This document shows positions 1 to 42,688 of a stretch of DNA of 42,688 nucleotides, piece by piece. Numbering within the stretch: the stretch's first letter is position 1; every line of letters begins with the position of its first letter. The stretch lies in the NCBI GenBank assembly GCA_017461665.1, contig JAFTXI010000005.1:1-42688 (forward strand). The letters run 5' to 3'. The DNA comes from Bacteroidales bacterium (lineage in GTDB: Bacteria; Bacteroidota; Bacteroidia; Bacteroidales; F082). The notes beneath the pieces are model-generated. The model searched no databases. It was not told where the DNA came from and was given only the letters and a program-made list of their open reading frames with translations. Both the position numbers and the translations under genes were made by a program.

Positions 1-356
1 AGACCGAAACGGTTTGCCGCCCGACCTTTCAACTTTCAAGGGCTGATGTACTACCTTTGCAGACGAGCAAAGGAAAGGGGCGAATGACGGAATAGGGAAA
101 CTCATATATCGCAGATTAATGATAGACCAAATTCAAATATTGCCCTGCAATAATGAAAAATGCACCACCTTTTTGCTCGTTCATAAAAAAGTTGTACCTT
201 TGTGTATCAGGAGTTATCTCATTGGTGCAAAACAATAAAGGACTCTGAAATAGGAACGGTTGCCATCTCGTTACCCAATTTCCATGCAACCCGAATAACC
301 GTTTAATTCTAAGATAATTGCAAATTCTGCGATTTTTAATGAAAAAATACACAATC
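1..356. other. Left-edge region without a convincing gene
   Basis: No convincing coding sequence is seen here. A leftward reading frame of 78 codons (116-352) has no recognisable domain or composition and is probably chance. The stretch holds two rightward TAnnTTTG motifs (52-59 and 195-202) and an imperfect inverted repeat, AACGGTT near 256 answered by AACCGTT near 297 and followed by TTTAATT. The octamer TCTGCGAT near 327 is the inverse of ATCGCAGA near 108, so 100-345 could be a small inserted element or a short RNA gene. The first 100 bases are not recognised. Confidence 0.35.
173..202 (+). promoter_or_regulatory. Candidate promoter with no gene behind it
   Basis: TTG at 173-175, a 19-base spacer and TACCTTTG at 195-202 match the Bacteroidota promoter consensus closely. 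Transcription would start near 209 and run toward the 3' end of pdxA, which lies on the other strand. No rightward reading frame follows, so the product would be a short non-coding or antisense RNA. The inverted repeat at about 256-303 could end it. Confidence 0.4.
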
Positions 357-1379
357 TCAGAGATTATTTAACCTGTTTCTCATCACGTCTATTGCGAGAT
401 AGATGGCATGACGGAATGAGTCGGGATTTGCAATGTTCTTATTTGCAATATCGTAGCCTGTTCCGTGGTCGGGTGCTGTTCTTATTATTGGAAGACCCGC
501 AGTGAAATTGACGCCGCCATCAACAGCAAGTGTTTTAAATGGAATCATGGCTTGGTCGTGATACATGCACAAAATTCCGTCATATTTCAGCCATGCTGCC
601 GAGCCGAAGAATCCGTCTGCCGAGAAAGGACCAAACACGAGCATTCCCTTGCCGCGTGCTTCTTTTATCGCAGGTATCACCATGTCTATCTCTTCTCTTC
701 CATAAAGTCCTCCATCACCAAAGTGAGGATTCAATCCCATAACTGCCAAACGAGGGTACGAGATATTGAAATCTTGTTGCAATGTCTTGTTAAAGACTTC
801 CAACTTACTAACAATCAAATCTCTTGTAATCATAGCTGGGACTTCTTTAAGAGAGATATGATTTGTTACGCTACCAATACGTAACTTATTCCAAATCATA
901 AGCATAAGTGGAGTATATTCCGGGCAGAAAGAACTGATATATTTCTTTTGACTTGAGAAATGGAATTGTTCAGACTGAATATTTTTCTTATTGACAGGAG
1001 CTGTCACTAACACATCAATGTTATTTCTATATAAATCGTTGACTGCCAACCTCAACGCATCGAAAGAAGCTTTACCAGCGATGTCGGTAGATATTCCCGG
1101 TTCTATCTTCAATTCCGAATCGGTATGATTGATTATATTTATTCTACCTTCTTGAGCCTGACGAACATCTCTAATCACAGCGTAAGAGAGCTCTTCCATG
1201 TTAAAATTCTTCTTGTAATACGAAAAGACTTTCGATTGCCCATATACGACTGGAGTAAACGATTCGAAGATACGACTATCGCACAAAGTTTTTAAAATAA
1301 TTTCGTAACCTACACCATTGATGTCACCTTGTGTAATACCTACTAAGGGCAATTTCTTTGAGTCTTTCTGTGTTAGCAT
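357..1379 (-). CDS. pdxA: 4-hydroxythreonine-4-phosphate dehydrogenase
   Basis: PdxA oxidises 4-phosphohydroxy-L-threonine in the DXP-dependent route to pyridoxal phosphate. The 340-residue length fits the family. The N-terminal GITQGDINGVGYE motif, NPHFGDGG and the GLPIIRTAPDHGTGYD block are all present. The three metal-binding histidines align at H174, H219 and H274 (E. coli H166, H211, H266), and the substrate residues K282, N291 and R300 are kept. An oddity: the family G-H-T-E segment (E. coli H136, T137) reads S-Q-K-K here at residues 143-146, so two phosphate-side ligands are replaced. The gene has its own promoter 90 bases downstream of the M16 gene. The ATG at 1379 follows that promoter by about 17 bases. 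Family assignment is very secure; the effect of the substitutions is unknown. Confidence 0.94.
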   Translation of the reverse strand: MLTQKDSKKLPLVGITQGDINGVGYEIILKTLCDSRIFESFTPVVYGQSKVFSYYKKNFNMEELSYAVIRDVRQAQEGRINIINHTDSELKIEPGISTDIAGKASFDALRLAVNDLYRNNIDVLVTAPVNKKNIQSEQFHFSSQKKYISSFCPEYTPLMLMIWNKLRIGSVTNHISLKEVPAMITRDLIVSKLEVFNKTLQQDFNISYPRLAVMGLNPHFGDGGLYGREEIDMVIPAIKEARGKGMLVFGPFSADGFFGSAAWLKYDGILCMYHDQAMIPFKTLAVDGGVNFTAGLPIIRTAPDHGTGYDIANKNIANPDSFRHAIYLAIDVMRNRLNNL

Positions 1380-1402
1380 AACGTATTAGTTTTGAGAGAC
1401 TT

Positions 1403-1432
1403 CAAAGGTAGAAAAAAAATATTAAAAATCAA
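1403..1432 (-). promoter_or_regulatory. pdxA promoter
   Basis: On the minus strand TTG (1430-1432), a 19-base AT-rich spacer and TACCTTTG (1403-1410) form a near-ideal Bacteroidota promoter. Predicted transcription start is near 1396, giving a leader of about 17 bases before the pdxA ATG. Confidence 0.7.
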
Positions 1433-1469
1433 ATATTAAGCGTATTTTTTTAATATTTTTTTAATATTC

Positions 1470-2708
1470 TTACAATCCTTTATAAATCAATAAATTAAGA
1501 TTACCATTATCAAATATCTCATTTGCAACGTCCAATATATCAATAGAATTGAGATTTCTAATTTTTATTATTGTCTCCGACAGCGGTTCTATTCCTTCTC
1601 GAGAGAAAGCCGCTCTCGTCATTGCGAGCAGTTCTCCGAGTCCAGATTCGCTGCTCAACGCCAATTGTCCCACGAGCTGATTTTTTGCATTGGATAATTG
1701 GATCGTACCCAACGTATTGTTTTTCAATTTATCTAATTCTTTATAGACCAAGTTAACAGCCTTATCCAAGGAATGAGGATCTACGCCCATATAGATAGAG
1801 AAATTGCCCGTGTCGGAGTAAGCATTATATTGAGATTCTATTGTATATGCAAAACCATATTTCTCTCTTATGTTGAGATTCAGTCGCGAGTTCATTCCGG
1901 GACCACCTAAAATATTGTTAAGCAGAACCATCGGCATTTTCTTCTGACTATCGATGTTATATGACAAGCCACCTATGATACAATGCGAGAGATGATAGTT
2001 TCTCTCTTGAATCTCAGTAAATGTCGGCAACCTATTGAATTTGTCACGATGAAATTTCGTCTCACGACATTGATAATCGCCGAAGTATGTAATTATTTTA
2101 TTTTTAAACTTCTCAAAAGAAATATCTCCTATTGTCGCTATCACCATTCTATTGGTAGAATAGTTGTTTCTCTGGAAGCGACATAAATCACTGCGTGTAA
2201 ATCCCTCAACCAACTCTTTAGTTCCCAAAATATTTCTTCCCATCTCATGACCTTTATAGAGATTATTTTCAAAGTCGTCATATATTTCTTCAGCTGGACT
2301 ATCGCGATAAGAATTTATCTCATCGAGAATAACCTCTTTTTCTTTCTCGAGTTCATTTTCAGGATATACGCTATTGAAAGCCACGTCGGAGATAAGCTCT
2401 ATGGCTTTATTGTAATATTCCTTTAAAAATGAGGCGTGGATACAGGTTTCTTCTTTGGTCGTATATGCGTTGAGTTCGCCTCCGACATTTTCGAGGCAAC
2501 TCAACACATGATAAGCTTTACGTTTCTTTGTTCCTTTGAAAAGCATGTGCTCTATAAAATGAGCCAAGCCGTTTTCGTTCTCTGCTTCGTCACGCATCCC
2601 TGTGTTAACCATCAGAGAGAGATGAGCGACAACACCTTTTCTTTGTTTATGTAAAATCTTTATGCCGTTAGGCAATATAAATACATTTATCTTTCCTTCT
2701 TCAAGCAT
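1470..2708 (-). CDS. M16 family (insulinase-like) zinc metallopeptidase
   Basis: A 412-residue processing-peptidase-type protein. The inverted zinc motif HxxEH is at residues 50-54 (HFIEH) and the third zinc ligand fits E130 in the KEKEVILDEI segment, at the expected spacing of about 76 residues. The C-terminal half holds the usual second M16 domain with the R/Y-containing GPGMNSRLNLNIREKYG segment. No signal peptide is seen, so it probably acts in the cytoplasm or by a route not visible here. It begins 4 bases after the stop of the upstream lipoprotein gene, so the two are very likely co-transcribed. The peptidase is probably active because all ligands are present. Its substrate is unknown. 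Confidence 0.9.
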   Translation of the reverse strand: MLEEGKINVFILPNGIKILHKQRKGVVAHLSLMVNTGMRDEAENENGLAHFIEHMLFKGTKKRKAYHVLSCLENVGGELNAYTTKEETCIHASFLKEYYNKAIELISDVAFNSVYPENELEKEKEVILDEINSYRDSPAEEIYDDFENNLYKGHEMGRNILGTKELVEGFTRSDLCRFQRNNYSTNRMVIATIGDISFEKFKNKIITYFGDYQCRETKFHRDKFNRLPTFTEIQERNYHLSHCIIGGLSYNIDSQKKMPMVLLNNILGGPGMNSRLNLNIREKYGFAYTIESQYNAYSDTGNFSIYMGVDPHSLDKAVNLVYKELDKLKNNTLGTIQLSNAKNQLVGQLALSSESGLGELLAMTRAAFSREGIEPLSETIIKIRNLNSIDILDVANEIFDNGNLNLLIYKGL

Positions 2709-2712
2709 CTCG

Positions 2713-3780
2713 TTATTTCATCCACATTTTAAACAAATCCTCGTCTTTAGCGAGTGACTTGCCCTTTGTTGTTCCTCTCTTTGACAGCCAGCTGTTTTCT
2801 TCTGCCAATCCATCTTCATCTTTCAAGATACGATATGAGTTCTTTGGTTGCAAATCTGGGTTACCACTTGTTTCCAACAAAACTACTGCTGCATGGAAAT
2901 CTTCCAAACCGGCATCTGTTTTCTTACCGCTGAAGATGAAAGCCTGCTGAGCATAATATCCACCAGGATAACCTTCAACAACATAATAACATGTGAAGTT
3001 ATCACTTTCTCCTGTTATCTTAACTCCGTAAGCTATCACTTCATCATATACGTTATTCTCTCCATCTATCAACTGTTTTCCGTAGAAGTTCATCTGTTTG
3101 CTGTCGTAAACAAATCCCATATAACGGTCGTTATAATGTTGTATTGAATCAGGATTTTCAGCGTATGATTCATAGATAAGGATATGAGGAGAAGATACAT
3201 ATTCGCCGCTCATATCAGGAGGGGTGACACCAGAATATACTGGAAATTTCTCTGTTACAGCATCATAAATTTCATCTGGCAAAACATAGTCTGGAAGAAC
3301 ATGTACCAAATTATTCTCGTCTTTTAAATTAAGACTACCTTTGTAATATCCTTCCACCTTATTGCTATATTGGTCGGTACATTCAATTTCAAATATATAA
3401 CCTTGATTTGACTTCTCTATAACAAGACTTCCAGTGTTAATGGTAGCCATGTTGGTATATGTTCCGTTTGATGTAAAACCTGTCACCCATGAACCTTCAA
3501 GGTCTGTAAATGTTTTACTTGGGAGGCTCTCAGCTTGAGGAGAAGCAATATTAAAATTGATAAAATCCGAGCCATTTTCTGTATAAAGACGTAAACTCAA
3601 ATTAAATCCGCCACCTTCGGCTTCACCATTGTTGATAATGGTTCCTGATACTATTTCATAGACGTCCTCGCCTACCTTAAAGTAATGTTTTGGTAATTTA
3701 TTTCTTCCGCAAGAAAATGCAAGAACTACAACTAAAATCAATGTGCTAATCTTTAGTAAGTTTGATGTAATACTTTTCAT
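2713..3780 (-). CDS. Lipoprotein with a repeated-family N-terminal domain
   Basis: A 355-residue lipoprotein. The signal sequence ends in the lipobox VLAFSC with C24 as the lipidated cysteine. Residues about 33-165 (from HYFKVGEDVYEI to VEGYYKGSL) match the whole mature part of the small lipoprotein at 11098-11583: same order of YFK-G, a serine-asparagine-rich middle, G-W-V/L-G, and a final E-G-Y/E-K strand. That makes the two paralogues. Residues about 190-340 form a second, unrecognised beta-rich domain that the short paralogue lacks. The gene is first in a unit with the M16 peptidase and is preceded by a promoter at 3797-3804. Function is unknown; it probably sits in the periplasm or outer membrane. 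Confidence 0.75.
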   Translation of the reverse strand: MKSITSNLLKISTLILVVVLAFSCGRNKLPKHYFKVGEDVYEIVSGTIINNGEAEGGGFNLSLRLYTENGSDFINFNIASPQAESLPSKTFTDLEGSWVTGFTSNGTYTNMATINTGSLVIEKSNQGYIFEIECTDQYSNKVEGYYKGSLNLKDENNLVHVLPDYVLPDEIYDAVTEKFPVYSGVTPPDMSGEYVSSPHILIYESYAENPDSIQHYNDRYMGFVYDSKQMNFYGKQLIDGENNVYDEVIAYGVKITGESDNFTCYYVVEGYPGGYYAQQAFIFSGKKTDAGLEDFHAAVVLLETSGNPDLQPKNSYRILKDEDGLAEENSWLSKRGTTKGKSLAKDEDLFKMWMK

Positions 3781-3796
3781 GACAATTTATTTTTTG

Positions 3797-3804
3797 CAAA
3801 TGTA
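3797..3804 (-). promoter_or_regulatory. -7 element for the lipoprotein/M16 unit
   Basis: TACATTTG on the minus strand, 17 bases before the ATG at 3780. No clear -33 TTTG is seen in the AT-rich upstream stretch. Confidence 0.5.
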
Positions 3805-3892
3805 AAAATTATTTTTTTTGGTATCACGATTTTAACATTAATTAACATAAATAATTTTTTATCTGTAATAACATCAACAAGGAAACGTTTAT

Positions 3893-3900
3893 TATATTTG
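3893..3900 (+). promoter_or_regulatory. -7 element for the outer-membrane protein/waaA unit
   Basis: TATATTTG matches TAnnTTTG. Its last three bases form an in-frame TTG that could be mistaken for a start codon, but transcription should begin near 3907, so translation must start at the ATG at 3925. Confidence 0.6.
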
Positions 3901-3924
3901 CAAAATAAAAATTTTAGATTCGAG

Positions 3925-4692
3925 ATGAAACTAAGACATTTACTATTATCTGTATTTATCTTAACGCCATTTTTTATTGTGGCACAGAAAGATATTACGA
4001 AAGAATGTATATCAACGGTGATGTTCAGCGCAACATATTCCTATCAATTTCCTGGCGCCGACACCAAGATACTTTATGGAAACAATTCCACTGTAGGTGC
4101 TAGTATTCACTACAAAACCAACAAGAATTGGCTTTGGTCTCTCAATGGCAATTTCATTTTCAGCGATAGGATAAAAGCATCACGTGAAGAGATATTGGGC
4201 ATCATATTAGACAATGACGGACAATTGATTACTGGCGACGGTATATACGGAAGTTACGCTATGTTTGAGAGAGGTTTTCATATCAACGCCAAGTTTGGTA
4301 AGTTATTTAGCGTATTGGCTCCCAATCCTAACAGCGGATTTTTCGTTAACGGAAGTTTAGGCTATCTGCTCAACAGAGTCAGAATTGAGTTCTCTTCCAA
4401 CGCTTCACCTCCGCAAAACTTAGACGGTGACTATCGCTACGGATACGACAGAATGCGTGGCGGTCTCGCCTACTCTGGTGAATTCGGTTATCTGTTTATG
4501 AGTAACACAAGAGTCTTTAACTTCTCACTCTCGATGGAATTTGTACAAGCTCACACCAAGTCGTTGCGCGAGTGGGACTTCAACCTCATGGGACCAGATC
4601 TAAAATCTTATATCGACAGATATATTGGAATAAAATTCGCCGTTTATATCCCTACATATAAAAGAATGCCTGCCGATTATTATTACTTCTGA
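3925..4692 (+). CDS. Predicted outer-membrane beta-barrel protein
   Basis: A 255-residue exported protein. Residues 1-20 form a signal peptide ending in VAQ. The mature part alternates hydrophobic and polar residues, has many aromatic residues at strand ends (SYQFPG, NWLWSLNGNFIF, GYLLNRVRIEF, KFAVYIPTY) and finishes on an aromatic residue, YYYF, as outer-membrane barrels often do. The start was set at the ATG at 3925 because the in-frame TTG 27 bases upstream lies inside the promoter. The stop is 2 bases before waaA, so the pair is co-transcribed. I do not recognise the family. The context suggests an envelope or LPS-related role, which is inference only. Confidence 0.6.
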   Translation: MKLRHLLLSVFILTPFFIVAQKDITKECISTVMFSATYSYQFPGADTKILYGNNSTVGASIHYKTNKNWLWSLNGNFIFSDRIKASREEILGIILDNDGQLITGDGIYGSYAMFERGFHINAKFGKLFSVLAPNPNSGFFVNGSLGYLLNRVRIEFSSNASPPQNLDGDYRYGYDRMRGGLAYSGEFGYLFMSNTRVFNFSLSMEFVQAHTKSLREWDFNLMGPDLKSYIDRYIGIKFAVYIPTYKRMPADYYYF

Positions 4693-4694
4693 TT

Positions 4695-5915
4695 ATGAGA
4701 TTGTTTTATTCTCTTGCCATAAGATGTTATAGCGGTGCAATCGCTCTCGCTTCTTTGTTCGGAAACAAAAAAGCTTCGGCTTGGTGGAAAGGAAGAAAGA
4801 AACAATGGGATAATTTAAAATATTTTAACATTAACGAAGATTGGCTCTGGATTCACGTCTCTTCACTCGGAGAGTTCGAACAAGGACTGCCGCTCATCGA
4901 AAAATTACGACAAAATTTTCCACAATATAAATTATTACTAACATTCTTCTCGCCTTCAGGTTTTGAATCAAAGAAGAATTTTCAACTCGTCGATAAGGTC
5001 GCTTACATGCCTTCCGACACTTTGGTCAATGCAAAAAAACTCATTAAGAATTTTAACATCAAGGCTGCTTTCTTCGTGAAGTATGACTTTTGGTTCAACT
5101 ATATGAGTGTGTTAAAAAAGAATGATATACCTTTATATTATATATCAACGCTGCTACGTCCAGAACAATACTTCTTCAAACCTTACGCGTTCTGGTTCAG
5201 AAATCAGCTTCTTAACGTGACTCATTACTTCGTTCAAAATGAAGAGACAGCCGAACTTTTAAAATCTATAGGTATCAACAATTCTACAATTACAGGCGAC
5301 ACTCGCTTCGACAGAGTTTTTGAGATAGCAAAACAGTCACAGTCGTTTCCGGAAATTGAAAAATTCATAGGTGGCAGACAATGTATCATCGCAGGAAGTT
5401 CCTGGCAAAGCGACGAGAAACTTCTTATTCCTTTCTTAAAAAAATTACCCGACAACTATTGTCTAATCATCGCACCTCACGACATTTCCGATTCTCATCT
5501 AAAACAGATAACATCTCAACTGAACGATTATCAGCTTTATACAGAATTAGATACTGAAAAAAACAATAAGGTATTAGTAATAAATACAATCGGTATCTTA
5601 AAGAAAATTTACAAATACGCACGTTTTGCTTACGTCGGTGGCGGTTTTATGAGTAGTATCCACAACACTCAAGAGGCTTTGGTCTTTGGCTGTCCCGTCG
5701 TCATCGGTCCTAAATATCATAAGTTTGTCGAAGCCGTCGATTTGGTAGAAAAAGGAGGAATGTTTTCTGTCAACAACCAGAAAGAGTTTGACGAGATTTT
5801 CGAGGAACTGATGTACGACGAGAATTTCTACAACAAAGCCTCCGGCATCTGCCAGGATTATATCCAACTCAGTATTGGAGCGACAGATAAAGTCACTAAG
5901 GCTATAAGACTATGA
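4695..5915 (+). CDS. waaA: 3-deoxy-D-manno-octulosonic acid (KDO) transferase
   Basis: WaaA (KdtA, family GT30) transfers KDO to the lipid A precursor at the inner membrane. The 406-residue length is typical. An N-terminal hydrophobic anchor (about residues 5-22) is followed by the GT30 acceptor-domain motif HVSSLGEFEQG, with the catalytic glutamate at E60. The C-terminal donor-domain motifs are present: IAGSSW, IAPHD, VGGGF followed by H-N-T-Q-E, and GCPVVIGP. The gene follows the outer-membrane protein gene by 2 bases. It converges with lptB, across a composite repeat, close to kdsD, so KDO precursor synthesis, KDO transfer and LPS export genes lie side by side. Confidence 0.93.
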   Translation: MRLFYSLAIRCYSGAIALASLFGNKKASAWWKGRKKQWDNLKYFNINEDWLWIHVSSLGEFEQGLPLIEKLRQNFPQYKLLLTFFSPSGFESKKNFQLVDKVAYMPSDTLVNAKKLIKNFNIKAAFFVKYDFWFNYMSVLKKNDIPLYYISTLLRPEQYFFKPYAFWFRNQLLNVTHYFVQNEETAELLKSIGINNSTITGDTRFDRVFEIAKQSQSFPEIEKFIGGRQCIIAGSSWQSDEKLLIPFLKKLPDNYCLIIAPHDISDSHLKQITSQLNDYQLYTELDTEKNNKVLVINTIGILKKIYKYARFAYVGGGFMSSIHNTQEALVFGCPVVIGPKYHKFVEAVDLVEKGGMFSVNNQKEFDEIFEELMYDENFYNKASGICQDYIQLSIGATDKVTKAIRL

Positions 5916-6080
5916 GTCTATAAGTAGAGACGTACCAATTACACCTACAAAAATAAACACTATGTAATTGATGCGTCTCCAAGATTTTGAAGTTTTGAGG
6001 TCTTGAGTCTCTGCTATTGGACACATTCGATGTGTCCGTACAACTGTAAATTCAATTCCTAATTCCTAATTCCTAATTAA
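5916..6080. repeat. Composite intergenic repeat, copy 1
   Basis: Fills the convergent waaA/lptB gap completely. From left to right: a hairpin with 17-base arms at 5927-5943 and 5963-5979 (GAGACG...CGTCTC ends, two mismatches); four 8-bp units at 5981-6012 (AAGATTTT, GAAGTTTT, GAGGTCTT, GAGTCTCT); the palindrome GGACACATTCGATGTGTCC at 6019-6037; and three perfect ATTCCTA heptamers at 6055-6075. The reverse complement of 31689-31856 matches it almost base for base. It may serve as a two-way terminator, but there is no clear U-tract. Confidence 0.85.
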
Positions 6081-6818
6081 TCAAAACTCTTTCTTTCTTA
6101 ATTCAAAATTGGTTCCCAAGTAATGCGTTCTTACCACTTCGTCGTTGGCGAGTTCTTCGGGAGTTCCGGCTTTAAGCACCTGACCTTCAAAAACTAAATA
6201 TGCTCTGTCGGTGATTGACAGCGTTTCGTTGGCATTGTGGTCGGTGATGAGCACGCCGATATTTTTATTTTTCAGTTTGGCTACTATACGCTGAATATCT
6301 TCTACTGCGATAGGATCGACACCAGCAAAAGGCTCATCCAAGAGAATAAACTTCGGGTCAACAGCTAAGGCGCGTGCTATCTCGGTTCTTCTACGTTCGC
6401 CACCCGAGAGCTGAATACCCTTGCTTTTTCTAATATGCTGAAGTCCGAACTCATCCAACAGTGACTCTAACTTCTCTTTCTGAGCTTCTTTCGACATGCC
6501 TTTTTTGAACTGCATAACCGAGGAGATGTTATCTTCTACACTAAGTTGACGAAACACTGAGGCTTCTTGTGCCAAATAACCGATTCCTAACTGCGCTCTC
6601 TTGTACATAGGAAACTGCGTGATGTCTTCATTGTCTAAATAGACGTGACCAGAGAATGGTTTGATGAGACCGACAGTCATGTAGAAAGTCGTTGTCTTGC
6701 CGGCTCCGTTAGGTCCAAGTAATCCCACAATCTCACCTTGTTTCACCTCAACGCTGACACCTTTTACTACGGTGCGGTTGTTATATTTCTTTACTAAGTT
6801 GTCGGTCCTAAGAATCAT
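6081..6818 (-). CDS. lptB: LPS export ABC transporter ATP-binding protein
   Basis: LptB is the cytoplasmic ATPase that drives LPS from the inner membrane through LptFG to the periplasmic bridge. At 245 residues it has the usual length. Walker A GPNGAGKT is at residues 35-42, the Q-loop LAQEASVFR at about 82-90, the signature LSGGERRR at 137-144 and Walker B FILLDEP at 157-163, followed by the family-typical FAGVDPIAV. The C-terminal extension reads YLGTNFEL. It lies 55 bases downstream of kdsD on the same strand, separated only by an 8-bp array, so the two are probably one unit. An LptF/G-type permease is in this window at 33017. Confidence 0.94.
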   Translation of the reverse strand: MILRTDNLVKKYNNRTVVKGVSVEVKQGEIVGLLGPNGAGKTTTFYMTVGLIKPFSGHVYLDNEDITQFPMYKRAQLGIGYLAQEASVFRQLSVEDNISSVMQFKKGMSKEAQKEKLESLLDEFGLQHIRKSKGIQLSGGERRRTEIARALAVDPKFILLDEPFAGVDPIAVEDIQRIVAKLKNKNIGVLITDHNANETLSITDRAYLVFEGQVLKAGTPEELANDEVVRTHYLGTNFELRKKEF

Positions 6819-6825
6819 ATTTTTT

Positions 6826-6872
6826 AAAGTTTATAGTGTAGTAGTTTTGAAGTTTTAAAGTTTTGAGGTTCA
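6826..6872. repeat. 8-bp unit array between lptB and kdsD
   Basis: Units GTAGTTTT, GAAGTTTT, AAAGTTTT and GAGGTTCA (6841-6872) run without gaps, preceded by AAAGTTTA at 6826. They fill almost the whole gap between two genes that are otherwise arranged as an operon. Confidence 0.7.
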
Positions 6873-6873
6873 T

Positions 6874-7830
6874 TTAAATAATTCCTTCTTTAATAATATC
6901 GTGGATATGTATCATTCCAACGTATTGTCCGTTTTCCATGACGGGTAGCTGTGTTATGGATTTGTTTTGCATCAGTTCTAATGCGTTGACGACGAGGTCA
7001 TCTTTTTCTATTGTCTTAGGGTTACGTGTCATAATGTCGGTGGCTTTCACCTCATTAATATCAGGATGTTTCATGAGCATTCTTCTGAGGTCGCCGTCAG
7101 TGATTATTCCAATGAGTTCATCATCTTTCATCACAGCTGTAGCTCCGAGTAGTTTTTCAGAGATTTCTATGATGACTTTTGTCATGATGTCGTTTTCGTT
7201 TACCTTAGGCACTGCGTTTTTGATGCAGACGTCACCGACTCTGAGGTAGAGGCGTTTTCCGAGTGCGCCGCCAGGATGGAACTTGGCGAAGTCTTGAGAA
7301 CTGAATCCACGACACTTGAGGAGAGCTATCGCGAGAGCATCGCCCATGACTAACTGCGCCGTGGTGCTGGCAGTAGGTGCAAGATTGTTCGGACAAGCCT
7401 CGTGAGGCACGGTGGTGTCTAAGACGTAGTCGGCTTGTGTTGCGAGGAACGACTTAGTATTACCGACGATGGCGACGAGTTTATTCTTCCTTATTTTAAT
7501 GAGAGGAGTGAGTACTTTTATCTCCGGGGTCTCGCCACTTTTAGAGATAATGACGACGACATCTTCGTCTCTGATAATACCGAGATCGCCGTGAATGGCG
7601 TCGGCAGCGTGCATGAAAACAGCCGTCGTTCCTGTGGAATTTAAAGTCGCGACGATTTTTTGTGCGATATTTGCACTCTTTCCAATACCCGAAACTATCA
7701 CATTACCCTTCGAATTTAATATTAATTCGACCACTTTGGTGAAATTATCGGTTAAAAGTTCTTTTAATCCTAATATAGAATTAGCTTCTGTGTCAATAAC
7801 TTGTATCGCGATATCTTTAATATTTTCCAT
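6874..7830 (-). CDS. kdsD: Arabinose-5-phosphate isomerase (KdsD/KpsF type)
   Basis: Interconverts ribulose-5-phosphate and arabinose-5-phosphate, the first step toward CMP-KDO. The 318 residues contain an N-terminal SIS domain (about 30-170, with VVIISKSGETPE and the HEACPNNLAPTASTT segment typical of the family) and two C-terminal CBS domains (about 200-318, with GIITDGDLRR and VGMIHIHDIIKEGI). It is transcribed away from recQ, from a promoter whose -7 box is at 7929-7936, and runs into lptB. With waaA next door the local theme is KDO/LPS biosynthesis. Confidence 0.93.
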   Translation of the reverse strand: MENIKDIAIQVIDTEANSILGLKELLTDNFTKVVELILNSKGNVIVSGIGKSANIAQKIVATLNSTGTTAVFMHAADAIHGDLGIIRDEDVVVIISKSGETPEIKVLTPLIKIRKNKLVAIVGNTKSFLATQADYVLDTTVPHEACPNNLAPTASTTAQLVMGDALAIALLKCRGFSSQDFAKFHPGGALGKRLYLRVGDVCIKNAVPKVNENDIMTKVIIEISEKLLGATAVMKDDELIGIITDGDLRRMLMKHPDINEVKATDIMTRNPKTIEKDDLVVNALELMQNKSITQLPVMENGQYVGMIHIHDIIKEGII

Positions 7831-7854
7831 ATTTTAAAAAAAATTATTTTTTTC

Positions 7855-7936
7855 TTGCTTCTTTAAAATTAAAAATCATAACTTTGTCAAAGAGACTTAA
7901 AGAAAAATTATCTCTGGATAAAACTTTGCAAATATA
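7855..7936. promoter_or_regulatory. Face-to-face promoters for recQ (+) and kdsD (-)
   Basis: Rightward: TTG at 7855-7857, a 21-base spacer and TAACTTTG at 7879-7886. Leftward: TATATTTG at 7929-7936 on the minus strand. Predicted starts are near 7893 (+) and 7922 (-), so the two nascent RNAs point at each other and would overlap by roughly 30 bases. The two promoters could interfere with one another. Confidence 0.5.
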
Positions 7937-7959
7937 AATAAAATTTCATTGAAGAGATT

Positions 7960-10164
7960 ATGGTAAAAGTTGATGATAAAAGTTTGCACAAATTATTGAA
8001 AGACGTTTTTGGTTTTGAATCATTCAAAGGAAACCAGGAAGCTATCATAAAAAGTATCCTTTCTGGTAATAACACCTTTGTTTTACTGCCTACCGGTGGA
8101 GGCAAGTCTTTATGTTATCAGTTGCCTGCTTTGTTGTGTAAAGGCACTACCATAGTGGTGTCGCCTTTGATTGCCTTGATGAAGAATCAAGTCGATATGA
8201 TTCGTAACTTCGGTGCCGACACAGGTATCGCTCATGTTATGAACTCATCTTTGTCGAAAGCGGAACTGATGCAGGTGAAACAAGACTTAGTGAGCGGTAA
8301 GACGAAACTGCTTTATGTAGCACCTGAGTCTCTCACCAAAGAGGATACCGTGGAGTTCCTACGAAGCCTTAAGATCTCGTTCGTCGCTATCGACGAGGCT
8401 CATTGTATCTCTGAATGGGGTCACGACTTCCGCCCGGAATATCGTCGATTAAGACCTATCATCAATGCCATCAATCCGAAACTCCCGGTAATTGCTCTTA
8501 CCGCAACAGCAACGGTCAAGGTTCAGAAAGACATTTTGAAGAATCTCGAGATTACAGACGCCAAGATATTTAAGTCTTCTTTCGACAGAGCAAACCTTTA
8601 CTATGAGGTGCGTCCGAAAAACAAAGACGTTGTTAGAGAAATCATAAAATATATAAAGAGCAATCCGGGTAAGTCGGGCATCGTTTATTGTCTCAGCCGT
8701 AAGAAAGTAGAAGAACTCGCTGAAGTTCTCGTAGCTAACGGAATACGCGCGCTCCCTTATCACGCCGGTCTTGACAGCCAGACTCGTCGCGACAATCAGG
8801 ACAAGTTCCTTATGGAAGAGGTTGATATTATCGTGGCTACAATAGCCTTTGGTATGGGAATCGACAAACCGGACATTCGTTTCGTGATTCACCACGACAT
8901 ACCTAAGAGTCTCGAAGGTTATTATCAAGAGACAGGTAGAGCAGGACGCGACGGCGGCGAAGGCAAGTGCATCGCTTTCTACGACTACGAAGATATTCAT
9001 AAGTTGGAGAAATTTAATAAAGGCAAAGATGTCGCTGAACAAGAGATAGCCCGTGAACTCCTCAACGAGACAGTGACATACGCCGAGTCGTCGGTATGTC
9101 GCCATAAGTTATTGCTGCATTATTTCGGTGAGAACCATGAAAAAGAAAACTGCGGCTCCTGCGACAACTGCGTCAACCCTAAGATTAAGTTCGACGCCAA
9201 AGAAGATGTAAAACTCGTGATAGAAGCTATTGTTGAAACGAAACAGTTGTTCAAGACAAAACATATAGCAGAGTTCCTCACAGGTAAAATGACCGGTGAT
9301 ATCATCACAGCCAAACACGATACTTTGGAATTATTCGGTGCAGGCGACGACAACGACGAAAAATATTGGACCTCAATAATACGTCAGACCGTCGTTCATG
9401 GATTCCTGACAAAAGACATCGAAGAATATGGCGTGCTGAAAGTCACTAAGGAAGGTAAAGACTTCTTGAAGAAACCTCATCCGGTGATGATGGCTAAAGA
9501 CCATGACTACGACCACCCTGATGAAGACGAATTTGATGAAGAAAGAATAGCTTTCGGTAAGGACAGCGGAACAGACAAGACCTTGTTCGCAATGCTGAAA
9601 GACCTCCGTAAGACGATGGCTAAGAAAATGAATCTCCCTCCTTTTGTCATCTTCCAAGATCCTTCATTAGAGGATATGACGATACAATATCCTATCACGA
9701 TGGACGAACTCACACAGATCGTTGGTGTGGGACAGGGCAAGGCACAGAAATTCGGTCAACCTTTCTTAGACCTTATCAAGGAATATGTCGAAGAAAACGA
9801 GATTACTCGTCCTAACGATATGGTAATTAAGTCGTCTGTCAATAGGTCGGCACTCAAGATAAGTATTATTCAAAATATAGATAGAAAGATTCCGTTGGAA
9901 GACATCGCTCACTCCAAGAACATGGGATTTGATGAGCTTCTCACCGAGATAGAAAGCATAGTGGCAAGCGGAACACGTTTAGATATAAACTATTATATTG
10001 AAGATAATATCGACGAATATCATCAAGAAGATATTTTGGAATATTTCCGCGAAGCCGACTCCGACACTGTGGATGACGCGTTAGACGCTCTCGGCGTCAA
10101 CGAATATGAGGAGGAAGAAGTGCGCCTAATGCGAATTAAATTTTTCTCTGAAGTTGGAAACTAA
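7960..10164 (+). CDS. recQ: ATP-dependent DNA helicase RecQ
   Basis: A 3'-5' DNA helicase of recombination and fork repair. The 734 residues include Walker A TGGGKS at 45-50, DEAH at 145-148 followed by the RecQ-specific [16 protein letters not shown], helicase motifs V and VI ([28 protein letters not shown]), and the zinc-binding cysteines C380, C398, C401 and C404. An RQC winged-helix region and an HRDC-like segment (about 530-620, with the [20 protein letters not shown] helix-hairpin) follow. The extra C-terminal part (about 630-734) contains a helicase-associated helix-turn-helix and an acidic tail, which makes it longer than E. coli RecQ (about 609). The stop overlaps the start of the next lipoprotein gene. 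Confidence 0.95.
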
Positions 10165-10501
10165 ACATTTAAAGATATTGATAATCTCGGTATTGTTACT
10201 TCTCATCTCTTGCAACGACAAGAAATCGGAAGCAACAGCACCGGCTTTTTTGTTGTCTGAATCCCAGATGGTGGAAGTAATGACCGACGTGCAGATAATA
10301 GAAAACGCCATCAACCATCGTAAGGGGAAAGGCTATCAAACAGCAAAACTAAAAACCAAAGGCTTCGATGCCATTTTCTCTCACTACGGTATCACCGATT
10401 CTATCTTCATGGAAAACTTGGACTACTACAACGACAATCCTGTCATGATGAAAAGAGTCATGGATTCGGTGAATGCAAACTTCAAGAGAATGCAGAAATA
10501 A
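10154..10501 (+). CDS. DUF4296 lipoprotein
   Basis: A 115-residue lipoprotein. The hydrophobic stretch ends in LLISC with C20 as the lipidation site. The rest ([25 protein letters not shown]...[19 protein letters not shown]...[14 protein letters not shown]) matches the Bacteroidota DUF4296 pattern as I remember it. No ATG lies in frame: a stop at 10127-10129 bounds the frame and the only well-placed start is TTG at 10154. That start overlaps the recQ stop by 11 bases, which suggests translational coupling. Function is unknown. Confidence 0.75.
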
Positions 10502-10513
10502 TTAGAAATTAAA

Positions 10514-10550
10514 AACGCGTTAAGTGCATCGTTTCTGCATTTAACGCGTT
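10514..10550 (-). terminator. Intrinsic terminator between convergent genes
   Basis: A 15-base stem (AACGCGTTAA plus GTGCA, answered by TGCATTTAACGCGTT, with one G-U pair) and a 7-base loop. On the minus strand the stem is followed by TTTTT, so it best serves osmC. The symmetric stem may also stop the recQ/DUF4296 transcript. Confidence 0.75.
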
Positions 10551-10573
10551 AAATCATAGTCTCGTAGACTCTA

Positions 10574-10963
10574 TTAGTTTGGGAAATTCATAGTTACGTT
10601 AATCTTACAGTCGCTACTCAATGTCTTCTTGACAGGACATGTCTCTGCCGATTTCTGGAGTAACATCTTTTCTTTGTCGGTGTAAATCTGAGTAAAATTC
10701 ACAATGATGTTGATTTCTCCTATTCTTCTCGGATTGTCAGCCATCACCTTGTCAACTTCTACGCTCATACCTTCGACGTTAATGCCTTTGCTTTCGGCAG
10801 TGAAAGCCATCATCGCCATCATGCAGGCTCCCAAAGAGGTGGCTGTCAAATCGACGGGAGAGAAACCGCCGCCATGACCTTTGACACTTATCTTAACACC
10901 CGACTCGTTGTGAACAAATTCACTGTTTAAATTACCTAAATATTTTCCTAAGATTGCTGTCAT
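10574..10963 (-). CDS. OsmC family protein
   Basis: OsmC/Ohr proteins are small cytoplasmic thiol peroxidases that detoxify organic hydroperoxides or remodel thiol compounds. The two conserved cysteines are present, C47 in TSLGACMMA and C109 in ETCPVKKTLS, along with the family segment GGGFSPVDLTATSLG. An upstream in-frame ATG at 11014 would add 17 residues, but a TATATTTG -7 box lies at 11017-11024, so transcription would begin downstream of that ATG. The ATG at 10963 is therefore taken as the start (129 residues). A strong terminator follows. It looks monocistronic. The exact substrate cannot be told from sequence. Confidence 0.88.
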   Translation of the reverse strand: MTAILGKYLGNLNSEFVHNESGVKISVKGHGGGFSPVDLTATSLGACMMAMMAFTAESKGINVEGMSVEVDKVMADNPRRIGEINIIVNFTQIYTDKEKMLLQKSAETCPVKKTLSSDCKINVTMNFPN

Positions 10964-11016
10964 AATAATTTGTTTTAAATTAATAATATAAAATTGTATA
11001 TGCTTATTTAGCATTA

Positions 11017-11024
11017 CAAATATA
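11017..11024 (-). promoter_or_regulatory. -7 element of the osmC promoter
   Basis: TATATTTG on the minus strand. The predicted start near 11010 leaves a leader of about 47 bases before the ATG at 10963 and rules out the ATG at 11014. Confidence 0.55.
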
Positions 11025-11097
11025 AGAAAAAAATGTTTTTCCTTCTTCTTAAAAATTAAAAAAAAATAGTATTTTTACACTCTGAAATATTAATATT

Positions 11098-11583
11098 ATG
11101 AAAAGATTTTTTACTCCTCTATGTTTTATAATCGTGGCTTTTATGACGTTGACTTTTGTATCATGTGGCGACGATTTCCCTGATGAAGGCTATTTCAAAA
11201 TTGGTAACACTCATTATAATATTAATGAGGCAAGTCTTCAAGACGTAGGCTACGACAGCGAAAGCGATTTGTATCAGTTGCGTCTTACGATGGACAACAC
11301 AAGTCATAACGATTTCCATTCTATCAACGTCATTTTTTATTCCGAAGTGAATACTTATCTACCAAGCGCTACATATACACCTTATTTGTACGACAACGAT
11401 TTCGAACATAAGTTCAAACGCGGAGCTTGGTTAGTCGGTGATCAAGAAGGCGGCGTGTTCCTCTCAGGAAATATCAAGGTCACCAAGTCGGATGAGAAAT
11501 ATATCATACATCTCAACTGCAAAGACACAAATAATAATGATGTCGTTGCTGAATATGAAGGAAAAATAAAAGTTAGAATCTGA
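11098..11583 (+). CDS. Small lipoprotein, paralogue of the 2713-3780 lipoprotein
   Basis: A 161-residue lipoprotein. The signal sequence ends in LTFVSC with C23 as the lipidation site. The mature region is one domain, from GYFKIGNTHYNINEAS to EYEGKIKVRI, and it parallels residues 33-165 of the lipoprotein 8 kb away, so this gene seems to encode that domain alone. A weak TATTTTTA motif about 25 bases before the ATG may be the promoter. The stop is followed directly by an 8-bp array. It is convergent with malQ. Function is unknown. Confidence 0.7.
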   Translation: MKRFFTPLCFIIVAFMTLTFVSCGDDFPDEGYFKIGNTHYNINEASLQDVGYDSESDLYQLRLTMDNTSHNDFHSINVIFYSEVNTYLPSATYTPYLYDNDFEHKFKRGAWLVGDQEGGVFLSGNIKVTKSDEKYIIHLNCKDTNNNDVVAEYEGKIKVRI

Positions 11584-11650
11584 GAATTTTAGAACTTTAG
11601 AATTTTAGAATTTTGGCGGTTATTAATGTAGGGACACATTGAATGTGTCC
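11584..11650. repeat. 8-bp array plus palindrome
   Basis: Four 8-bp units (GAATTTTA, GAACTTTA, GAATTTTA, GAATTTTG) start immediately after the lipoprotein stop (11584-11615). After 16 bases comes the palindrome GGACACATTGAATGTGTCC at 11632-11650, with perfect 9-base arms around one central base. malQ ends 10 bases further on. Confidence 0.8.
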
Positions 11651-11659
11651 GGTGGAGAT

Positions 11660-13702
11660 TCAGTTTCTTTCAGATTCTTTTATCATAGAATAAAGCATAT
11701 CGTTGAAGCCTTGTCTCTCGTTAAGGGATTCAAGGCTTTGATACATCTTATAACACCAATGATTGTCGGGATTTGCAGGCACATTAATTTGTTCTCGCTG
11801 CGTCTGGTCCCAACGATATTCTCCGTCCATCGCGATATAATCCTGTATCGGTAAAATAACCCACATCGAAGTAGAATCTAAATGCTGCCTGACAATTTCT
11901 CGACAAACGTAAGGCTCGGCAAAATATGGAGCTCCATCTTCATGTCCCAACATCTCCCTATAAAAACGATTCGTCATCATTCCGTCTTCTTCCCACCATC
12001 CTCTCAAAGTTGGGGTGTCGTGTGTAGAAGTGGTATCGACACTTAGATAACTATTATTCTTCGGATTGACAAAAGTCGCATTAGGATTTTTAGGCATACG
12101 CTGTACTTCCAAACTCAAGATGTCAAGTTGTTGCATCACCTCTGGGACACATCGCGGAACCATGCCGAGGTCCTCTCCACAAACCATCATATTGCTCGCA
12201 GCGATGAGCTGAGGCAGCTTCTTCATAGCTTCTTCTTTCCACAACTCCTCGTTGCGATGATAGAAATAGTCGTCATACAATCTGTTAATCCAATCTTTCT
12301 CTTCTTGCGAAAGCTCGTTGTAGGAATGTGTGAACTGCAATGCTATCCTCGGTCGGAAATGATTCTCATTCTTCTCGTCTTTCAAAAATAAAACTTCGGC
12401 GCACAAAGAGAGAAGTCCATTCTTAATTGTCTCTTCTTTCTCGGAAAGAGTGTCAATTTTTTTTAAGAAATAATCTGTTATCTTTCTCTGAGTGTCGAAC
12501 TCCGGTTTTAATTCAAAATAACTGAAAGACGTCTCGTTGAGATATTTATCTCTCACTTCCTCGGTCAAGGCGCCGAATATCTCATGAAGGAAATGTCCTC
12601 GGATATAAGGTTTCGTATATCTGTCTATCTTATAATTATCCAAGTCTAATTCCATGCTTCTATCGGGATTGAAATAACCCATCAAGCCTTGGGTGTTGCT
12701 GTAAGGAATCTCCCAGATGCGGAAGAATCCGAGTATATGGTCGATGCGGTATGCGTCGAAGTAGCGGCTCATCTGAGTGAGACGTTCTCTCCACCATTTA
12801 TAATTATCTTGCGCCATGACGCCCCAATTATATGTCGGGAAGCCCCAGTTCTGACCTTCGATGGCGAAGCTGTCGGGTGGCGCACCGGCTTGGGCGTCCA
12901 TGTTGAAAAGCTCGGGCGAGGTCCACGCCTCCACGCTGTGACGACCTATGCCAATTGGTATATCTCCCTTCAGAGCGATGCCTTTTCTGTGAAGATAATG
13001 AACTGCGTCTTTAAGTTGTTTGTCGAGATGATATTGCAGGAAATAATGAATCTCTATCTTCTCGCGAAACTCTTCCTTCCGACAAAGTCGTTCAATCTTC
13101 TCTTTGTCATAAACAGAATAATCTTCCCATTGGGAGAAGTCGCTTGTCTGATAATGAGAACAAAGGAAACAGAAGGCGGCGTAAGGTACAAGCCATTCTT
13201 CATTTTCTTTGAAGAAAGATATATAATCGAATCTGTTTTTCGTTTCGTGCCAAGTTTGTGAGAACAGTTTCTCGAAGAAGAGATTTTTGACTCTCATCAC
13301 TTCGGGATAATCGACAAAGTCCTTGGCGTTTAGGAGATGTCGCTGACTCTCGAAATACTCTTTGTCGTTCTCGTCGTAGAGCGTTCCCATCGACGACAGG
13401 TTAAGATATATGGGGTGTAGTGCCTTTGTCGATATTGCCTTATAAGGATATGAGTTACTCCACGAGTTGTCGGTTCGGGTGTCGTTGATGGGGAGAATCT
13501 GAATCATCTTCATTCCCACTTTATAACACCAGTCGGCGAGTTGTTTCAAGTCGTTAAACTCGCCGGTTCCGAAGTTGTTGTTACTTTTCAAAGAGAACAC
13601 CGGCACTGCCACGCCGGCTGCTTTCCATCTCTCGAAGACAAATGGCTTGTCGTTCGACAATACCTCGGTAAAAACCTTTGTGTTAAAAACGACTTGTTTC
13701 AT
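11660..13702 (-). CDS. malQ: 4-alpha-glucanotransferase (GH77 amylomaltase)
   Basis: MalQ transfers alpha-1,4-glucan segments between maltooligosaccharides during glycogen and maltodextrin turnover in the cytoplasm. The GH77 signatures are intact: the nucleophile D321 in DAYRIDHILGFFR, the acid/base E510 in CGEDLGMVP, the transition-state stabiliser D562 in STHDTPTLRGWW, and the GAPPDSFAIEGQNWGFPTYNW loop. At 680 residues the catalytic domain starts almost at once (about residue 25). The two N-terminal starch-binding modules carried by larger Bacteroidetes MalQ proteins of about 890 residues are absent. It follows adk by 30 bases on the same strand and may share the hpt-adk transcript. Confidence 0.92.
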   Translation of the reverse strand: MKQVVFNTKVFTEVLSNDKPFVFERWKAAGVAVPVFSLKSNNNFGTGEFNDLKQLADWCYKVGMKMIQILPINDTRTDNSWSNSYPYKAISTKALHPIYLNLSSMGTLYDENDKEYFESQRHLLNAKDFVDYPEVMRVKNLFFEKLFSQTWHETKNRFDYISFFKENEEWLVPYAAFCFLCSHYQTSDFSQWEDYSVYDKEKIERLCRKEEFREKIEIHYFLQYHLDKQLKDAVHYLHRKGIALKGDIPIGIGRHSVEAWTSPELFNMDAQAGAPPDSFAIEGQNWGFPTYNWGVMAQDNYKWWRERLTQMSRYFDAYRIDHILGFFRIWEIPYSNTQGLMGYFNPDRSMELDLDNYKIDRYTKPYIRGHFLHEIFGALTEEVRDKYLNETSFSYFELKPEFDTQRKITDYFLKKIDTLSEKEETIKNGLLSLCAEVLFLKDEKNENHFRPRIALQFTHSYNELSQEEKDWINRLYDDYFYHRNEELWKEEAMKKLPQLIAASNMMVCGEDLGMVPRCVPEVMQQLDILSLEVQRMPKNPNATFVNPKNNSYLSVDTTSTHDTPTLRGWWEEDGMMTNRFYREMLGHEDGAPYFAEPYVCREIVRQHLDSTSMWVILPIQDYIAMDGEYRWDQTQREQINVPANPDNHWCYKMYQSLESLNERQGFNDMLYSMIKESERN

Positions 13703-13732
13703 AAATTTTAATCCTTAATTAAAAACCAAAAC

Positions 13733-14305
13733 TCAGGTGATGCTGTCGATTATCTTACAGATGTTGTTGAAGATGTCTCCAATCTCGCCGATTCCATTAA
13801 CGTAGTGCAGTATGTTTTTGTTTTGGTAATAATCGAGGACGGGTTTAGTTTTGGTGTTATATTCTATGAATCTGTAATGTATCGATTCGATGTTATCGTC
13901 GTCGCGACCGCTTGTCTCTCCGCGTTTAAGCATTCTCTCGACGAGCATATCTTCCGGGACCTCTAAGCTGAGCACGCCGTCTAATTTCATGTCATATTTA
14001 TTAAAGAGTTCGTCGAGTATCTCGGCTTGTCGTGTCGTTCTTGGGAATCCGTCGAAGAGGAATCCTTTGGAGTCGCGATGGCTGACGATGAATTTCTCTA
14101 TGATGGAGGCGACGATTTCGTCGGAAGCGAGACCACCCTTGTTGATGATTTCTTTCACATGCATACCAATCTCAGTTCCGGCGGCCATCTCCTGACGCAA
14201 GACCTGACCAGTGGAGATATATGTGAGTCCGTAGCGTTCTTTAATGAAAGTCGATTGAGTTCCTTTGCCGGCACCCGGAGGTCCGAAAATTATTATGTTT
14301 AGCAT
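13733..14305 (-). CDS. adk: Adenylate kinase
   Basis: Interconverts ATP + AMP and 2 ADP. The P-loop GPPGAGKGTQ is at residues 8-17, with the AMP-binding segment STGQVLR, the DGFPRTTRQAE motif, and the LID region around RGETSGRDDD. At 190 residues it is the short-LID form with no zinc-finger cysteines, as expected for this phylum. It starts 23 bases downstream of hpt, so the two nucleotide-salvage genes form an operon, possibly extended to malQ. Confidence 0.95.
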   Translation of the reverse strand: MLNIIIFGPPGAGKGTQSTFIKERYGLTYISTGQVLRQEMAAGTEIGMHVKEIINKGGLASDEIVASIIEKFIVSHRDSKGFLFDGFPRTTRQAEILDELFNKYDMKLDGVLSLEVPEDMLVERMLKRGETSGRDDDNIESIHYRFIEYNTKTKPVLDYYQNKNILHYVNGIGEIGDIFNNICKIIDSIT

Positions 14306-14328
14306 CTTTAGTAAAATTAATGTTGTTG

Positions 14329-14865
14329 TTATTCAACGACTTTATATATGGAGGCGTAGTTTCTTCCGTGTTGGTTGTAGTCCAAGCCGTAGCCTACTAT
14401 GAACTCGTTGCCGATATTAAGTCCTATATAATCTATCTTATAATCGAATTTGAATGCGTTAGGTTTGAAGAGCATGGTAGCGACTTTCGCGCTCGACACC
14501 TTCATGGAGTTAAGTTTCTCTAAGAGGCATTTCATGGTGAATCCCGAGTCGATGATGTCTTCGACGATGACAACATCGCGACCTTCCAACGACGAGTTAA
14601 GTCCGATGAGTTCTTTCACCTCGCAAGTGCTTTGTGTTCCTTCGTAGGTAGAATATTTGACGAATGAAGTCTCACAGTCGATAGTCAGTTCTTTGAAAAG
14701 TTGTGAGGCAAACATGAATGCGCCATTGAGCATAACCAAAAACAGAGGGTTCTTGTCCTTGTATTCTTCGTTAATCTGATTCGCCATGTCTTTGATAACG
14801 GTCTCTATTTCTTCCTGAGGAATATAAAGTTTAAACTCTTTGTCAAGCACTTTTATAGTGTCCAT
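14329..14865 (-). CDS. hpt: Hypoxanthine phosphoribosyltransferase
   Basis: Salvages hypoxanthine (and usually guanine) to the nucleotide with PRPP. The PRPP-binding loop VVIVEDIIDSGFTM is present, with LMLNGAFMF-type and YSTYEGTQST segments that fit the type I PRTase core. The true start is the ATG at 14865 (178 residues). An in-frame TTG at 14907 forms the end of the TATATTTG promoter box, so it cannot be in the transcript. The gene is first in the hpt-adk(-malQ) run. Confidence 0.93.
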   Translation of the reverse strand: MDTIKVLDKEFKLYIPQEEIETVIKDMANQINEEYKDKNPLFLVMLNGAFMFASQLFKELTIDCETSFVKYSTYEGTQSTCEVKELIGLNSSLEGRDVVIVEDIIDSGFTMKCLLEKLNSMKVSSAKVATMLFKPNAFKFDYKIDYIGLNIGNEFIVGYGLDYNQHGRNYASIYKVVE

Positions 14866-14904
14866 ATCTATTTTTGTTGAATGATGAAAAATTTTTATCG
14901 AACG

Positions 14905-14912
14905 CAAATATA
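14905..14912 (-). promoter_or_regulatory. -7 element of the hpt-adk promoter
   Basis: TATATTTG on the minus strand with a predicted start near 14898 and a leader of about 33 bases. It decides the hpt start codon. Confidence 0.55.
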
Positions 14913-14990
14913 CGAATTAATCTATAACATTTAGAAAAAAGTAAATACTATTTTTGGAATCTCAAAAATTAAGAATCTCAGAAATTATTT

Positions 14991-15054
14991 TGAAGTTATG
15001 AAGTTTTGGAGTTCTGGAGTTCTGGAGTTTTGAAGTTCTGAAGTTTTGAACTTT
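14991..15054. repeat. Eight tandem 8-bp units upstream of the antiporter gene
   Basis: Eight contiguous octamers: TGAAGTTA, TGAAGTTT, TGGAGTTC (twice), TGGAGTTT, TGAAGTTC, TGAAGTTT and TGAACTTT. This is the longest clean array in the window. It lies 42 bases before the antiporter ATG, where a promoter would be expected, and contains the in-frame TTG at 15046 that should not be taken as the start. Confidence 0.85.
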
Positions 15055-15096
15055 TTCTATCTGTCGTTGTTTCTGTCAGAAAAAAATATAAAGCTT

Positions 15097-16554
15097 ATGG
15101 ATTCAAACAAAACAAAATCTATCGCTAAGCTAAGTGTCTTCACTATAGCTATCATGAACGTGACGGCGGTGGTGTCGTTGCGCGGACTTCCTGCCGAGGC
15201 TGAGTATGGACTGAGTTCGGCTTTCTACTATCTCTTCGCTGCCATAGTGTTTCTTATTCCTACGTCGTTAGTGGCAGCTGAGTTGGCTTCCATGTTCTCC
15301 AACAAAGAAGGCGGCGTCTTTCGTTGGGTGGGCGAGGCTTTCGGCAAACGTCTCGGCTTCCTCGCGATATGGCTGCAATGGTTTCAAAACACTATCTGGT
15401 ATCCGACGATACTCACCTTCGGAGCAGTGTCGTTGGCTTTCATAGGGATGAATCCTACCGCCGACATGGCGATGGCAGACAACAGGATATACACTCTCGT
15501 CGTCGTCCTCGTGATTTACTGGCTCGCTACTTTCATCGCCATGAAAGGCTTGGACTGGGTAGGAAAGATATCTAAGATTGGCGGCTTGATAGGAACGATC
15601 ATTCCCGCCGCTCTATTGATTCTGCTTGGAATATATTACGTCGCAACCGGCGGCAAGATACAGATGGACCTCAACGGAAGCTTCCTCCCCGACTTGGCTA
15701 AATTAGACAACCTTGTCCTTGCCTCGGGCATCTTCCTCTTCTATGCAGGTATGGAGATGACTGGTGTTCACGTCAAAGATATGGACAACCCGAGCAAGAG
15801 CTACCCGCGTGCTGTCTTCATCGGCGCCTTCATCACGGTGCTTATTTTCGTCCTCGGAACATATTCGCTCGGTTTCATCATACCTCAGGATAACATAAAC
15901 CTCACACAGAGTCTGCTCATCGGCTTCGACAACTATTTCAAATATATACATGCCTCATGGCTCTCACCTGTCATCGCGGTGGCTCTCGCGTTTGGAGTCC
16001 TTGCCGGCGTCCTTACATGGGTGTCGGGTCCTTCCAAAGGTCTGCTCGTAGTGGGTAAGGCTGGTTATCTGCCTCCTTTCTTCCAGAAGACCAACAAACT
16101 CGGTGTCCAAAGTAATATCTTGATAATACAAGGAGTCATCGTCACCATCTTAAGTCTCCTCTTCGTGGTGATGCCGTCGGTACAGAGTTTTTATCAGATA
16201 CTCTCGCAGATGACAGTCTTGCTTTATCTCATAATGTATCTCCTCATGTTCGCTGCTGCCATCTATCTACGCTACAGCATGAAAGACGCCGATCGTTCAT
16301 TCCGTATCGGTAAGAAAGGCAACTTCCTGATGTGGGTAATAGCAGGTCTCGGCTTCGCTGGTTCATTACTCGCTTTCGTCTTGAGTTTCATACCTCCAGG
16401 TCAGATCGCGACAGGAAGCAAAGCGGTATGGTTCGGCGTGATGTTCGGAGGCTGCATCGTCTTCGTCGCGATACCTTTTATAATATATGCTATGCGAAAA
16501 CCATCGTGGCAAGATAAGAACGCTCAGATACAGCCTTTCCATTGGGAGAAGTAA
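15097..16554 (+). CDS. APC-superfamily amino-acid antiporter, GadC-like
   Basis: A 485-residue inner-membrane protein with about 12 hydrophobic segments. The N-terminal IMNVTAVVSLRGLPAEAEYGLSS segment, FSNKEGGVFRWVGEAFG, and FYAGMEMTGVHVKDMDNPSKSYPRA are typical of the glutamate:GABA antiporter branch of the APC superfamily. The C-terminal hydrophilic plug is short. The ATG at 15097 was chosen; 17 extra residues from a TTG at 15046 would arise from the upstream octamer array. No glutamate decarboxylase or glutaminase gene lies nearby, so a role in acid resistance is plausible but unproven. An HdeD-like protein, also linked to acid stress in enterobacteria, is encoded at 21234. Confidence 0.85.
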   Translation: MDSNKTKSIAKLSVFTIAIMNVTAVVSLRGLPAEAEYGLSSAFYYLFAAIVFLIPTSLVAAELASMFSNKEGGVFRWVGEAFGKRLGFLAIWLQWFQNTIWYPTILTFGAVSLAFIGMNPTADMAMADNRIYTLVVVLVIYWLATFIAMKGLDWVGKISKIGGLIGTIIPAALLILLGIYYVATGGKIQMDLNGSFLPDLAKLDNLVLASGIFLFYAGMEMTGVHVKDMDNPSKSYPRAVFIGAFITVLIFVLGTYSLGFIIPQDNINLTQSLLIGFDNYFKYIHASWLSPVIAVALAFGVLAGVLTWVSGPSKGLLVVGKAGYLPPFFQKTNKLGVQSNILIIQGVIVTILSLLFVVMPSVQSFYQILSQMTVLLYLIMYLLMFAAAIYLRYSMKDADRSFRIGKKGNFLMWVIAGLGFAGSLLAFVLSFIPPGQIATGSKAVWFGVMFGGCIVFVAIPFIIYAMRKPSWQDKNAQIQPFHWEK

Positions 16555-16555
16555 A

Positions 16556-16678
16556 GTTTAAAGTTGAGAGTGTAGAGTTTAGAGTAGTTGTGAAGTTTAT
16601 AGTTGCCAAGTTTAAAATCACCAACTATAAACTTTCTAACTACTTTTAACTCTTAACTATAAACTATTAACTAAAATA
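16556..16678. repeat. Repeat-rich spacer with a 13-bp hairpin
   Basis: Degenerate 7-8 bp units related to AAAGTTTA/TAGAGTTT on the left and TAACTATAAAC-type units on the right. AAGTTTATAGTTG at 16593-16605 is perfectly inverted as CAACTATAAACTT at 16622-16634. The sequence fills the gap between the antiporter gene and the decayed gene. There is no strong U-tract, so terminator activity is uncertain. Confidence 0.6.
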
Positions 16679-16710
16679 ACTATCTTCGCGGCTATTATAA
16701 TTTCCATGCT

Positions 16711-17544
16711 ATGAAGAATCAGAAAATATCTCATTATCTTGTCCTGCTATTTGCTATGTTATTTATGTCATCGTCTTACGCTCAAAACAATAATGACGGA
16801 CATTCATACTTTGATGATGTGACATATTTAAAGAAATATAACTATAAACCAAACAAATACCTCATAGAAAGCAGATATGAATATATCAATGTCGCACTTG
16901 AAATAACTAAAGATGTACCACCGACTATGAAAAAATACGCGCTATCTATAAATGGATATGCGACAACATAGAATAGATGTGTCTTATAAAATTTACGACG
17001 CTTTATGCCAAGAAAAACAAGTCGATTAAGTTTCAGTATAAAAGACAGAAATGTTGACAATTGTTGGAATAATTTGATAGAGTATGATATAGATAAACCA
17101 ACACAAGACGATTGGAATAATGTCATAAAACACTATCCTCTCGATAATCCAAAAGTGAAAGATGTTAAGAATCTTTACAAAAAAGAATGGAATGACGCCA
17201 ATATTGATGACACACGTCTTGCTCAACTTATAACGGAAAATAACGTCAAGGAACTACCTATTATTTATACCAATATGGGACAGAATATGGAATTGGTGTC
17301 TGTCCCTATGAATAAGGAATTAAAGGTCGGGACCCAATATACTTTTTCATTTTATCCAAAGAAAGAAGGTGAATGGGCCGTAATCAACGAAAACAATTGG
17401 CAGACAGAATGGCAAATATCGGACGATGGAATGTACACTATTGCGGTGACGCCTAAGACACAGGGCAAACTGTCAATATCCGTTCAGAATGAAAGCGATG
17501 GATTGTATTATAGTTGCATAGGTTACACAGTTGTCGGAGACTGA
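16711..17544 (+). pseudogene. Secreted protein gene disrupted by two compensating frameshifts
   Basis: The first reading frame (16711-16971, 86 codons) has a clear signal peptide ending in SSSYAQ, and the second (17005-17544, 179 codons) is a beta-rich C-terminal domain (VGTQYTFSFYPKKEGEWAVI ... GKLSISVQNESDG). Both are in the same frame but are separated by in-frame TAG and TAA. Between them, the +1 frame from 16952 to 17026 is open and reads protein-like (MRQHRIDVSYKIYDALCQEK). The simplest reading is one ancestral gene with a +1 shift near 16952 and a compensating shift near 17027. Alternatives are two separate small genes or assembly indels. The housekeeping genes in the window show no such breaks. 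A weak TATCTTCG box lies near 16680. Function not recognised. Confidence 0.5.
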
Positions 17545-17587
17545 TAAAAAAACACATAAAATCTTTTAAGGCATAAAAATAAAACAC

Positions 17588-17595
17588 TATCTTTG
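17588..17595 (+). promoter_or_regulatory. -7 element for the C25 peptidase gene
   Basis: TATCTTTG, with predicted transcription start near 17602 and a leader of about 32 bases to the ATG at 17634. Confidence 0.6.
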
Positions 17596-17633
17596 ACGGA
17601 CTAAAAATATGTTTTACCATCAAAGATAACGAT

Positions 17634-20600
17634 ATGAAAAAGTTAACATCTTTACTGTTTTTGACATTGATAAGTTTGTTTGTCACAGCTCAGGTTGTCG
17701 AACAGACTTATTTTTTTGAAAGTCCTGTCGTGACTGAGATTCAAGGTTATAACCAAGTACAACTTTCGGGTTGTATGCAGACCGCTGTCTCGGGTAGTCC
17801 TTCTCTTCCTTATAAGTCGGTGAGTCTTCTGTTACCTTACGGTTCTGAGGCAGAATCTGTGGAAGTGCTGCTTTCCGATTTTGAAGAGATAAATATCAAG
17901 CAACAGCTGTTTCCTTATCAGCCGTCACGTCCTTATTCAAAGCCTGAACGTGAGAAGTTTATGAAAAACGAAGAGATATATTCTTCAAAGTCGATATATC
18001 CTTCGGTATGTCACGGCGAGTTATCGACACATTATCTCAATGGTCACGCTTTCGCCTTCACCTCTTTCACTCCTATACAATATCAGCCTTCTTCAGGTAA
18101 GCTGATGTATGCCAAGACTGCTACCGTCAGGGTGAAACTTACTTCTGCTAAGAGAGACAATACTGCTATGTTATGGAACACTTCTTCCGTAAACGAGAGA
18201 GTCAAGTCGTTGGCTGACAATCCAGAGATGATTGATTCTTACAAGACAAGAGGCAGAGAACTCGCTGCTTACGACATGCTCATCATCACAGGTGAGGAAT
18301 ATGTGGCTGGCTTCGAGGAATATGTAGAATATTATGAGAGCATAGGAGTCCGTAATGTCATAGTCACTACCGATGAGATATATTCTTCAACAGAAGGTCA
18401 GGACAATCCTGAGAAGATTCGTAACTATATAATTAATGAATATACTAACAAAGGTATCATCATGGTGCTTCTTGGTGGCGACGTCAATATAGTTCCTTAT
18501 CGCGGCTTGTACTGTCACGTTCAGTCAAGCTCTGTATATGAAGACAGCGACATCCCTGCCGACTTATACTATTCGGCATTGGACGGAACATGGAACGACA
18601 ATAACAACAGCAGATGGGGCGAGATTGGAGAAGACGACTTGCTTCCTGAGATTGGCATCGCTCGTATGTCGTTCAACAGTGCTACCAAGCAAGCCAATAT
18701 GATTAACAAGACATTGAAATATCAACGCGAGCCTGTGTTGGGTGAGTTCAGAGATGTCACCTTGGCAGGCGAGTGGCTCTACGATAACCCAGAGACATGG
18801 GGCAGCGACTATATGGAACTACTCATCGGCGAACGCGACGACAATGGATATACCACTATCGGTATCCCAGAAGATTATAACTTCACACGTCATTATGCTG
18901 AAGACAACACTTGGGGTCCTACTCAGCTGAGAAACACCATCAACAATGGAACACAATACGTTCATCACGTGGGACATGCCAACACCAACACCGTCGCTGA
19001 GTGGTACAATAGCGACATCACTGACGCTAACTTCAGCGACGCCAACGGCATTGATCACAACTACACCTTCTTCCATTCGCACGGCTGCGTATGCGGATCT
19101 TTCGAAGACGACTGTATCATGGAGAGAATGGTGTCGATACAGAATTTCGCAGTAGCTGCTATAGGTAACTCGCGTTACGGTTGGTTCAACGAAGGTCAGA
19201 CAGAAGGTCCTGCTCCTCACCTACATCGCGAGATGACCGACGCTCAATATCATGAACGTATCCCGTTCTTGGGAATGCATATCTCTGAAGCTAAATGCCA
19301 GACAGCACCTTTCGTCAATGCTCCGGGACAGTGGGAAGAAGGAGCGCTACGATGGAACTTCTACGACCTCAATGTACTCGGTGACGGCGCGGTAAGACCA
19401 TGGCTTGACGAGCCTTTCAACCCAAACATCGAGTTCGACGAACAATTATTAATAGGTATGCAATCGACAGAAGTCGTGGTAAAAGATGAAAATAACATCG
19501 GACAGAAAGGATTCCGTTGCAGTATAGTGTTAGACGGCGAGTTGATAGGTTTCGATATCACCGACGACAACGGAGTGGCTGAGATAACATTCGACGGCGG
19601 CTTGTCGTCGGTAGGTGAAATGAAACTCTATGTGACAGGTCTCAACGCCTTCCCTCAAGCATTGGACATTGCAGCTGTTCCTAACAATGCTGCTTACGTC
19701 TTCTATGACGAATATACTTTCAACGACAACAACGATAACGCTCAGATAGATTATAAAGAGTCGGTGACATTGAATGTGACATTCAAAAATGTTGGTAATG
19801 TCGATGCTTCAAACGTGACAGCGACACTTTCTTGCGACAAGCCTGATTATGTCAATATCACCGATGCTGATGCAGAACTAGGCGATATAGATGCTAACGA
19901 CAACCTCACCCTTGAAGAAGCTTTCGCCTTCAGCGTCTGCGACAGCGTGCCAAACAACACAAACGTGAAGTTCTTCGTGACTTGCACCGATGGCAACGAG
20001 ACTTGGGAAAGCAAGTTTAACGTTATATTGAACGCTCCCGACTTGAAGATTGAAGTGCCGGAATCGGCGACAGAGCTTAACGCAGGAGAAAACGCAACTA
20101 TAGAATTTAATGTCGCCAATGTAGGAAACAGCGATGCAGCCAACGTGGTGTTCGCAGTCTTCGCTTCGGAAGAGATAAACTTCGACCAAGGTCAAGTTAT
20201 TGTGCCATCGATAGGAGCTGGCGGAGAAGCTAATGTGAAAATATCGTTCACTATGTCGGAAGATGCTGAGATAGGAGCAGCATACGAGTTACAAGTCTTC
20301 GCTTATTCAGGAAGATATATCACAGGAGAGATTTATTACGTGATGTCGGGCAACGTCACCGAGGACTTCGAGACTGGCGACTTCAGCAAGTTCGACTGGG
20401 TCTTAGAAGGCAATCCTTCTTGGGAGATAACGAGCGACAATGTTTATGCAGGACAATATTCAGCCATGACAAGAGATGTTGACGATCAGAGTTCTGCAAC
20501 ACTTAGGATTGTCATGAACGTACAGTCGGATGCCGAATTTAGTTTCTGTAAGAAGGTATCTTCTGAGACTGGATTCGACGGATTGATATTCTCCATTGAC

Positions 20601-21014
20601 GGCAGCGAGATGGAGAATTGGTCGGGAGAAGATGATTGGTCGGAAGAGAAATTTAATCTGACCGCCGGCGAACATACTTTGGAATGGACATATAAGAAAG
20701 ACTATTCGGTATCGGAAGGTATGGACTGTGCCTTCTTGGATAACATCAAGTTCCCTCCAACAAGTGTCATCGTCGATATCGAGACAGTGATGGAAGATAA
20801 CCTATCGATATATCCAAATCCTGCGAAAGACGTTGTTAAGTTATCATCTGTCAGCAGTCAGATTTCAATAGTAAAGATTTATAATGTCATGGGAATTATC
20901 ATAGACGAGATAGAAGTCAATTCTAATGAGATAGAGATTAATGTCTCGGATTATGCACCTGGAATTTATTTCTTTAATATTGATGGAGAAACACGTAAAT
21001 TAATTAGGAATTAG
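17634..21014 (+). CDS. C25 (gingipain-like) cysteine peptidase with T9SS sorting domain
   Basis: An 1126-residue exported protease. Order: signal peptide (1 to about 20, ending TAQ); a gingipain-type propeptide-like region (about 20-210); the C25 catalytic domain (about 215-600) with the likely catalytic dyad H448 in HHVGHANT and C485 in HSHGCVCGSFEDD; two CARDB-like Ig repeats (about 690-900, both built around FKNVGN/FNVANVGN); a cleaved-adhesin/MAM-like beta domain (about 900-1040, DFETGDFSKFDW); and a type A T9SS sorting domain (about 1055-1126, SIYPNPAKD ... GIYFFNIDG). The protein is predicted to cross the outer membrane through the T9SS and be anchored or released. The last residues LIRN and the stop come from a TTAGGAA repeat array. 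The gene appears monocistronic, with a U-tract hairpin downstream. Confidence 0.9.
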   Translation: MKKLTSLLFLTLISLFVTAQVVEQTYFFESPVVTEIQGYNQVQLSGCMQTAVSGSPSLPYKSVSLLLPYGSEAESVEVLLSDFEEINIKQQLFPYQPSRPYSKPEREKFMKNEEIYSSKSIYPSVCHGELSTHYLNGHAFAFTSFTPIQYQPSSGKLMYAKTATVRVKLTSAKRDNTAMLWNTSSVNERVKSLADNPEMIDSYKTRGRELAAYDMLIITGEEYVAGFEEYVEYYESIGVRNVIVTTDEIYSSTEGQDNPEKIRNYIINEYTNKGIIMVLLGGDVNIVPYRGLYCHVQSSSVYEDSDIPADLYYSALDGTWNDNNNSRWGEIGEDDLLPEIGIARMSFNSATKQANMINKTLKYQREPVLGEFRDVTLAGEWLYDNPETWGSDYMELLIGERDDNGYTTIGIPEDYNFTRHYAEDNTWGPTQLRNTINNGTQYVHHVGHANTNTVAEWYNSDITDANFSDANGIDHNYTFFHSHGCVCGSFEDDCIMERMVSIQNFAVAAIGNSRYGWFNEGQTEGPAPHLHREMTDAQYHERIPFLGMHISEAKCQTAPFVNAPGQWEEGALRWNFYDLNVLGDGAVRPWLDEPFNPNIEFDEQLLIGMQSTEVVVKDENNIGQKGFRCSIVLDGELIGFDITDDNGVAEITFDGGLSSVGEMKLYVTGLNAFPQALDIAAVPNNAAYVFYDEYTFNDNNDNAQIDYKESVTLNVTFKNVGNVDASNVTATLSCDKPDYVNITDADAELGDIDANDNLTLEEAFAFSVCDSVPNNTNVKFFVTCTDGNETWESKFNVILNAPDLKIEVPESATELNAGENATIEFNVANVGNSDAANVVFAVFASEEINFDQGQVIVPSIGAGGEANVKISFTMSEDAEIGAAYELQVFAYSGRYITGEIYYVMSGNVTEDFETGDFSKFDWVLEGNPSWEITSDNVYAGQYSAMTRDVDDQSSATLRIVMNVQSDAEFSFCKKVSSETGFDGLIFSIDGSEMENWSGEDDWSEEKFNLTAGEHTLEWTYKKDYSVSEGMDCAFLDNIKFPPTSVIVDIETVMEDNLSIYPNPAKDVVKLSSVSSQISIVKIYNVMGIIIDEIEVNSNEIEINVSDYAPGIYFFNIDGETRKLIRN

Positions 21015-21233
21015 GAATGAGGAATGAGGAATTGTGGGGACGTATCGCATACGTCCATGTACGGACACATTTAATGGGTCCTATAGAGGCGCTTCAGTGT
21101 TTTCTATAAAAATGGATAAGCATTGAAGCGTCTTTTTTTAAACTTCAAAACTACATCACCCCAAGACTCCAAAACTTCAGAACCTCAAGATATTCTGAGA
21201 TTCTGAAGTTTTAAAGTTCTAAAACTCTAATAG
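21004..21233. repeat. Composite intergenic repeat with two palindromes
   Basis: Order: four heptamers (TTAGGAA twice, TGAGGAA twice, 21004-21031), overlapping the end of the peptidase gene; palindrome GGACGTATCGCATACGTCC (21038-21056); palindrome GGACACATTTAATGGGTCC (21063-21081, one mismatch); a hairpin at 21086-21134 that ends in a T-run; then degenerate 8-bp units to the stop of the HdeD-like gene (for example GAGATTCT, GAAGTTTT, AAAGTTCT, AAAACTCT). This is the fullest example of the modular spacers in the window. Confidence 0.8.
21086..21139 (+). terminator. Intrinsic terminator of the C25 peptidase gene
   Basis: Arms of 14 bases, GAGGCGCTTCAGTG (21086-21099) and CATTGAAGCGTCTT (21121-21134), pair with three G-U wobbles and are followed by a run of seven T (21133-21139). 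The arms are a divergent member of the GAGACG/CGTCTC hairpin family, which hints that this repeat family can act as a terminator. Confidence 0.65.
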
Positions 21234-21815
21234 TTACTCTTCTTCCAGAATGTGGTGTATCGATTTCAGTCGGAAGGCTGAGACTATCTCGGAGAGTCCG
21301 TAGATGATGAAAGAGAGTGCGATGTAGATGGCGATAGTCATCATTCCGATAGTGACGGGACGCAGCAGTATGAGCACCGAAAGTACCAACAGCACTATTC
21401 CGCAGAAGAGAGTCAGTCCATAACCTTTGACTTTGAAACCTCTGAGGTCGCCAGCGTAACTTATCATCATGAAACTTTGATAAAGCATCCACATACCTAA
21501 GATGAGTGGAAGAGTGATGGCAGCGATGCCCGGATTAGCAGCGAGAAGTACACCTAACACGATGTTAAGTACTGCGCCGATAATGACAGCTGCTCGTGAG
21601 ACAAAAAAGTTCCTGCTGAAAATGCCAACAATCATCTCGATGATACCAAAGACAACCAATGCCAAACCAAGCAGCAAGGTCATCATCTCGTAGGTGATGG
21701 CAGGGTTAGTCAACATGAACACTCCTAAGATAAACGCCAATACGCCAATAATCAAATACATCCACCAATGTCTGACTGGCTCCATGGCACGCTCGTATAA
21801 ATCGTATGTTTTCAT
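21234..21815 (-). CDS. HdeD/DUF308 family membrane protein
   Basis: A 193-residue inner-membrane protein with six hydrophobic segments arranged as three pairs, the hallmark of the HdeD/DUF308 family: GVLAFILGVFMLTNP, then GAVLNIVLGVLLAANP, then FCGIVLLVLSVLILLRP, each ending in a short N/R-P turn. Enterobacterial HdeD is connected with acid resistance at high cell density. Here the assignment is by fold only and the role is unknown. No clear TAnnTTTG box is visible ahead of it. Confidence 0.82.
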   Translation of the reverse strand: MKTYDLYERAMEPVRHWWMYLIIGVLAFILGVFMLTNPAITYEMMTLLLGLALVVFGIIEMIVGIFSRNFFVSRAAVIIGAVLNIVLGVLLAANPGIAAITLPLILGMWMLYQSFMMISYAGDLRGFKVKGYGLTLFCGIVLLVLSVLILLRPVTIGMMTIAIYIALSFIIYGLSEIVSAFRLKSIHHILEEE

Positions 21816-21915
21816 AGATATTGATTTTTATCTCCTAAACATCGACTTCATTATTTATGTTCAATGTCTCTGCATTTTTAACAATTTTTAACTTTTTTTT
21901 AATCGATTTATGTTT

Positions 21916-21923
21916 TAAATTTG
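21916..21923 (+). promoter_or_regulatory. -7 element of the deacetylase operon
   Basis: TAAATTTG at 21916-21923, with a predicted start near 21930. The message would then carry AAGGAGG at 21948-21954, a near-perfect Shine-Dalgarno sequence unusual in this phylum, placed 5 bases before the ATG at 21960. Confidence 0.6.
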
Positions 21924-21959
21924 CAATATTATTCAGCCGCGAAAAAACAAGGAGGATTT

Positions 21960-23276
21960 ATGGAAATGCTAATCTTAGTTCCGAAGATAACCAACAGATT
22001 ATATTATATCTTTGAATTATTATTTAAGGAAGAACTCGGTATAGATTTTAAATTTACTATCGATAAGGATGTCTTCCTTTCATACGAAGGACCTAAGTTT
22101 CATTACGACAGAATGCCTTGGGATGAAGAGCCGGGCCTGTATCAGCAGTCGGTTAAGCTTCTCTTTGAACGCGACATCTTCGACCAAGACCTCAAAATAT
22201 TCTCTTACGAAGAATCGAAGGCTATCTATCAAGTCTTCAATGAGAAATCGATTCTTCCCTTCGACATCTTCGCTGCCTCCTTCTATATAATAAGTCGCTA
22301 CGAGGAATATCTACCCCACGTCAACGACCAATACAACCGCTTTCAGCCTAAAGACTCTATCTTGTATGAGATGGAGATGATAGAGAAACCGGTCATCAAC
22401 ATCTGGGCTAAGACCTTGGGGGAATTCATAACAACACGTTATCCGGAGATTAACCTCAAGAAAAAGACTTTCAGATTCGTACCTACCTACGACATCGACG
22501 CGGCTTGGGCATATAAAAACAAAGGTCTTTTCAGAACTACCTCGGCATTCCTGAGAGATATGCTGCGCTTCGAAAAGAAAGAGATTAAAGAAAGATGGGA
22601 GGTGCTGCGCAACAAGAAAATCGACCCTTTCGATACCTTCGACTATCAGATAGAACTGCAAAAAGAACTAAAGATAAAACCTTTATATTTCATACTCTGC
22701 GGCGATTATAACACCAACGATAAAAACATCTCCATAAGAAACAAAGAGTTTCAACAACTTATAAAACATATAGGCGATTATGCCTTAGTCGGAATTCATC
22801 CTTCTTTTAATTCTTTCCTAAAAAAGAATGTTATAAAAGAAGAGATACAACGTCTCTCTGAAGTCTTGAAAAGAGAAGTCACGATGAGCCGACAGCATTT
22901 CTTAAGACTGAGTCTTCCTTCGAGTTATCAGATTCTCATCGAGTTGGACATTACCGATGACTATACTATGGGCTACGCTTCTCAGGCAGGATTCAGAGCA
23001 GGTTATGCCGACACCTTCCAATTCTTTGATTTGGAAAACGACATGAAGACCAAACTCAACATTCACCCTTTCGCCTTGATGGACGGAACGATGCGCGACT
23101 ATTTAGATTTAGACGTGCATGAGTCATACGAGAAGGCTAAGTCACTCATCGACGAGGTAAAAAATGTTAACGGCACATTCATTCTTTTATGGCATAATGA
23201 AACATTATCGGGCGAGAAACGTTGGGAAGGATGGATAACACTTTATAGAAAAATTCTCGATTACATCCTCAACTGA
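21960..23276 (+). CDS. Polysaccharide deacetylase-like protein
   Basis: A 438-residue cytoplasmic protein resembling the Bacteroidetes polysaccharide-deacetylase (NodB-homology) group with an N-terminal extension. The core begins near TFRFVPTYDIDAAW, where the D-I-D of the NodB metal site is visible. The region YALVGIHPSFNS supplies a histidine that fits the H-P-S/T motif, and the C-terminal TFILLWHNETLSG fits the catalytic histidine strand. The in-frame TTG at 21921 sits in the promoter; the ATG at 21960 with its strong SD was chosen. It is first in a run with the FemAB/GNAT-like gene one base downstream. A role in modifying a cell-envelope glycan is likely from family and partner, but no substrate can be named. 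Confidence 0.78.
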   Translation: MEMLILVPKITNRLYYIFELLFKEELGIDFKFTIDKDVFLSYEGPKFHYDRMPWDEEPGLYQQSVKLLFERDIFDQDLKIFSYEESKAIYQVFNEKSILPFDIFAASFYIISRYEEYLPHVNDQYNRFQPKDSILYEMEMIEKPVINIWAKTLGEFITTRYPEINLKKKTFRFVPTYDIDAAWAYKNKGLFRTTSAFLRDMLRFEKKEIKERWEVLRNKKIDPFDTFDYQIELQKELKIKPLYFILCGDYNTNDKNISIRNKEFQQLIKHIGDYALVGIHPSFNSFLKKNVIKEEIQRLSEVLKREVTMSRQHFLRLSLPSSYQILIELDITDDYTMGYASQAGFRAGYADTFQFFDLENDMKTKLNIHPFALMDGTMRDYLDLDVHESYEKAKSLIDEVKNVNGTFILLWHNETLSGEKRWEGWITLYRKILDYILN

Positions 23277-23277
23277 T

Positions 23278-24204
23278 ATGATAAAGTATCTGACATACGA
23301 TAAGATAGACAAACAACGCTGGGACGATTGTATCGCTAAGTCGTTCAATGGCAGCGTGTATGCATGGTCGTGGTATTTAGACATCGTCCATTCGAGATGG
23401 GACGCCTTGGTGGAAAACGACTACGAACGCGTCATGCCTCTCAGTGGCAGCAAAAAACTTGGAATATCGTATATGTTTCAGCCTTTCTTCGTTCAGCAAC
23501 TCGGCATTTATTCAAGGTCGCTGTTGTCAAAAGACGAGGTGGAGAACTTTATCATGTCAATACCTAAAAAATATAAGGTCATACGATATCGGCTCAACGA
23601 ATATAACAAGGTCGATTATAATTCGGAAGTCGTGAGGCCACATCGTAACGTCGAACTCGACCTTATCTATGATTATCAAAGACTTTATAACAACTATAAT
23701 AAAAACACCAAGAGAAACCTTGCCAAGGCGGAGGCTGCCGGGCTTTCCTTAAGCAAAGATGTAAGTCCTTTGGATGTCATCAGGCTTTTTAGAAATAACA
23801 AAGGTAAGAAAGTGAAACACTGGGGCGACAAGGAATATGAGCGACTCTTGGATTTGATAGAGACGGCTATCTCACGAGAGTGTTGTTTTATTTGCGGTGC
23901 TAAAGATGTTGACGGAGCGTTGCTCGCAGGAGCAGTGTTTATGTGCAGTCACGATAGGATTATCTTTCTTTTTTCAGGCAACGACGAAAGCAAGAAAGAG
24001 AAACACGCCATGACGTTTCTCATCGACAATGTGATAAGAGAGTTCAGCGAGACACGATACGTCTTTGACTTTGAAGGCTCGGACAATGAAGGACTTGCGA
24101 GGTTTTATAAAGGTTTTGGAGGTAAAGAAGTTTTTTATCCTGAAATAAAAATTAATAATTTCAAAGGAATATTTAAATTTGCAAACAGATTCATTAAAGT
24201 TTAA
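23278..24204 (+). CDS. FemAB/GNAT-like acyltransferase
   Basis: A 308-residue protein with the features of FemAB-type GNAT proteins: an N-terminal W-D-x-C-I and AWSWYLDIV segment, YMFQPFFVQQLGIYS, the central Y-N-K-N-T-K-R-N-L-x-K-A helix, and the C-terminal FDFEGSDNEGLARFYKGFGG, which is the characteristic acetyl/aminoacyl-transferase loop. It starts one base after the deacetylase stop, so the two are translationally coupled. A deacetylase plus an acyltransferase suggests paired removal and addition of groups on a surface polysaccharide or peptidoglycan-linked molecule. That pairing is inference. Confidence 0.75.
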   Translation: MIKYLTYDKIDKQRWDDCIAKSFNGSVYAWSWYLDIVHSRWDALVENDYERVMPLSGSKKLGISYMFQPFFVQQLGIYSRSLLSKDEVENFIMSIPKKYKVIRYRLNEYNKVDYNSEVVRPHRNVELDLIYDYQRLYNNYNKNTKRNLAKAEAAGLSLSKDVSPLDVIRLFRNNKGKKVKHWGDKEYERLLDLIETAISRECCFICGAKDVDGALLAGAVFMCSHDRIIFLFSGNDESKKEKHAMTFLIDNVIREFSETRYVFDFEGSDNEGLARFYKGFGGKEVFYPEIKINNFKGIFKFANRFIKV

Positions 24205-24223
24205 AACAAAAAGATAATAGATT

Positions 24224-25570
24224 ATGAACGAAAAAAGAGATGGTTTTGGTTCGAAGTTGGGAGCCATAGCAGCGGCGGCCGGCTCGGCTGTAGGATTAGG
24301 CAATATATATCGTTTCCCCTGCCTCGCCGGAGAGAACGGTGGCGGTGCCTTCTTGCTCATTTATGTATTAATAGTTCTTTGTCTCGGTATTCCTATCATG
24401 ATGGCTGAGTTTTATATCGGTCGTCGCGGCGGTAAGAATCCCGTAGGCTCCGTCAAGGTCTTAGCACCAAAAACACGTTGGAGCTTATTAGGCTACGTCG
24501 GAATTCTCGCAGCATTTACCATACTCGCTTTCTATAGCACCGTTTCTGGATGGACCTTGGAATATATCTATAAGGCTTTAACAAACTACTTCGCTAACAA
24601 AGATATAGCAACGATAGAAGCCGGTTTCTCCGAATTTCATAATAATCCTTTCCGCCCTTATCTGTGGCAGGTGACATTCATGGGACTAACAGCCTTCATT
24701 ATTTTTAAAGGTATCAAAGACGGCGTTGAAAAATATACTAAGATCTTAATGCCGGCATTGTTTGTGATACTTATTATCTTATGTGTTAAGTCGTTGACGT
24801 TGAACGGCGCATCAGAAGGATTGAAGTTCTTGTTCAAACCCGACTTCTCCAAAGTCGATGGTACTATGATACTTGCTGCTTTAGGTCAGGCGTTCTTCTC
24901 ACTCAGCGTCGGCATGGGCGCGCTCATCACATATGGCTCTTATATCTGTAAGAAAGATAATCTCAGCACCACCTCGCTTTCTGTCGTCATGACCGACACC
25001 ATGGTCGCGATATTGGCTGGCGTCATCATTTTCCCAGCTGCTTTCTCATTCGGAATACAACCCGAGGCAGGACCAAGCCTGGCGTTCAACACCTTGCCTA
25101 TGATATTCAATAAGATGGCAGGCGGTTACTTCTTCTGTATAATATTCTTCATACTTCTCGCAATAGCAGCGCTTACTTCAACAATATCGTTGCTCGAAGT
25201 CATCGTGACTTTCCTCACAGAAGAACACGGTCTTAAACGTAATACCGCAACATGGGTGGGAACTTTGGTCTCATTATTCTTCGGAATATTCTGCACCTTG
25301 AGTCTGCGTCAAGATTCAGTATTCGTCTTCGGCAACCTGACATTCTTCGACTTTATGGATAAATTCTCGGCAAATATCTTGCTTCCTCTCGGCGCCTTGT
25401 GCATCGTGATTTTCACAGCATGGAAGATGGGAAAAGCAAGTTTCTACGACGAGATAACAAATCAAAATACTTTGAAAGTCGCGGTGAAAGGATTCATATT
25501 CTTCATCATAAAATATGTAGCTCCTTTCGTTATCATTGCGATATTTATTAATCAGATATTCTTGAGTTAG
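24224..25570 (+). CDS. Sodium-dependent transporter, NSS/SNF family
   Basis: A 448-residue inner-membrane symporter with about 11-12 hydrophobic segments. The N-terminal AAAAGSAVGLGNIYRFPCLAGENGGGAF is the family signature that binds sodium and substrate in TM1. FFSLSVGMGALITYGSY corresponds to TM6/7 and supports a functional transporter of an amino acid or related molecule. It starts 19 bases after the acyltransferase gene in the same direction and probably belongs to the same transcript. Substrate cannot be assigned. Confidence 0.9.
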   Translation: MNEKRDGFGSKLGAIAAAAGSAVGLGNIYRFPCLAGENGGGAFLLIYVLIVLCLGIPIMMAEFYIGRRGGKNPVGSVKVLAPKTRWSLLGYVGILAAFTILAFYSTVSGWTLEYIYKALTNYFANKDIATIEAGFSEFHNNPFRPYLWQVTFMGLTAFIIFKGIKDGVEKYTKILMPALFVILIILCVKSLTLNGASEGLKFLFKPDFSKVDGTMILAALGQAFFSLSVGMGALITYGSYICKKDNLSTTSLSVVMTDTMVAILAGVIIFPAAFSFGIQPEAGPSLAFNTLPMIFNKMAGGYFFCIIFFILLAIAALTSTISLLEVIVTFLTEEHGLKRNTATWVGTLVSLFFGIFCTLSLRQDSVFVFGNLTFFDFMDKFSANILLPLGALCIVIFTAWKMGKASFYDEITNQNTLKVAVKGFIFFIIKYVAPFVIIAIFINQIFLS

Positions 25571-25578
25571 GATATGGT

Positions 25579-26310
25579 ATGTTTGACAATATAAAAAATG
25601 CGACGACGTTCAGTAAAGGCGAACGTACGGCAATAATAATCTTAGCAGCGGTGATACTTCTCATCATCGCTGCTAATTTTTTTATGATAAATCAAAAGCC
25701 AAATGTTAATAAAAATTTACATAACTTGGATTCTATCTTGGTGCTTCACGAACGAGCCATCGACGAGATGAAAGCAAAAAAACTTGCTGAGCAGATGGAA
25801 CGCGAGACACGGGAAAACAAGATGAAAGAAGAACGCGAGAAAAAGAAACAGCCGCGACCTTCAAAACCCGATTTTAAGAAAGTCGAGAAGAAAGAAACTG
25901 TCGTTGTGAAGAAAGAGATTACTATCATAAATCTCAATGAAGCTGATACTTTAGAATTGTTGGAACTTCCGGAGATAGGAGCTTTCTTTGCACGCAACAT
26001 CGTCGATTATAGAGAGAAGTTAGGAGGTTATATCGATAAGGAGCAACTGCTTGAGGTCTATGGTTTCGATTCCGTCCGACTTGAGATAATCGCACCTTTT
26101 ATTAATATCGATAGCCTTACGATTCGAAAGATACGAATTAATTATGATGATTTTAAAACTATTTTAAGACATCCTTATATTGAATATGAAGATGTTAAGA
26201 ATATTATGAATCATCGAGAGAGCAGAGGTTTTATCAAAGATTGGGACGATTTTCAGAAAGTCGTTGAAAGAAAAGTCGAGGAGAGATTGAAAAGATATTT
26301 AGAGTATTGA
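25579..26310 (+). CDS. Membrane-anchored helix-hairpin-helix (ComEA-like) protein
   Basis: A 243-residue protein: a transmembrane helix at about residues 17-37, a long charged helical stretch (about 55-110, rich in K, E and R), then a ComEA-type helix-hairpin-helix DNA-binding domain (INLNEADTLELLELPEIGAFFARNIVDYREKLGGYIDKEQLLEVYGFD) and a second weaker HhH repeat at the C-terminus. ComEA-like proteins bind incoming DNA at the membrane during uptake. Anchored relatives of unknown role are common in Bacteroidetes. It begins 8 bases after the symporter stop. Confidence 0.82.
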   Translation: MFDNIKNATTFSKGERTAIIILAAVILLIIAANFFMINQKPNVNKNLHNLDSILVLHERAIDEMKAKKLAEQMERETRENKMKEEREKKKQPRPSKPDFKKVEKKETVVVKKEITIINLNEADTLELLELPEIGAFFARNIVDYREKLGGYIDKEQLLEVYGFDSVRLEIIAPFINIDSLTIRKIRINYDDFKTILRHPYIEYEDVKNIMNHRESRGFIKDWDDFQKVVERKVEERLKRYLEY

Positions 26311-26330
26311 AAGAAAAAAGACTGAAAAAT

Positions 26331-26747
26331 ATGAATATAAATAATATTCCTACTGGTAATGGTAAGAACGATATAAAAGCAAGAGAAAAAATAATATCCA
26401 ATTTTTATTATGAATGGAAAAGAAAGAATCCATCACAAAAATTGTATAATATAGACTTAAAAGATTATATAAACATACGTTACATTTCTATTGTTGAAAC
26501 TGTTGAGCATAGCTCCAAAAATTACCTTTCAACTTTAGCAGTGTTACAACTCGATTGTATATTAAAATTGGCTAAAAAAGTTCGTGTTGTCAATACAAAG
26601 CAAAATGATAAAAACCAAAATCAATTTGAAAAAATGATTAAAATGGAATATGAACTTGTTGGCATAGGTTTAGTTTCTTTAATAGTAGGAATTAAAAGAA
26701 CTAATAAAGAGAAAGTTCAATATTGCATCACCGTGATAAAAACATAA
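26331..26747 (+). CDS. AT-rich orphan protein of a family I do not recognise
   Basis: A 138-residue soluble protein with no signal, membrane segment or known catalytic motif: IPTGNGKNDIKAREKI ... YEWKRKNPSQKLYN ... YINIRYISIVETVEHSSKNYLSTLAVLQLD ... NKEKVQYCITVIKT. I have an impression of related small proteins in other Bacteroidales but cannot name a family. Its A/T content is visibly higher and its codon use different from its neighbours, which suggests recent acquisition. The start is the ATG at 26331; a TTG at 26307 overlaps the previous gene. The stop codon touches a long terminator stem shared with a probable RNA on the opposite strand. It is the best candidate here for an undescribed two-part unit. 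Confidence 0.65.
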   Translation: MNINNIPTGNGKNDIKAREKIISNFYYEWKRKNPSQKLYNIDLKDYINIRYISIVETVEHSSKNYLSTLAVLQLDCILKLAKKVRVVNTKQNDKNQNQFEKMIKMEYELVGIGLVSLIVGIKRTNKEKVQYCITVIKT

Positions 26748-26898
26748 AAAATCCTATTGGATATTTTGGACTAATTGTCCTATCTGTCACATCCAATAGG
26801 ATTTTTGCCTCAGAATGCGATGCCTGTGTTTCCATTGTAGGCTACTCCGGCGAGGACTTTTGCAACGCGGAAATAGCACATAACATCGACTTAATTTC
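26742..26898 (-). ncRNA. Probable small RNA convergent with the orphan gene
   Basis: A minus-strand TATCTTTG box at 26905-26912 predicts a start near 26898, and the 16-bp stem with TTTTTT near 26742 predicts the end, giving an RNA of about 155 nt. Internal pairings are visible (GGAAAT with ATTTCC; GCCT with AGGC). The neighbouring minus-strand rhomboid gene stops at 26966, before this promoter. A 35-codon frame (26835 to 26728, starting METQASHSEAK) runs through the terminator stem and past it, so it is less likely to be translated, but a small peptide cannot be excluded. Confidence 0.5.
26747..26806. terminator. Two-way terminator with a 16-bp perfect stem
   Basis: AAAAATCCTATTGGAT (26747-26762) is perfectly inverted as ATCCAATAGGATTTTT (26791-26806). 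An inner GGAC/GTCC pair lies in the loop. T-runs follow the stem on both strands (five on plus, six on minus), so it can end the orphan gene and the convergent RNA. Confidence 0.8.
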
Positions 26899-26904
26899 CA
26901 CTTG

Positions 26905-26912
26905 CAAAGATA
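26905..26912 (-). promoter_or_regulatory. -7 element for the small RNA
   Basis: TATCTTTG on the minus strand. No protein-coding frame of ordinary size follows it. A -33 TTTG at the right distance is not obvious. Confidence 0.5.
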
Positions 26913-26965
26913 CTATCTTTTTTGAAACTCAGACTTTCAAAATACAAAAATCTAAAATTAATTCA

Positions 26966-27661
26966 CTATTTCCTGAATCTATAAACTATCGTAAGTTCGT
27001 CTTTATCAGGTTCCGGAATATCCCAATACGGCTTCTCGTCCTCGCCCTTATCCTCTTCCTCGTTCTCCCAAACGTGTTCCTCTCGTTGTGGTCCTTCGTT
27101 CTTATAGAAAAAGGCAAGAACTATTCCCATCACGAATCCTGAGAGATGTCCTTCCCATGAGATATTGTTTTCGATGGCGTATTTGGGATATAATCCCCAA
27201 ACCAAACTTCCGTAGAGAAAGACAACGATAAGCGAGATGATGACAGTCTTTTTCTCTCTTCTGATGAAACCGCTCAACATCAAGAAGAACGTCAGTCCAT
27301 AGACTAAGGCGCTGGCTCCTATATGAACGCCGCTTCTTGCTAAACACCATGTAATCAGACCAGTGGATAACATCAATATGAGCAGAATCTTATTTGCAAT
27401 CGGTTTATAGAAATAATAGAGGGAGGTGCCTAAGACAAGTATCGGGATTGAGTTGGCGAAGAGATGTTCCCAGTCGCCATGAAGGAAATGAAACAACAAT
27501 ATTCCGGGAAGTCCTTCCGCCGAGAGCGGCTTAATTCCCAAAAAAGAAAAATCAAGATGAAAGACAGCTTCTACAATCTCAACCAACAACATTATCATAA
27601 CCAATATTATTGGCACGACAATGCTACTTTTGAAAAACTGTTTCTCGTCTTGAATTTCCAT
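26966..27661 (-). CDS. Rhomboid family intramembrane serine protease
   Basis: A 231-residue membrane protein with about six hydrophobic segments. The rhomboid residues are in place: H66 and N70 in HLFANSIP, the nucleophile S117 in HIGASALVYG, and the catalytic H172 in GHLSGFVMG. The last 35 residues form an acidic, lysine-containing cytoplasmic tail with no known motif. It is transcribed in the same direction as purE, 71 bases downstream, with a GAGACG/CGTCTC-type hairpin filling the gap. It may be expressed from its own or the purE promoter. Confidence 0.9.
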   Translation of the reverse strand: MEIQDEKQFFKSSIVVPIILVMIMLLVEIVEAVFHLDFSFLGIKPLSAEGLPGILLFHFLHGDWEHLFANSIPILVLGTSLYYFYKPIANKILLILMLSTGLITWCLARSGVHIGASALVYGLTFFLMLSGFIRREKKTVIISLIVVFLYGSLVWGLYPKYAIENNISWEGHLSGFVMGIVLAFFYKNEGPQREEHVWENEEEDKGEDEKPYWDIPEPDKDELTIVYRFRK

Positions 27662-27674
27662 TTTTCTTTTGGTA

Positions 27675-27723
27675 GAGACGCGTCAATTACACGAAATATA
27701 AACAATATGTAATTGACACGTCT
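27675..27723. repeat. GAGACG-type hairpin between purE and the rhomboid gene
   Basis: Arms AGACGCGTCAATTACA (27676-27691) and TGTAATTGACACGTCT (27708-27723) pair with one mismatch. The spacer contains ATAAACAATAT, close to the ATAAACACTAT of copies 1 and 2. This is the solitary hairpin module without the palindrome and arrays. Only TT follows, so it is a weak terminator at best. Confidence 0.75.
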
Positions 27724-27732
27724 TTACGTTTA

Positions 27733-28236
27733 TTAATTAGTCTTAAAATTATATTTTATCTCTTTAAGGTCTTCGTTGGCTTTAGCGATTTTTTTCTTAA
27801 GACCTTCTTTGTAATCAACGATTTTCTTAGCTATGTTTTCATCGGCTACTGCCAACATCTGAGCTGCGAGTATTGCTGCGTTAAGTGAGGCGTTGATACC
27901 TACTGTCGCTACCGGTATTCCTGGAGGCATTTGTACGATGGAGAAGAGCGCGTCCATTTCCATGGCTGTCCTCACCGGTATTCCGATGACAGGTATTGGA
28001 GTCATGGCTGCGATGACGCCCGGGAGGTGAGCTGCCATGCCCGCAGCAGCGATGATGACTTTGATGCCGCGCGATTGAGCGTTGCGTGCGAACTCTTCTA
28101 CGAGTTCAGGAGTGCGGTGTGCGCTTAAGGCATTCATCTCAAAAGGAATACCCATCTCGTCCAAAAACTTAATACCACTTTCTAAAACAGGAAGATCGGA
28201 AGTGCTTCCCATGATAATACTTACTATTGGATTCAT
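27733..28236 (-). CDS. purE: 5-(carboxyamino)imidazole ribonucleotide mutase
   Basis: PurE class I rearranges N5-CAIR to CAIR in purine synthesis. The 167-residue protein contains IIMGSTSDLP at residues 7-16, NALSAHRTPE with the catalytic-site H40, AAAGMAAHLPG and IGIPV, all typical of the octameric class I enzyme. A TTG at 28254 that would add six residues lies in the TATCTTTG promoter box; the ATG at 28236 leaves a leader of about 9 bases. No purK is adjacent. Confidence 0.94.
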   Translation of the reverse strand: MNPIVSIIMGSTSDLPVLESGIKFLDEMGIPFEMNALSAHRTPELVEEFARNAQSRGIKVIIAAAGMAAHLPGVIAAMTPIPVIGIPVRTAMEMDALFSIVQMPPGIPVATVGINASLNAAILAAQMLAVADENIAKKIVDYKEGLKKKIAKANEDLKEIKYNFKTN

Positions 28237-28251
28237 ATTTTTTCTTTTTTG

Positions 28252-28259
28252 CAAAGATA
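28252..28259 (-). promoter_or_regulatory. -7 element of the purE promoter
   Basis: TATCTTTG on the minus strand. The predicted start near 28245 gives a very short leader. Confidence 0.55.
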
Positions 28260-28292
28260 AACATTACTAAATTTTTATTGAAAAAAAATATT

Positions 28293-28300
28293 TATTTTTG
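28293..28300 (+). promoter_or_regulatory. -7 element of the mfd promoter
   Basis: TATTTTTG, with a predicted start near 28307 and a leader of about 31 bases to the GTG at 28338. It is divergent from the purE promoter. Confidence 0.5.
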
Positions 28301-28337
28301 AGAAAAATTTTATCCCGAAGATCTATCGTTTAAAATC

Positions 28338-31300
28338 GTGGAAGAACAAATTAAAAAGATATATTCTAACGACCCTATTGTCAAGAAGTTGATTGCAGCT
28401 TTAGACGAGAACAATCGTCTCTGCTGTCATGGACTATCAGGTTCGTCGCGAGCATACGTCGTCGCATCGGTGGCTTCGATAATAGGTAAACACAATTTCA
28501 TTATTTGCAGCGACAAGGAAAGAGCAGCTTATTTCTATAACGACATCGAGAATATTTTGGGAGAGAAAGACTTCGACTATAGCAAGAAGCAGGTGCTTTT
28601 TTACCCTACATCATACAAACGTCCTTATCAGCCGGAGAAACCCGATAACACTTATATCCTCTCGCGTACCGAGGTGCTTCAACGTATATCTACCAGCAAC
28701 AGAAAGACTATCATCGTCTCTTATCCAGAAGCTCTGAGCGAGAAAGTCATCACGCGTAAGGTGATGAACAAAAACACCTTCAAGATCTCCGTGGGAGATA
28801 ATATCTCGATGGATAGCCTCACCGACACCTTGGTAAACTTCAATTTCGAGCATGTCGATTTCGTAGTAGAACCTGGGCAGTTTGCAATAAGAGGCGGCAT
28901 CGTCGATGTGTTCTCCTTCTCTAACGATTATCCGTATCGCGTTGAGTTCTTCGGTAATGAGATAGATTCTATTAGAAGTTTCAACCCCATCGACCAACTA
29001 TCGGTGGAAAGTCTTAAGAACGTTGTCATAATTCCAAATCTTCAGGACAACAATATCAGCGAGGAGAGAGAAACGATATTTCAATATCTCAAAAACAATT
29101 CGGTGATATGGATTGAAGACGAACATTCTCTCGAAGAAAAGATTGAACAGGAGTTCATGAAAGCCGTCGAGATTTTTAACGAACGTGAAGATATTGAAGA
29201 AGAACCGGAGACGGCATTTGCTAATGGAGAAGAACTGATTTCTCAGTTAGACGACTTCAAGACAATAGTCTTCGGGAACTTCATCAACAGAGACGAACGA
29301 CTCTCCATCGATTTCAATACCTCGCATCAGCCTGCATTCAACAAAAACTTCGACATGCTTCTTGAAGATATTAAGGAACTTAAGTCGAAGAAATATTCTA
29401 TCTTCTTTTTCTCTGAAAGTAAGAAACAGCTGCAACGAATACAAAGTATCTTAAATGATATTCAACACCTTGACGAGGATTATCAGAATTTCACAGAGAT
29501 ATATCATTCCATACAGTCGGGATTTATCGACAAAGACTTGAAGATTTGTTGTTATACCGATCATCAGATTTTCGAGCGTTATCATCGTTTTCGTCTTCGT
29601 GAAGGTTTTGCTTCGAGTCAGGCTCTGACGATTAAGGAGTTATACGATCTGAAACCTGGCGATTATGTCACGCATATTAATTACGGTATAGGTCGTTTTG
29701 ATGGTTTGGAGATTATAAACAACAACGGGAAACAGCAGGAAGCCATGCGTTTGATTTATCAGAACGGCGACCTTCTGCATGTCAGCATTCACTCTTTACA
29801 TCGTATCTCGAAATATTCGAGTAAAGATGGCTCGCAGCCAACGTTGAGCAAACTCGGTTCGAGTTCTTGGAACAAACTGAAGGAGAAGACGAAGAGTCGC
29901 GTCAAGGACATAGCACGCGAACTTATCAAGTTATACGCTGAACGGAAGAACAGCAAGGGTTTTCAATATATGCCCGACACTTATCTTCAGACGGAGTTAG
30001 AGGCTTCGTTTATGTATGAAGACACTGCTGACCAACTGAAGGCTACCGTCGATGTGAAACGCGACATGGAATCAGAAACGCCGATGGACCGCCTCATCTG
30101 CGGCGACGTGGGTTTCGGTAAGACAGAAATAGCTATCCGCGCCGCATTCAAAGCTGTCTGCGACTCTAAACAAGTAGCTGTTTTAGTGCCAACAACAGTA
30201 CTCGCCATCCAACATTATCAGACATTTAGCAAACGACTGAAAGGCTTCCCCGTCAATATCGATTATATAAACCGTTTTAAGTCTGCTAAAGAACAGAAGA
30301 AAACGATAGAGGATTTGAAGAACGGACGCGTCGATATATTAATAGGTACTCACAGCATCATCGGAAAGAACGTCACTTTCAAAGATTTAGGATTACTTAT
30401 CATCGACGAGGAACAGAAGTTCGGCGTCTCTGCAAAAGAGAAACTCAAACAGCTCCAGACAAATGTCGATACCTTGACACTCACTGCGACACCTATTCCA
30501 AGGACGCTGCAGTTCTCCATGATGGGAGCACGCGATATGAGTATCATCAAGACTCCGCCACCGAACAGACAACCTGTCGAGACAGAACTTCACACCTTCA
30601 ATCATGAGATAATTCGCGATGCTATTCAGTATGAACTCGCTCGCGACGGACAGGTTTTCTTCGTTCACAACAGAGTACAAAACATTCAGAACATCTGCGA
30701 TATGATTACGAGTTACGTCCCTGGTGTGAGAGTGGGTGTAGCTCACGGTCAGATGGAAGGCAGTAAATTAGAGAAGGTCATGCTCGACTTCATCGACGAG
30801 AAATATGATGTTCTGCTCTCGACGACAATCATCGAGGCTGGACTCGATATTCCTAATGCGAACACTATCATTATTAATGAAGCCCAAAACTTCGGTCTCA
30901 GCGACTTACATCAGCTGAGAGGAAGAGTGGGACGTTCCAACAAGAAGGCGTTCTGTTATCTTTTGTCGCCTCCTCTTTCTGTCTTGTCGGACGAGGCTCA
31001 GAAGCGACTGCGTGCTTTGGAAGATTTCTCCGACCTTGGCAGCGGATTCAACATCGCTCTCCGCGACTTGGATATTCGTGGAGCAGGAAATTTGTTAGGA
31101 GCGGAGCAGAGTGGTTTCATCAACGACATCGGCTTCGAGACGTATCATAGAATCTTAGATGAGGCAATACTCGAACTTAAAGAGACGGAGTTTAAGGATA
31201 TCTTTGAAACAGAATTGAAAGACAAGAAGTTCGTTAGCGATTGCGTCTTTGAGTCTGACTTAGAAATCTTGATACCTGACGAATATGTCGATTCTTCAGC

Positions 31301-31688
31301 TGAGCGTATCAGTCTTTACACAGAACTGAATCATATTCAGAACGAAGAAGGATTGCAGCGTTTTACGAGTAACCTCATCGACCGTTTTGGAAAGATACCC
31401 CCACAGACGGTAGACCTGCTCAACAGCATGCGACTACGATGGATTTCGCGTGACTTAGGTTTCGAAAAAGTTATGTTGAAACATAAGGAGATGACAGTGC
31501 ATCTCGTGTCTAATCAGGAGTCGGAATATTATCAGACTGATATCTTTATGAAGATAATACGTTACGCATCCATTCACAGAGAACGATGTAGGGTAAAGGA
31601 GTTAAATGGTAAAAATATCTTTAACGTAGAAAGAGTTGCTAACGTTGGCGAAGCACTTAAGATTGTTAATGATATAATGAACTTGTGA
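28338..31688 (+). CDS. mfd: Transcription-repair coupling factor
   Basis: Mfd pushes stalled RNA polymerase off damaged DNA and recruits UvrAB. The 1116-residue protein has the UvrB-like N-terminal domains (about 1-340, with FYPTSYKRPY and QFAIRGGIVDVFS), the RNA-polymerase-interacting CarD-like domain (about 435-500, LKPGDYVTHINYGIGRFDGLE), the RecG-like translocase with Walker A GDVGFGKT at 589-596 and DEEQ at 690-693, LTLTATPIPRTL, the TRG region (HQLRGRVGRS), and the C-terminal TRCF domain. The start is GTG; no in-frame ATG is available nearby. The stop is followed directly by composite repeat copy 2. uvrC is also in this window. Confidence 0.95.
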   Translation: MEEQIKKIYSNDPIVKKLIAALDENNRLCCHGLSGSSRAYVVASVASIIGKHNFIICSDKERAAYFYNDIENILGEKDFDYSKKQVLFYPTSYKRPYQPEKPDNTYILSRTEVLQRISTSNRKTIIVSYPEALSEKVITRKVMNKNTFKISVGDNISMDSLTDTLVNFNFEHVDFVVEPGQFAIRGGIVDVFSFSNDYPYRVEFFGNEIDSIRSFNPIDQLSVESLKNVVIIPNLQDNNISEERETIFQYLKNNSVIWIEDEHSLEEKIEQEFMKAVEIFNEREDIEEEPETAFANGEELISQLDDFKTIVFGNFINRDERLSIDFNTSHQPAFNKNFDMLLEDIKELKSKKYSIFFFSESKKQLQRIQSILNDIQHLDEDYQNFTEIYHSIQSGFIDKDLKICCYTDHQIFERYHRFRLREGFASSQALTIKELYDLKPGDYVTHINYGIGRFDGLEIINNNGKQQEAMRLIYQNGDLLHVSIHSLHRISKYSSKDGSQPTLSKLGSSSWNKLKEKTKSRVKDIARELIKLYAERKNSKGFQYMPDTYLQTELEASFMYEDTADQLKATVDVKRDMESETPMDRLICGDVGFGKTEIAIRAAFKAVCDSKQVAVLVPTTVLAIQHYQTFSKRLKGFPVNIDYINRFKSAKEQKKTIEDLKNGRVDILIGTHSIIGKNVTFKDLGLLIIDEEQKFGVSAKEKLKQLQTNVDTLTLTATPIPRTLQFSMMGARDMSIIKTPPPNRQPVETELHTFNHEIIRDAIQYELARDGQVFFVHNRVQNIQNICDMITSYVPGVRVGVAHGQMEGSKLEKVMLDFIDEKYDVLLSTTIIEAGLDIPNANTIIINEAQNFGLSDLHQLRGRVGRSNKKAFCYLLSPPLSVLSDEAQKRLRALEDFSDLGSGFNIALRDLDIRGAGNLLGAEQSGFINDIGFETYHRILDEAILELKETEFKDIFETELKDKKFVSDCVFESDLEILIPDEYVDSSAERISLYTELNHIQNEEGLQRFTSNLIDRFGKIPPQTVDLLNSMRLRWISRDLGFEKVMLKHKEMTVHLVSNQESEYYQTDIFMKIIRYASIHRERCRVKELNGKNIFNVERVANVGEALKIVNDIMNL

Positions 31689-31837
31689 TAATTAGGAATT
31701 AGGAATTGAATTTACAATTGTACGGACACATCGAATGTGTCCTATAGTAGAGACTCAAGACCTCAAAACTTCAAAATCTCGGAGACGCATCAATTACATA
31801 GTGTTTATTCTTATTGGTGTAATTGGTACGTCTCTAC
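31689..31837. repeat. Composite intergenic repeat, copy 2 (inverted)
   Basis: Fills the convergent mfd/pssA gap and continues about 20 bases into the pssA 3' end. Order: two TTAGGAA heptamers (31692-31705), the palindrome GGACACATCGAATGTGTCC (31724-31742), octamers (about 31750-31778), then the GAGACG/CGTCTC hairpin (about 31779-31833). Read on the minus strand it matches 5916-6080 at nearly every base. Visible differences are an 8-base duplication (TCTATAAG), a few substitutions in the hairpin loop, single changes near the palindrome, and one heptamer fewer. Confidence 0.85.
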
Positions 31838-32545
31838 TTATAGACTTATAGACTCTAAAATATAAAAAAGCATCACGAAAGGAATCGCTGCAAATCCTAA
31901 GAAAATGAACGCTGTCACTGCAAAAATCGCGAGTATATAAATCTTAATATTTTCCTTAAATTTTAAATTCTTGACTTTTAATGAGAAGAATGGAATCTCG
32001 CTTACCATTAGGTAGCTGAATATCGCTATCACGACAAGAAGAAAAAGAGGACTTGCGATAAGTTCACCTATGAAAGCGAGCGTTTCATTCATTAAAGTGA
32101 AAGGCAGAGATGCCACGAAAATTCCCATCGCCGGAGTAGGAAGTCCGATGAAAGACGTCGTCTGACGATCGTCGATGTTGAACTTTGCAAGACGTAAGGC
32201 GGCAAACACCGCGAGGAGAAACGCTGCAAACGGCAAGACGCTGAAACCGGCTATCTCAAGACGCCATTGAGGTAACGTCACTACAGACTGACTTAGATAG
32301 TGATACATTATGAAAGAGGGCGCAACACCGAAAGAGACAACGTCCGACAGAGAATCCAACTCGGCACCGAGTGGAGAATACGCCTTCAACAAACGCGCTG
32401 CAAAACCATCGAAAAAATCGAAGACGGCAGCAACGAAAATCATAATACCAGCAGCAGTCATCATGCCGTTACACGACAACACAATAGAAATACAACCCGA
32501 AAAAAGATTGCAACATGTTATAGCATTAGGAATATGTTTTTTCAT
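31838..32545 (-). CDS. pssA: CDP-diacylglycerol-serine O-phosphatidyltransferase
   Basis: Makes phosphatidylserine, the precursor of phosphatidylethanolamine, in the inner membrane. The CDP-alcohol phosphotransferase motif is complete: D43, D46, G47, A50, R51, G60, D64 and D68. Five to seven hydrophobic segments follow. This is the integral-membrane type II enzyme (235 residues). The start is the ATG at 32545; a TTG two codons earlier lies in a heptamer array. The final residues LESISL and the stop are written in an 8-bp repeat (TATAAGTC units) that merges into the composite repeat. It lies 20 bases downstream of the PAS gene. Confidence 0.92.
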   Translation of the reverse strand: MKKHIPNAITCCNLFSGCISIVLSCNGMMTAAGIMIFVAAVFDFFDGFAARLLKAYSPLGAELDSLSDVVSFGVAPSFIMYHYLSQSVVTLPQWRLEIAGFSVLPFAAFLLAVFAALRLAKFNIDDRQTTSFIGLPTPAMGIFVASLPFTLMNETLAFIGELIASPLFLLVVIAIFSYLMVSEIPFFSLKVKNLKFKENIKIYILAIFAVTAFIFLGFAAIPFVMLFYILESISL

Positions 32546-32571
32546 TGTCAATTGTTAATTGTCAATTACCT
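32544..32571. repeat. Heptamer array spanning a start and a stop codon
   Basis: Units ATTGTCA, ATTGTTA, ATTGTCA and ATTACCT are contiguous. On the minus strand the array provides the PAS gene stop (32566-32568) and touches the pssA ATG (32543-32545), so the whole gene junction is made of repeat. Confidence 0.75.
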
Positions 32572-32895
32572 CACATAATGTGGCATATCATCAGGAAGAA
32601 TGATGGAATATTCGATGAGTCCCTTAATCTCTCCATCGACGTACCAAGGAGTTTGGTAAATCATTTTCCTCACCTCGCCTTTTTGTATCGTATAAACATT
32701 CGTGGCTTTCTCGTTGATAAGACGCTTTATCGTTTCCTGCGACGACTGTTTATGACATGCCATCATGTTCTTTCCAACCATATCGCTGAACACGCTTTTC
32801 GATTTGTCATTCATATATATAACATTACCCTCTGTGTCAGAGACAGTTATACTCACATTAATTTCTTTGAAGAAGTCAAAAATATTATTTTCCAT
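32566..32895 (-). CDS. Stand-alone PAS domain protein
   Basis: A 109-residue protein that is nearly all one PAS domain: INVSITVSDTEGNVIYMNDKSKSVF opens the fold, GKNMMACHKQSSQETIKRLI forms the helical part with a possible ligand- or cofactor-proximal C-H pair, and NVYTIQKGEVRKMIYQTPWYVDG forms the last strands. There is no output domain, so it would act as a small-molecule or redox sensor through a partner, or bind a ligand itself. The start is the ATG at 32895; a TTG two codons upstream is less likely. It is co-directional with pssA, 20 bases upstream, suggesting linked expression. Confidence 0.78.
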   Translation of the reverse strand: MENNIFDFFKEINVSITVSDTEGNVIYMNDKSKSVFSDMVGKNMMACHKQSSQETIKRLINEKATNVYTIQKGEVRKMIYQTPWYVDGEIKGLIEYSIILPDDMPHYVR

Positions 32896-32988
32896 AAACA
32901 AAAATTTTAATGCAAAAAAAAGAAATATTTGTCAATAAAAATACGTTTTTTAAAAAAAAATAATTACCGAAGTAAAGAGGTAAAATGT

Positions 32989-32996
32989 TATATTTG
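32989..32996 (+). promoter_or_regulatory. -7 element of the LptF/G-glycosyltransferase operon
   Basis: TATATTTG, with a predicted start near 33003 and a 14-base leader to the TTG start at 33017. Here the TTG is downstream of the box and is probably the real start. Confidence 0.55.
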
Positions 32997-33016
32997 CAAA
33001 CATAATTAAGATAATC

Positions 33017-34471
33017 TTGAAGAAACTCTATACCTACATATTGCGATCGTTTATCGGCACATTTTTTTTCACATTTTTTGTCGCCGTTTTCATCCTACTT
33101 ATGCAGTTTTTATGGTGTTACTTAGACGACCTTGTCGGCAAGGGCTTAGGTTTTGAGGTCTTGGGCAAACTTATGTTTTACACGTCTATCACCTTCGTTC
33201 CTATGGCATTACCTCTTGCCATATTGTTATCATCCTTGATGTGTTTCGGCAATATGGGCGAGTTTTATGAGTTGGTCGCGATGAAAGCCTCCGGCATCTC
33301 GGTGTGGAAAATCATGCGTCCGTTGCTCATCTTCTCTATCGTGATGAGTTTCGTCGCCTTCATATTCTCCAACAACGTCTTACCCGTAGCGACATTGAAG
33401 TCGAAGACATTGTTGAGCGACGTCAGGAAACAGAAAATGTCATTCGACATTCCTGAAGGTATGTTCTACAAAGGCATCGATGGTTATACTATTCGCGCCG
33501 GAAAGAAAGGCGCCGACGGCAACACCTTGTACGACCTGATGATTTACGACCATACCGAATACAAAGGAAATATCAAGGTCACTACCGCCGACTCAGCCAC
33601 GATGGCACTCTCGCCAAATATGACCGAGATAATCTTTACACTCTACGACGGGACCAACTACAGCGAAGTCATCGATGATAAAGAGTATAAGATGAGACGA
33701 CCTTTCGAGAAGATGGCTTTCAAACGACAATATATAAGCTTCGACATCTCCGATTTCAATATGAACGAAAGCGACGGAAGCAACCTGAAAGGCCATCAGT
33801 CGATGTTAAATATCAGTCAGTTAGTCACAGCCATCGACTCGTTGAACGTAAATGCCGATGAGAGAAAGACGTCTTACAAAAACTCTTTCAAACATCGACT
33901 TCAACATCTATCTACCAAAGACTTGGTAAACAACAATGAGAAAAACAAAAGGTCTAAAATCGATACCATCACTGTTTTTACCTGGCCGCTCTTGGATAAT
34001 TTCGGTGAGAACGAACAGAAGTCGATCGTTAATATGGCACTCGCATCAACAAAAAATCAGATTGACAACATAGAGCTAAACATAAGAGACTTTGAGCGTC
34101 AGGAGACTAACATCAGGAAACATCAACAGGTCCTTCATGAGAAGTTCTCGCTCAGCATAGCATGTCTGTTGTTCTTCTTCATCGGAGCACCATTGGGAGC
34201 CATCATCCGTAAAGGAGGCTTCGGACTCCCCATAGTGATAAGTGTCATTTTCTTTGTGATATATTACATCATCACCATAACAAGCCAACGTATCGCAATA
34301 GCCGGCGACATCCCTGTGTTCTTAGGTGTCTGGCTGTCGTCGATAATAATATTACCGATAGGTATCTTCTTGACAACCAAAGCAACCACCGATTCAAGCA
34401 TACTCGATGGTGAGAGTTGGAAGAAGTTTTTGGGGAAATTATTCAAAAGAAACAAAACAAACAAAATATAG
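33017..34471 (+). CDS. LptF/LptG family LPS export permease
   Basis: A 484-residue YjgP/YjgQ-type protein: three hydrophobic segments at the N-terminus (about 10-120, with the FYELVAMKASGISVWKIMRPL coupling helix), a large periplasmic beta-rich domain (about 140-370), and three hydrophobic segments at the C-terminus (about 380-460, SIACLLFFFIGAPLGAIIRKGGFGLP). With LptB it would extract LPS from the inner membrane. The periplasmic insert from about 265 to 345 is long and polar compared with E. coli LptF/G (about 360 residues), as is common in Bacteroidetes. The start TTG at 33017 opens with a normal membrane-protein N-terminus (KKLYTYILRSF). It is first in an operon with two glycosyltransferases. 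Confidence 0.87.
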   Translation: MKKLYTYILRSFIGTFFFTFFVAVFILLMQFLWCYLDDLVGKGLGFEVLGKLMFYTSITFVPMALPLAILLSSLMCFGNMGEFYELVAMKASGISVWKIMRPLLIFSIVMSFVAFIFSNNVLPVATLKSKTLLSDVRKQKMSFDIPEGMFYKGIDGYTIRAGKKGADGNTLYDLMIYDHTEYKGNIKVTTADSATMALSPNMTEIIFTLYDGTNYSEVIDDKEYKMRRPFEKMAFKRQYISFDISDFNMNESDGSNLKGHQSMLNISQLVTAIDSLNVNADERKTSYKNSFKHRLQHLSTKDLVNNNEKNKRSKIDTITVFTWPLLDNFGENEQKSIVNMALASTKNQIDNIELNIRDFERQETNIRKHQQVLHEKFSLSIACLLFFFIGAPLGAIIRKGGFGLPIVISVIFFVIYYIITITSQRIAIAGDIPVFLGVWLSSIIILPIGIFLTTKATTDSSILDGESWKKFLGKLFKRNKTNKI

Positions 34472-34474
34472 ATT

Positions 34475-35698
34475 ATGAATATCTTAATGCTTTGTAACAA
34501 GTCGCCCTTCCCGCCTACCGAAGGCGGACCTATGGCAATGAACAGCATTGTCAACGGATTGATCGAAGCCGGTCATAGGGTCAAGATTCTTGCCGTCAAC
34601 AGCGAGAAATATCACATCAAGGAAAAAGATATTCCTAAATCTTATAAAGAAAAAACAGGCATCGAACTCATCGATGTCGATCTGAGGATAAAACCCATAA
34701 AAGCCTTTAAGAATCTATTCTCAGATAAATCATATCACGTAGAACGTTTTATCTCCGACGACTTCAACAAGAAGCTCATCGAGATTTTGAAGAAAGATAA
34801 ATTTGATATCGTACAATTGGAGATGATTTACATGGCACCATACATCGAGACTATCAGAGAACTCTCCGATGCCAAGATAGTGTTGCGAGCCCATAACGTA
34901 GAACATCTCATCTGGGAAAGAATAGCTAAGAAAACAAAGTTTTTACCTAAGCGTTGGTACATAAACCATTTGGTTAGTACATTAAGAAACTACGAGTTAG
35001 AAGCCATCAACAAAGTCGATGGCATTGCAGCTATCACCTACAAAGACGCTGCTTTCTTCAGAGGCGAGACAGCTGTCCCTGTCGTCGATATTCCGTACGG
35101 CGTGAATCCGGAAGAGTTCATCCCTAATTATGAGGTGAAAGAGAAACCTACCTTATACCATATAGGTTCGATGAATTGGATGCCTAATGAAGAAGGAATA
35201 TATTGGTTTTTGAAGAACGTCTGGGACAAGGTAGCAAAACGTAATCCCGACTTGACTCTGAATCTTGCCGGACGTCATACACCCCAATGGCTGATGAACC
35301 TTAAGAAGAGAAACGTCAATGTGTTGGGTGAAGTACCCGATGCCAAAGATTTTATCAGAAACAACGACATAGCTATAGTTCCACTTCTCTCCGGCAGCGG
35401 GATAAGAATAAAAATCATCGAGTCGATGGCGATGGGAAGAACGGTAGTGACCACTATGGTAGGAGCCGAAGGAATACAATATTCCGAATACGAAAACATC
35501 ATCATCGCCGACAGTCCAGCTAAGATGGTCGAGGTAATTTGTAAGATTTTAAACGAACCCAACGAAGCCAGGAGGATAGGCTGGAACGCACGACGATTGG
35601 TAGAAGATTTATACGACAACAAGAAAATTATCGACAGACTGATGATTTTCTACGATGAGATAATTAAGACAAAGAAAGACATAACATACATCAATTAA
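34475..35698 (+). CDS. Glycosyltransferase family 4-type protein
   Basis: A 407-residue GT-B fold enzyme. The N-terminal half shows NKSPFPPTEGGPMAMNSIVNGLIEAGH, the glycine-rich acceptor-side loop of GT4 enzymes. The C-terminal half contains HIGSMNWMPNEEGIYWFL, the LAGRHTP strand, and the donor-binding PLLSGSGIRIKIIESMAMGRTVVTT with the conserved ESMAMG. It starts 3 bases after the permease stop and is followed 9 bases later by a second GT4 enzyme, suggesting that both act on an LPS core or other surface glycan. Sugar and linkage cannot be assigned. Confidence 0.85.
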   Translation: MNILMLCNKSPFPPTEGGPMAMNSIVNGLIEAGHRVKILAVNSEKYHIKEKDIPKSYKEKTGIELIDVDLRIKPIKAFKNLFSDKSYHVERFISDDFNKKLIEILKKDKFDIVQLEMIYMAPYIETIRELSDAKIVLRAHNVEHLIWERIAKKTKFLPKRWYINHLVSTLRNYELEAINKVDGIAAITYKDAAFFRGETAVPVVDIPYGVNPEEFIPNYEVKEKPTLYHIGSMNWMPNEEGIYWFLKNVWDKVAKRNPDLTLNLAGRHTPQWLMNLKKRNVNVLGEVPDAKDFIRNNDIAIVPLLSGSGIRIKIIESMAMGRTVVTTMVGAEGIQYSEYENIIIADSPAKMVEVICKILNEPNEARRIGWNARRLVEDLYDNKKIIDRLMIFYDEIIKTKKDITYIN

Positions 35699-35707
35699 AG
35701 CCATACC

Positions 35708-36883
35708 ATGAAGATATTTGTATTGTTACCGAGAATACCCTGGACGCTCGAGAAAGGCGACAAACTGAGAGCCTTCAACCAGATCAGACAACTCTCCAAG
35801 AACAACGAGATTGTGTTATGCGCTTTAAATACAGAGAGTAAAATCAACAAAGAAGAAGCCTTCAGAGCGCTTCAGCCCTACTGCGTATCGATTTCGTTCA
35901 TCGACATAAAAAAGACATCAATATTATTCAATGTCGTTGCCGCTTTCCTTAAAGGAATACCACTTCAATGCGGTTATTTCTACAACAAGAAAGCTCACGA
36001 GAAGATACAGAAACTCATCGAGAAGCACAATCCTGACATGCTGTTCGGTCAGCTTCTGAGGGTGGCACAATATATCCGTCACGAGAAGACAGCGAAAACA
36101 ATAGACTATCAAGACGTTTTCTCGATGGGAATGAAGAGAAGATATGATATCGCGCCTTTCTATCTCAAGCCTTTTTTCAATATGGAATACAAACGCTTGC
36201 GTCGTTATGAACGCGTCATCTTCGACGAGTTCGATGTGAAGACTATCATCAGCATCCCCGACCGCGAGTTCATCGATCATCCCAAAAAGAAAGAAATACT
36301 CATCGTACCTAACGGCGTCGATCATGAATATTATTCGCCTATAGAACGTGAGAAAAAATACGACATCGTGTTCACCGGCAACATGGCTTACGCACCTAAC
36401 GTCAACGCAGTGGAATATCTCGCCAATGAGATAATGCCTTTGGTTTGGAAAGTATTTCCTAATGCGAAACTATATGTCGCAGGTGCCTCGCCCGACCCTC
36501 GCGTGAGGAAGGTAGCTTCCGACAAGATAATAATAAGCGGATGGATCGACGACATGAGAGAGGCTTACGCACAAAGCAAGATATTCATCGCGCCGATGAG
36601 AATAGGAACAGGCTTGCAGAACAAACTCTTGGAAGCGATGTCGATGCAACTTCCTTGTATCACAACACCTTTGGCAAACGAGTCGTTACAAGCTGAAGTA
36701 GGGAAAGAGATACTCGTTGGCAGCGACGCACAAGAACTCACAAGTCATATCATCACACTTCTGAACGATAAAGAAAAATCAGACACCTTGGCACAAAACG
36801 GCTACGACTTCGTACATCGCGTTTATGACTGGGAAAAAGCAACAGGAATCATGGAAGAAGCGATGGTGTTAATTAGGAATTAG
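35708..36883 (+). CDS. Glycosyltransferase family 4-type protein
   Basis: A 391-residue GT-B enzyme. The start MKIFVLLPRIPWTLEKGDKLRAFNQIRQLS has the N-terminal loop of the group, and FTGNMAYAPNVNAVEYLAN, LYVAGASPDPRV and PMRIGTGLQNKLLEAMSMQLPCITT give the donor domain. It resembles the TIGR03087-like subgroup that acts with exopolysaccharide or envelope glycan genes. The stop codon and the final residues LIRN are supplied by the TTAGGAA array that follows, exactly as in the unrelated C25 peptidase gene at 21014. Confidence 0.84.
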   Translation: MKIFVLLPRIPWTLEKGDKLRAFNQIRQLSKNNEIVLCALNTESKINKEEAFRALQPYCVSISFIDIKKTSILFNVVAAFLKGIPLQCGYFYNKKAHEKIQKLIEKHNPDMLFGQLLRVAQYIRHEKTAKTIDYQDVFSMGMKRRYDIAPFYLKPFFNMEYKRLRRYERVIFDEFDVKTIISIPDREFIDHPKKKEILIVPNGVDHEYYSPIEREKKYDIVFTGNMAYAPNVNAVEYLANEIMPLVWKVFPNAKLYVAGASPDPRVRKVASDKIIISGWIDDMREAYAQSKIFIAPMRIGTGLQNKLLEAMSMQLPCITTPLANESLQAEVGKEILVGSDAQELTSHIITLLNDKEKSDTLAQNGYDFVHRVYDWEKATGIMEEAMVLIRN

Positions 36884-37026
36884 GAGTTAGAAATTAGGAA
36901 TTATTGTAGGAACGTATCGCATACGTCCAACAGAGACGTAATTGTTGCGTCTCATAAATAATATGAATTAAATAAATATAACCCAGTTAACTTGTTGACT
37001 TATTGACTCGTTGACTTATAGACTTA
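36873..37026. repeat. Composite intergenic repeat with TTGACTTA array
   Basis: Order: four heptamers (TTAGGAA, TTAGGAG, TTAGAAA, TTAGGAA, 36873-36900); palindrome GGAACGTATCGCATACGTCC (36909-36928); a short GAGACG...CGTCTC hairpin (36933-36953); an AT-rich gap; then four octamers (TTGACTTA, TTGACTCG, TTGACTTA, TAGACTTA, 36995-37026) ending 5 bases before the ettA ATG. It follows the module order of the other composites with different unit sequences at the right end. Confidence 0.8.
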
Positions 37027-37031
37027 AAATT

Positions 37032-38705
37032 ATGGCAGACGACAAGAAGATTATTTTTTCAATGGTTGGTGTAAGTAAGATTATCCCACCTTCAAGACAG
37101 ATTTTAAAAGACATATATCTATCATTTTTCTACGGAGCTAAAATCGGCATCATCGGTTTGAATGGTTCCGGTAAATCTACATTGTTAAAGATTATTGCTG
37201 GAAAAGACAAGTCATATAACGGGGAAGTCGTTTTCTCTCCAGGATATTCTGTCGGTTTGTTGGAACAGGAACCTGAGTTAGACAACAACAAGACCGTTAA
37301 GGAAATCGTTCAGGAAGGCATCCAAGAAGTCGTTGACATTTTGAAGAGATATGAGGAAGTCAATGCTCGTTTCATGGAAGAACTCTCCGACGACGAGATG
37401 AACGCCTTGGTTGAAGAACAAGGACGACTCACCGATTTGATTGAGCAACACGACGCCTGGGATTTAGACAGCAAACTTGAGAGAGCCATGGACGCGCTCA
37501 ATTGTCCCGACGGCGACACTCCTGTCAAGAACCTCTCCGGTGGCGAACGTCGCCGCGTAGCATTGGTAAGACTGTTGCTCCAAGAACCAGACATCCTTTT
37601 ATTAGACGAACCTACCAACCACTTAGACGCGGAAGCCATCAACTGGTTGGAGAAACACTTGCAACAATATAAAGGCACCGTCATCGCTGTCACCCACGAC
37701 CGCTACTTCTTAGACCACGTAGCAGGCTGGATTCTCGAACTCGACCGCGGTGAAGGTATCCCTTGGAAAGGCAACTATTCCTCATGGTTAGACCAAAAGA
37801 CCGCTCGCATGGCGATGGAAGAAAAGACAGAAAGCAAACGCCGCAAGACTTTGGAACGCGAGTTGGAATGGGTCAGGATGGCACCTAAAGCACGTCACGC
37901 TAAAGGCAAGGCACGTCTCGCCTCTTACGAGAAACTCCTTAATGAAGACGTGAAAGAAAAAGAAGAAAAATTAGAAATCTACATCCCCAATGGCGACCGC
38001 CTCGGCAACAAAGTCATTGAGGCTAAGAATATCACGAAAGCCTACGGCGATAAATTGTTGTTCGAGAATTTAAGTTTCTCACTTCCACCTGCAGGTATCG
38101 TCGGCGTCATCGGACCTAACGGTGCCGGTAAGACCACCTTGTTCCGTCTCATCATGGGATTGGAAAAACCCGACTCAGGCGAGTTTGAAGTAGGCGAAAC
38201 AGTGAAGACTGGTTACGTCGATCAACAACATGCCGACATCGACCCAGAGAAGACAGTTTGGGAAGTCATCTCTGACGGCAACGAACTCATCCAATTAGGC
38301 AAACGCACCATGAACTCAAGAGCATACGTCTCACGATTCAACTTCGGAGGCAACGACCAACAGAAGAAAGCCGGTGTCTTGTCGGGCGGTGAACGTAACA
38401 GAATGCATTTAGCTTTGACATTGAAACAAGAAGCCAACGTACTTCTCCTCGACGAACCAACCAACGACATCGACGTTAACACATTAAGAGCCTTGGAAGA
38501 AGGCTTGGAAAACTTCGCAGGCTGCGCCGTCGTCATCTCCCACGACCGTTGGTTCTTAGACAGAATCGCCACACACATCCTCGCTTTCGAAGGCGACTCA
38601 CAAGTATATTTCTTTGAAGGAAGCTATTCGGAATACGAAGAAAATAAGATAAAACGTCTTGGAACACAAACTCCTAAGAAGTTTAAATATAAGAAATTAA
38701 TGTAA
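37032..38705 (+). CDS. ettA: Energy-dependent translational throttle protein (ABC-F)
   Basis: An ABC-F ATPase that binds the ribosomal E site and couples initiation to energy state. Two nucleotide-binding domains are complete: GLNGSGKS, LSGGERRR and LLDEPTNHLD in the first; GPNGAGKT, LSGGERNR and LLDEPTNDID in the second. Between them lies the charged linker with KARLASYEKL. The C-terminus (YEENKIKRLG...KKFKYKKLM) is the typical EttA tail. The real start is the ATG at 37032 (557 residues). A TTG at 37011 would add seven residues encoded by the TTGACTTA repeat array. It leads the ettA-thiL-uvrC run. Confidence 0.94.
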   Translation: MADDKKIIFSMVGVSKIIPPSRQILKDIYLSFFYGAKIGIIGLNGSGKSTLLKIIAGKDKSYNGEVVFSPGYSVGLLEQEPELDNNKTVKEIVQEGIQEVVDILKRYEEVNARFMEELSDDEMNALVEEQGRLTDLIEQHDAWDLDSKLERAMDALNCPDGDTPVKNLSGGERRRVALVRLLLQEPDILLLDEPTNHLDAEAINWLEKHLQQYKGTVIAVTHDRYFLDHVAGWILELDRGEGIPWKGNYSSWLDQKTARMAMEEKTESKRRKTLERELEWVRMAPKARHAKGKARLASYEKLLNEDVKEKEEKLEIYIPNGDRLGNKVIEAKNITKAYGDKLLFENLSFSLPPAGIVGVIGPNGAGKTTLFRLIMGLEKPDSGEFEVGETVKTGYVDQQHADIDPEKTVWEVISDGNELIQLGKRTMNSRAYVSRFNFGGNDQQKKAGVLSGGERNRMHLALTLKQEANVLLLDEPTNDIDVNTLRALEEGLENFAGCAVVISHDRWFLDRIATHILAFEGDSQVYFFEGSYSEYEENKIKRLGTQTPKKFKYKKLM

Positions 38706-38719
38706 TTAACATGCCGCGA

Positions 38720-38773
38720 GTTATGAGCTGTGAGCATTTTTTTGACTCAAAGCTCAAAGCTCAAAGCTCAAAG
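38720..38773. repeat. Hairpin plus four perfect CTCAAAG heptamers
   Basis: GAGCTGTGAGC at 38725-38735, then a T-run of seven (38738-38743 region), then CTCAAAG four times without change (38746-38773). The first CTCAAAGCTC can pair with the left arm with one mismatch. It is located 10 bases before thiL. The perfect identity of four units suggests recent slippage. Confidence 0.75.
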
Positions 38774-38783
38774 CCAAACATAA

Positions 38784-39821
38784 ATGGAAAACGAAAAAAT
38801 AGAATTAACAGAATTATCTGAACTTGGAGAATTTGGCTTGATAGACAGATTGACCAAAGACATCAAGATTCATAACAAATCTACGATAAAAGGCATTGGC
38901 GACGATGCTGCCGTCATAAACCACAGAAACGAGCAGACCTTGATTTCTACCGACGTCTTGATTGAAGGCGTACATTTCGACATGACATATATGCCTCTCA
39001 AGCATTTAGGTTATAAGGCTGCTGTCGTAAACTTCTCCGACATCTACGCCATGAATGGAACACCGACACAGATTGTAGTCGGGATGGGTATCTCGAGCAA
39101 ATTCTCCGTTGAGGCAGTAGAAGAAATCTTCTCCGGAATAAAGTTAGCCTGCGACAACTATAAAGTCGATTTGGTTGGAGGCGACACCACAGCCAGCAAG
39201 TCGGGACTCTTCATCTCGATAACAGTTATCGGCAAAGCCAAGAAAGACGACATCGTCTATCGCGACGGTGCTAAAGCCAACGACCTCTTATGCGTCAGCG
39301 GCAACCTCGGCGCAGCATACACAGGATTGTTGATATTGGAAAGAGAGAAAGCCGCTTTCATGGCAGACCCTAACGTACAGCCGGAACTATACGGCTACGA
39401 TTATATACTCGAACGTCAGCTCAAACCGGAGGCACGTCAAGACATCGTCGCGCGACTCAAAGAGTTAGAGATAAAACCAACAGCCATGATTGACGTTTCC
39501 GACGGTCTCGCCTCAGAGATTCTACATCTCTGCAAAGACTCTAAGGTCGGATGCCGCGTAATGGAAGACAGAATCCCGATGCATCAGAAAGCCATCGACG
39601 TCGCCAAAGAATTTGACATCGTCCCTTGCGTGGCAGCGCTCAACGGAGGCGAAGACTACGAGCTTCTCTTCACAGTGAAACAAGAAGATTACGAAAAAGT
39701 ACAAAATATGGAAGACGTGAGAATCATCGGCTTCATGACACCAGATGTCAACGTGGCTGAACTCATCACAAATGACGAACACGTTATCCCTATCGAAGCA
39801 CAAGGGTTTAAACATTTTTAA
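38784..39821 (+). CDS. thiL: Thiamine-monophosphate kinase
   Basis: Phosphorylates thiamine monophosphate to the active pyrophosphate. The 345-residue protein shows the AIRS/ThiL fold: GDDAAV at residues 39-44, ISTDVLIEGVHFD, YKAAVVNFSDIYAMNGTP, LVGGDTTAS, and the C-terminal MIDVSDGLASEILHLC and GGEDYELLFT. These include the conserved magnesium-binding aspartates. It is transcribed in the same direction as ettA and uvrC, with repeat arrays filling both gaps, and likely shares their transcript or has a promoter hidden in the repeat. No TAnnTTTG box is obvious just upstream. Confidence 0.93.
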   Translation: MENEKIELTELSELGEFGLIDRLTKDIKIHNKSTIKGIGDDAAVINHRNEQTLISTDVLIEGVHFDMTYMPLKHLGYKAAVVNFSDIYAMNGTPTQIVVGMGISSKFSVEAVEEIFSGIKLACDNYKVDLVGGDTTASKSGLFISITVIGKAKKDDIVYRDGAKANDLLCVSGNLGAAYTGLLILEREKAAFMADPNVQPELYGYDYILERQLKPEARQDIVARLKELEIKPTAMIDVSDGLASEILHLCKDSKVGCRVMEDRIPMHQKAIDVAKEFDIVPCVAALNGGEDYELLFTVKQEDYEKVQNMEDVRIIGFMTPDVNVAELITNDEHVIPIEAQGFKHF

Positions 39822-39823
39822 GC

Positions 39824-39883
39824 TATGAGCTGTGAGCTATGAGCATCGAGCAAAAGCTCATAACTCATATCTCACAGCTATAT
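39824..39883. repeat. Inverted pair of heptamer arrays between thiL and uvrC
   Basis: TATGAGC, TGTGAGC, TATGAGC and ATCGAGC (39824-39851), then AAAA, then GCTCATA, ACTCATA, TCTCACA and GCTATAT (39856-39883). The right half is the reverse complement of the left, so the array folds into one long hairpin (AGCTGTGAG with CTCACAGCT). It begins two bases after the thiL stop. Confidence 0.75.
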
Positions 39884-39903
39884 CAATTTATTAATTCTAT
39901 ACA

Positions 39904-41781
39904 ATGATTCCCGACAAAATAAAATCAATTCTCAAAACCATTCCTTCCGACCCGGGAGTGTATCAATATTTTGATGAGAAAGGAGAGATTATTTATGTCG
40001 GTAAGGCCAAAAACCTGAAACGCAGAGTATCGAGTTATTTCAACAAGCAACATCAGAGCAGAAAGGTGAGCGTCCTCGTCAGTCGCATCGCCGACATCAG
40101 ATTCACCGTCGTGAGCAGCGAGATGGAAGCCTTGCTTTTAGAAAATAACTTCATCAAACAATACAAGCCTCGTTACAACATCCTATTAAAAGACGACAAG
40201 ACGTATCCGTGGATTTGCGTTAAGAACGAGCGTTTTCCACGAGTCTTCCTCACGAGAAAAAAAGTCAACGACGGCTCCATTTACTTCGGACCTTATCCTT
40301 CGGTGATGACAGCCAAGACACTGCTCGAAATGTTGAGACAGCTCTACCCTATCAGAAACTGCAAATTAAATTTAAGACAAGAATACATCGACAACGGACA
40401 TTATCGACCTTGTTTGGAATTTCATGTAGGTAACTGCAAAGCACCATGCGACGGAAGTATCGACGAAGATGAATACCGCGAGATGATTCTTAATATCAAG
40501 AAAGTAATCAAGGGAAATATTCAGGAAGTCTTGCGAGACATGAAGTCGCAGATGATGGCACATGCGTCGAGATTAGAATTCGAGCAGGCGCAAGACATTA
40601 AAGAGAAATATGACTTACTTGAGAATTACCACGCACGTTCCGTCGTCTGCAGCAATAGTCTCTTCGACATGGAAGTCTTTTCCTACGATGACGCCGGCAA
40701 TTCTTTCTACGTCAATTATATGAAAATAGTGGAAGGTGCCATCATACAGTCGCATTCTTTTGAGATGAAAAGAAAACTCGACGAGACGGCAGAAGAACTG
40801 CTGACACTTGCCATCGTCGAGTTGCATCAGATGAATAATGAAAACTGTACGGACACATCGAATGTGTCCACTAACAATAAAAGAAGCCTCAAGGAAATCA
40901 TCGTCCCTATGGAGTTGGAGATGATTTTCGACGATGTAAAATTCACTGTTCCTAAGCGAGGCGAGAAGTTAGAGATATTAGAGTTATCGCATCGCAACGC
41001 GAAGCAGTATCGTCTTGAGCTAGAGAAGTTAAGAACGCTCGTCGATCCAGAACGTCACACCAAGAGAATCTTAAACCAGATGAAAGACGACCTTCATCTG
41101 CCAGACTTACCGAAGGTGATAGAATGTTTCGACAACTCCAACTTCCAGGGCGACTATGCCGTTGCCGCGATGACACAGTTTGTCGATGCCAAACCTAACA
41201 AGAGCGGCTATCGTCATTTCAATATCAAGACTATCGAAGGTCCCAACGACTTCGCCTCTATGGAAGAGATAATATTCAGGAGATACAAACGACTCTTAGA
41301 TGAAGGACAGCGACTTCCTGATTTAATCGTCATCGATGGCGGCAAGGGACAGCTCTCGTCGGCGGTGAAAATTTTGCAGCAGTTAGGATTATACGGCAAG
41401 ATCAGCATCATCGGCATCGCGGAGAAATTGGAAGAGATATATTTCCCTGGCGACAGCATACCTTTATATATAGACAAACGTTCCGAGACTTTGAAGGTGA
41501 TACAGCACATCCGTGACGAGGCTCACAGGTTCGGCATCACACATCACAGGAAGAAATTCGAGAAAGGCTTCATTCATTCCGAGTTAAACGACATCAAAGG
41601 AATAGGCAAACACACCGCCGAAAAGCTGATGTTGGAGTTAAAATCCGTCAAGAACATCAAGGAAGCAAGTTTAGAGACATTGGAAAAAATCGTCGGCAAG
41701 GCGAAAGGAAAAATAATTTATGATTTTTTCCGTAGGGGTGATTTCAACAATTGCATGAATATGATTCGGTTCCTGAGTTAA
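39904..41781 (+). CDS. uvrC: UvrABC system protein C
   Basis: UvrC makes the two incisions in nucleotide excision repair. The 625-residue protein has the GIY-YIG nuclease at the N-terminus (GVY at 18-20, YVG at 31-33, R40), the cysteine-containing middle (about 165-180), the UVR motif (about 218-240, RLEFEQAQDIKEKYDLL), the RNase H-like second nuclease (ECFDNSNFQGDYAVAAMTQF, LPDLIVIDGGKGQL) and a C-terminal helix-hairpin-helix tandem. Residues about 308-326 (MNNENCTDTSNVSTNNKRS) are an extra, polar loop. Seven of these codons are the intergenic palindrome found elsewhere in the window. The protein should still work, since the insert lies between domains. Last gene of the ettA-thiL-uvrC run. 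Confidence 0.95.
   Translation: MIPDKIKSILKTIPSDPGVYQYFDEKGEIIYVGKAKNLKRRVSSYFNKQHQSRKVSVLVSRIADIRFTVVSSEMEALLLENNFIKQYKPRYNILLKDDKTYPWICVKNERFPRVFLTRKKVNDGSIYFGPYPSVMTAKTLLEMLRQLYPIRNCKLNLRQEYIDNGHYRPCLEFHVGNCKAPCDGSIDEDEYREMILNIKKVIKGNIQEVLRDMKSQMMAHASRLEFEQAQDIKEKYDLLENYHARSVVCSNSLFDMEVFSYDDAGNSFYVNYMKIVEGAIIQSHSFEMKRKLDETAEELLTLAIVELHQMNNENCTDTSNVSTNNKRSLKEIIVPMELEMIFDDVKFTVPKRGEKLEILELSHRNAKQYRLELEKLRTLVDPERHTKRILNQMKDDLHLPDLPKVIECFDNSNFQGDYAVAAMTQFVDAKPNKSGYRHFNIKTIEGPNDFASMEEIIFRRYKRLLDEGQRLPDLIVIDGGKGQLSSAVKILQQLGLYGKISIIGIAEKLEEIYFPGDSIPLYIDKRSETLKVIQHIRDEAHRFGITHHRKKFEKGFIHSELNDIKGIGKHTAEKLMLELKSVKNIKEASLETLEKIVGKAKGKIIYDFFRRGDFNNCMNMIRFLS
40846..40869. repeat. Intergenic palindrome inside uvrC, in frame
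   Basis: A 24-base stretch containing GGACACATCGAATGTGTCC (40851-40869) is identical to 31719-31742 and, inverted, to 6019-6042. It reads T-D-T-S-N-V-S in the uvrC frame (residues 316-322). Confidence 0.9.
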
Positions 41782-41813
41782 TTATTTTTAACCACATTAT
41801 TTAACTAACTGTA

Positions 41814-41844
41814 TTGTTTTATCTGCTATTTATTGTTATTTTTG
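41814..41844 (+). promoter_or_regulatory. Candidate promoter of the right-edge gene
   Basis: TTG at 41814-41816, a 20-base spacer and TATTTTTG at 41837-41844. The predicted start near 41851 leaves a leader of about 37 bases to the ATG at 41888. A 14-codon frame beginning at 41847 ends by overlapping that ATG. Confidence 0.5.
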
Positions 41845-41887
41845 CAATGAATAGATTAGGTAATATGAATTACATAGTTATAAGACG

Positions 41888-42510
41888 ATGAGATTAGAGA
41901 CGCAAGAGTATCAGGTTATTAAAGCATTACGTAATGAAGTGGTGTGCGACATTAAAAAGACTTTATGAGACATGTGATTTTTCATATTGGAAAACAAAAA
42001 CTCCCGAAGCTACCATTAGGAGAATCTTTCAAAACAGCAAACACACTTTCAGAGTAGAGACTGGATTATGGGCTCTTGAAGAATTTAGAGATAGCATATT
42101 GCAAAAATTTGAACTTAAAATAGGAGACAAACACAGCGAAGAACAATTTAGTCATGGATATTATCAAGGATTACTTGTGGAGATTGGAAAAGACAAAAAG
42201 ATGAAAACATACATTCCTGCGCAAGATAAGAACAGAAAGTTTTTATCACAACCTCTTGGCAATATCACAGACATTACCTCTATTCCGAATTTTACTTATG
42301 ACAATTTACTAAAAAAAGCAAAAACAATTGATGTTATATGGTTTAACGAAAGAAATATGCCATCACATTTTTATGAGGTTGAGCATACGACCGACATTAA
42401 AAACTCTCTGTCTAAATTTTATGAACTTCAAGATTTCTTCGCAAATTTTTATTGTTGCCAATGCACATCGGAAAAATGAATTTGATGATAAAATAAAGGC
42501 TCAGTCGTAA
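41888..42510 (+). pseudogene. Frameshifted HARE-HTH restriction-endonuclease-like gene
   Basis: Three overlapping frames read as one protein. The first gives MRLETQEYQVIKALRNEVV; a one-base shift near 41945 continues as ATLKRLYETCDF ... KTKTPEATIRRIFQ ... GLWALEE, a HARE-type winged helix; then a domain with DVIWFNERNMPSHFYEVEHTT (nuclease-like D...E-V-E core); a second one-base shift in the five-T run near 42442-42446 continues as IVANAHRKNEFDDKIKAQS. The family, as I remember it, goes on past this point, so the 3' end seems lost where the IS begins. Such proteins are restriction or defence nucleases. With two shifts and a lost tail it is probably dead. Assembly errors are an alternative for the shifts. 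Confidence 0.65.
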
Positions 42511-42528
42511 TTATCGGTGGGGATAATT
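42509..42528. repeat. Short inverted repeat at the IS/pseudogene junction
   Basis: AATTATC (42509-42515) and GATAATT (42522-42528) around a six-base GGTGGG loop. It starts at the pseudogene stop codon and lies 24 bases before the transposase ATG, so it could be part of the IS left end or its promoter. The true IS boundary cannot be set from one end. Confidence 0.35.
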
Positions 42529-42544
42529 GAGAAAAAGTTGTATT

Positions 42545-42688
42545 ATGGTGTTATGAAAAAGTGTAAAGAGAAGATAGAAGATCCATTGAAGTTGTTGCTG
42601 CCAGATGCCATATACGACTATTTTGAATTGGTAAACACGGAAATGTCTGGTATTGAAGTTCATCTGTTTCTGGATGTGAAACATAATC
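42545..42688 (+). mobile_element. Insertion sequence, left part only
   Basis: Inferred from the partial transposase and from the abrupt loss of the neighbouring gene's 3' end. No terminal repeat or target duplication can be confirmed because the right end is outside the window. Confidence 0.45.
42553..42688 (+). CDS. IS transposase, N-terminal fragment (ISAon1-like), cut by window end
   Basis: Forty-five codons are visible: MKKCKEKIEDPLKLLLPDAI, then YDYFELVNTEMSGIEVHLFL, then DVKHN. The pattern L-L-P-x-x-I/L-x-D-Y-F-E-L-V followed by a short acidic strand matches, from memory, the N-terminal ORF of ISAon1-type elements, which precedes a separate DDE transposase ORF. The upstream ATG at 42545 ends after three codons, so the ATG at 42553 is used. 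The element appears to have inserted into the end of the nuclease-like pseudogene. Confidence 0.6.
   Translation, partial: MKKCKEKIEDPLKLLLPDAIYDYFELVNTEMSGIEVHLFLDVKHN

Follow-up and report, generated by a model that had tools for sequence, protein, structure and literature searches.

The palindromes and GAGACG hairpins that recur between the genes of this Bacteroidales contig are GTAG-tagged REP elements, with a GTAG or GTAC foot on one side only, avoidance of divergent spacers and a covarying long hairpin. We hold with high confidence that they belong to the GTAG superfamily and were spread by a REP-associated tyrosine transposase (RAYT; TnpA-REP, HUH-type Y1) like those of subclass 2.4, and that the 7- and 8-mer arrays beside them form a separate class. 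The spacers are REP clusters, genome clutter of a familiar sort though unusual in some respects, and a type of spacer that recurs in ruminant-gut Bacteroidales assemblies is now tied to a known transposase family.

REP clusters in the window

In the window (the whole 42,688-nt stretch analysed), the initial annotation had described four spacers built from heptamers, palindromes, a GAGACG/CGTCTC hairpin and octamers in related order, and all of these parts are present in that order. Three of the spacers are convergent (5916-6080, 21015-21233 and 31689-31837), rather than the two counted initially. Three of the four had also been described as directly following a stop codon; the spacers do lie at gene 3' ends, but the stop codons sit within or at the arrays, inside a heptamer array at 21014 and 36883 and in or at an octamer array at 5915 and 31838. 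Gene calls come from a simple dicodon model, not a published caller. The features are as follows.

5897-5924, no strand: octamer array, covers the stop codon of gene 4695-5915
5924-5979, plus: C-type REP, GTAG foot, GAGACG..CGTCTC long hairpin
5985-6006, no strand: octamer array
6019-6041, minus: B-type REP, GTAC foot and GGACACATCGAATGTGTCC
6054-6078, minus: TTAGGAA heptamer array, immediately 3' of gene 6081-6818 (minus strand), which we take to be lptB-like
11573-11650, plus: octamer array (11573-11614) and B-type REP (11628-11650, GTAG foot)
16555-16672, no strand: inverted pair of 7-mer arrays 3' of a stop codon; not a REP
21002-21033, plus: TTAGGAA/TGAGGAA heptamer array, includes the stop codon of gene 17634-21014
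21034-21056, plus: A-type REP, GTGG foot, GGACGTATCGCATACGTCC
21059-21081, plus: B-type REP, partly decayed
21086-21134, plus: C-type REP variant, foot decayed, followed by a T run
21141-21230, no strand: octamer arrays, in part mutually inverted
27672-27724, plus: single C-type REP
31690-31707, plus: TTAGGAA heptamer array, 3' of the stop codon of gene 28338-31688
31720-31742, plus: B-type REP, GTAC foot
31754-31780, no strand: octamer array
31782-31837, minus: C-type REP, foot abuts the stop codon of gene 31838-32551 (minus strand)
31836-31854, no strand: octamer array, covers the 3' end of gene 31838-32551
36871-36903, plus: TTAGGAA heptamer array, includes the stop codon of gene 35708-36883
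36906-36928, plus: A-type REP, GTAG foot
36933-36953, no strand: GAGACG..CGTCTC hairpin, shortened
36990-37026, no strand: octamer array, precedes the next gene
40847-40869, plus: B-type REP, in frame within uvrC (39904-41781), part of CTDTSNVST

Two features had been missed initially, the palindrome copy inside uvrC (40851-40869) and the inverted 7-mer array at 16555-16672; the genes flanking the latter are not adjacent to each other in the relative G009.

The segments 5907-6071 and 31690-31854 are inverted 165-nt copies of each other, 95% alike; nine differences separate them, and their longest identical stretch is 31 nt. Both are located at rearrangement junctions, a case of altered gene order at the two copies of a repeat cluster. 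That the changed order is an assembly error at the repeats and no real rearrangement appears rather unlikely: the assembly is a draft of 60 contigs and the junctions fall on the repeats, but the copies are identical over 31 nt at most. Even such an error would leave the identification of the REPs untouched.

Foot, hairpin and siting of the REP elements

Among 38 GAGACG..CGTCTC stretches, GTA was found beside one side only in 29, beside both in none and beside neither in nine. The B palindrome in 54 stretches from other records gave the same picture, with GTAG or GTAC on one side in 60 of the 67 copies and never on both; GTAG lies directly 5' of 20 of the 244 sides of 122 unselected short hairpins. 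A T occupies position -1 in 93% of 44 distinct footed B copies from other records, many of them near-identical and from RGIG7675. Foot counts from the regex distribution set, in which the better strand was picked, are not used as evidence. The long hairpin is constrained as well. The C-type regex gave 44 matches, of which eight were dropped by hand (about six false coding matches and two atypical ones), and in the 36 kept, stem pair 8 is Watson-Crick in every copy with three pair types, while the best of 2000 shuffles reached 26. Watson-Crick pairing is rare at the neighbouring positions, with one of the 36 copies at pair 7, where 28 have T-G, and seven at pair 9. Matches to the A type occur in 23 of 60 genomes, and one of its stem pairs is mostly T-A, C-G or G-C.

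The whole-genome pattern search proposed in the initial annotation showed that the palindromes recur throughout the 2.49-Mb assembly. We found nine exact sites of GGACACATTCGATGTGTCC, 49 sites of the A-type palindrome at up to two mismatches (counted by hand from the match list) and 87 rows per strand for the GAGACG hairpin pattern, with every control at zero. For 84 regex elements in spacers, density was 2.78/kb in convergent, 1.38/kb in tandem and 0.12/kb in divergent spacers, the last holding just two elements. The regex counts (102 elements overall) retain false matches, including about six coding C matches and, probably, the B match at 19763-19781 of the window.

The strong 3'-end and convergent bias and the strict covariation are also consistent with a selected 3'-end regulatory module, serving many genes as a terminator or mRNA stabiliser, and a T run on either side of five of eight D-type hairpins points the same way. 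Such runs are scarce in the other types (9/44 C, 1/16 A, 0/22 B and 1/12 E), so that the T run expected after the hairpin of an intrinsic terminator is mostly missing outside the D type. Rfam at gathering thresholds returned no match within the window, some copies lie in frame within genes, and comparable spacers of relatives carry other repeats or none. We therefore regard a selected module as unlikely; some REP copies may act at the RNA level. As RAYT-spread REPs, the copies would persist where they are least harmful, just downstream of stop codons, in convergent spacers and at times within proteins, in frame.

The uvrC insert is missing from all 29 aligned relatives and comprises about 13 residues, more than the REP alone; the alignment gave no clean boundary for the REP insertion. 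A strict in-gene test was passed by 12 of the 102 REP matches, of which four C matches and the B match at 19763 look false and seven remain, by five of 35 A/B loci (35 of 38 were tested) and by 29 of 185 arrays. A copy in a YgjP-like gene (L023/L253) adds four residues relative to six close relatives and fails the strict test. UvrC is an example of a conserved protein that can contain a REP-encoded peptide in frame.

The passages of Di Nocera et al. (2013, PMC3733652) on the GTAG-tagged superfamily describe a one-sided GTAG foot, short hairpins, clusters, a bias for convergent and tandem spacers, positions near gene ends and copies inside genes, including uvr genes, and the window REPs have all these traits in common with it. 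In the same passages the TAG of the foot serves as a stop codon, whereas we found no such case in the window, and a passage naming Bacteroidetes lists the phylum for CGTC repeats, whereas the REPs here are of the GTAG type. Rickettsia RPE-4 and RPE-6, as described there, are palindromes in frame in protein genes, as here, but are of the CGTC type and have no dedicated transposase according to that description, whereas the foot here is GTAG or GTAC instead of CGTC and RAYTs are associated. The REPs here are also tied to 7- and 8-mer arrays, while associations with other repeats are stated in those passages not to have been investigated in detail. Our literature search, with most subscription journals outside its scope, did not turn up any account of these Bacteroidales REP families, nor of 7- and 8-mer arrays at REP feet.

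RAYT genes and their relics

RAYTs are likely the movers of these REPs. The initial annotation saw no matching transposase in the window, which is true, but RAYT relics sit on other contigs (C22 and C23). Both were detected with the RAYT of the relative G015 as query, whereas the Y1_Tnp null had suggested that the genome has no transposase. The first relic starts at about C23:85065, is spread over two frames and extends into the first of four C-type REPs (85631-86003), with a decayed C-like copy upstream. The second (C22:7694-7882) has a B-type REP on either side, the two in inverted orientation. An intact RAYT was not found in the genome's own assembly, which is 94% complete (Y1_Tnp 0/1, broken pieces only); this absence bears on present activity, not on the origin of the REPs. 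The RAYT genes found here are broken, so the REP copies probably date from an earlier period of activity.

In 29 loci of the G015-type RAYT clade, GTAG hairpins reach 0.86/kb and 25 of the loci contain at least one, compared with 0.11/kb in 29 UvrC loci (10 of 29 with a hairpin) and 0.11 in shuffles. These RAYT loci of relatives are 7.5-fold richer than the UvrC loci, which all come from within the genus, while the RAYT loci also come from other families of the order. At set flank distances, hairpins were found on both sides in only 10 of the 29 loci and on at least one side in 19. The linkage concerns one RAYT clade: among the best 30 Y1_Tnp loci, a GTAG hairpin with an arm of at least 7 was present in only five (L098, L100, L109, L114 and L120). 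The G015 RAYT had no match in G027 or G009, though these are the main other carriers of the C type (25 and 5 rows, respectively), and a RAYT of the A type's own was not found here. Another candidate, a 216-aa RAYT-like protein (G022 and G012, with two upstream GTAG hairpins in G022), was rejected after giving no match in G000, G009 and G027.

The G015 protein contains the motifs NHIH, WQ and YIENNP, and its VGTRRATS segment derives from a REP; one REP lies in frame within the RAYT gene and another at the gene end. NCBIfam REP_Tyr_transpos matched this protein with 53 bits (E 2.4e-14), below the cut-off of 80, and the G022 protein with 90 bits (E 1.1e-25), above it. By motifs compared by eye, the nearest described class that it resembles is TnpA-REP subclass 2.4, for which the relevant parts of Quentin et al. 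(2018, PMC6006769) give NH[IFV]H, WQ and YIxNNP and abundance in Cyanobacteria and Bacteroidetes. The likeness to the subclass as treated there covers the motifs, long or double-foot REPs and in-frame REPs within the transposase gene. Unlike in that account, this genome yielded only broken RAYT genes, and in the C type the covarying pair is bordered by two near-constant non-Watson-Crick positions. By analogy with known RAYTs, the enzyme would recognise and bind the GTAG foot together with the single-stranded hairpin in its folded form, and new copies would be inserted 3' of a T.

The 7- and 8-mer arrays

RAYT does not account for the arrays, which form a separate class of fast-turnover tandem repeats occupying the same spacers. 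TRF on a sample of 659 kb, 26% of the genome, reported 128 period-7 and 116 period-8 rows; a single order-1 Markov shuffle gave 15 and 16. Of 102 merged 7-mer arrays, 73 are intergenic, although spacers make up 11% of the sample. The sections of MacGregor (2015, PMC4679880) on TAACTGA heptamer direct repeats describe intergenic 7-mer arrays in some Bacteroidetes and suggest a role in gene rearrangement. The sharing of spacers by other heptamers is a likeness; unlike the repeats in those sections, the arrays here draw on a variety of 7- and 8-mer units, many in number, within a single genome; some lie on the foot side of REPs, others run in frame through genes and others are inverted.

REPs and arrays share a spacer for 53 of the 84 elements (expected 32.9 +/- 4.5; reached in none of 5000 stratified permutations), at a median distance of 16 nt versus 41 nt for random placement within the same spacer, where the observed mean was reached in 2 of 500 trials. 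Three heptamer families are ordered, in one orientation, on the foot side (foot side versus elsewhere: TTAGGAA 7 versus 2, CAACAGA 5 versus 1, AATTGTT 10 versus 1), as counted on only 47 footed A/B copies, some of them related. Octamer seeds have no foot-side preference, and AATTGTT units flank C-type copies on both sides. Beside B copies of other records, arrays occur on the foot side of three of 44 and on the other side of one, so this genome is the only one in which the foot-side order is seen. Here, A and B copies appear to have settled preferentially at array edges, which would give the cassette order.

A tentative and fairly improbable extension is that the arrays are part of the REP process, their edges being RAYT landing sites or the arrays being made beside the GTAG foot during ssDNA processing. 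If true, REPs and arrays would be the two parts of one system, rewriting both gene ends and protein loops and contributing to the inversion of chromosome segments. TRF rows amount to 0.25/kb in UvrC loci of relatives, 0.10/kb in RAYT loci and 0.41/kb in the 54 other records (the 0.28/kb obtained here counts merged arrays, a different measure), and thus REP-rich loci do not stand out by their arrays.

The initial annotation had suggested a mobile or amplifying composite, and amplification, apparent mobility, siting at gene 3' ends and, in this genome, a non-random order are borne out. It is very improbable that heptamers, palindrome, hairpin and octamers move as one unit: the foot-side heptamer order, the inverted 165-nt pair and recurring C-B and 7mer-A/B-C runs (for instance, C23:141697-141780 with C3:47673-47756, 89% over 84 nt) would fit such a unit, but no neighbour within 45 nt of C matches was found on the foot side in 25 of 44 cases and on the other side in 29 of 44 (about six of the 44 matches being false), and none of the eight comparable window spacers has the same repeat in any relative. 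In other records, TTAGGAA arrays lie near only three of 67 B copies, against a background of 31 of 530 windows, and the relatives G009, G023 and G027 have 149, 69 and 149 TTAGGAA rows with no A-type rows. Across genomes, the expansion of heptamers is independent of that of REPs. Folding z-scores below -2 were obtained for 25 of 87 arrays and 18 of 146 control spacers, and thus only some arrays are hairpins.

Repeat parts and their REP anatomy

Within the assembly that holds the window as contig C55 (2.49 Mb in 60 contigs, 94% complete), the parts named by the initial annotation are present in all four of the spacers that it lists (5916-6080, 21004-21233, 31689-31837 and 36873-37026).

Repeat parts of the four spacers
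A type: palindrome GGACGTATCGCATACGTCC
B type: palindrome GGACACAT...ATGTGTCC
C type: long hairpin GAGACG...CGTCTC
Remaining part classes: heptamer arrays and octamer arrays

We detected the A type at 49 places in the genome (at most 2 mismatches), the B type at 9 exact places and the C type in 87 rows on each strand, while the reversed control pattern gave 0 for each. The tandem arrays of a 659-kb sample are mostly of period 7 (128 rows) and 8 (116 rows); a single shuffle yielded 15 and 16. Inverted pairs of 7-mer arrays, potentially long hairpins, were seen at window 16555-16672 and 39821-39870, and comparable pairs of 7- or 8-mer arrays on two other contigs (C3:83579-83671 and C23:99444-99525).

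The palindromes and hairpins are short palindromic elements (REPs) of the GTAG type. Four bases, GTAG or GTAC, form a foot on one side of the element only. Among 36 copies of the C hairpin, six outer pairs are followed by a position that is Watson-Crick in one copy (T-G in 28), then by a pair that is Watson-Crick in all 36 with three pair types, then by a position that is Watson-Crick in 7, beyond which lies a covarying inner stem. A-type matches occur in 23 of 60 genomes, and across these both sides of the A stem mostly change together. Element density is 23 times higher in convergent than in divergent spacers. This anatomy (foot, hairpin and spacer bias) is the same as that of the GTAG REPs of PMC3733652. 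The base directly before the foot is T in 93% of the 44 copies from other records and in 72% of the 47 copies in this genome, consistent with a target rule. Array edges may supply such T residues as REP landing targets.

The exact B palindrome was found in 54 stretches of the genome collection, 53 of them from records labelled Bacteroidales, Bacteroidia, Bacteroidetes or a member family (many ruminant-derived) and one labelled Taibaiella. It is spaced 103-104 nt in RGIG7675 and RGIG7428 (L040, L046, L055, L061, L066, L068, L072, L081, L085 and L088), as if part of a longer tandem unit. Another repeat, CCTTCGACAAGCTCAGG / GAGCCTGTCGAAG, adjoins REPs in four loci (L011, L012, L016 and L031) and at C16:13815-15807, and also occurs in frame (peptides PSTSSGT and AEPVEA).

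RAYT genes and REPs inside coding sequences

The Y1_Tnp profile, used to look for REP-associated tyrosine transposases (RAYTs), had no match in this genome but matched in 46 of the 60 genomes of the relatives set, with hairpins of the GTAG kind at only 5 of the 30 best loci. The A-like REPs of relatives sit in or beside genes of one RAYT clade. The RAYT of relative G015, with motifs NHIH, WQ and YIENNP, has one REP in frame inside and its gene ends at another; used as query, this protein matched in 37 of 60 genomes, including three places in the window's own genome. A relic gene on C23, starting near 85065, is divided over two frames; its second part continues into a C-type REP at 85631, which three more follow (85753, 85828 and 85950), and upstream there is a decayed C-like copy. 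The second relic (C22:7694-7882) has two internal TGA and is flanked by two B-type REPs in opposite directions. At 29 loci of the G015-type clade in relatives, GTAG hairpins number 0.86 per kb; at 29 UvrC loci from members of the genus, the figure is 0.11. Counting against a RAYT link, relatives G027 and G009 carry C-type hairpins, and neither was matched with the G015 protein as query.

A longer RAYT-like protein of 216 aa is common to G022 and G012 (L156 1691-2338 and L157 1809-2456), and in G022 two GTAG hairpins lie directly upstream of its gene. At L100 2036-2640 (G004), a series of 60-nt GTAGGAGCTC units stands next to a RAYT-type gene.

REPs also lie within genes. In the Pfam-checked uvrC (window 39904-41781), an in-frame B-type REP encodes most of CTDTSNVST, and the UvrC insert of about 13 residues is missing in all 29 aligned relatives (locus obtained for 29 of 35 other genomes with a match). 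Further in-frame copies occur in what we take to be an RND-like transporter (L027), a RecD/PIF1-like helicase (L026) and a NAGLU-like protein (L013), and several in one presumably glycosyltransferase-like gene. By a strict test, coding sequence in the sample contains 7 likely REPs and 29 of the 185 arrays in frame. The peptides RDVSHTS, QQTTDNRQQT and KSPSHQVAKSPS recur.

TnpA-REP subclass 2.4 of PMC6006769 is closely alike in having in-frame REPs inside the transposase gene and in its occurrence in Bacteroidetes. We conclude that the elements are GTAG REPs belonging to a subclass 2.4-like RAYT and accompanied by abundant 7/8-mer arrays, a system ordinary in kind and rich in detail.

Order of the parts within and between genomes

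The proposal that REPs and arrays form one cassette holds for their non-random order and association in this genome. Spacers with an array contain 53 of 84 REPs (32.9 expected), and REPs are positioned near arrays. On the foot side of A and B copies, in one orientation, TTAGGAA arrays occur 7 times, CAACAGA arrays 5 and AATTGTT arrays 10, compared with 2, 1 and 1 elsewhere; octamers showed no side preference around these copies. The C type follows A or B in the same direction in 8 of 38 copies. Across genomes the proposal fails: in other records, TTAGGAA arrays accompany only 3 of 67 copies of the B palindrome, and foot-side arrays of any kind 3 of 44. TTAGGAA rows, absent from 46 of 60 genomes, are plentiful in G000, G009, G027 and G023, yet the last three have no A-type match. 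Eight window spacers, chosen for a repeat in at least one of three genomes and the same neighbours in G009 or G027, have the same repeat in no relative. One case is shared, with forward TTAGGAA units directly after lptB in G009 as in the window; those near lptB in G027 are reversed and more distant. The modules thus vary independently from genome to genome and the spacers change quickly; the order of the modules reflects the places at which REPs settled in this genome. By eye, the spacer upstream of uvrC (window 39822-39903; L172-L200) varies strongly among relatives, with heptamers, octamers, a REP or near nothing.

Gene order at the two inverted copies

In G009 and G027, a gene that we take to be lptB-like (window 6081-6818) is a convergent neighbour of the ortholog of 31838-32464. 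In the window these genes are 25 kb apart, each adjoining one of two 165-bp inverted copies (5907-6071 and 31690-31854), and flipping the segment between the copies (6071-31690) brings them back together. The second predicted junction (5915 next to 31688) is absent in G009, where about 22 kb lies between those two genes; the genomes therefore differ by more than one event. An assembly error possibly lies behind the changed gene order, but is made less likely by the longest identical run between the copies, which is 31 nt.
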